From an uncultured Eubacteriales bacterium (GTDB lineage: Bacteria; Bacillota; Clostridia; Oscillospirales; Acutalibacteraceae), in assembly GCA_900316435.1 (NCBI GenBank), contig ONCY01000008.1:1-33095 (forward strand): a stretch of 33,095 bases of DNA. Reading direction: 5' to 3'. The translations under genes and the position numbers were made by a program. Below are positions 1-33,095 of the stretch, in pieces; the stretch's first letter is position 1, and each line of letters begins with the position of its first letter. The notes beneath the pieces are model-generated. The model was given only the letters and a program-made list of their open reading frames with translations. It did no database searches and was not told where the DNA came from.

Positions 1-2
1 CT

Positions 3-83
3 GAGAAGCATCTACCATTGGGCAGGCATTATTCTAATCGAGAATTAACAGCGATAGTTGAGAATAAGAATATGAATTTTTAG
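3..83 (+). CDS. Possible C-terminal end of a gene entering from the left (partial)
   Basis: An open frame runs from the window edge to a TAG at 81-83 and encodes 26 residues. The peptide is mixed in composition and matches no family I recognise. With so little sequence it could equally be a chance open frame; frame 1 also stays open for 15 codons. It is listed only because the window cuts this position. Confidence 0.2.
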   Translation, partial: EKHLPLGRHYSNRELTAIVENKNMNF

Positions 84-172
84 AGGTTACCATAATAAAT
101 TGTATCATAAATAATAAATTTTTCAACCCCGAATTAATTACTGATAAACTATCATTTAGCGGTTATTAATTC

Positions 173-240
173 TTAAGTTTTCAGTATTCATTTAAAAAAT
201 CCTGTCCATATCAACTTAAGACTTAAAACTGAAAACTTAA
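173..240. repeat. Inverted repeat in AT-rich intergenic DNA
   Basis: The 13-nt arms at 173-185 and 228-240 are perfect reverse complements (core TAAGTTTTCAGT), separated by 42 nt. The surrounding 84-252 region is AT-rich and I see no gene in it. It could be a terminator relic or part of a small repeat. Confidence 0.5.
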
Positions 241-252
241 AAATGAATAATA

Positions 253-294
253 CAAAGCAAAAATCCCGCCACATTCGTGACAGGATTTTTGCTT

Positions 295-296
<2 letters not shown>
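253..296 (-). terminator. Rho-independent terminator after tRNA-Val
   Basis: The arms 253-271 and 278-296 form a 19-bp hairpin when transcribed leftward. Two positions are G-U pairs on that strand but mismatches on the other, which indicates that the minus strand is the functional one. The hairpin overlaps the CCA end of the tRNA-Val gene and ends in an A/T-rich stretch, so it would stop the leftward tRNA transcript. Confidence 0.7.
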
Positions 297-371
<75 letters not shown>

Positions 372-469
372 GTGTTTGGTCGGAGTGAAAGTAGGTTTGT
401 GCTTGCGAAAAGTTTCATCTCGCTTTATGCGGCGTGTTCACAACTAAAATATTTATCTGCTCTCTCCTT

Positions 470-494
470 AAAAACGTCACACTGTGACGTTTTT
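470..494. repeat. Palindrome with arms AAAAACGTCAC / GTGACGTTTTT
   Basis: The 11-nt arms are perfect reverse complements around a 3-nt loop. The CGTCAC/GTGACG core resembles the palindromes of the dispersed repeat family found elsewhere in the window, although here the loop is longer. No T-tract is clearly tied to a gene. Confidence 0.6.
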
Positions 495-557
495 ACCTCG
501 CTGCGCTCGGCACAGTCGCCTTCAAGTCCCTTCACTCCTTGGGACTTGGATAAATTG

Positions 558-597
558 AATTTTTAAAAATGCCCATTCGGGTATTTTTAAAAATTCA
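558..597 (-). terminator. AT-rich hairpin immediately downstream of tRNA-Pro
   Basis: The arms GAATTTTTAAAAAT and ATTTTTAAAAATTC flank a CCC/GGG pairing with an ATTC tip. On the minus strand it starts just after the tRNA-Pro CCA end, so it may help terminate or process that transcript. It is also the centre of the larger inverted repeat at 521-622, so its origin may be recombinational. Confidence 0.45.
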
Positions 598-599
598 AA

Positions 600-675
600 T
601 GGTCGGAGTGAAGGGACTTGAACCCCCGACATCCTGCTCCCAAAGCAGGCGCGCTACCAGCTGCGCTACACCCCG
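600..675 (-). tRNA. tRNA-Pro (UGG)
   Basis: The 76-nt cloverleaf includes an encoded CCA. The acceptor CGGGGTG pairs with CACTCCG, the anticodon stem CCTGC/GCAGG holds the loop TTTGGGA with anticodon TGG, and the T arm is GGGGG-TTCAAGT-CCCTT, where three bases are G-C or G-T pairs. All arms are well formed, unlike in the neighbouring tRNA-Val. A consensus promoter lies about 30 nt upstream. Confidence 0.93.
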
Positions 676-703
676 ATATTATCGCATTATCTGCGACTTG
701 ATT

Positions 704-732
704 ATTATATCTCAATTACAGTCAAAAGTCAA
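704..732 (-). promoter_or_regulatory. Promoter for the tRNA-Pro/tRNA-Val unit
   Basis: On the minus strand the -35 TTGACT (727-732) and the -10 TATAAT (704-709) are 17 bp apart. They sit about 30 nt upstream of the tRNA-Pro 5' end, a sensible position for a stable-RNA promoter. Confidence 0.7.
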
Positions 733-763
733 GCATAACCCTTATATAAAAACCGCCGCTGTA

Positions 764-792
764 TTGAATAATTCCTTGGCGTATGCTATTAT
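764..792 (+). promoter_or_regulatory. Promoter for the membrane protein gene at 821
   Basis: The -35 TTGAAT (764-769) and -10 TATTAT (787-792) have a 17-bp spacer and lie 28 nt before the chosen start codon. A ribosome site GGGAGG follows at 810-815. Confidence 0.6.
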
Positions 793-820
793 AAAAACAG
801 GATCATTCCGGGAGGTTAGC

Positions 821-1630
821 ATGGACTATAAAACAGACTATAAAAAAATCCGTGAAAAGGTTAGCGTGTACAATAAAAAATTCAGCGCATACATGCTCAA
901 AAGCTTAAAAAGCATTCCCAAAACATTTATCTGTTATATAAAAAACAGCGACTCCGCCATTAAATCGGCCAAACAGGAGCGCAACTATTTCATCGCCGTT
1001 TTCTGGTTCGCGGTTTTCGTACTGTCGTCATTTGTTTTGAATCTCAGTTTTTTACACAAAACCGAAGATGGCTTTACCGCGCAGTACACAAAGGCCAATC
1101 TGTTTAAAAACGTAAGGCTTTTTTATCCGGGAAAGGCGTTCGTCTTGGGGCTGATATTTGCAGCGATCTTCGCGTTTATTTATGTTTTGGTGCGGTTTTC
1201 CTGTGTAAAAATCTACACGAGGAAAATAAAAGCCAAAACCGTGCTTTCCGACTCGGTGATCGAATTAGGTATGAACTCTATTCCGCTCAGCCTGCTTTTC
1301 TTTCTGGGTGCGGCGCTCTGCTGCATAACGAGCTTTTTGTATTATCTCGTATTTTTGTTTTTCAGCCTTTTGTTTTTCATCCTTCTGCTTCGCGGCATTT
1401 TTGACGCAGTTCCAAAGGAGCTAAAGACCATGTCATTTCATCTGGTCGTTACGCTTTTCTCGCTGATCGGATTCATTTTCGGCGCGGCGGCATTCGCTTT
1501 GCTGCTCCTTTTTGTTATGGTATCGTTGATTTCCGGAACAGGTGAAAGGCTCGGAGAATACAAAGACTTTATTGTCGGCTTTTTTGATAGCATCGTCAGA
1601 ACACTTAAAGATAAATTCAGCTTTTTTTAG
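821..1630 (+). CDS. Uncharacterised multi-pass membrane protein (269 aa)
   Basis: I do not recognise this family. The start is ATG 821 because GGGAGG lies 5 nt upstream; the open frame extends further left but through the tRNA-Pro gene. The first 55 residues are basic and lysine-rich (probably cytoplasmic). Hydrophobic segments follow at about residues 56-78, 105-126, 153-172, 173-192 and 206-238 (the last perhaps two helices). A short soluble tail ends the protein. There is no signal peptide cleavage site and no visible catalytic motif. The gene converges on and overlaps the next gene by 14 nt at their 3' ends, so the two are not co-transcribed. Membrane location is clear; function is unknown. 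Confidence 0.75.
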   Translation: MDYKTDYKKIREKVSVYNKKFSAYMLKSLKSIPKTFICYIKNSDSAIKSAKQERNYFIAVFWFAVFVLSSFVLNLSFLHKTEDGFTAQYTKANLFKNVRLFYPGKAFVLGLIFAAIFAFIYVLVRFSCVKIYTRKIKAKTVLSDSVIELGMNSIPLSLLFFLGAALCCITSFLYYLVFLFFSLLFFILLLRGIFDAVPKELKTMSFHLVVTLFSLIGFIFGAAAFALLLLFVMVSLISGTGERLGEYKDFIVGFFDSIVRTLKDKFSFF

Positions 1631-2264
1631 CCTTTTGTCGGCTTGCGATCCTATTCCGTAAAAACCTTACAAACAGGCTCATCGCAAATGAGAGTGTAAT
1701 AATCAGCGGCATTATAAGGTACCACTTTCCGCCGCTGTTGAATGCGTAAAAGTCCATCCAGTTATTTAGAATTACGACCTGTAAAAAATACACCGCTCCG
1801 TAAACAAGCACGGGCAATATTCCGATAAACACATCCCTGCGGCGCAGCTTTGTGTGCTCCTCCAAAAACACAAACGACACAAATGACAGCACGGGAGCCA
1901 AAACATGCATATGTAAGCCTGTTCCGCCCCATTCCATAGCTATTCCGTAAATTGGGATCAGCAGGCAGAGCACGGTGAAGAACGTCAGCATAAGCCCTAC
2001 AACGCCCGCGTATTTAAGCAGCGTAAAGGCGCGCGCCACGGTTGTCCGCTTGCCCTGATGAATTTTTATTTCGCAGATCATAACAAGCGCAGAGGCTATC
2101 GCCGTAAGTATGTTTGAGTCGGTGGTGAAAAACATAAAGGTATGGTAGCTGTGTTCAAGTATCTCGCTCTTTATAAAAAGCGACGTGATAACTATTGTCG
2201 TTGTCGCCAAAAACACCCCTGCGTTGATGATGAGCGAAAGAATAGCTCGTGTTCTGACTGTCAT
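1617..2264 (-). CDS. Pr6Pr-like integral membrane protein (215 aa)
   Basis: The sequence has about six hydrophobic segments and two signatures that resemble the Pr6Pr (FAR-17a/AIG1-like) membrane family: FFTTDSN near residue 45 and GLHMHVLAPVLSF near residue 120. The biochemical role of bacterial members is unknown to me. The chosen start is ATG 2264 (MTVRTRA), with GAAGGTG 6 nt upstream. An upstream in-frame ATG (2366) would lie ahead of the promoter at about 2301-2329 and inside the divergent gene. The 3' end overlaps the convergent membrane protein gene by 14 nt. Family assignment is from motif memory, so moderate. Confidence 0.65.
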   Translation of the reverse strand: MTVRTRAILSLIINAGVFLATTTIVITSLFIKSEILEHSYHTFMFFTTDSNILTAIASALVMICEIKIHQGKRTTVARAFTLLKYAGVVGLMLTFFTVLCLLIPIYGIAMEWGGTGLHMHVLAPVLSFVSFVFLEEHTKLRRRDVFIGILPVLVYGAVYFLQVVILNNWMDFYAFNSGGKWYLIMPLIITLSFAMSLFVRFLRNRIASRQKAKKS

Positions 2265-2300
2265 ATAATGCACCTTCAAATTTGTCATATTTTTAATCAT

Positions 2301-2329
2301 TTTAACTAACCTGCGGAGAATTGTCAACA
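2301..2329 (-). promoter_or_regulatory. Promoter for the Pr6Pr-like gene
   Basis: Reading leftward, TTGACA is followed after 17 bp by TAAAAT. Both hexamers are near consensus and lie in the short divergent gap with the AlkD-like gene. This supports the shortened start at 2264. Confidence 0.6.
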
Positions 2330-2357
2330 GATGACTAAAAACGAAAGTGGTGAAAAC

Positions 2358-3086
2358 ATGATACAAAACGAAATCATCTCAATGCTGTTTGAGAAGCAGG
2401 ATATCCCATACCGGGATTTTCAAAGCAAGCTTATCCCGACGGTCGACCGGGACAGCGTTATCGGCGTACGCACTCCCGAGCTTCGCGCCCTTGCAAAGGA
2501 GCTTGCAAAGCGAAGCGATGTGAACAGCTTTTTAAGCGCTCTTCCTCACCGTTATTTTGACGAGAATCAGCTTCACGCCTTTATTATTTCACTTACAAAG
2601 GATTTTGAGCTTTGCGTAAATCAGGTCAATCAGGTCTGTGAGTTTCTTCCTTTCATTGACAACTGGGCGACCTGCGACCAGCTTTCGCCAAAGGTTTTCA
2701 AAAAGCACAAAACGGAGCTGCTGCCGCTTATTATCAATTGGATTGGAAGCGGCAAAACCTACACCGTGCGCTTCGGCGTGGGAATGCTTATGGAGCACTT
2801 CCTTGACGAAGCCTTTGATAAGGAGTATCCGCAAATCGCAGCGCAGATCCGCTCAGACGAATACTATGTAAACATGATGAGGGCGTGGTATTTCGCCACG
2901 GCGCTCGCAAAGCAGTACGAAGCGGTGGTTCCGTTTATCGAAAGCGGCGTGCTTGACGGTTTTACGCACAACAAGGCGATCCAAAAAGCGGTTGAAAGCT
3001 GCCGCATAACGCCCGAGCAAAAGGCGTATCTTAAGACGCTGAAGAAAAAAAGACTGACTGTCGGCAGCGTGACACTTGACCCATGA
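2358..3086 (+). CDS. AlkD-like DNA alkylation repair glycosylase (242 aa)
   Basis: This is a helical HEAT-like repeat protein of the DNA alkylation repair (AlkD) family, which removes N3- and N7-alkylated purines. The conserved stretch DNWATCDQLS gives Trp103 and Asp107, with the W-x3-D spacing of the known active site. Arg138 in TVRFG is the likely third residue. ATG 2358 is preferred over 2331 because AGTGGTG lies 5 nt before it. The last six residues (SVTLDP) and the TGA stop are encoded by the first copy of a 27-bp repeat belonging to the dispersed palindromic element that follows, so the native C-terminus was probably replaced or extended by the element. Confidence 0.87.
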   Translation: MIQNEIISMLFEKQDIPYRDFQSKLIPTVDRDSVIGVRTPELRALAKELAKRSDVNSFLSALPHRYFDENQLHAFIISLTKDFELCVNQVNQVCEFLPFIDNWATCDQLSPKVFKKHKTELLPLIINWIGSGKTYTVRFGVGMLMEHFLDEAFDKEYPQIAAQIRSDEYYVNMMRAWYFATALAKQYEAVVPFIESGVLDGFTHNKAIQKAVESCRITPEQKAYLKTLKKKRLTVGSVTLDP

Positions 3087-3117
3087 CGCGCAAGCGTGAC
3101 GCTTGACCCATGACGCG
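3066..3117 (+). repeat. 27-bp tandem duplication at the end of the AlkD-like gene
   Basis: Positions 3066-3090 and 3093-3117 differ at one base and are spaced 27 bp apart. Each contains GCGTGAC(A/G)CTTGACCCATGACGCG. The first copy encodes the end and the stop codon of the upstream gene. A matching stretch recurs at 9808-9835 in inverted orientation. Confidence 0.85.
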
Positions 3118-3358
3118 AATCATTCATTTGCAATTGACAAACCCTTTGTTCCCGCGAGATATAATGCGCCGTTATACCGAGCTATCCTTACAAACCGATT
3201 TTTCCAAAGGCGGTCGCGTGACGCGACGAACAGTACACGAACCATACAATTTATATATGAGAAAGCTTTTGTTCCCGCGAGATTAGACACGCCGTTGCAG
3301 AAACTTATATATTACATCTTGTTCTCCAAAGGCGGCTTTGGATGGAACGTCACGTTTC
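3066..3358 (+). repeat. Composite palindromic repeat, copy A (two units)
   Basis: Non-coding element between two convergent genes. It contains three core palindromes: CAAGCGTGACGCTTG (3091-3105), GTCGCGTGACGCGAC (3213-3227) and GGAACGTCACGTTTC (3344-3358). Between them are two diverged spacer units, each with the ordered blocks TTCCCGCGAG (3149-3158 and 3272-3281), (G/A)CGCCGTT (3166-3173 and 3289-3296) and CCAAAGGCGG (3204-3213 and 3326-3335). The whole segment is closely similar to the reverse complement of 9557-9835. The left end overlaps the stop of the AlkD-like gene and the right end overlaps the stop of the HAD gene (3357-3359). Confidence 0.85.
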
Positions 3359-4013
3359 ATTCTATCACCGGAAGCTTATATCCCAGCTCACGGGCGGTGT
3401 TTATGTATTCGCGGCAGTCATACTGCTCGGCGTCCGCCTTTTTGCGGAAGCCCCATCCGTAGAGCACGGCGGCAAAGTCAACGCCCGCGTCACGCGCCGC
3501 CTCGGCGTCAACGTAGCTGTCGCCCACAAACAGGGCGTCGGAAGGCTCCACCTCCAAATCAGCACAGACCTTTAAGAGCATATCTGTCTTGGTCATATCG
3601 CGCTCAACGTTTGTCGCGCATACCGTGTCGAACAGGTCGCCTATGTAATTATAAACGCTGAGCATGTTGTTGATAAATTTTTCGTTTTTCTGAGTCACAA
3701 TAGCAAGCTTAAAACCGCTTTCCTTAAGCTTTTTAAGCGAATCGTCGATACCGTCGTAAATAAGAATCATTTCCTCGCCTTTGATCGAATACAGTTTGCT
3801 GTACTGGTTCATGGCGTACTCGATCTCATCCTCTTTCATGCCGTACAGCTTCATAAACCCCTGTTCAAGCGAAACTCCGATAACACCGTATAGCTCGTCA
3901 TGCGAAACGGGAGTATAACCCATTGAAAGAGCGGTGGTGTTCATGCAGTAAAGGATTCCGGGCGCGGTATTAGCAATTGTTCCGTCAAATCCGATTATTA
4001 TAAGTTTTTTCAT
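3357..4013 (-). CDS. HAD-superfamily protein lacking the motif I nucleophile (218 aa)
   Basis: This is a haloacid dehalogenase-like protein of the phosphoglycolate phosphatase/beta-phosphoglucomutase type with a helical cap (about residues 17-85). Motif II Thr107 (IVTQK), motif III lysine (Lys142 or Lys148) and motif IV GDSYVDA (Asp165, Asp169) are present. Motif I should read DxDGT; here it reads GFDGT, so the position of the nucleophilic Asp is Gly8 while the acid/base Asp10 remains. The codon is GGA, two changes from Asp. It is therefore probably not a standard phosphatase. Start ATG 4013 is chosen because a promoter (-10 at 4046-4051) excludes the ATG at 4055. The stop codon overlaps repeat copy A. 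Confidence 0.85.
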   Translation of the reverse strand: MKKLIIIGFDGTIANTAPGILYCMNTTALSMGYTPVSHDELYGVIGVSLEQGFMKLYGMKEDEIEYAMNQYSKLYSIKGEEMILIYDGIDDSLKKLKESGFKLAIVTQKNEKFINNMLSVYNYIGDLFDTVCATNVERDMTKTDMLLKVCADLEVEPSDALFVGDSYVDAEAARDAGVDFAAVLYGWGFRKKADAEQYDCREYINTARELGYKLPVIE

Positions 4014-4045
4014 ATAATCACAGCCTGTCTGCACTTGATACCTTA

Positions 4046-4073
4046 AGTATATCATAAAAAAAGAGAATTACAA
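4046..4073 (-). promoter_or_regulatory. Promoter for the HAD gene
   Basis: On the minus strand the -35 TTGTAA (4068-4073) and -10 TATACT (4046-4051) are 16 bp apart. Transcription would begin near 4039, leaving a leader of about 25 nt before ATG 4013. Confidence 0.55.
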
Positions 4074-4084
4074 TAGTTTTTCGA

Positions 4085-4113
4085 TTGACAATTATATGAC
4101 AAAGGGTTAAAAT
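4085..4113 (+). promoter_or_regulatory. Promoter for the Wzy-like operon
   Basis: TTGACA (4085-4090) and TAAAAT (4108-4113) with a 17-bp spacer lie 33 nt before ATG 4147. This promoter is divergent from, and close to, the HAD gene promoter. Confidence 0.65.
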
Positions 4114-4146
4114 TATATTTACTAAATACTTGTGAAAGGCTGTTAT

Positions 4147-5853
4147 ATGGGCAATTCAAAAAACAAACAAAAAAACGTTAAACCGCTCTATGAGCGGTAC
4201 ACGCTGACAAACATAATCTGCAACTATTATCTGGTAATTGTGTTTACGTTATTTCCGCTGTATGTAAACATATCCTTTAACGAAACATTTCCGTTCATAA
4301 GCTTTGCGCACGGATTCAGTTCGATACGCCACCAAAAGTACTACTTCTTTTTGGTAATAACGGCTCTGGCGGTGATAGCAGAGATAATGCTGCTTGTCAC
4401 AAAATCCTCAAAGGACGTCAACAAGCCCAATCCTTCGGCGCGAACCTTTTTGAATATAATGAGCTTTACCGACTGGGCTGTTATAGCGTTTGTGCTCACC
4501 TGCGCGATTTCAACCGCGTTTTCCGAGCATATCGATATGGCGGTCACGGGCGAAACGAGCATCATAGGCCATCTGCACGGGCGCAACAACGGAATGATAC
4601 TTATGCTGTTTTACGCGGCGGTATATTTCCTTATTACGCGGTGCTTCCGCTTTAAGGAGTATGTATTCATAGCGATGGCGGCTGCAAGCGGAATAATTTA
4701 CCTTCTTGCGGTGCTGAACGGCTTTTATCTTGACCCTCTCGGAATACTTGAAACGTTTAAGGGCAGCTCCGACCAGAGCGACATACGCTTCTATAACGAG
4801 TTTATGACGACCATCGGAAACAAAAACATGTTTTCAAGCGTAATATGCGTAACGCTTCCGGTTATTATTTCCATGTTTGTGTACACCAAAAAGCTATGGT
4901 GCAGGTCGGTGTATCTTTCGATCACCGTGCTCGGTTCAATGGCGGCGGTGATTTGTGACAGCGATTCCGTCGTGCTTGGCTTAGGAGCTTTTATAATGGT
5001 ATTTACAACGGCTTATTCGCGCGATCCTCAAAAGCTACGCAAATTTATGTTGGCGATCACCGTTATGTTCCTGAGCGTGAAGCTGCTTTGGCTAATCTCG
5101 CTTATAAGCGGCGAACACTACAAGGAACTGAGCGCTATCCCGTATAAGATAATGCTTTCAAACACCACGAACTTTGTGATCGCGGCTTTGTCTGTAATTA
5201 CAGCGGCGCTGTATATTGTAACGTTAAAGACAAAAATCACCCGGTTCCCCTTGGCTGTGCCGATCGCTTTGGGCTCACTGTTCTGCATAGCGGTACTGGC
5301 AGGACTGGGCACTATCATTTACTTCACCTTTATTAACACCACTGCCGATTTGGGCGAAAATGAGCGCGTTCTGCGGTATTCCGACGCTTGGGGCACACAT
5401 CGCGGCTTTATGTGGAACAAGTCGCTTGAAGCATTCGGGGGCTTTAATGTTTTCAATAAGCTTTTCGGAACGGGACCCGAAACACTGTTCTATACCTTCT
5501 GGCCGTATTTTGCGGAGCTTGCGGAACGCTTCGGCGACGGCTCAACGGACGCCGCCCACAACGAGTATATCAACTACCTGCTCAACATCGGCATTTTGGG
5601 GCTTTTGTCATACCTTACATTTACCGGAAGCGCCCTTGTCAGCGCCTTCCGCGCGGCAAAAAAGAACCCCGTAGCGCTTGTTTTCGCCTCGGCTGTTGTA
5701 GCTTATTTGGCTCAGGCTGTTGTAAATATCGCCCTGCCTATAGCCACTCCCCTCTTCATCGTATTTGTTTCACTTTGCGAGGCGGCTAAAAGACAAACGA
5801 AAAACTCTGTTACCAATGTGGAAAAGGAGAGTAAGTATGAAAAACAACGTTAA
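4147..5853 (+). CDS. O-antigen ligase/polymerase (Wzy-type) membrane protein (568 aa)
   Basis: The protein has about twelve hydrophobic segments and near its C-terminus a large extracytoplasmic loop. That loop and the segment after it read as a Wzy_C domain: RGFMWNKSLEAF, LFGTGPE and AHNEYINYLLNIGILGLLSYL. The family polymerises or transfers undecaprenyl-linked glycans on the outer membrane face; in a Gram-positive a role in capsule, exopolysaccharide or teichoic-type polymer assembly is likely. ATG 4147 with AAAGG 8 nt upstream is preferred to a GTG at 4132. The gene overlaps the next one by 17 nt. No glycosyltransferases are adjacent, so the polymer is not identified. Confidence 0.82.
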   Translation: MGNSKNKQKNVKPLYERYTLTNIICNYYLVIVFTLFPLYVNISFNETFPFISFAHGFSSIRHQKYYFFLVITALAVIAEIMLLVTKSSKDVNKPNPSARTFLNIMSFTDWAVIAFVLTCAISTAFSEHIDMAVTGETSIIGHLHGRNNGMILMLFYAAVYFLITRCFRFKEYVFIAMAAASGIIYLLAVLNGFYLDPLGILETFKGSSDQSDIRFYNEFMTTIGNKNMFSSVICVTLPVIISMFVYTKKLWCRSVYLSITVLGSMAAVICDSDSVVLGLGAFIMVFTTAYSRDPQKLRKFMLAITVMFLSVKLLWLISLISGEHYKELSAIPYKIMLSNTTNFVIAALSVITAALYIVTLKTKITRFPLAVPIALGSLFCIAVLAGLGTIIYFTFINTTADLGENERVLRYSDAWGTHRGFMWNKSLEAFGGFNVFNKLFGTGPETLFYTFWPYFAELAERFGDGSTDAAHNEYINYLLNIGILGLLSYLTFTGSALVSAFRAAKKNPVALVFASAVVAYLAQAVVNIALPIATPLFIVFVSLCEAAKRQTKNSVTNVEKESKYEKQR

Positions 5854-6262
5854 GGATTCCTCAAAGCTGTTCTTGATAGCCTGCATCTTTATGATCTTAT
5901 GCGGCGCGTTTTCCGCTGTGGGCGGTGTAAAAACCGTACTGTTTGCCTACGGCGACACAAACCACTATATACGGCTGCTGTCCATGCTGCAGACCTTTTC
6001 GGTAGTCAGTCTGCTTTGCGCTATCGTACAGATCATTGCGGGTTTCTTCGGTCTGCGAAACCCCGACGACGCGTCGTCCTGCCTAATGATATGCGCAATC
6101 GATTTTCCGGTTTCCGCCGTTGCGTACCTTATGGTTATCCTAACCTCGGGGCTCAGCATAAACATTTTTTTACCTTTGTTTATTTCGTCAGCGGCAGCGC
6201 ATGTGCTGTACATTATCGGTGCGTTGCTCAACAAAAAAGGAAACGATGAACCGCGGGAATAG
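5837..6262 (+). CDS. Small four-helix membrane protein (141 aa)
   Basis: No family recognised. Hydrophobic segments lie at about residues 11-30, 47-73, 84-104 and 107-130, with short charged ends. The start ATG 5837 has AAAGGAGAG upstream and lies inside the 3' end of the Wzy-type gene (17-nt overlap). This suggests translational coupling and a shared function, perhaps as an accessory to the polymerase or ligase. A bidirectional terminator follows. Confidence 0.7.
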   Translation: MKNNVKDSSKLFLIACIFMILCGAFSAVGGVKTVLFAYGDTNHYIRLLSMLQTFSVVSLLCAIVQIIAGFFGLRNPDDASSCLMICAIDFPVSAVAYLMVILTSGLSINIFLPLFISSAAAHVLYIIGALLNKKGNDEPRE

Positions 6263-6324
6263 TGCTCATTTCAGATAAAGATACAGCGGTGCCGTCGATT
6301 ATACGGTATTGCCTAAAAAAAGCA

Positions 6325-6361
6325 GGCTCAAATCTCTCAGTGAGTTTTGAGCCAGTTTTTT
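6325..6361. terminator. Bidirectional terminator between convergent operons
   Basis: The arms GGCTCAAA (6325-6332) and TTTGAGCC (6346-6353) form a stem with an inner CTC/GAG pairing. A T-run (6356-6361) follows on the plus strand and an A-run (6314-6321) serves as the T-run on the minus strand. It serves the Wzy operon and nrdG. Confidence 0.8.
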
Positions 6362-6902
6362 ACAATTCTATTCTTCCGCTTTTGGGTACATACTCCGTAA
6401 GCTCTCCGCTTTCAAGTGACTTCTGCACGTCGATTATCCTCTGGTTTGAGGAGCCCCTGAACTGCAGGCTGATGTTGTACAGTTCCTGCACAAATTCGCC
6501 GTCTACGAGCACATCAATAAGCGAGAGCATTTCATCTGTGTATTCACACCTTGCACGGCTTTCGCTCAGAAGCTCTGTATCGAACAAATAGCCCGTGTAG
6601 CACCATATTGTCTTATCCGGGAAACGTTCCTTTACGCGGCGCAGAAACGGCAGCAGCACCGCCTGATTAGCAGGCTCGAACGGCTCGCCGCCAAGCAGCG
6701 ACAACCCGTTTATGTAGTCAGGCTCAAGCTCGGAAATAATTTTGTCCTCTGTTTCGGCGGTAAAAGGCTCGCCGTAGTCAAAGCTCCAGGTTTCGGGGTT
6801 AAAGCAGTTTTTGCAGTGGTGGGTGCAGCCCGAAACAAACAGCGACACGCGCACGCCCTCGCCGTTTGCAATATCAAAATTCTTAATCTCTCCGTAATTC
6901 AT
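6360..6902 (-). CDS. nrdG: Anaerobic ribonucleotide reductase activating protein NrdG (180 aa)
   Basis: This radical SAM enzyme installs the glycyl radical on NrdD. Cys26, Cys30 and Cys33 (CTHHCKNC) bind the 4Fe-4S cluster, and the N-terminal NFDIANGEGVR is typical of NrdG. LLGGEPF (about residues 69-75) is the GGE-type S-adenosylmethionine-contacting motif. At 180 residues it has the normal length. It lies 140 nt downstream of nrdD on the same strand, separated by a GC-rich hairpin that may lower its expression relative to nrdD. The ribosome site is TGAGG. Confidence 0.95.
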   Translation of the reverse strand: MNYGEIKNFDIANGEGVRVSLFVSGCTHHCKNCFNPETWSFDYGEPFTAETEDKIISELEPDYINGLSLLGGEPFEPANQAVLLPFLRRVKERFPDKTIWCYTGYLFDTELLSESRARCEYTDEMLSLIDVLVDGEFVQELYNISLQFRGSSNQRIIDVQKSLESGELTEYVPKSGRIEL

Positions 6903-6932
6903 AACAAAACCTCAAAATATTTTTGCAAAACA

Positions 6933-6960
6933 CGGCGGCGGAGCCAAAGCCCCGCCGCCG
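6933..6960 (-). terminator. GC-rich hairpin between nrdD and nrdG
   Basis: The arms CGGCGGCGGAGC (6933-6944) and GCCCCGCCGCCG (6949-6960) make a 12-bp stem, with one G-U pair in the minus-strand transcript, and a CAAA/TTTG loop. It is followed leftward by TGTTTTG, a poor T-tract. It is therefore likely a leaky terminator or an mRNA-stabilising hairpin that sets the nrdD:nrdG ratio. Confidence 0.6.
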
Positions 6961-7042
6961 CGCCCCGCGGTCGACACGGGAAACACACAATCAAAAACAC
7001 ACAATCATATTTTCAATTGCCAAATTCAAATTTATAACGTTA

Positions 7043-9238
7043 TTACAGATGAAGCACGCGCTCCTGAATCTCCTGGGTGCGTCCCTGATTCCAGAACTGG
7101 GTGCCGATATAGCCGCAGGTTCTGCGCGCAACATTCATCTTGTCCTGGTCGCGGTTCTTGCAGTTGGGGCACTCCCAAAGCAGCTTGCCGTCCTCCTCAA
7201 CGATCTGAATCTCGCCGTCATAGCCGCAAACCTGGCAGTAGTCGCTCTTTGTATTGAGCTCGGCGTACATGATGTTCTCATAGATAAACTTCATGACCTG
7301 AAGCACCGCGGGCAGGTTCTGCTGCATGTTGGGAACCTCTACATAGCTGATTGCGCCACCCGGAGAAAGCGCCTGAAACTCGCTTTCAAGCTTTAGCTTG
7401 TCAAACGCGCTGATACCCTCGGTTACATGAACGTGATAGCTGTTTGTGATATAGTTGCGGTCGGTAACGCCCTTGATAATGCCAAAGCGCTTTTGCAGGC
7501 ACTTTGCGAACTTATATGTCGTGCTCTCGAGCGGAGTGCCGTAGATGCTGTAGTCGATGTTCTCGGCAGCCTTCCACTTTGCGCAATAGGAGTTGAGCTT
7601 CTTCATGATTTCAAGGCCAAGCTGTTTGCCCTCTTCCTCGGTCAGCTTTTTGCCTATAAGGCTATAAACGCACTCCCAAAGTCCCGCGTAGCCGAGAGAG
7701 ATTGTGGAGTAGCCGCCGTAGAGCAGCTTGTCGATTGTCTCGCCCTTTTTAAGGCGGGCAAGCGCGCCGTACTGCCAAAGGATGGGCGCGGCGTCGGAGA
7801 GAGTGCCCTTAAGGCGCTCGTGTCTTGCCTGTAAAGCGCGGTGGCAAAGCTCCATGCGCTCGTCAAAAATCTTCCAGAACTTGGTCATATCGCGGTTTGC
7901 AGATAGACCTATATCAACAAGGTTTACGGTAACAACGCCCTGGTTAAAGCGTCCGTAGTATTTATGCTTGCCGGGAACGTAGTTGAGCGCGTTTGCCACA
8001 TTGCCAACGCCCGCGTCGGTAAAGCGGTCGGGAGTCAAAAAGCTGCGGCAGCCCATGCAGGTGTAAACGTCGCCCTTGAGCTCGAGCATTACCTTCTCGG
8101 AAATGTAGTCGGGCACCATTCTCTTTGCGGTGCACTTTGCGGCAAGCTCGGTGAGGTACCAGTACTTGCTGTCCTCGTGAACGTTGTCCTCCTCAAGCAC
8201 ATAGATAAGCTTGGGGAACGCGGGAGTGATCCAAACGCCCTTTTCATTCTTTACGCCGCGGTAGCGCTGCTTAAGGGTTTCCTCAATAATCATTGCGAGG
8301 TCTGCCTTTTGCTGCTCGTTTTCCGCCTCGTTTAAGTACATATATACCGTTACAAACGGCGCCTGGCCGTTGGTTGTGAGCAGGGTTACAACCTGGTACT
8401 GAATAGTCTGAACGCCGCGGTTTACCTCCTTGCGAAGGCGCTCCTCAACGATTTGGTTAAGCTTTTCACCGCTCACCTCAACGCCCATCTCCTCAATTTC
8501 CTGCTTTACCTCGTTACGGATTTTCTCTCTCGAGATCTGAACAAAGGGAGCAAGGTGAGTAAGGCTTATGCTCTGACCGCCGTACTGGTTGCTGGCAACC
8601 TGGGCGATGATCTGGGTAGCAATATTGCACGCAGTTGAAAAGCTATGGGGCTTTTCAATCAGGGTGTCGCTGATCACGGTGCCGTTCTGCAGCATATCCT
8701 CAAGGTTTACGAGGTCGCAGTTGTGCATATGCTGAGCAAAATAATCCGAATCGTGGAAGTGGATAAGACCCTGCTTGTCGGCCTCTACAATATCGGGAGA
8801 AAGCAGCATTCTGCGGGTGAGGTCGCGGCTGACTTCGCCTGCCATATAGTCGCGCTGAACGCTGTTGACTGTTGGGTTCTTATTTGAGTTTTCCTGTTTT
8901 ACTTCCTCGTTGTTGCACTCGATCAGCGAGAGGATGCGGTTGTCTGTGGTGTTTGCCTTACGAACCAAAGAGCGATTGTAGCGGTACCTTACATAGCGGC
9001 GGGCAAGCTCAAACGCGCCCTTAGCCATAAGCTGATCCTCGACCATGTCCTGGATCTCTTCAACCGAAACCGCGCGCTTGATTTTGTTGCAGCGGTACTC
9101 AACATAGTCGGCGATATCGATGATCTGCTCCTCGGTGAGGAACGGCGTGTCTGAGGAGTTGTTCGCCTTTCTTACGGCGTTGATGATTTTTTCAACGTTA
9201 AAAATCTCCTCGGAGCCGTTTCTTTTGATGATTTTCAT
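7043..9238 (-). CDS. nrdD: Anaerobic ribonucleoside-triphosphate reductase NrdD (731 aa)
   Basis: This class III enzyme reduces ribonucleoside triphosphates to deoxyribonucleotides without oxygen. The N-terminal ATP-cone (about residues 1-95, starting MKIIKRNGSEEIF) is the allosteric site. The C-terminal zinc site has Cys668, Cys671, Cys690 and Cys693. The glycyl radical motif RTCGY has Gly709 as the radical residue. The length is full for the family. ATG 9238 is preceded by AAGGAAGG. Upstream lie a TATAAT promoter and two NrdR-box-like palindromes, so repression by NrdR is likely. nrdG follows downstream. Confidence 0.97.
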   Translation of the reverse strand: MKIIKRNGSEEIFNVEKIINAVRKANNSSDTPFLTEEQIIDIADYVEYRCNKIKRAVSVEEIQDMVEDQLMAKGAFELARRYVRYRYNRSLVRKANTTDNRILSLIECNNEEVKQENSNKNPTVNSVQRDYMAGEVSRDLTRRMLLSPDIVEADKQGLIHFHDSDYFAQHMHNCDLVNLEDMLQNGTVISDTLIEKPHSFSTACNIATQIIAQVASNQYGGQSISLTHLAPFVQISREKIRNEVKQEIEEMGVEVSGEKLNQIVEERLRKEVNRGVQTIQYQVVTLLTTNGQAPFVTVYMYLNEAENEQQKADLAMIIEETLKQRYRGVKNEKGVWITPAFPKLIYVLEEDNVHEDSKYWYLTELAAKCTAKRMVPDYISEKVMLELKGDVYTCMGCRSFLTPDRFTDAGVGNVANALNYVPGKHKYYGRFNQGVVTVNLVDIGLSANRDMTKFWKIFDERMELCHRALQARHERLKGTLSDAAPILWQYGALARLKKGETIDKLLYGGYSTISLGYAGLWECVYSLIGKKLTEEEGKQLGLEIMKKLNSYCAKWKAAENIDYSIYGTPLESTTYKFAKCLQKRFGIIKGVTDRNYITNSYHVHVTEGISAFDKLKLESEFQALSPGGAISYVEVPNMQQNLPAVLQVMKFIYENIMYAELNTKSDYCQVCGYDGEIQIVEEDGKLLWECPNCKNRDQDKMNVARRTCGYIGTQFWNQGRTQEIQERVLHL

Positions 9239-9316
9239 GATTCTGACCTTCCTTATCCGTTAATTTCAAAAATCTATAGCAAGATTTAAATAATTGATTT
9301 AACCCGTGCGAGATAT

Positions 9317-9345
9317 ATTATACAACATGATTTTTAAAAATGCAA
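9317..9345 (-). promoter_or_regulatory. Promoter of nrdD
   Basis: On the minus strand TATAAT (9317-9322) is preceded after 17 bp by TTGCAT (9340-9345). The leader to ATG 9238 is about 70 nt. The NrdR-like boxes lie 20 bp and more upstream of this -35. Confidence 0.6.
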
Positions 9346-9364
9346 TAGTCTTTTTGAACAAAGA

Positions 9365-9412
9365 ACACAAGATGTTGTGTTCTTTAAAAGAAATAAGCAC
9401 AGGATATTGACG
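9365..9412 (-). promoter_or_regulatory. Tandem NrdR-box-like sites upstream of nrdD
   Basis: Box 1 (9365-9380) reads ACACAACATCTTGTGT on the minus strand and box 2 (9397-9412) reads CGTCAATATCCTGTGC. Both fit the NrdR consensus acaCwAtATaTwGtgt closely. Their centres are 32 bp apart, about three helical turns, which is the known arrangement of NrdR operators. NrdR is an ATP/dATP-sensing repressor of ribonucleotide reductase genes. Confidence 0.75.
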
Positions 9413-9556
9413 TTTTGTAAACGCTCGTCAGAAAATTAACACACCCCGAAAACCGCATGGATAAGCGGTTTTCAGGGTGTTGGCAAAAGTATAATTCACG
9501 TTTGGAAAATTATAAGTTACAATATATATTGTGATTATGACAATATTGGAAACGTG
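9413..9556. other. Intergenic DNA between the nrdD regulatory region and repeat copy B
   Basis: The 9239-9806 interval carries no gene I can support. It holds the nrdD promoter and NrdR-like boxes (9317-9412), a strong hairpin (9441-9480) and repeat copy B (9557 onward). The remaining AT-rich sequence at 9481-9556 shows nothing further. Confidence 0.6.
9441..9480 (-). terminator. Hairpin terminator downstream of the queH operon
   Basis: The 16-nt arms 9441-9456 and 9465-9480 pair with one G-U, around a 7-8 nt loop. On the minus strand the stem is followed by GTTAATTTTC, a weak T-tract. It is the likely end of the leftward operon, after read-through of repeat copy B. Confidence 0.6.
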
Positions 9557-9835
9557 GGAACGTGACGTTCCATCCGGCGCGCCTTTGGACAACATGATAT
9601 AACAAATACCTTTCTGCAACGGCGCATCATAAATCGCGGGAATGGAAGCTTTCTTATATATTAATTGTATGATTCGTGTACTGTTCGTCGCGTCACGCGA
9701 CCGCCTTTGGATAAATCGGTTTATAGCAAGCCTCGGTATAACGGCGCTTTATATCTCGCGGGAACGGAAGGTTTGTATTGCGCAAAAGTCTGATTCGCGA
9801 ATTGGGTCAAGCGTCACGCTTGCGCGTCACGCGAC
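9557..9835 (-). repeat. Composite palindromic repeat, copy B (two units, inverted relative to copy A)
   Basis: Read on the minus strand this element follows copy A almost block for block. It has the palindromes CGCGTGACGCG and CAAGCGTGACGCTTG (9823-9833 and 9808-9822), GTCGCGTGACGCGAC (9687-9701) and GGAACGTGACGTTCC (9557-9571), and two spacers with CCCGCGA, GCGCCGTT and CCAAAGGCG blocks. Even the inner spacer sequence GAACAGTACACGAA is shared with copy A. It overlaps the 3' end of queH and supplies its stop codon. Confidence 0.85.
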
Positions 9836-10433
9836 TGAAAACGCAGCCGCAGTAGTTTTGCCTGTAAAGCTCATACTCGCGCGAAAGCTCGATGCTGCGC
9901 TTGTAGCCCTCTTTCTTCTTAAAATCGCTGTACAGCCAGCTTACGCCGTATTTTTCGCCCATCTCTGCCCCTATTTTATTAAGCAGAGCCGCGTTTTTGA
10001 GCGGACTTATCGTTAGCGTGGTCGTAAAATAGTCAAAGCCCTGCTCCTTCGCCTTCTTAGCGCTCGCCTCAAGCCTCAGCTTAAAGCACTCCTTACACCG
10101 CAGACCGCCCTCGGGCTCATTCTCCAAACCGCGCACAGCCCCAAAAAAATCCTGAGGCTCATACTCGCTTTCGGTCAGCTTTACAGGATGCTTAAATTCC
10201 TTTAAGGAAATATATCTCTTTTCCTCACTCAAACGATATTCGTATTCTTCTTTTATAGAAATATTCGGGTTGTAGTAATAGATCGTGATGTCAAAATACT
10301 GCGATAGATATTCAAGGCAGTAGCTCGAGCACGGCGCGCAGCAAACATGCAAAAGCAGCCTCGGCACCTCGCCCTTTGCCTGATGCGTTTCGATAACGCG
10401 GTCAAGCTCTTTTTGATAATTCATCTTATTCAT
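9807..10433 (-). CDS. queH: Epoxyqueuosine reductase QueH (208 aa)
   Basis: QueH carries out the last step of queuosine biosynthesis, reducing epoxyqueuosine in tRNA. The metal and cluster ligands are visible: Cys31, Cys32 and Cys35 (HVCCAPC), Cys113 and Cys116 (CKEC), and Cys195 and Cys197 (YCGC). The length is normal. The start ATG overlaps the stop of the upstream HAD gene in ATGA, indicating coupling; Met4 is an alternative start. The last nine residues (SRVTRKRDA) and the TGA come from repeat copy B, so the C-terminus after YCGCVF is element-derived and unusually basic. Confidence 0.93.
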   Translation of the reverse strand: MNKMNYQKELDRVIETHQAKGEVPRLLLHVCCAPCSSYCLEYLSQYFDITIYYYNPNISIKEEYEYRLSEEKRYISLKEFKHPVKLTESEYEPQDFFGAVRGLENEPEGGLRCKECFKLRLEASAKKAKEQGFDYFTTTLTISPLKNAALLNKIGAEMGEKYGVSWLYSDFKKKEGYKRSIELSREYELYRQNYCGCVFSRVTRKRDA

Positions 10434-11083
10434 AGGCTCAATATATACTCCAGCAGTTCTTGGGCGCTGTCTGCAACGAATGGCGCGCCCGCTTCAAGCA
10501 GCTCCTTTTTTCCGCGAAAGCCCCAGCTCACGCCAGCCATTTTAACGCCCGCGTTATGGGCGGTAAATACATCGACGTTGCTGTCGCCGATATACACGCA
10601 CTCTTCGGGCTTTACGCCGTGCAGACTCAAAATAGCGTGCAGCGACTCGCCGTCGGGCTTGCACTTGTACTGCGGCTTCTGCCCCCACGCCTCTTCAAAG
10701 CTGTGCGACGGATAAAGCTTGCCGAGAATCGCACCGACAAACTCGTCGGGCTTATTTGACAGCACGGCGGTCATAATGTCTTTTTCGGCTAAGCTTTTAA
10801 GCAGAGCGTCACAGCCTTTATAGGCGGCGGTGTTGTCGTTGCAGTGCGCGGCGTACTCACGGTTGAATACTTCCATAACAGTTTCAAACTTCTCCCTATC
10901 GGAAAAATCACCCATCGCGCGCTCAGCCAGCTTTTGTCTGCCGTTGCCGACAAAGGTTCGGTAGGCGTCAACAGGGTGTTCGGGCAGACCGACCGCCCTA
11001 AGGCCCTTATTAACGCTGATTGCGAGGTCGGTAAGCGAATCGACAAGGGTTCCGTCCAAGTCAAACACAGCCATTTTTATCAT
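10430..11083 (-). CDS. HAD-family phosphatase, phosphoglycolate phosphatase-like (217 aa)
   Basis: The motifs are complete: FDLDGTLVDS (Asp8 nucleophile, Asp10 acid/base), a LSNKP motif II, a lysine in the KCKPD region, and GDSNVDVFTAHNAG for motif IV. The helical cap lies at about residues 16-85. The family hydrolyses small phosphate esters; the exact substrate cannot be read from sequence. The start ATG 11083 overlaps the stop of the cyclase-family gene in TGATG, and the stop overlaps the queH start in ATGA, so three genes are translationally linked. It contrasts with the HAD protein at 3357-4013, which lacks the nucleophile. Confidence 0.9.
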   Translation of the reverse strand: MIKMAVFDLDGTLVDSLTDLAISVNKGLRAVGLPEHPVDAYRTFVGNGRQKLAERAMGDFSDREKFETVMEVFNREYAAHCNDNTAAYKGCDALLKSLAEKDIMTAVLSNKPDEFVGAILGKLYPSHSFEEAWGQKPQYKCKPDGESLHAILSLHGVKPEECVYIGDSNVDVFTAHNAGVKMAGVSWGFRGKKELLEAGAPFVADSAQELLEYILSL

Positions 11084-11673
11084 CAGTGAAGCCCCTTTTC
11101 CATTTCAAGAAGAATAGCGCGGCACGGCGCCGCCTCAAGCCCTCCGAGCTTTACGGGAAAGGCGCACAGCTCATATTCGCCGTCGTCGATAGCCGAAAGA
11201 TTCAGGTTTTCGAGCACAACAATGCCCACTCTTGCAAGCTCGCGGTGCGGACGCGCCTCATCAAACGGCGGCGCTATAGAATCCGCGTCAGTACCGACAA
11301 GTACCACGTCGCTGTCGGCGAGCACAATAGCGGCAGACTGGGAAAGATAAGTGTTTCCCTCGCCGTGGAAAAGGATCCTGCGCTTGCAGTAAGGCAGCAG
11401 ACGCTCCATGTCGTCGCCCGTAAGAATCCCCTCAACGGTAATCACGGTGCATTTGCCGTAAAAGGTGTTGAGGCGGATATTGTCAACAGGGCTTCCGTCC
11501 TCACAAAAGTGCAGCGGCGCGTCGATGTGGGTGCCCGCATGAGTACACATGGAAAGCGCGGTAAGGTTGCACTCGTCGGTATCTATGTCTTTTATCGTGA
11601 TAACCTCAGTGTCGGGGTCGCCCTCAAACACGGGCGCGGTAAGCGTATCAATTGAAATATCGTGAATAATCAT
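11083..11673 (-). CDS. Cyclase-family (kynurenine formamidase-like) hydrolase (196 aa)
   Basis: The signature HAGTHIDAPLHF gives the metal-binding residues His45, His49, Asp51 and His55 of the cyclase/arylformamidase (KynB-like) family. Members hydrolyse formamides, cyclic compounds or related substrates. No tryptophan catabolism genes are nearby, so the substrate is open. ATG 11673 has AGGGAGGG upstream. It is the first gene of the operon with the HAD phosphatase and queH, with a promoter at 11759-11787. Confidence 0.87.
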   Translation of the reverse strand: MIIHDISIDTLTAPVFEGDPDTEVITIKDIDTDECNLTALSMCTHAGTHIDAPLHFCEDGSPVDNIRLNTFYGKCTVITVEGILTGDDMERLLPYCKRRILFHGEGNTYLSQSAAIVLADSDVVLVGTDADSIAPPFDEARPHRELARVGIVVLENLNLSAIDDGEYELCAFPVKLGGLEAAPCRAILLEMEKGLH

Positions 11674-11758
11674 TTCCTGTCCCTCCCTTAATACTAATAT
11701 CCAATAAAACCCTTTAACATATATTTTAAAGCGTTTTAACGGTAATTAGCATAAAACA

Positions 11759-11787
11759 ATTGTATCACAGCTTACCCCAAATTGCAA
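11759..11787 (-). promoter_or_regulatory. Promoter for the cyclase-HAD-queH operon
   Basis: On the minus strand TTGCAA (11782-11787) and TACAAT (11759-11764) are separated by 17 bp. The leader to ATG 11673 is about 80 nt and AT-rich, with no obvious structure. Confidence 0.5.
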
Positions 11788-11824
11788 TCATTTGGTCTGT
11801 TTCATGTTGTTCATAACAACAGGC

Positions 11825-11856
11825 AAAAAATAAGGGCACCCCTTTCGGAGTGCCCT
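11825..11856 (-). terminator. Terminator of the large dockerin protein gene
   Basis: The arms AGGGCACCCC (11833-11842) and GGAGTGCCCT (11847-11856) pair with one G-U around a TTTC loop. An A-run at 11825-11830 becomes a T-run on the minus strand. The spacing after the stop at 11887 is about 30 nt. Confidence 0.85.
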
Positions 11857-11886
11857 CGGTAGTTTTAAAGCAAAACGCTTTATTTA

Positions 11887-14163
11887 TTATTTGTTAGCAG
11901 GAATGATTCTGCCGTCTGCAAGAAGCTTGTTGCCTGCTTCGCCTGTACCCTCAGTATACTGAGCAAGGTACTTCTGAACGCAAGTTACGTCGAGAATAGA
12001 GATTCTGCCGTCGCGGTTAACGTCGCCGAGCTTCTCGGCTACTTCGTCAAACTTAACGAGCTCAATACCCCTCTGCTGGATCAGAGTAGCGTCGTCGATT
12101 GTAACATTTCCGTCGCCGTTTACGTCGCCGATGATGCCTACTTCTTCAACAGGAGCGTACTCAATGGTAATTGTGAACTTAGCCCCTTCCTTGGTAATAA
12201 AGTCGAACTCTCTGAGGTCGAGCTGAGCCTTAACTGTGCATACATCGTCTGTATCGAAGGCGATGTTGTCGCCGTTGTAAACAGCGTCTGTAGCAACGCC
12301 GCTCTCAGCGAAAGCGCCGCCGAAGTTGTGCGTCCATGCGCCGTCGATAGCAAACTTGATCTGACGCTCAAAGCCGTCGGGAACATTAGCAAACTCGATT
12401 TCCCATACGCCCTCTGCAACTTCTGTCATCTCGTTGGATGCAAAAGCGGGATCCCAAGCTGCGCCGTTGAGCCATGTGCCTTCGCCGTTACCTACAGCGT
12501 ATACGGTGCCAACTTCAAATACAACATCAGCTACGATGTCGCCGCTTACGGATACAACATATCCGTCCTCGGTAGGAGCAGCGGTTACTGTGAATGTACC
12601 TGCGCCTGTAAGAGCAAAGGTAGCGTTGTTGCCGGTCTCGTCGCCGTACCAGTCTGCGCCGTTCTTAACAGCCTTGAGCTGAACTACGTCAAATGCCTTG
12701 TCAACGGTGTAATCCTTGGTGTAGGTGCCGTCGTCGTTAGCGGTCATGAGGTTAGCCTCGTTTGTAGCGTCCCAAGCTGTGCCGAAGATGTCGGCGGGTG
12801 TACCTGCTACAACGAAAGTATCGGCAGGAACGGGCTCGTCTTCTGTTTTGAAGGTAGCGGTAGCAACCAGCTTGCCGTCTGCGAGTTCAACCTTATCGAA
12901 CGCCTTATCGTTAAGAGCAGCAGTAGTCGCGTCGGTGAACTGATAGCCATCGGCAGCGGTAAATGTTACTGTAAGAGTGTACTCGGTGTTGTAAGCCGCA
13001 ATCTCATCAGCGGGAGACCAAACAGCCTCGGAAGAATAGTTACCGCCTACTGCGCCTGCAACTGTGGGCAGAGCCTCAGTAGCTTTTACTTCGCCGTCCA
13101 TTGCAGCCGCAACGCTGTCAATGTCAACAACAGCGGGCTCGGTGGGAAGATTCAGTCTTTCCTTTACAAGGTCAAAGTCAGGATACTTTGTAACCTTTTC
13201 CTTCTCAACGCCTGTAGCCTCATCGACCTCTGTGGTGGTGATAGAAGTGTATCTGTAGCAATCCTTGAGGGTGCCGTCATCCTTTAAGTCGTCAGCGCCG
13301 TCAACATGTACATACTGAACGCCTTCATCATGCTTTGCGCCGAACTTCTCAACGTACAGATCATAAACATCCTGAGCGGAAGCGCCGAACTTCTCAATAA
13401 CGGGCTTAATCTTTGCCCAGGTAAATGAGGGTTCGTTTACGGGGTTGGGAAGATACTTCTGGAGCGCGTTAGCCATTTCCAGAGCGTCGGGAGAGTTGCC
13501 CGCCTTTGCGCCGTCGATATAAGCGCAGAGGGTAGATACCTTTCTAACGGACTGGCCTTCGGCGTCGTTGGTGCCGAGGTAGTCGATCTTCTGAGAGTTA
13601 GCGGTATTCTCACGAACGGTAGCCTTTGAAGCGGGCTCTACGATGTGATATGTAGTACCAAGGGAATTGGTATTGAAGTACATATCGCAGGTCTGATAAC
13701 CGTCAGTGTTCGGCTGAAGCAGGTCTGTCTGACCGGCATTCGCCTTTGTTGAGAACAGAACGCCGTAGTCCGCGCCTTCCTCTAACTCGCCCTTGCCGGA
13801 CTCGGTGATGTCGAAGTAGTAAAGGCTGTCGCCTTTAGCGTCCTTGTACATCGAGGTCGAAGGAGCCTCCCAAGAGCTTTCCTTTACTTCGCCTTTGTTT
13901 CCGTAATAAGCATAGTAGTTACAGAAAACGTTGCAGGTATGCTTTTTAGCGTTGTATTTAACACTCGAGTTAGCGCCCCAAGCACTTGATGGGAACTGGA
14001 AAAATACAAGCTGATGTCCCGCGGCTTTTCTCTCGGCAGCAGTCATAACGCCTGTAGAATCGGCGTCAACCTGCGCAGCGGAAGCAGCTACCATGCTAAA
14101 GCACGAAGTTGCCATCAAGCCTGAAAGTACCAGACTGATGACCTTTGATGATTTTCTCATCAT
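11887..14163 (-). CDS. Secreted dockerin protein with X25/SusE-like starch-binding modules (758 aa)
   Basis: A signal peptide (about 1-30, ending AASAA) indicates export. Residues 50-180 form an aromatic-rich domain (VFFQFPSSAWG, NYYAYYGNK) that I do not recognise. Residues 355-440 look like a beta-sandwich repeat (TLTVTFTAADGYQFT). Two related modules at about 448-545 and 553-668 (GTAWDATNEANLM, GAAWDPAFASNEM) resemble the X25 modules of amylopullulanases and of R. bromii amylosome proteins. A type I dockerin with two repeats (GDVNGDGNVTIDD from 679; GDVNRDGRISILD from 713) ends the protein. There is no catalytic domain, so a starch-adherence role docked to a cohesin is likely. It is monocistronic, with its own promoter and terminator. 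Confidence 0.85.
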   Translation of the reverse strand: MMRKSSKVISLVLSGLMATSCFSMVAASAAQVDADSTGVMTAAERKAAGHQLVFFQFPSSAWGANSSVKYNAKKHTCNVFCNYYAYYGNKGEVKESSWEAPSTSMYKDAKGDSLYYFDITESGKGELEEGADYGVLFSTKANAGQTDLLQPNTDGYQTCDMYFNTNSLGTTYHIVEPASKATVRENTANSQKIDYLGTNDAEGQSVRKVSTLCAYIDGAKAGNSPDALEMANALQKYLPNPVNEPSFTWAKIKPVIEKFGASAQDVYDLYVEKFGAKHDEGVQYVHVDGADDLKDDGTLKDCYRYTSITTTEVDEATGVEKEKVTKYPDFDLVKERLNLPTEPAVVDIDSVAAAMDGEVKATEALPTVAGAVGGNYSSEAVWSPADEIAAYNTEYTLTVTFTAADGYQFTDATTAALNDKAFDKVELADGKLVATATFKTEDEPVPADTFVVAGTPADIFGTAWDATNEANLMTANDDGTYTKDYTVDKAFDVVQLKAVKNGADWYGDETGNNATFALTGAGTFTVTAAPTEDGYVVSVSGDIVADVVFEVGTVYAVGNGEGTWLNGAAWDPAFASNEMTEVAEGVWEIEFANVPDGFERQIKFAIDGAWTHNFGGAFAESGVATDAVYNGDNIAFDTDDVCTVKAQLDLREFDFITKEGAKFTITIEYAPVEEVGIIGDVNGDGNVTIDDATLIQQRGIELVKFDEVAEKLGDVNRDGRISILDVTCVQKYLAQYTEGTGEAGNKLLADGRIIPANK

Positions 14164-14207
14164 TAAATTCCTCCTTTTTGATAGTAACTCATATTTTGAG
14201 TGATTAC

Positions 14208-14236
14208 ATTATATCTCAAAATAATATATTTTACAA
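14208..14236 (-). promoter_or_regulatory. Promoter of the large dockerin protein gene
   Basis: On the minus strand TTGTAA (14231-14236) and TATAAT (14208-14213) have a 17-bp spacer. An AAGGAGG ribosome site follows just ahead of ATG 14163. Confidence 0.7.
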
Positions 14237-14361
14237 TAGTTTTTTAGAAATTTTGTAATGAATTTTTAAACTTTCGGGAATCAATTACATTCACTTAAGC
14301 CATAAAGACAACAGGCGTTTGACAGCTGTGCGGATTTGGCTGCTAAAATCCAGTTTTTATC

Positions 14362-14390
14362 TTGACAAAGAGGACAATAGATAGTAAAAT
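14362..14390 (+). promoter_or_regulatory. Promoter of glyQS
   Basis: TTGACA (14362-14367) and TAAAAT (14385-14390) are 17 bp apart and lie 35 nt before ATG 14426. The leader is too short for a T-box. Confidence 0.7.
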
Positions 14391-14425
14391 TTATAGAATA
14401 AACCGAAAACAAGTGAGGGAATAAT

Positions 14426-15802
14426 ATGGAAAACCAGAAAAAAACCATGGACAAAATAGTAGCCCTGTGCAAAGGCAGAGGCTTTGTATACCCCGGCTCC
14501 GAAATTTACGGCGGCCTTGCCAACACCTGGGACTACGGCCCTTTGGGCATGGCGCTTAAAAACAACATAAAGCAGGCTTGGCTTAAAAAATTTGTACAGG
14601 AAAACAAGTACAACGTTGGCCTTGACTCCGCTATTCTTATGAATCCCCAGACCTGGATCGCCTCCGGTCACCTGGGCGGCTTTTCAGACCCGCTTATGGA
14701 CTGCAAGGAGTGCAAGACACGCCACCGCGCCGACAACCTCATCGAGGACTTTGACGGCACAAACGTAGCCGGCTGGTCAAACGAACAGATGATGGACTAC
14801 ATCAAGGAAAAAAGCATTCCCTGCCCCAACTGCGGCAAGCATAACTTTACAGACATCCGTCAGTTCAACCTGATGTTCAAGACTTTCCAGGGCGTTACCG
14901 AGGGCACTAAAAACGAGCTTTACCTCCGCCCCGAAACCGCTCAGGGAATTTTTGTAAACTTTGCAAACATCCAGCGCACAACCCGCAAAAAGGTTCCGTT
15001 CGGCGTTGCCCAGATCGGTAAATCCTTCCGAAATGAAATCACCCCCGGCAACTTTATTTTCCGCGTGCGTGAGTTTGAGCAGATGGAACTTGAATTCTTC
15101 TGCAAGCCCGGCACCGATTTGGAGTGGTTCGACTACTGGCGCAGCTTCTGCCGCGACTTCCTGTATTCGCTCAACATAAAGCCCGAGAACCTCAGACTGC
15201 GCGACCACGAGCAGGAGGAGCTGAGCTTCTACTCAAAGGCTACAACCGACTTTGAGTACCTGTTCCCCTTCGGCTGGGGCGAGCTTTGGGGCATTGCGGA
15301 CAGAACCGACTACGACCTCACCCAGCACATCAACACAAGCGGCAAGGCGCTTGACTACTTTGACCAGACCACAAACGAGCGCTATGTTCCCTATGTAATT
15401 GAACCCTCTTTGGGCGTTGAGCGTCTTTTCCTTGCGATTGTTGTTGAGGCTTACGACGAGGAGCAGATCGACGAAAAGGACACCCGTGTTGTTATGCACC
15501 TGCACCCCGCGCTTGCTCCCTTCAAGGCCGCGGTGCTTCCGCTCAGCAAAAAGCTCAGCGAAAAAGCAGGCGAGGTTGCCGATATGCTGTCAAAGGACTT
15601 CATGACTGACTTTGACGAAACAGGTTCTATCGGCAAGCGCTACCGCCGTCAGGACGAGATCGGCACGCCCTTCTGCGTAACTTACGACTTCGATTCAATC
15701 GAGGACGGCTGCGTTACCGTGCGCGACCGCGACACCATGCAGCAGGAGCGCGTTAAGATTGACGAGCTCAACGCGTACATCGCGGAGAAAATCAAGTTTT
15801 AA
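14426..15802 (+). CDS. glyQS: Glycyl-tRNA synthetase, single-chain alpha2 type (458 aa)
   Basis: This class II synthetase charges tRNA-Gly. The N-terminus ([23 protein letters not shown]) and WDYGPLG are family signatures. [11 protein letters not shown] and CPNCGKH look like a zinc site insertion, FNLMFKT and [12 protein letters not shown] cover motif 2 and its surroundings, and EPSLGVERL is motif 3. The C-terminal anticodon-binding domain begins near residue 355 ([13 protein letters not shown]). The length is as expected for the single-chain form. GTGAGGG precedes ATG 14426. A bidirectional terminator follows. Confidence 0.97.
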
Positions 15803-15820
15803 TTGACATATAAAATTTCA

Positions 15821-15853
15821 GGCTCAGCCCCAAAGCAGGACTGAGCCTTTTTT
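15821..15853. terminator. Bidirectional terminator between glyQS and the patatin gene
   Basis: The arms GGCTCAG (15821-15827) and CTGAGCC (15841-15847) are followed by six T on the plus strand. The A-rich stretch before the stem gives a weaker T-tract on the minus strand. Confidence 0.85.
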
Positions 15854-15865
15854 ATGTATTCATCA

Positions 15866-16759
15866 TTATTTAAATAATCTGAGCAAGTCGTCCTTGCACT
15901 TCATAACGCAGTCGTAGCCCTCCTGAATGGTGAGATCGATATTCTCCATTGAGAAGATAGCCGTTTTGCTGTTTTTGATTTCAACGACGTAGTCGGCGAG
16001 CTTTTTGGATTCGCGCGTGCTGTTTACCGAATACAGGTCAAGCGCACGCCATACCACCTTGAGCATGCCCTCAAGCCCTGTTTCGGGAACATAATCCATA
16101 ACGTCAAAGGCAATAGCAAGCACCTTGCCAACGCCCATATCGCGCATGATTTTTGTTGGCAGGTTGTCCTTTGAGCCGCCGTCGATAAAATTATACTGCT
16201 TGTAGCTGCAGGTGGTGTAGATCGCCGGGAAGGTCATACTCGCGCGCACCGCAAGCTCAAGAGGCGCGCCCGTTATGTAGTGGATATGGTCGGTTTGAAG
16301 CCCCTCGTCAAGAGTGGTAAAAATGCACTCGTCGGTCGTGTAGGTGTCGTTTGTGCAGATAGACAGATTGATAGGCAGATCTTCAAAGCCCTTAATTCCC
16401 TTTGCGTCCATCGACTCCTTAATAATATCGGAGATTATTTCGCCGTCCTTAAGGCCGTCCTTCTGATTCTTTTTGCTGAACTTAAGCGACGCAAGCTCCT
16501 TTACGATAGGAACGGGTCTGAAATCGGCAAGAGTTGTCCAGTATTTTTCGGCGAACGCCTGCATTTCGTCGGCACTGTAGCCCATTGCCGTAAGAGCCGC
16601 CATAGCCGAGCCCGAGCTTGTTCCTGCTACATACTGCGGACGGATGCCCAGCTCGTAAAGAGCGCGGACAGCGCCGATATGTGCTATACCCTGCAAGCCG
16701 CCGCCCGAAAACACAAGCCCCAGCTCATTTTTGCGTTTTTCCCTGTCAATCACTTTCAT
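15866..16759 (-). CDS. Patatin-like phospholipase (297 aa)
   Basis: The patatin fold uses a Ser-Asp dyad. The oxyanion loop GGGLQG (19-24), the nucleophile motif GTSSG (Ser48) and the DGG motif (Asp193 in FIDGGSKDN) are all intact, so the protein should be an active acyl hydrolase of the RssA/YlbK group. No signal peptide is seen, so it is probably cytoplasmic and may act on membrane lipids. It has its own promoter (16799-16827), so it need not belong to the upstream operon. Confidence 0.9.
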   Translation of the reverse strand: MKVIDREKRKNELGLVFSGGGLQGIAHIGAVRALYELGIRPQYVAGTSSGSAMAALTAMGYSADEMQAFAEKYWTTLADFRPVPIVKELASLKFSKKNQKDGLKDGEIISDIIKESMDAKGIKGFEDLPINLSICTNDTYTTDECIFTTLDEGLQTDHIHYITGAPLELAVRASMTFPAIYTTCSYKQYNFIDGGSKDNLPTKIMRDMGVGKVLAIAFDVMDYVPETGLEGMLKVVWRALDLYSVNSTRESKKLADYVVEIKNSKTAIFSMENIDLTIQEGYDCVMKCKDDLLRLFK

Positions 16760-16798
16760 TCCCCTTTTCGGTTTCCAAATAATCCATTTCCGTTATTT

Positions 16799-16827
16799 AT
16801 CCTAAATGATAATAACTTTTTTGTCAA
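16799..16827 (-). promoter_or_regulatory. Promoter of the patatin gene
   Basis: On the minus strand TTGACA (16822-16827) and TAGGAT (16799-16804) are 17 bp apart, in the 89-nt gap after the GT39-like gene. Confidence 0.55.
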
Positions 16828-16848
16828 GCCATTTCGGCTGTTACCGGG

Positions 16849-18576
16849 TTATTTATAGAATCTGTAAACGTTACAGTATGACTCGGTTTCAACAAAATAG
16901 TCGTACCAGTTGAAGAACTCCTCAAACTGCCTGTCCTTCTGGATTATCTCGTAATGCTTGAGGTCGGTGTTTTTTGTGATTTTATTGATCACATAATCGC
17001 TGTCGGCAAGACGTGAGATATAAACCGTAACCTCGCTTAGCTCTCTGAGCTTTTCGTCCGAGGTCATTTTGTCGATGCTGTCGCTCTCCTTGCGGTCCAC
17101 GTTGCCGTTTGTCATAAAGCTCTCGGCAAGCTTTCCGACCTTCCCGTTTGTGATTACTCCCCTGCTCTGTGCGAACTCATCGAGCTCGTCGTACAGGGTT
17201 TTTGACATCTCGGTCGTCTTGGCTATCATAACGCTGTCATAGTTCATGAACTTGTCGATGCACTTGTTCCACTCCATCATAGCCGTGCCGACAAACACGC
17301 AATTGTCGGTTTTTGTATCGTAAAGATTGGTCTCGCCGTAGATGTAGTAGGGCTTAACCGGGATAAACGCCAGAGCGCTTGCCGCGACAATGCACGCGGG
17401 AACCGCAAGCACCGCCTTTGTGTTCTTTCTTCCGATGCGTGAGAAATTAACGACCTTAATAAATCCGTAGCTGAATATCAGCGAAACGAACGGCAGACAC
17501 GCCATAACGTAGCGGTCGCTGTTGAATGGCGAAACAAGAGCGATAAAGATGAAGTAAACCGCGCCCGGAACGATGATGAACCACGCTTTACGCGGCAGCT
17601 TTTTCTTTTTGATAAAGCGCATACAGATGTACGACGCAAGCAAAAAGCCCGCGCATAAGCCCAGCAGCCATCCCTGACCGAGGAACATATCCTTGGCAAG
17701 CAGCTTTATATAGCAGACCACCTTGTACCACAGATATGTGACGATGGTAATGGTATCGATGTCCATTTTTAGTGAGCCGAAGCCGCGGTTGCCGCCCAGT
17801 ACGTTTGTGATGATGTACGGGTAAATAGCCAGCGCTATTCCGGCTCCGGCAAAGGCAACGGCTACATAAGCGATAAGGCTTTTGATATAGCGGTCCTTGA
17901 TTTTATAGATAAGCATAACAAGACCGATAAGCCCCGCGCAGAGAATAAAATAATACTGCGTAAGCACGCCCGCAATGACCGTAACCAAAAGCAGAGCGCA
18001 GTCTGAAATTCTAATTTCGTTTTTCCTGTCATACATGCGAAGGGTGACGTACAGGAACATGAGCACCCAAAATGTGAGCGAGGCGTACATGCGCAGGTAT
18101 ATAGTAGTAGTTATACAGGCTATGCTCAGCGCGTAGCCCCCGACGCCTATCAGCGCGTAAAGGTTATTGCCCGTGACGCGCTTTCCAATTTTATAAAGCA
18201 GGATAAGCGAACCGGTCATCATTACGACGTTTATCGCAAACGCAAGCCAGCGGCTGAAAACGCCCGGGAAGAACGAGCAGACGGTATGCACCAGCGCGTA
18301 ATAGAGCGGCGGATGCGAGGCGTCGACAACTTGATTATGATATACATTCCCATAGTCAAAGCGGTGTTCGCCCGCGGTGAGGTATTCGTTGAAGTCGTCG
18401 GGTGAGTTCCATTCGCCGTCCACGCCGAGCTGCTTTGAGGAGTTTGCAAGATTATATGTCAGCAGCTCGTCCTCGTGATAGCCCTGCTTGACAGCCATAA
18501 AGACAAAGCTTACTGACAGGCTGACTATCATGATCGCCGCCAGCACAATGCGTGAAACTTTATTGCTTATTTTCAT
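16849..18576 (-). CDS. GT39/ArnT-like membrane glycosyltransferase (575 aa)
   Basis: This is a polytopic GT-C fold protein. The first loop after helix 1 contains HEDELLTYN (Glu35, Asp36, Glu37), the usual acidic pair of polyprenyl-phosphate-sugar glycosyltransferases, and ASHPPLYYALVH (about residues 86-97) is a second family hallmark. About ten further hydrophobic segments and a C-terminal soluble extracytoplasmic domain (from about residue 405) follow. It probably moves a sugar from a lipid carrier to a surface protein or glycan. It starts 21 nt after the propeller-protein gene and is likely in its operon; AAAAAAGGA lies upstream of ATG 18576. Confidence 0.83.
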   Translation of the reverse strand: MKISNKVSRIVLAAIMIVSLSVSFVFMAVKQGYHEDELLTYNLANSSKQLGVDGEWNSPDDFNEYLTAGEHRFDYGNVYHNQVVDASHPPLYYALVHTVCSFFPGVFSRWLAFAINVVMMTGSLILLYKIGKRVTGNNLYALIGVGGYALSIACITTTIYLRMYASLTFWVLMFLYVTLRMYDRKNEIRISDCALLLVTVIAGVLTQYYFILCAGLIGLVMLIYKIKDRYIKSLIAYVAVAFAGAGIALAIYPYIITNVLGGNRGFGSLKMDIDTITIVTYLWYKVVCYIKLLAKDMFLGQGWLLGLCAGFLLASYICMRFIKKKKLPRKAWFIIVPGAVYFIFIALVSPFNSDRYVMACLPFVSLIFSYGFIKVVNFSRIGRKNTKAVLAVPACIVAASALAFIPVKPYYIYGETNLYDTKTDNCVFVGTAMMEWNKCIDKFMNYDSVMIAKTTEMSKTLYDELDEFAQSRGVITNGKVGKLAESFMTNGNVDRKESDSIDKMTSDEKLRELSEVTVYISRLADSDYVINKITKNTDLKHYEIIQKDRQFEEFFNWYDYFVETESYCNVYRFYK

Positions 18577-18597
18577 ACTTTCATTCCTTTTTTATTA

Positions 18598-20157
18598 TTA
18601 CAGCGCCGAGCCGCGGTATTTTGTCCAGCGGTAATCGGGGCTTTTTTTCTCAATTCTTTTTTCAAGCCCTGTCTGTTTGTCCAAGGCGATTTCAAAATAT
18701 TCCTGTCTTAACAGGCATTGAACACTGTGATTGCCGTTTGTAATGTCAATGCGCTTTAGGCGCTTGTTGTCAAAGCTCAGAAAGCTGTCGTCAACATACA
18801 GGTATCCGCCCGAAACCGTCATGCGATTTGTGTTTGCCCTAAGCTTTATGTTCATCGGCAAACTTGTTTTTGTTTCGATATCAATCCGATACAGGCTGTG
18901 CTCCTCTGGTTCGGTGCCGCCGTAAGTGCCGCTCCTGAGGTAAGCCGCATTATTCTGAACATCAACAGCGTAGTTGTCGGAGGAGATATCCGAAACCTTC
19001 TCGTTTTGGATTCCGTCGGTGTTCATGCGTTGCAAAAACGACTTGCCGTTTTCCAAAAATAGATAATACAGCTTTTCGCCGCAGAGCGAAAGATTGCACG
19101 CGTTTCCGAGCCGCTCGCCTTTGTATTCCTCGCCGTATCCCGAAAAGCCGCCATTAAGCAGTACCTTATCCGAGCCGTCTGCGCGCATTTTATATAGCCC
19201 AACTCGGCGGTCGCTGTAGCTGTAGCTGTTTTTCTCAACGCTGTATGTGTAGCCGTTGTCGGCGTAGTAAATCCAGCCGCCGCTTGCCAAAAAGCATGCC
19301 GCGCGCACGTTGTCACCGCCCGCAAACTCAATCTTGCCGCTGTCTTTGTTAATCCTTACAAGGCGGTAGTTGAGCGCCCTGTGCTTTTCGCGGAAGGTAT
19401 CGCGCGCCGCAACGCGTGCGTAAATATAATCGCCGTCAACCGTAAAGTCCTCAAGATCTTTGACAAAAGTCAGCTCACCCTCATACGAATAGCCGAGAAC
19501 GCTGCTTTTCATTTTTTCAGCGCTTACAAAAACCTCGTCATCGGCGGAGTTTGCCCCCGTAAGGGTTATTTTGCGCAGGCAGCCCTCGTCATCAAGCCCG
19601 TAGAAAACATCGCCGTCGGCGGCAAAGCCTTGAAGGCTTATTGCTTTGCCTCCCGGGCTGCGGATTATTGCCCTTTCCTCGGGGCAGGGAGAAAGCCGCA
19701 CTTCGCTTATATTAACGCCGCCCGTTATCTTTCCGTAGGACGACCTTACAAATGCCTGAGACTGCGACTGAGGATACACGCTATCCGAAGGATCGGGCTC
19801 CTCCTTTGGGTCGTCGGGCAGAACGCGGCTGCTGTCGGCCGCCGAAGGCGCCGCTCCGCCGTTACCCGACTGCTTTTTTACCGAGTTTTTAAGTCCGAAC
19901 CAATTAAAAGAAAACGCGGCAAAAATACCCCCGCTCAAAACGCAGAGCGCGAGCATAACTGCCGTGATGGGAATCAAAATATTATTCTTTTCCTTATCCG
20001 CGGTACTGTCCGCTGTGCCCGCAGCCGTTTTATGCCTTAAATATACAACATTCGCGGGCTTCCCCTTTACGGAAGAAGCCTTTTGAGCGGAGTCGCACTC
20101 GGGGCAAGCCCCGCTCTCGTTTAACGGTGAACCGCAGACATCACAGAATTTCACCAT
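18598..20157 (-). CDS. Zinc-ribbon, membrane-anchored beta-propeller protein (519 aa)
   Basis: Domains in order: an N-terminal zinc ribbon (Cys5, Cys8, Cys18, Cys21), a basic linker, one transmembrane helix (about 58-84), a low-complexity Pro/Ser/Asp linker (about 92-140), then an outside domain of about 370 residues. That domain has repeated YxxDxxxL..I blades (LYKMRADGSDKVLL, SLYRIDIETK, LKRIDITNG), like the DUF5050 six-bladed propeller. The topology is cytoplasmic zinc ribbon and external propeller, suggesting a sensor or scaffold. TAGGAG precedes ATG 20157, 20 nt after the upstream zinc-ribbon gene, so they are co-transcribed. Confidence 0.8.
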   Translation of the reverse strand: MVKFCDVCGSPLNESGACPECDSAQKASSVKGKPANVVYLRHKTAAGTADSTADKEKNNILIPITAVMLALCVLSGGIFAAFSFNWFGLKNSVKKQSGNGGAAPSAADSSRVLPDDPKEEPDPSDSVYPQSQSQAFVRSSYGKITGGVNISEVRLSPCPEERAIIRSPGGKAISLQGFAADGDVFYGLDDEGCLRKITLTGANSADDEVFVSAEKMKSSVLGYSYEGELTFVKDLEDFTVDGDYIYARVAARDTFREKHRALNYRLVRINKDSGKIEFAGGDNVRAACFLASGGWIYYADNGYTYSVEKNSYSYSDRRVGLYKMRADGSDKVLLNGGFSGYGEEYKGERLGNACNLSLCGEKLYYLFLENGKSFLQRMNTDGIQNEKVSDISSDNYAVDVQNNAAYLRSGTYGGTEPEEHSLYRIDIETKTSLPMNIKLRANTNRMTVSGGYLYVDDSFLSFDNKRLKRIDITNGNHSVQCLLRQEYFEIALDKQTGLEKRIEKKSPDYRWTKYRGSAL

Positions 20158-20177
20158 TTTATTCTCCTAAGGAATTA

Positions 20178-20942
20178 TCAGAGCTTATGTCCGCACTCAA
20201 TACAGAAGAATACCTCGGGGTCGGTTGTGGTAAATCCGCAAGCCGGGCATGTTTTTCCGGCAGGGGCGCTCTTTTTGGCGCTCGAGTCAGCGGAGGGCAG
20301 ACGCGCGCCGCAGTTATTGCAGAAAACAGCCTCGGAGTCGGTAGACTTAAAGCCGCATTCCGTGCAGAATCTTACACCTCCTTCGGCAGCAGGCGCCTCA
20401 ACGGGCGCGGGAGCCGCTTCCTCAGCCTCAACACGGGCGCCGCATTCTGTGCAGAACATGCACTCGTCCTCGAGAACGGCACCACACTTTGAGCAAGCCC
20501 TGTCTTTTTTAGGCTCGGCTTCATATACCTTTGTGGGAGGTGCCGCAAAAACAGGCTCCTCGGCTTTGGGCTCCTCGACAACGGGTTCCTCGGCTTTGGG
20601 TTCCTCTACAGGTGGTTTTTCACCGGCGACCTTAAAGCCGCAGAAGTTGCAGAAAATAGATTTAAAGTAAATCTCAGCGCCGCATTTTGGGCAGAGCATA
20701 AGCTCTTTCTCCAAAAGCTCCTTATTTCTGCGCTCTATCTCCGCCTGCTCCTCAGCCTTGCGGACAGCCTCCTTGTGATCCTCAATTGCCTTTTCGCTCG
20801 CCTTGACCGCGCCTATCAGCTCGGGAAACTCGGGGTTAGCGTCGTCCTTGTGGGCGGCATAGTACTGCTCGCCGATTTTAGCGTAGCATTCCTTGATCTT
20901 TGTTTCTTCGCTTTTTAACAGGTTTTCGTCATAAAGCGCCAT
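20178..20942 (-). CDS. Protein with four zinc ribbons and a coiled coil (254 aa)
   Basis: Residues 45-82 form a charged coiled-coil helix. Four CxxC...CxxC ribbons follow: Cys84/87/98/101, Cys150/153/164/167, Cys193/196/208/211 and Cys232/235/247/250. A Pro-Glu linker at 111-130 holds two near-identical 10-residue units (VEEPKAEEP). There is no catalytic domain, so it is likely an adaptor. ATG 20942 is chosen (AAGGAG 8 nt upstream); the GTG at 20951 has no room for a ribosome site. It is the first gene of the operon with the propeller protein and, probably, the GT39-like enzyme. Confidence 0.8.
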   Translation of the reverse strand: MALYDENLLKSEETKIKECYAKIGEQYYAAHKDDANPEFPELIGAVKASEKAIEDHKEAVRKAEEQAEIERRNKELLEKELMLCPKCGAEIYFKSIFCNFCGFKVAGEKPPVEEPKAEEPVVEEPKAEEPVFAAPPTKVYEAEPKKDRACSKCGAVLEDECMFCTECGARVEAEEAAPAPVEAPAAEGGVRFCTECGFKSTDSEAVFCNNCGARLPSADSSAKKSAPAGKTCPACGFTTTDPEVFFCIECGHKL

Positions 20943-20987
20943 AATATACACTCCTTTTTCGGCAAAATTATATATTTTTACTTATTT

Positions 20988-21016
20988 ATTATATAATACA
21001 GCGGTTTTTCTGTCAA
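20988..21016 (-). promoter_or_regulatory. Promoter of the zinc-ribbon/propeller/GT39 operon
   Basis: On the minus strand TTGACA (21011-21016) and TATAAT (20988-20993) are both consensus, with a 17-bp spacer. Confidence 0.75.
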
Positions 21017-21017
21017 T

Positions 21018-21067
21018 GCTTTTTCAAAAAAGATTCGGCTCAAAACAGCAAAGTGTTCTGAGCCGAA
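21018..21067 (-). terminator. Terminator of the CotH/dockerin gene
   Basis: The 9-nt arms TTCGGCTCA (21034-21042) and TGAGCCGAA (21059-21067) are perfect. On the minus strand the stem is followed by TCTTTTTTGA. Confidence 0.85.
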
Positions 21068-21083
21068 GCATTAATTATTTATA

Positions 21084-23405
21084 TCAGTCGATTGTGTAGA
21101 GGTATCTTCCCTTATCGTTTAACTGATCAATAGCGCGGTAGGTGTGCGACTTTCCGTCAAACGCTATCTTATCGGTCTGGACGGTTCCGTTGTCGAAGAT
21201 GACATACTCAACATAATCGGGAATCTCTGCCGAATAGGCGTTGTGTCCGTCAATATCGGCGATCTGAGTCATCGCGGTACCCGGCCATGAAAGCGGATAG
21301 TTGCCGCTTCCGTAGTAATAAACGTTGATAGTACCCTCCCAGTCAAGGGTGTTTACAAATGTGGCGATAAGCTTATCTTCGGGATCGGGATCGGGCTCTG
21401 GGTCGGGGTCTTCATGAGTATATCCCGCCTTTATTCTTGCCAGAGCGGTAACGTCGGTGATAGTCAGTTTGTCGTCCGGGTTGACGTTGGCTATTTCATA
21501 CTGAAGCGCGTCGAGGTCGATAAACTCGGCAAGATAGCGCTGTATCTCGGTGATGTCGTTGATGTCGAAAACGCCGCTGCGGTCAACGTCATATTTAACC
21601 TTTGAGCCGTTGTAATCGGCGTACATCTGATTTGAAAGCCATGCCGCGCGGGTCGTCATCCAGTCGCAGGCGTAGTTGAACATATTCGTAAAGTTCGCGC
21701 TGTAGCGTGTAGATGATGAAACCTCGGTGTACGTTCCCTTGTAGAAGTCAAAGCTCGCCTTCTTTAATGAACTGTGCGAGGCTATCCAGCTGCCTGTGTT
21801 CAAGAGCCAGCCGCTCTTGTAGTTCATCGCGGCGCTGTCCGCGATATAGCCGTAGTATTTTTTAGCGCTGTAAAGCTCGTCCGATACATAGGGATTTTCG
21901 GTTTTGCCGCTGAAATAATTGATAGCGGGCATAAAGTCCTCAAACCAGACCTGAGCCGCGGTTGCCTGAACTTCTTTGTTGCGGGCGAGGTTGTTGATGA
22001 TGTTATAGGACATGGTCTCGTTGCTGCTTTTGCCCTTGTAGCGGCACCACCAGCCTGTGGGTTTCTCATAGTCGCTTACGCCCATGCTGTTCAGGTCGCG
22101 GCTAACGCCCACAGCGTTGCCCAGCGAGTTATCGTAGTCCCAAACGGGCGAACCAAAGAACTTGTAGCTGCCGTTTTCGTCGGGCTTATAGGTAAGGAAG
22201 GTGCTTGAAACGCCCGAATCCCAGTTTTTGCCGAGCTCGTTGATCAGGTAGAGCTTTGCGGCAGAGTCAAGGTCAATCAAATCTGCTATTGAGGTTGAGC
22301 TGTTGCGGATAGCCGTGCGGCAGGTCGAAAGCAGCTTGTTGAATTTATCGGCCACATAGGTCTTAACCTCGTCGTAGCCGGGCTTTCCTGGGTCGATTTC
22401 GGGGGACTTAATTGTGATTTTAATACCGCCGTCGCAGGTTACATAATAATCGCCGTCGCCCGCGCTTGCGTCAACCTCGGCAATAAACGAGAAGTCGTCC
22501 TTGATTGTGCCGTCCTCGTTGAGGTAATCGGTGTCGGAAACGTCGGTTACAAGGCTGCCCGCCTCTACCTTTTCGGTCATCTGATAAGAGCCCCAGTAGA
22601 AGCCGTTTACATAAAAGTCAACATAGCGCGAGTCGGAGGCGTAGGGCATTCCCACAGCGTCCGAAAGGTCGTAAAGAATGCGGTTGCGCGAGAGCGAGTC
22701 GTCCTGATAGTTTGGCAGGATAGAATACTTTTTATTCTTTTCCATGCCCGCTATCGACACTTTCTTATCGTAGGTGATGTTATAGCCCTTTTTCGGCTTT
22801 GCCCACGAGGTATTGCCGCGTCCCTTGATTTTCTTGATGGTAGTGTTGTCGATTTTGCCGTCAGCGCCAACAACCGCGCCAGCAGCGGTCGCCTTGTTTT
22901 CCTTGTCGGCGTTGAGGTATGACATAAGGTCGGTTCCGTTGCCATCGGCGTCGGGATTGTTTACATAAACCGCAGCTTCGGCGTTTGATTTCATATACTT
23001 TAAGGTATATGTACTTCCGCTTGCCGTAACGCTGTAGCTCTGCGACGCGCTGTACGGCACGGTTTCGGTTTCGCCAGCTCCGATCGTAACGCCGTTAAGC
23101 GTAACCGCTGACGAAAAGCCGTTGTAAACATCAACCTGATCCGTATCGGCTGATGTGGGTAGGAAAAAGTATTTCTCGCTTGGATTTGAAACGCTCATTC
23201 TCTCGTCATGAATGCTCTGCCACGCCTGCCATGCCTCGGTGTCGCCTGAGCCTGTGACCGCGTGAGCGTACAGTGCCTGCTGAGAAGCAAATGCCGAGGG
23301 CTTAGCCGCAGCCTCGGGCTCGGTTTCCGCCGCGCTTACCGCGGATACCGACAAACAGCCGAGCGCCATAATTGCCGAAAGAATAATTGCCGCCGCTTTT
23401 TTCAT
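21084..23405 (-). CDS. Secreted CotH-kinase-like protein with dockerin and CBM26-like module (773 aa)
   Basis: A signal peptide (about 1-25) leads to a beta-rich region (80-140) and then a CotH kinase domain (about 140-590): KIKGRGNTSW at 192-201, YILP-type SILPNYQDDSLSRNR near 228-242, NELGKNWD near 389-396 and PVWDYDNSLG at 420-429 with metal-binding Asp423/Asp425. A dockerin-like pair of EF-hand repeats follows (YDVDRSGVFDINDITEIQRYL at 605-625 and NPDDKLTITDVTAL at 642-655). A Pro/Asp linker (665-676) leads to a CBM26-like starch-binding domain (about 680-756: WEGTINVYYY, WPGTAMT, FDNGTVQTDKI). ATG 23405 is preferred over 23450 because AGGCAGG lies 8 nt upstream. CotH domains phosphorylate proteins; here the enzyme is exported and could be recruited to a starch-bound complex. 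Confidence 0.85.
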   Translation of the reverse strand: MKKAAAIILSAIMALGCLSVSAVSAAETEPEAAAKPSAFASQQALYAHAVTGSGDTEAWQAWQSIHDERMSVSNPSEKYFFLPTSADTDQVDVYNGFSSAVTLNGVTIGAGETETVPYSASQSYSVTASGSTYTLKYMKSNAEAAVYVNNPDADGNGTDLMSYLNADKENKATAAGAVVGADGKIDNTTIKKIKGRGNTSWAKPKKGYNITYDKKVSIAGMEKNKKYSILPNYQDDSLSRNRILYDLSDAVGMPYASDSRYVDFYVNGFYWGSYQMTEKVEAGSLVTDVSDTDYLNEDGTIKDDFSFIAEVDASAGDGDYYVTCDGGIKITIKSPEIDPGKPGYDEVKTYVADKFNKLLSTCRTAIRNSSTSIADLIDLDSAAKLYLINELGKNWDSGVSSTFLTYKPDENGSYKFFGSPVWDYDNSLGNAVGVSRDLNSMGVSDYEKPTGWWCRYKGKSSNETMSYNIINNLARNKEVQATAAQVWFEDFMPAINYFSGKTENPYVSDELYSAKKYYGYIADSAAMNYKSGWLLNTGSWIASHSSLKKASFDFYKGTYTEVSSSTRYSANFTNMFNYACDWMTTRAAWLSNQMYADYNGSKVKYDVDRSGVFDINDITEIQRYLAEFIDLDALQYEIANVNPDDKLTITDVTALARIKAGYTHEDPDPEPDPDPEDKLIATFVNTLDWEGTINVYYYGSGNYPLSWPGTAMTQIADIDGHNAYSAEIPDYVEYVIFDNGTVQTDKIAFDGKSHTYRAIDQLNDKGRYLYTID

Positions 23406-23448
23406 TGGAATTACCTGCCTTTCAATTATATTTTTTTTGCTTGGCTTC

Positions 23449-23477
23449 ATTCTATCACACGGTTTTCACATACGCAA
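23449..23477 (-). promoter_or_regulatory. Promoter of the CotH/dockerin gene
   Basis: On the minus strand TTGCGT (23472-23477) and TAGAAT (23449-23454) are 17 bp apart. Confidence 0.5.
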
Positions 23478-23536
23478 GTACAATTTAACAAATTTCTATT
23501 ATTTTTAAGATTCCTCTTTATTTTTTCAAAAATCTT

Positions 23537-23545
23537 TGCTATAAT
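23537..23545 (+). promoter_or_regulatory. Extended -10 promoter of the cohesin-like lipoprotein gene
   Basis: TGCTATAAT is an extended -10 (TATAAT at 23540-23545) with no good -35. The leader to ATG 23617 holds a small hairpin AACCGC/GCGGTT (about 23553-23572). Confidence 0.55.
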
Positions 23546-23616
23546 AGGTTTTAACCGCGGATAACAGCGGTTTGAAGGTATTATGTGAAAAGAATTTCAG
23601 ACAAGGAAGTGGTCAT

Positions 23617-24504
23617 ATGTTAAACACAAAAAAACACATTTTTAAAGGAGCGTTTGCGGCTCTTTTGGCAACCGCGCTGGTCGCAGGCGTTATGACAGGC
23701 TGCGGCAAATCCGACAGTTCAAGTTCAGGCTTGGGCGACACCAAGGAAACCCAGGTCGTTACCGAGGTAGTGAGCGGTATTCTTGTTGACGAAAACGGAC
23801 AGCCCATCACCGACGAAAAGGGCAACTTTATTTCCGCCACGGAAGCCGATAAAACCGAGGGCGACAAAAAGCAGAGCAGCTCCGAGCAGAAGTCAAAGAC
23901 GGAAAGCGGCTCGCAGAAGTCCGATACTTCGTCAAAATCCGAAGGCGGCTCGCAGAAGTCAGACACCTCGTCAAAATCCGAGGGCGGCTCACAGAAGTCC
24001 GATACTTCGTCAAAATCCGACGGTTCAAGAACAAAGACTCCCTCGGGAGCGTCAACAGTCAGTACAACAAAGAAATCCAATGCCGATACCTCTGCAAAAA
24101 CCCTTACGATTGGCGGAAAAGAATACAAGGTCGGCGACAAGGTAGTCTGCACATATTTCCTTGAGGTTCCCCAGACCATGCTCAACTTCCAGGGACAGCT
24201 CAGCTTTGACTCCTCAATGCTCAAAAAGACCAACTCCTATCTTGTTGCGCCCGCAACCTACAGCTCGATCATCAACAACAACCTCAACGACCGCGTTGTA
24301 TTCAACGGCTCAAACCTCAGCGGCTACGATTTCAGCTCACCCGGTTACGAGTTCCTTGTTGTTGAGTACGAGGTACTTAAAACAGGCACAACTGAGCCCG
24401 CATTCACTTTTGAGGTGCTCAGCGATGTTAACGATAAGGCCTACGCCGACGCTTCATCAGGCAAGCTCATAAACGGCGCAAAAATTTCGGCTGTTTATTC
24501 GTAA
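23617..24504 (+). CDS. Lipoprotein with Ser-rich repeats and a cohesin-like domain (295 aa)
   Basis: The signal peptide ends in a lipobox (VMTGC, lipidated Cys29). Residues 75-160 are a Ser/Lys/Thr linker that includes three 13-residue repeats (ESGSQKSDTSSKS, then EGGSQKSDTSSKS twice). Residues 162-295 form a beta-sandwich with cohesin-like spacing: KVGDKVVCTYFLEVPQ, FQGQLSFDSSML, a NDRVVFNGSNLSGYDF stretch and a closing EFLVVEYEVL strand. This resembles a divergent cohesin and would be the membrane-tethered partner for dockerins, but the call rests on pattern only. ATG 23617 has AAGGAAGTGG upstream. It is divergent from the CotH/dockerin gene, and a terminator follows. Confidence 0.72.
   Translation: MLNTKKHIFKGAFAALLATALVAGVMTGCGKSDSSSSGLGDTKETQVVTEVVSGILVDENGQPITDEKGNFISATEADKTEGDKKQSSSEQKSKTESGSQKSDTSSKSEGGSQKSDTSSKSEGGSQKSDTSSKSDGSRTKTPSGASTVSTTKKSNADTSAKTLTIGGKEYKVGDKVVCTYFLEVPQTMLNFQGQLSFDSSMLKKTNSYLVAPATYSSIINNNLNDRVVFNGSNLSGYDFSSPGYEFLVVEYEVLKTGTTEPAFTFEVLSDVNDKAYADASSGKLINGAKISAVYS
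23902..24018 (+). repeat. Three 39-bp tandem repeats inside the lipoprotein gene
   Basis: The units 23902-23940, 23941-23979 and 23980-24018 differ by only a few, mostly synonymous, bases. They encode the 13-residue linker repeats and could change copy number by slippage. Confidence 0.9.
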
Positions 24505-24520
24505 GCCAAACTTAATAACA

Positions 24521-24553
24521 CGCGGCGGCTGTCTTTACGGCCGCTGCTTTTTG
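24521..24553 (+). terminator. Terminator of the lipoprotein gene
   Basis: The arms around GCGGCGG and CCGCTGC form a GC-rich hairpin, followed by TTTTT. It lies about 17 nt after the stop codon. Confidence 0.7.
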
Positions 24554-24632
24554 CACTTATAACTGTACTCTTTATTTTTGCGTAAACTGTCTATTTTTTA
24601 AAGTACAGCAATGTGATACAATTCCAATGTAA

Positions 24633-24780
24633 AGGCAATACCACACAATTACGGTGTGCGGATTGCGCAGTAAAATTTTTCGTCAGAGTGTACAAATAAA
24701 TTGAGGTAAGGCTGACGCCTTGCCGAGGTTTTTTGGACAGTCTGACGGAATAATATTCAAGCAATTGTGCGGTGTTGCCT
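24633..24780 (+). mobile_element. 148-bp nested-hairpin element in the pdxY leader (MITE-like or structured RNA)
   Basis: The 18-nt ends 24633-24650 and 24763-24780 are inverted repeats with two differences that would be G-U or A-C in RNA. Inside, CGTCAGA (24681-24687) pairs with TCTGACG (24741-24747), and a third stem, GGTAAGGC/GCCTTGCC (24705-24724), is followed by GAGG and six T. The whole thing folds as one long nested hairpin with an internal terminator. It ends 7 nt before the pdxY ribosome site. A MITE is my first reading; a riboswitch-like attenuator for vitamin B6 genes is the alternative. Confidence 0.6.
24705..24734 (+). terminator. Internal terminator-like hairpin in the pdxY leader
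   Basis: An 8-bp stem (24705-24712 with 24717-24724, one G-U) with a TGAC loop is followed by GAGG and T6 (24729-24734). If transcribed from upstream, it could attenuate pdxY. Confidence 0.55.
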
Positions 24781-24799
24781 AAATAAAGGAGGGAACAAA

Positions 24800-25627
24800 A
24801 TGCAGAGCAAGGCGCTTGTAATAAACGACCTTTCGTCGTTCGGAAAATGCTCGCTTACGGCGGCAATAGCGGTTCTGTCCGCAATGAATATCCAGCCGTG
24901 TCCGCTTCCTACAGCGGTGCTCAGCAGCCAGTCCGAGTTTCCTAACTTTTTTTGTAAGGACTTAACCGAAATCATGCCCGAATACAAAAAAGCGTGGCTG
25001 CAAAACGGCGAGCGCTTTGACGGCATTTGTACGGGCTACTTTGCAAACAGCGCCCAGCTTGACAGCGCTATTGACATTATCAATACCTTCGGCAAGAGCT
25101 GCCGCGCCGTGCTTGCAGACCCCGTTATGGGCGACGGCGGAAAGCTTTATCCTGTTTACGATAAGTCGGCATGTGAAAAGATGAAGCTGCTTGCAAGCCG
25201 CGCCGACATACTAACGCCCAACCTGACCGAGCTTTGCATACTGACCGGCGCTGACTATTCTTCCCTAAACGGAAATCCCGATTGTCTTGAACGTATTGCT
25301 CAAACAGCCAAGCCGCTTGCCGACGGGCGCGGGGTTATAGTGACGGGCATACGATGTTGCGGCGAGATCTGCAACATGGTTATCGGCGGCGGAAGCGTTG
25401 ACGTTATCCGCTCAAAGCTTGTCGACGAGAGCTTTTCCGGCACGGGCGATATTTTTTCCGCGGTGGTGTTCGGCTCGGTGCTCAGCGGCAAAACGCTTTT
25501 GGAGTCGGCAAAAACGGCGGCAAGGTTTGTTGAGCTTGCGATATCCGACACAATAAAACAGCATCACGACCCGATTTACGGGGTGAATTTTGAAAAATAT
25601 TTGACAACATTAGCAGAGGTGAAATAA
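24800..25627 (+). CDS. pdxY: Pyridoxamine/pyridoxal kinase (275 aa)
   Basis: This ribokinase-fold enzyme phosphorylates B6 vitamers to feed the pyridoxal phosphate salvage pathway. The N-terminal NDLSSFGKCSLTAAI and the HHDP-like C-terminal region are typical of the PdxY group. DPVMGDGGKLY and TPNLTEL line the nucleotide and substrate site, and FSGTGDIFSA holds the anion hole and catalytic Asp. ATG 24800 follows AAGGAGGG. The gene abuts the ECF transporter gene (TAA then ATG with no gap), so a B6 uptake-and-trapping pair is likely. Confidence 0.88.
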   Translation: MQSKALVINDLSSFGKCSLTAAIAVLSAMNIQPCPLPTAVLSSQSEFPNFFCKDLTEIMPEYKKAWLQNGERFDGICTGYFANSAQLDSAIDIINTFGKSCRAVLADPVMGDGGKLYPVYDKSACEKMKLLASRADILTPNLTELCILTGADYSSLNGNPDCLERIAQTAKPLADGRGVIVTGIRCCGEICNMVIGGGSVDVIRSKLVDESFSGTGDIFSAVVFGSVLSGKTLLESAKTAARFVELAISDTIKQHHDPIYGVNFEKYLTTLAEVK

Positions 25628-26179
25628 ATGCAAACATTAAAAGCACAAAAAACAAAAAGCACAGGAAAGACTCTGGCGATCACCGCGATGTTCGCGGCTC
25701 TGGTTACCGTCACAACAGCCTTTATCAAAATACCCGCTCCGCTCGGGTACGCGCACGCCGGCGACTCGGTGATTTACCTTGCGGCGTCCGTGCTTCCCGC
25801 TCCGTTTAGCTTTGCGGCGGCGTCCATAGGCGGCGCGCTTGCGGATCTGATGTCGGGCTACGCGGTATGGGCATTTCCTACCGCAATAATCAAGGCGCTC
25901 AACGTGCTTCCGTTCTTCATTATCAGATTGATTCTGTCAAAAAAGAATAAAGACGATAAAATCCTGCGTCTGCCTGTAATCGCGGCGCTTGTTCTTACAA
26001 CGGCGGTAACAGTCGGCGGCTACTTCCTCGCAAACTGCCTTATTTACGACTTCAGCGCGGCAGTCGCCGAGGTGACCTTTAACCTTGTCCAGTCTGCTGT
26101 GGGCGCGGTGCTTTTCGCGGCTATGGCTACGGCGCTTGACGCGGTAAAATTCAAGCAGCGCCTCGGCAGGATCATCTGA
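25628..26179 (+). CDS. ECF transporter S component, probably for vitamin B6 (183 aa)
   Basis: The protein is a small substrate-binding S subunit with about six hydrophobic helices, a basic N-terminus and a helix-1 pattern (TLAITAMFAALVTVTTAFIKIP) usual for ECF S proteins, which work with a shared EcfAA'T module. GDSVIYLAASVLPAPFS and GALADLMSGYAVWAFPTAIIKAL are family hallmarks. The start immediately follows the pdxY stop, preceded by AGAGGTG. Substrate is inferred only from the kinase partner: pyridoxine or pyridoxamine. Other S components for thiamin precursors or riboflavin are possible. Confidence 0.82.
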   Translation: MQTLKAQKTKSTGKTLAITAMFAALVTVTTAFIKIPAPLGYAHAGDSVIYLAASVLPAPFSFAAASIGGALADLMSGYAVWAFPTAIIKALNVLPFFIIRLILSKKNKDDKILRLPVIAALVLTTAVTVGGYFLANCLIYDFSAAVAEVTFNLVQSAVGAVLFAAMATALDAVKFKQRLGRII

Positions 26180-26198
26180 GCCTAAAGCAAAAAAACAA

Positions 26199-26227
26199 TT
26201 GAATTATCCCGATAGATATGCTATACT
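26199..26227 (+). promoter_or_regulatory. Promoter of gltX
   Basis: TTGAAT (26199-26204) and TATACT (26222-26227) are 17 bp apart. The -10 lies inside the palindrome at 26216-26245. Confidence 0.6.
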
Positions 26228-26245
26228 TTATTTTGTATAGCATAT
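26216..26245 (+). promoter_or_regulatory. Palindrome overlapping the gltX promoter (operator or terminator)
   Basis: The perfect 11-nt arms ATATGCTATAC (26216-26226) and GTATAGCATAT (26235-26245) are followed by TTGTTTTT. The position after the pdxY operon suggests a terminator, while the overlap with the -10 and start region of gltX suggests an operator. It may be both. Confidence 0.6.
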
Positions 26246-26265
26246 TTGTTTTTGGAGGGAATTTT

Positions 26266-27717
26266 ATGAGTGAAAAAACGGTTCGCACCCGTTACGCGCC
26301 CAGCCCCACGGGCTTTATGCATGTGGGAAATCTTCGCACGGCTCTTTATGAGTACCTTGTGGCGAAATCTCAGGGCGGCAAATTTATTCTGAGGATCGAG
26401 GACACCGACCGCGAGCGCCTTGTTGAGGGCGCGGTCGACTTTATCTATAATACGCTCGAGCTCGCTGGACTTAAGCACGACGAAGGCCCCGACATTGGCG
26501 GCGGGTTTGGCCCGTATATCCAGTCCGAGCGCAAGGACATGTACCTGCCCTACGCCGAGCAGCTTATAAAAGATGGCAAGGCGTACCGCTGCTTCTGCAC
26601 CAAGGAGCGCCTTGAAAAAATCCAGAGCGAAACCGTAGGCGGCGGCTATGACCGCCACTGCCGCGACCTCTCAGAGGAAGAGATCGCTCAGAAGCTCAAA
26701 GACGGAGTTCCTTATGTTATCCGTCAGAAGATGCCTGTTGAGGGCAGCACCACCTTTTCGGACGCGGTTTTCGGCGACATTACGGTTGAAAACAGCGAGC
26801 TTCAGGATCAGATCCTTATCAAAACCGACGGCTACCCCACCTATAACTTCGCAAACGTTATCGACGACCACACCATGGGCATTACCCACGTTGTGCGCGG
26901 CAGCGAGTATTTGAGCTCAACGCCCAAATACAACCTGCTTTACGAGGCGTTCGGCTGGGAGATCCCCACATATATCCACCTGCCGCTTATCATGGGCAAG
27001 GACGAGGACGGCAACGTGTCAAAGCTGAGCAAGCGCCACGGCGCGACGGGCTTTTACGACCTTATCGACGACGGCTACCTGCCTCAGGCTATTATAAACT
27101 ACATCGCCCTGCTCGGCTGGTGCCCCAAGGATAATCAGGAGATATTCACGCTCTCAGAGCTTGAGCAGGCGTTTGATATAGACGGAATCAGCAAATCACC
27201 GTCGGTTTTCGACTACGACAAGCTCTCGTGGTTCAACGGCGAGTACATCAAAGCTATGACACCCGACGAGTTCACAAAGGCGGCTATGCCGTATTATAAA
27301 AAGGTTTTCGGCGACAGGGAAATGCCGTGGGACAAGCTTGCCGAAATGCTGCAAAAGCGCGTTACCCAGCTTACCCAGATCCCCGAAATGCTCGACTTCT
27401 TTGTAGAGCTGCCCGAGTATGATGTTGAGATCTTCTACCACAAAAAGAGCAAGACCACTCCCGAAAACACGCCCGTTATCCTCAAAGAGGCGTACAAGCG
27501 CCTAAAGGCTCTGCCCGTTTGGGACAGCGTTTCGGTTCACGACTGCCTTATAGACATGGCAAAGGAAAAGGAGCTTAAGAACGGCACGGTGATGTGGCCT
27601 GTAAGAATAGCCGCGGCGGGCAAAACCGTTACGCCCGGCGGCGCAATCGAGATACTTGAAATTCTGGGCAGAGATGAAACCCTGCGCAGAATGGAACTGG
27701 GAATGGAGAAGCTTTAA
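26266..27717 (+). CDS. gltX: Glutamyl-tRNA synthetase (483 aa)
   Basis: This class I synthetase charges tRNA-Glu. The HIGH-type motif is FMHVGN (17-22) after RYAPSPTG, and the KMSKS-type motif is KLSKR (253-257). A CFCTKERLEKI region and the C-terminal anticodon-binding helices are present, and the length is normal. ATG 26266 follows TTGGAGGG; an upstream ATG at 26218 lies inside the promoter palindrome. The next gene encodes GlnRS, so this enzyme is expected to discriminate against tRNA-Gln, but this cannot be read directly. Confidence 0.97.
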   Translation: MSEKTVRTRYAPSPTGFMHVGNLRTALYEYLVAKSQGGKFILRIEDTDRERLVEGAVDFIYNTLELAGLKHDEGPDIGGGFGPYIQSERKDMYLPYAEQLIKDGKAYRCFCTKERLEKIQSETVGGGYDRHCRDLSEEEIAQKLKDGVPYVIRQKMPVEGSTTFSDAVFGDITVENSELQDQILIKTDGYPTYNFANVIDDHTMGITHVVRGSEYLSSTPKYNLLYEAFGWEIPTYIHLPLIMGKDEDGNVSKLSKRHGATGFYDLIDDGYLPQAIINYIALLGWCPKDNQEIFTLSELEQAFDIDGISKSPSVFDYDKLSWFNGEYIKAMTPDEFTKAAMPYYKKVFGDREMPWDKLAEMLQKRVTQLTQIPEMLDFFVELPEYDVEIFYHKKSKTTPENTPVILKEAYKRLKALPVWDSVSVHDCLIDMAKEKELKNGTVMWPVRIAAAGKTVTPGGAIEILEILGRDETLRRMELGMEKL

Positions 27718-27752
27718 TTCATTATAAATACTACAGATAAAGGACTATGATT

Positions 27753-29435
<1,683 letters not shown>

Positions 29436-29448
29436 TATCAATCACAAC

Positions 29449-29479
29449 CGGCGCAGACCTTTTAAAAACGTCTACGCCG
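29449..29479 (+). terminator. Hairpin after glnS
   Basis: The arms CGGCGCAGAC (29449-29458) and GTCTACGCCG (29470-29479) pair with one G-U. Only a short T-tract (TTGCTTT) follows, so termination may be weak. Confidence 0.6.
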
Positions 29480-29497
29480 TTGCTTTATGAATATTTA

Positions 29498-29538
29498 TTC
29501 ACAATTATGAAACAACAATTATAATATACTTATAGTAT
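29498..29538 (+). promoter_or_regulatory. Promoter and operator-like site of the XRE regulator
   Basis: TTCACA (29498-29503) and TATAAT (29520-29525) are 16 bp apart. Just after the -10 lies ATACTTATAGTAT (29526-29538), with inverted arms ATACT/AGTAT. A near-identical site precedes the SDR gene. Confidence 0.65.
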
Positions 29539-29672
29539 CTTCTATTATTCTTATAAATCGTAGGCCGCATAAACGCTGTACCTTTGGTCTACATTTCGTT
29601 ACTATAGTTGATTGAAGAAAAATCATATTTCCTTTAATATATAATTAACAAATATGATAGGCAGGAATGAAT

Positions 29673-30011
29673 ATGGATAGAGCATCATTATCAAGACTAA
29701 TAGGGGCAAATATCCGCAAATACAGAATTCAAAAAGATGTAAGCCAGGAGCACCTTGCGCTGGAATCGGGCATTCATCCCGCTTATATAAGCAAACTCGA
29801 GCGCGGTGAAAAGTGCCCCACCATTGACACGCTTTACAGACTTGCAAAAGCCTTGGGCATACCGGTTTACAAGCTCATCGATATCGACGGCGATATGGAT
29901 AACATTTCCGATACCGCGTACAAAATCCAAAAGTCGCTCAGCGAGCTTAATATCGAACAGCAAAACCGCGTAGCAGATTTGATTGACGAAATCGTAGACC
30001 TTATAAAGTAA
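29673..30011 (+). CDS. XRE-family transcriptional regulator (112 aa)
   Basis: An N-terminal Cro/C1-type helix-turn-helix (about residues 5-62) contains the usual VSQEHLALESGIHPAYISKLERGEK pattern, broken here only for naming. A short acidic helical C-terminus (about 70-112) may serve dimerisation. No sensor domain is visible. ATG 29673 is preferred to ATG 29667 because AGGA lies 6 nt before it. The operator-like site at its own promoter implies autoregulation, and the same site before the next gene suggests the SDR gene is its target. A strong terminator overlaps the stop codon. Confidence 0.88.
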   Translation: MDRASLSRLIGANIRKYRIQKDVSQEHLALESGIHPAYISKLERGEKCPTIDTLYRLAKALGIPVYKLIDIDGDMDNISDTAYKIQKSLSELNIEQQNRVADLIDEIVDLIK

Positions 30012-30038
30012 CGCTCTGAAAAGAGCGTTTTCTTTTTT
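30010..30038 (+). terminator. Terminator of the XRE regulator gene
   Basis: The arms AACGCTCT (30010-30017) and AGAGCGTT (30022-30029) with a GAAA loop are followed by TTCTTTTTTT. The stem overlaps the TAA stop, so the SDR gene needs its own promoter. Confidence 0.9.
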
Positions 30039-30062
30039 TCTCTTTTATTTTTTTAAGATTTG

Positions 30063-30104
30063 TGCTATACTTTTAGTGCCAAAAATAAACAATACCTATA
30101 GTAT
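30063..30104 (+). promoter_or_regulatory. Extended -10 promoter and operator-like site of the SDR gene
   Basis: TGCTATACT (30063-30071) is an extended -10. Downstream, ATACCTATAGTAT (30092-30104) matches 12 of 13 bases of the site at the XRE promoter. It lies between the predicted start and the ribosome site GGAGG, a position suited to roadblock repression. Confidence 0.6.
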
Positions 30105-30122
30105 TAGCCGGAGGCGTTTATC

Positions 30123-30857
30123 ATGACAGTTCTTGTTACAGGCGGCGCGGGCGGAATAGGCTCTGCCGTCTGCCGTTCATTTTCCGAAAAGGGCTATGAC
30201 GTTATAATCCATTACTACAGCGGCAAGGAACGCGCCGACCTGCTCTGTAAAGAAATAAATAATAAATACGGCACAAACGCGCATGCTGCATACTGCGACG
30301 TTTCGGATCCCTCATCCGTGCGGGCGATGTTTGACAAAATCGACAGCGCCGAAGAACGAGTCGACGTACTTATAAACAACGCGGGTGCCGCTCAGCAAAA
30401 GCTGTTCACGGATATTACCGATGAAGAGTGGAAAAATATGCGCGGCGTAAACCTTGACGGCACATTCTACTGCTGCCGTGAGGCGCTTAAAAGATACATG
30501 CTGCCCTCTCACAGCGGCGTAATACTTAATATAAGCTCCATGTGGGGCCAAACAGGCGCGTCCTGCGAGGTTCACTACAGCGCGGCAAAAGCGGGCGTAA
30601 TAGGGCTTACAAAGGCTCTGGCAAAGGAAGTGGGGCTGTCGGGCGTGCGCGTAAACTGCATCGCCCCCGGCGTTGTTGTGACCGATATGATGAAAGGCTT
30701 TGACGAGCAGACGCTTAATGAGCTGAAACAGGAAACCCCGCTTAACCGTCTGGGTACACCGGAGGACATAGCCGAAGCGGCGCTGTTTTTGTGCAGCGAT
30801 AGGGCAAGCTTTATAACGGGACAGATTCTCGGCGTCAACGGAGGATTTGTTATTTAA
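30123..30857 (+). CDS. Short-chain dehydrogenase/reductase, FabG-like (244 aa)
   Basis: This is a classical SDR. The NAD(P)-binding TGGAGGIG lies at 6-13, NNAG at 85-88, and the catalytic set is Asn110, Ser139, Tyr152 and Lys156 (YSAAK). The C-terminal TGQILGVNGGFVI is typical of the FabG group. At 244 residues it is full length. It could be a 3-oxoacyl-ACP reductase, but it stands outside a fatty-acid gene cluster, so another alcohol or ketone substrate is possible. ATG 30123 follows GGAGG. The gene converges on rplL, with a repeat element between. Confidence 0.9.
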   Translation: MTVLVTGGAGGIGSAVCRSFSEKGYDVIIHYYSGKERADLLCKEINNKYGTNAHAAYCDVSDPSSVRAMFDKIDSAEERVDVLINNAGAAQQKLFTDITDEEWKNMRGVNLDGTFYCCREALKRYMLPSHSGVILNISSMWGQTGASCEVHYSAAKAGVIGLTKALAKEVGLSGVRVNCIAPGVVVTDMMKGFDEQTLNELKQETPLNRLGTPEDIAEAALFLCSDRASFITGQILGVNGGFVI

Positions 30858-30991
30858 TTATGAATTCGGCCGCCACGCGGCATGAAGCGCGCCTTTGTAT
30901 AGGTCGGTTTCGGAGGAAAGATCGGCATAACGGCGCAACAAATGAATGCGAAATGCGGAATTAATATCCTCACTTTATACTAAATCAGAAA

Positions 30992-31017
30992 GGGACGTGT
31001 GAAAACTCACACGTCCC
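30992..31017. terminator. Perfect 11-bp hairpin inside the TIR element
   Basis: The arms GGGACGTGTGA (30992-31002) and TCACACGTCCC (31007-31017) flank AAAC. T-rich stretches lie on both sides (TTCTGATTT leftward, CTTATGTTTT rightward), so it may terminate both the SDR gene and the rplJL transcript. Confidence 0.7.
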
Positions 31018-31050
31018 CTTATGTTTTAAAAATTTTTAGATGCGCCGTTG

Positions 31051-31196
31051 GTCGCGTGACGCGACATTCAATACGCGAATTACATATTTTGCAGTAAACA
31101 AAGTTTATGTTCCCGCGAGTTAAGTTGCGCCGTTGAAGAAACGTTTCCATTTTATGATGTTTTCCAAAGGCGTATTTGGATGGAACGTCACGTTCC
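31051..31196 (+). repeat. Repeat-family unit, copy C
   Basis: The unit is bounded by GTCGCGTGACGCGAC (31051-31065) and GGAACGTCACGTTCC (31182-31196). Between them are TTCCCGCGAG, GCGCCGTT and CCAAAGGCG in the same order as in copies A and B. Confidence 0.85.
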
Positions 31197-31223
31197 CGCG
31201 CTTCCTGCCGCGTGGCGGCCGAA

Positions 31224-31598
31224 TTATTTGAGCTCTACCTCAGCGCCTGCGCCTTCAAGCTTCTCCTTCATAGCCTCAGCGTCTTCCTTAGAAGCCTGCT
31301 CCTTAACAGCCTTGGGAGCGCCGTCAACGAGAGACTTAGCTTCCTTCAGACCAAGACCAGTAATCTCACGAACAGCCTTGATAACAGCAATCTTGTTGCC
31401 GCCTGCGCTCTTCAGGATTACGTCAAACTCGGTCTGCTCTGCAGCAGCGGGAGCGTCAGCAGCAGGACCTGCAACTGCAACAGCAGCGGCAGCGGATACA
31501 CCAAACTCATCCTCTACAGCGTGAACAAGCTCAGAAAGCTCAAGAACTGTGAGGCCTTTTAATTCTTCAATAATAGCAGTAATTTTCTCAGATGCCAT
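31224..31598 (-). CDS. rplL: Ribosomal protein L7/L12 (124 aa)
   Basis: This is the acidic stalk protein that recruits translation GTPases. The N-terminal dimerisation helices (1-35), the Ala/Pro hinge (about 36-53) and the C-terminal domain ([31 protein letters not shown]) are complete. GGAGGTAA precedes ATG 31598. It follows rplJ by 54 nt. Its stop lies within the right arm of the TIR element, and the next gene downstream is convergent rather than rpoB. Confidence 0.98.
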
Positions 31599-31652
31599 TG
31601 TTATTTACCTCCAATAAATTAGTAATGTTTAAATTAATAGATCTGCAAAAGC

Positions 31653-32234
31653 TTATGCTTCTGCGGGAGCCTCTGCCTCAGCGGGAGCCGCCTCCTCTGC
31701 AGGAGCTTCTTCGCCGGCTTTCTTAGCGAGGCAGGCATCAAACCCGCCCTCGTCAACTACAGCCTGCATAACGCGTGCAAACGCCGCAATGGGAGCCTGG
31801 AACGCGCCGAGAACGTTCGCAAGAAGAACGTCTCTGGTCGGGAGCTTGGAAAGAGCTGTGATGGTGTCCATATCCACAACAGCGCCGTCAAGATAACCTG
31901 ACTTAACCTTAAAGTTTTCGTGATCCTTTGCGTACTTGCAGAGGATACGCGCTGCGGCAGCATATTCGCTGTCGCTTGTAGCAAGAGCTGTGGTGCCCTC
32001 AAGAACGGGCTTAAGTTCCTCAAGACCTGCTTCGTCACATGCGCGAGCGAGGAGCGTGTTCTTAACAACGGTGTACTTAACGTCGTTTTCACGCAGCTCC
32101 TTTCTCAGCTTGGTGTCGTCCTCGGTGTTGATACCCTTGTACTCGACAACAAGACCTGTAACGGAGTTTTTAAGTCTTTCGGAAAGCTCTGCAACGATTG
32201 CTTTCTTTTGCTCTAAAACACTCTGACTTGGCAA
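31653..32234 (-). CDS. rplJ: Ribosomal protein L10 (193 aa, TTG start)
   Basis: L10 anchors L7/L12 dimers to the 50S stalk. The N-terminal MPSQSVLEQKKAIVAEL and the central GTTALA region are typical, and the C-terminal Ala/Glu-rich tail is long. The start is the TTG at 32232-32234, with GGAGGTG (32241-32247) 6 nt upstream. A GTG at 32243 overlaps that ribosome site, so it is unlikely. An L10 leader precedes the gene, and a piece of the dispersed repeat lies between leader and start. Confidence 0.96.
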   Translation of the reverse strand: MPSQSVLEQKKAIVAELSERLKNSVTGLVVEYKGINTEDDTKLRKELRENDVKYTVVKNTLLARACDEAGLEELKPVLEGTTALATSDSEYAAAARILCKYAKDHENFKVKSGYLDGAVVDMDTITALSKLPTRDVLLANVLGAFQAPIAAFARVMQAVVDEGGFDACLAKKAGEEAPAEEAAPAEAEAPAEA

Positions 32235-32240
32235 AAATTT

Positions 32241-32247
32241 CACCTCC
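32241..32247 (-). promoter_or_regulatory. Ribosome binding site that fixes the rplJ TTG start
   Basis: GGAGGTG is 6 nt upstream of TTG 32234. The longer GTG-started reading would begin inside this site. Confidence 0.8.
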
Positions 32248-32272
32248 GAAAAATGAAATATAATTGCAGTCC

Positions 32273-32344
32273 AAAACGTGACGTTTTATCCGCTCCGCCT
32301 TTGGAAAAGCTTAATATATCAATAAGCATCCCGAGCGGCGGGAC
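32273..32344 (-). repeat. Repeat-family unit, partial copy D, in the rplJ leader
   Basis: AAAACGTGACGTTTT (32273-32287) is a palindrome of the family with its own arm sequence. It is followed leftward-to-rightward by CCGCCTTTGG (32295-32304) and a CCCGAGCGGCGGGAC block near 32330-32344. It lies in the mRNA leader between the L10-leader terminator and the rplJ ribosome site. Confidence 0.7.
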
Positions 32345-32364
32345 AAAAGTGCGGTACAATCATT

Positions 32365-32485
32365 ATAACAAAACACTGTCCGAAGCGCATACCTCGGACA
32401 GCGAACATTTACATCAACTGTAATTGCACTTTCCTCGGCAGGCAAGGTTTCCCTTTTACGCATTGCACCTACTGTCTTTAGAACT
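32365..32485 (-). promoter_or_regulatory. L10 leader (ribosomal protein autoregulatory element)
   Basis: The minus-strand RNA contains AAGACAGTAGGTGC (near 32465-32480) and CCTGCCGAGG (32433-32442), the conserved halves of the bacterial L10(L12)4 binding leader. A stem CTGTCCGA/TCGGACAG (32394-32401 with 32376-32383) followed by TGTTTTG makes a plausible attenuator. Excess L10-L12 complex would bind and reduce rplJL expression. Confidence 0.8.
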
Positions 32486-32498
32486 GCATATATGGAAT

Positions 32499-32519
32499 TT
32501 AATCGGTTTTGCCGATTAA
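32499..32519 (-). terminator. Hairpin at the rplA stop codon
   Basis: TTAATCGG (32499-32506) and CCGATTAA (32512-32519) form an 8-bp stem with a CAAAA loop that overlaps the rplA TAA. No T-run follows, so RNA processing or stabilisation is as likely as termination. Confidence 0.4.
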
Positions 32520-33095
32520 GCACCAAACTTGGTGGGGTTCATTCTAACGCTGGGGCCCATTGTTGAAGCAACAGCTACTGAACGAACATACTGACCTTTT
32601 GCCGCCGCGGGCTTAGCCTTAACGATGGCGTCCATCAGGGTGTCAAGGTTCTCGGCGAGCTTGTCTGTGCCGAAGGATACCTTGCCGATGGGGCAGTGAA
32701 TAATGTTTGTTTTATCAAGACGGTACTCAATCTTACCTGCCTTGGCCTCCTTGATAGCCTTGGCGATATCGGGAGTAACGGTACCTGCCTTGGGGTTAGG
32801 CATAAGACCGCGCGGACCGAGGATACGGCCGAGACGTCCTACCAGACCCATGCAGTCGGGAGTGGTGATAAGAACGTCGAAGTCCATCCAATTTTCCTGC
32901 TGGATCTTCTGTGTCATGTCATCAGCGCCTACGTAATCAGCGCCTGCTTCCTTGGCGAGATCCTGGTTGCCGCCCTTGCAGATAGCAAGTACGCGGACAT
33001 TTTTACCTGTACCGTTGGGAAGTACAACCGCGCCGCGAACCTGCTGGTCTGCGTGACGGCCGTCAACGCCGAGCTTTACATGAAGCTCAACGGTT
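32516..33095 (-). CDS. rplA: Ribosomal protein L1, partial (N-terminus beyond the window)
   Basis: The frame is open to the window edge and encodes about 192 of roughly 230 residues. [30 protein letters not shown] near the edge and [21 protein letters not shown], split here for reading, are L1 hallmarks. L1 binds 23S rRNA at the mobile stalk and can repress its own operon. The order rplA-rplJ-rplL is standard; rplK is expected just outside the window. Confidence 0.96.

What the first reader, a model, noticed from the sequence alone, without database searches (positions are those of the whole stretch)
3066..32344. Dispersed BIME-like repeat family with covarying palindromes
Eight or more short palindromes share the 7-nt core CGT(G/C)ACG but have different outer arms that remain self-complementary: CAAGCGT/ACGCTTG, GTCGCGT/ACGCGAC, GGAACGT/ACGTTCC and AAAACGT/ACGTTTT. 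Positions: 3091, 3213, 3344, 9557, 9687, 9808, 31051, 31182, 32273. Compensatory change in arms points to selection for a hairpin or for recognition by a protein. They alternate with spacers holding fixed blocks (TTCCCGCGAG, GCGCCGTT, CCAAAGGCGG). I do not know a described family with this layout; REP/BIME elements are the nearest analogy.
Basis: partly seen in the sequence, partly recalled or inferred. Interest (0 to 1): 0.85.

Follow-up and report, generated by a model that had tools for sequence, protein, structure and literature searches.

The report
REP-like hairpin repeats in Ruminococcus
Scattered between genes of Ruminococcus-like gut bacteria are dozens of small DNA hairpins that keep folding the same way although their letters change, and they look like the passengers of an unidentified enzyme that moves DNA pieces around the genome.

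Summary
All nine palindromes are where reported; eight are perfect, the one at 3344 has one broken pair. They belong to a dispersed family: 64 BLAST pieces in the 2.09 Mb host assembly, 69 in a syntenic congener. A covariance model finds units in 100 of 150 sampled genomes of the genus but 6 of 295 across the order, host included in both.

Each unit is a 6-bp hairpin with a TGA loop, a tail AYCC (GGRT before the hairpin on the other strand) and a second stem-loop. Two units facing inward make an element of about 143-149 bp; extra units form mosaic arrays. The CGTGACG "core" is not fixed: loop and pairing are conserved, stem letters vary. One tag base follows stem pair 4 (121 of 129 units).

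Presence/absence at two orthologous loci, extragenic placement and under-representation between divergent genes point to REP/REPIN-like non-autonomous mobile DNA. It fails the tests for described REP families: the tag differs, no RAYT transposase was found in the host, and RAYT presence tracks it weakly at best. The mobilising enzyme is unknown and movement was not shown. Novelty: new variant of a known kind.

The parts
3091..3161 (+). Left-end unit: hairpin CAAGCG-TGA-CGCTTG (3091-3105) + ACCC tail + stem-loop with foot ACGCG/CCCGCG
   Evidence: covariance model R1, 27.7 bits; sequence
3162..3227 (-). Inner part: stem-loop with foot GGCG/CGCC running up to hairpin GTCGCG-TGA-CGCGAC on the + strand (3213-3227)
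   Evidence: R1, 38.1 bits
3285..3358 (-). Right-end unit: on the + strand GGAT-tagged hairpin GGAACG-TCA-CGTTTC (second pair broken) + stem-loop 2
   Evidence: R1, 72.5 bits
9557..9629 (+). Right-end unit of the second element (element lies on the - strand): hairpin GGAACG-TGA-CGTTCC + ATCC + stem-loop 2
   Evidence: R1, 74.1 bits
9687..9751 (+). Inner part: hairpin GTCGCG-TCA-CGCGAC (9687-9701) + stem-loop
   Evidence: R1, 38.5 bits
9752..9822 (-). Left-end unit: hairpin CAAGCG-TGA-CGCTTG (9808-9822) + stem-loop 1; a partial extra hairpin core follows at 9825-9831
   Evidence: R1, 33 bits
30877..30940 (+). Degenerate unit (end hairpin and stem-loop), inverted relative to the next element
   Evidence: R1, 23.2 bits; inverted repeats I4 and I8
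31051..31122 (+). Left-end unit: hairpin GTCGCG-TGA-CGCGAC + stem-loop 1
   Evidence: R1, 25.1 bits
31123..31196 (-). Right-end unit: hairpin GGAACG-TGA-CGTTCC + ATCC + stem-loop 2
   Evidence: R1, 75.2 bits
32273..32345 (+). Solo right-end unit with a changed stem, AAAACG-TGA-CGTTTT, beside the L10 leader
   Evidence: R1, 59.4 bits; L10_leader at 32361-32499

Best explanation
These are non-autonomous mobile repeats that work like REP/REPIN elements. Each unit is a short hairpin (6-bp stem, TGA loop) with a four-base tag at its foot (AYCC; GGRT before the hairpin on the other strand) and a second stem-loop. Two inward-facing units form the basic element of about 143-149 bp, and arrays arise by gain, loss and exchange of units. 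Inferred: an HUH-type or similar single-strand recombinase, supplied in trans and not identified, recognises the folded hairpin by shape, loop and tag rather than by stem letters. That would explain stems that change while staying paired, and a tag base that follows stem pair 4. Shown here: anatomy, covariation, tag-stem coupling, inverted pairs, presence/absence differences between two species, unit turnover, extragenic placement. Not shown: any movement, any enzyme, any single-strand intermediate.
For: Slot test blind to the hairpin: 83/98 and 85/109 perfect stems. Pair counts on 147 distinct units: 95.7% of cells paired against 83.6% in shuffles, covariation score 0.299 against 0.099, 0 of 500 shuffles as high; slid controls pair 29-55% (the alignment was fitted to the structure). 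The pair next to the foot of the second stem-loop, not used to select sequences, is Watson-Crick in 63 of 71 against 26 expected, with C-G 31, G-C 25, A-T 4, T-A 3. The tag base matches stem pair 4 in 121 of 129 units (A-T with T 85, G-C with C 36); mutual information is 0.66-0.69 for pair 4 and at most 0.18 for other stem positions, some of them nearer the tag. Left and right ends of the window elements fit one model in opposite orientation, left ends weakly (25-33 bits, right ends 59-75). 6 of 25 inward pairs in loci L118-L213 lie at 143-146 nt. One species has the element and the other not at two orthologous loci: L030 filled against L105, and L273 (G006) with a 149-nt inverted pair against L037. 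At four orthologous loci compared, unit number or hairpin kind differs. 146 of 153 element clusters are not enclosed by an ORF; divergent 16 of 122 against 49 of 180 background gaps, convergent 33 of 122 against 26 of 180.
Against: No transposase is linked: no RAYT was found in the host although at least 32 units score there (32 is the scoring cap). Across 150 genomes U>=1 and RAYT are not associated (47 both, 53 U only, 18 RAYT only, 32 neither, p=0.22); U>=5 is weakly associated (p=0.013), U>=10 and U>=20 are not (p=0.55, 0.33). No target-site duplication was seen at the two junction pairs, and 87 outer flanks are only AT-rich with a final purine. At L030/L105 the empty allele carries four extra bases and the element's left hairpin is missing, so deletion in G006 is not excluded; at L037/L273 the insertion is 293 nt and contains other sequence. 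Covariation in the second stem does not extend beyond one pair: the next pairs outward are Watson-Crick no more often than expected (28 against 29, 16 against 15, 25 against 30). Stem mismatches show no strand preference (G-T 7, A-C 6), so which strand folds is open. Stem position 2/14 is also associated with the tag base, less strongly (0.17-0.18, 0 of 500 shuffles).
Confidence: 0.66

Rival explanations
1. The repeats are kept for a role in RNA: hairpins in mRNA 3' regions that stabilise messages or stop readthrough. Their spread is an old process and compensatory change reflects selection on the transcript.
For: Bias to convergent gaps and away from divergent ones, and nearer to gene 3' ends (median 101 nt, 139 flanks) than 5' ends (147 nt, 105 flanks). 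A two-helix unit with covariation across a long loop. Wobble pairs occur in the second stem-loop.
Against: Hairpin mismatches are as often A-C as G-T (6 and 7), whereas selection on one RNA strand should favour G-U; numbers are small. L and R ends are inverted versions of one unit, which an RNA role does not need. No Rfam family matches window 3050-3400 at E<=5. The placement pattern is also reported for REPs (PMC3733652 abstract).
Confidence: 0.17
2. Ordinary MITEs: terminal inverted repeats cut as double-stranded DNA by a DDE transposase, with palindromes kept perfect by template switching inside the hairpin and not by selection.
For: Inverted ends, short size, presence/absence. Template switching can perfect near-palindromes (recalled, not from a call).
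Against: No target-site duplication at the two junction pairs seen. The pair at the foot of the second stem-loop, about 40 nt apart, also covaries. Template switching in the hairpin does not explain why a tag base outside it follows stem pair 4.
Confidence: 0.1
3. Genuine REPs of a present or former RAYT, the enzyme having been lost from some genomes while the repeats remain.
For: Tag + perfect stem + small loop is the REP plan. RAYTs occur in 65 of 150 sampled genomes of the genus; genomes with at least 5 units have them somewhat more often (34 of 61 against 31 of 89, p=0.013). Loss of REPtrons in species with REPs is reported (PMC3733652, passages).
Against: Tag GGRT in place of GT[AG]G. Four of five RAYT loci read sit with GTAGGGG-tagged repeats. 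1 of 26 transposase loci scanned carried a unit, 0.9 kb from the RAYT. In the fetched unit loci only one locus (seen twice, as L058 and L183) held RAYT ORFs. No association at U>=1, 10 or 20.
Confidence: 0.17

Closest known systems
REP / BIME with TnpA-REP (RAYT), GTAG-tagged
   Same: Short extragenic hairpin with a tetranucleotide at the foot, perfect stem and small loop in some groups, mosaic arrays, high copy, convergent/tandem gaps (PMC3733652 abstract; PMC8266576 and PMC6006769 passages)
   Different: Tag is GGRT not GT[AG]G; stem letters vary widely within one genome; a second stem-loop is part of each unit; no RAYT found in the host and at best weak association across the genus
REPIN (definition recalled; PMC3116915 seen in a search listing only)
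   Same: Two hairpin units facing inward as the unit, no genes of its own
   Different: About 143-149 bp with structured inner stem-loops; non-GTAG tag; no identified partner enzyme
CGTC-tagged REPs (PMC3733652)
   Same: REP-like repeats without a known dedicated transposase, with an unpaired tail at the other end
   Different: No CGTC tag here; those are described mainly from alpha-Proteobacteria, and the words Firmicutes, Clostrid and Ruminococcus do not occur in that paper's main text
BOX elements of Streptococcus (recalled)
   Same: Modular left end, repeated middle units, right end; mosaic and structured
   Different: No sequence comparison was made
IS200/IS605 ends (PMC6006769 passages)
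   Same: Subterminal hairpin with a guide tetranucleotide 5' to its foot
   Different: No coding element with these ends was found in the loci looked at; the host's one Y1 transposase locus lacks them

Membership tests
REP (GTAG family) | GTAG or GTGG tag 0-2 nt 5' of the hairpin | tested here: not met
   Tag is GGAT/GGGT (AYCC on the other strand) in the 71 aligned units, which were selected to have AYCC; host left ends with GTCGCG stems carry GGAC-type tails instead. Definition from PMC6006769 (passages)
REP (GTAG family) | Hairpin with fully paired basal stem of 7-20 nt and loop of 2-5 nt | tested here: inconclusive
   6 pairs + 3-nt loop, one pair short of that rule; a functional 5-bp REP is reported in PMC8266576 (passage)
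REP (GTAG family) | Many extragenic copies, few between divergent genes | tested here: met
REP (GTAG family) | Associated RAYT in the genome or flanked by the repeats | tested here: not met
   None in the host at E<=1e-10; across genomes weak at U>=5 only
REPIN | Two units in inverted orientation at a set spacing | tested here: met
   6 of 25 inward pairs at 143-146 nt; 11 at 172-284 nt, arrays included; 8 at 1.8 kb or more. Some come from one species and one array
REPIN | Moves as a unit dependent on RAYT | not testable with these tools
   presence/absence at two loci only
CGTC-tagged REP | CGTC tag 5' of the hairpin | tested here: not met
   the bases at the hairpin foot are GGRT/AYCC; outer flanks show no CGTC
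IS200/IS605 element | TnpA gene between the hairpin ends | tested here: not met
   No hairpin in the host Y1 locus; 1 of 26 transposase loci has a unit, not flanking. 8 wide inward pairs were not followed up
Known RNA family (Rfam 15) | Match to a covariance model | tested here: not met
   Window at gathering scores: two tRNAs and the L10 leader only; window 3050-3400 at E<=5: none
Phage or plasmid sequence | Homologues in phage, plasmid or viral collections | tested here: not met
   One exact right-end pattern: 0 in viral contigs; one 292-nt query: no match in plasmids or phages at 1e-5

The most novel reading that the evidence does not exclude
A separate class of REP-like DNA in Clostridia, moved by an unrecognised single-strand recombinase that reads a hairpin by shape (any paired stem, TGA loop) and checks it through contact between the GGRT tag and stem pair 4, so that the tag base and the stem change together.
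Probability: 0.3. Interest if true: 0.8.

Novelty: new variant of a known kind. Interest (0 to 1): 0.57.

Why it matters
REP elements are textbook bacterial repeats, but how their enzymes recognise them has been worked out for a few GTAG systems (PMC8266576, passages). Here is a large natural data set (units in 100 of 150 sampled genomes of one genus) in which stem letters, tag and second stem vary and covary, so recognition rules can be read from sequence and tested. It also asks which enzyme moves hairpins that no RAYT evidently accompanies, the gap that PMC3733652 notes for CGTC repeats.

Tried and rejected
RAYT as partner: sought with Pfam PF01797 in the host and in 120 genomes of the genus, with a five-sequence RAYT profile in 150, with a local profile over 9085 ORFs of loci L001-L213 without L067, and by looking for units in 26 transposase loci (20 Y1, 5 RAYT, 1 host). 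Rejected as the evident partner, not excluded. The association test used lists copied by hand and assumes that both 'genus, n=150' draws are the same genomes; part of the genomes without matches is not listed, so this was not checked.

Autonomous copy: 4 inward pairs lie at 1.8-3.1 kb and 4 farther apart; none was followed up.

Target motif: only AT-richness and a terminal purine in 87 external ends of 218.

Strand of folding by G-T against A-C mismatches: no preference.

Empty sites: most of the host stretch C83:1400-11900 has no counterpart in G006, and L022 is filled in both; L009 has no flank match there. Of eleven gaps printed, several are coding or other indels without units.

Data dropped before counts: 8 loci in unrelated taxa, judged chance hits (L119, L127, L141, L149, L172, L181, L188, L192; L119 and L192 nevertheless have perfect stems); units with more than one stem mismatch; overlapping loci by number, where 24 of 153 clusters lacked a flanking ORF on one side; 9 of 107 left modules. 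A1 holds 71 of the 129 units, chosen for variety. One search covered 100 sources and A2 aligned the best 150 of 188 matches. One search excluded most self-pairing loops other than TGA/TCA; the fair recount is (78 of 117 hairpins in 37 host loci).

Literature: six searches. No paper describing this family appeared in them; the library lacks most subscription journals.
Full report
Observation. The nine palindromes are present; eight are perfect and the one at 3344 has a broken second pair (one search lists the eight and one unrelated hairpin). The core occurs 14 times against 3.62 expected and TTCCCGCGA 5 times against 0.39. Two of the three arrays are inverted copies of one three-hairpin element and the third copies two of its hairpins, so the window alone gives little independent evidence of compensatory change.

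Copies. A BLAST search of the host assembly (2.09 Mb, 161 contigs, 97.29% complete, 6.83% contaminated) with window 3060-3380 gave 64 pieces at E<=1. In a syntenic congener, G006, it gave 69 at E<=0.01. Profiles built without the hairpin found 52 left and 55 right modules in the fetched host loci and 55 and 54 in those of G006.

Anatomy. Read from the outer end inward, each unit is: hairpin of 6 pairs with loop TGA; tail AYCC (GGRT before the hairpin on the other strand); 4-6 free bases; stem-loop with foot CGCC/GGCG, or CGCG/CGCG in the host's left ends. Left ends of the window elements match the same covariance model in opposite orientation, at lower scores than right ends (25-33 against 59-75 bits). 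The element is two inward units: 6 of 25 inward pairs in loci L118-L213 lie at 143-146 nt, 11 at 172-284 and 8 beyond 1.8 kb. Further units are strung in tandem. Slots in G000 and G006 also hold other hairpins: TGCC loops (GTCGT/ACGAC, CCCGT/ACGGG, GTCAT/ATGAC, GTCGC/GCGAC) on the left and GCCGC-GTG-GCGGC on the right.

Covariation. In slots found by flanks alone, 83 of 98 left and 85 of 109 right hold perfect stems of at least 5 bp (shuffled 3.1% and 5.6%; split by genome). Model-aligned units (147 distinct) pair in 95.7% of cells, 0 of 500 shuffles as high, and sliding destroys it; that alignment leans to the structure. The pair beside the stem-loop foot was not used in selection: 63 of 71 Watson-Crick against 26 expected, all four pair types, after right-justifying the gap beside it; the next pairs outward are not above expectation. 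Stem mismatches are G-T 7, A-C 6, other 6, in 15 imperfect hairpins of 134 complete ones.

Tag-stem coupling. The variable tag base follows stem pair 4: 85 A-T with T and 36 G-C with C in 129 units, 8 exceptions. Mutual information is 0.66-0.69, against at most 0.18 for other stem positions, some of them nearer to the tag; in 81 units outside the host pair the values are 0.67-0.72 and at most 0.10. Position 2/14 also exceeds its shuffles, so some linkage by descent exists. Outer triplets GCA and GAA occur with both states, so common descent of whole hairpins does not explain the coupling simply. A base triple or shared protein contact is inference.

Dynamics. At four orthologous loci the two species differ in unit number or hairpin kind while flanks stay similar. 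At L030/L105 the host has 112 nt, ending exactly at a right hairpin, where G006 has four bases. At L037/L273 G006 has a 293-nt insertion that holds a 149-nt inverted pair and that the host lacks; other sequence accompanies it, so the exact ends there are less certain. Either difference could be loss in one species.

Placement. Of 153 element clusters 7 lie inside ORFs and 24 lacked a flanking ORF on one side; the other 122 are 33 convergent, 73 tandem, 16 divergent, against 26, 105 and 49 of 180 background gaps (p 0.008 for convergent, 0.004 for divergent; a crude ORF caller was used).

Distribution. None in viral contigs for one exact pattern, nor in phages or plasmids for one 292-nt query.

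Enzyme. The host has one Y1 transposase match, which I read as IS200 type, without such hairpins in its 3.4 kb locus, and no RAYT at E<=1e-10. RAYTs occur in 65 of 150 genomes; two were checked against NCBIfam and best match REP_Tyr_transpos, below its cut-off (64 and 65.5 against 80 bits). Four of the five loci read carry GTAGGGG repeats. Units and RAYTs are not associated at thresholds 1, 10 and 20, and weakly at 5; 9 of 20 genomes with at least 20 units lack a RAYT.

Comparison. PMC3733652 (outline with abstract, and passages), PMC8266576 (passages) and PMC6006769 (passages) define REPs by GT[AG]G or CGTC tags and describe group 3 enzymes that act on perfect stems with small loops. The plan here is the same; the tag is not. 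It works like a REP/REPIN, but it is not filed as a member of a described REP family.

Verdict. A real, genus-wide, REP-like family with a different tag, structurally constrained but variable stems and no known enzyme: a new variant of a known kind. On re-checking the calls I lowered confidence in the best explanation slightly (0.68 to 0.66) and interest to 0.57, and raised the RAYT rival to 0.17, because the weak association at U>=5 and the limits of the empty sites deserve weight.

Noticed in passing
window 9807-10433 (-) and 2331-3086 (+): The stop codons of the queH gene and of a DNA alkylation repair gene lie inside element sequence, so insertion has apparently supplied the C-terminal codons.
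   Followed up: no
L234:2128-2616, L236:3453-3974, L237:1674-2306, L238:2505-3053: RAYT genes in congeners carry or neighbour repeats that begin GTAGGGG and continue with varying palindromic arms, apparently a second, canonical GTAG-tagged REP family. In G006 one such gene sits between two tRNA-synthetase-like genes where the window has none (27715/27724).
   Followed up: partly
L003, L007, L037 near 1680; window about 30951: AATTCCGNATTCCGCATT-type short repeats lie next to several elements and may form another dispersed family.
   Followed up: no
window 32361-32499 (-): L10 leader RNA directly beside a solo unit at 32273-32345; in G006 that unit is shortened.
   Followed up: no
window 11890-14163 (-) and 21087-23450 (-): A dockerin type I protein with an X25 domain, and a CotH-family protein with a starch-binding CBM26: possibly cellulosome or amylosome parts.
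   Followed up: no
L045, L272: GGGT-tagged hairpins also occur singly, beside a tRNA gene by its sequence, in a congener and in a more distant species.
   Followed up: no
L119 (Verrucomicrobiales MAG), L192: Two of the hits set aside as chance have perfect stems with the right tail; contamination, transfer or chance was not resolved.
   Followed up: no
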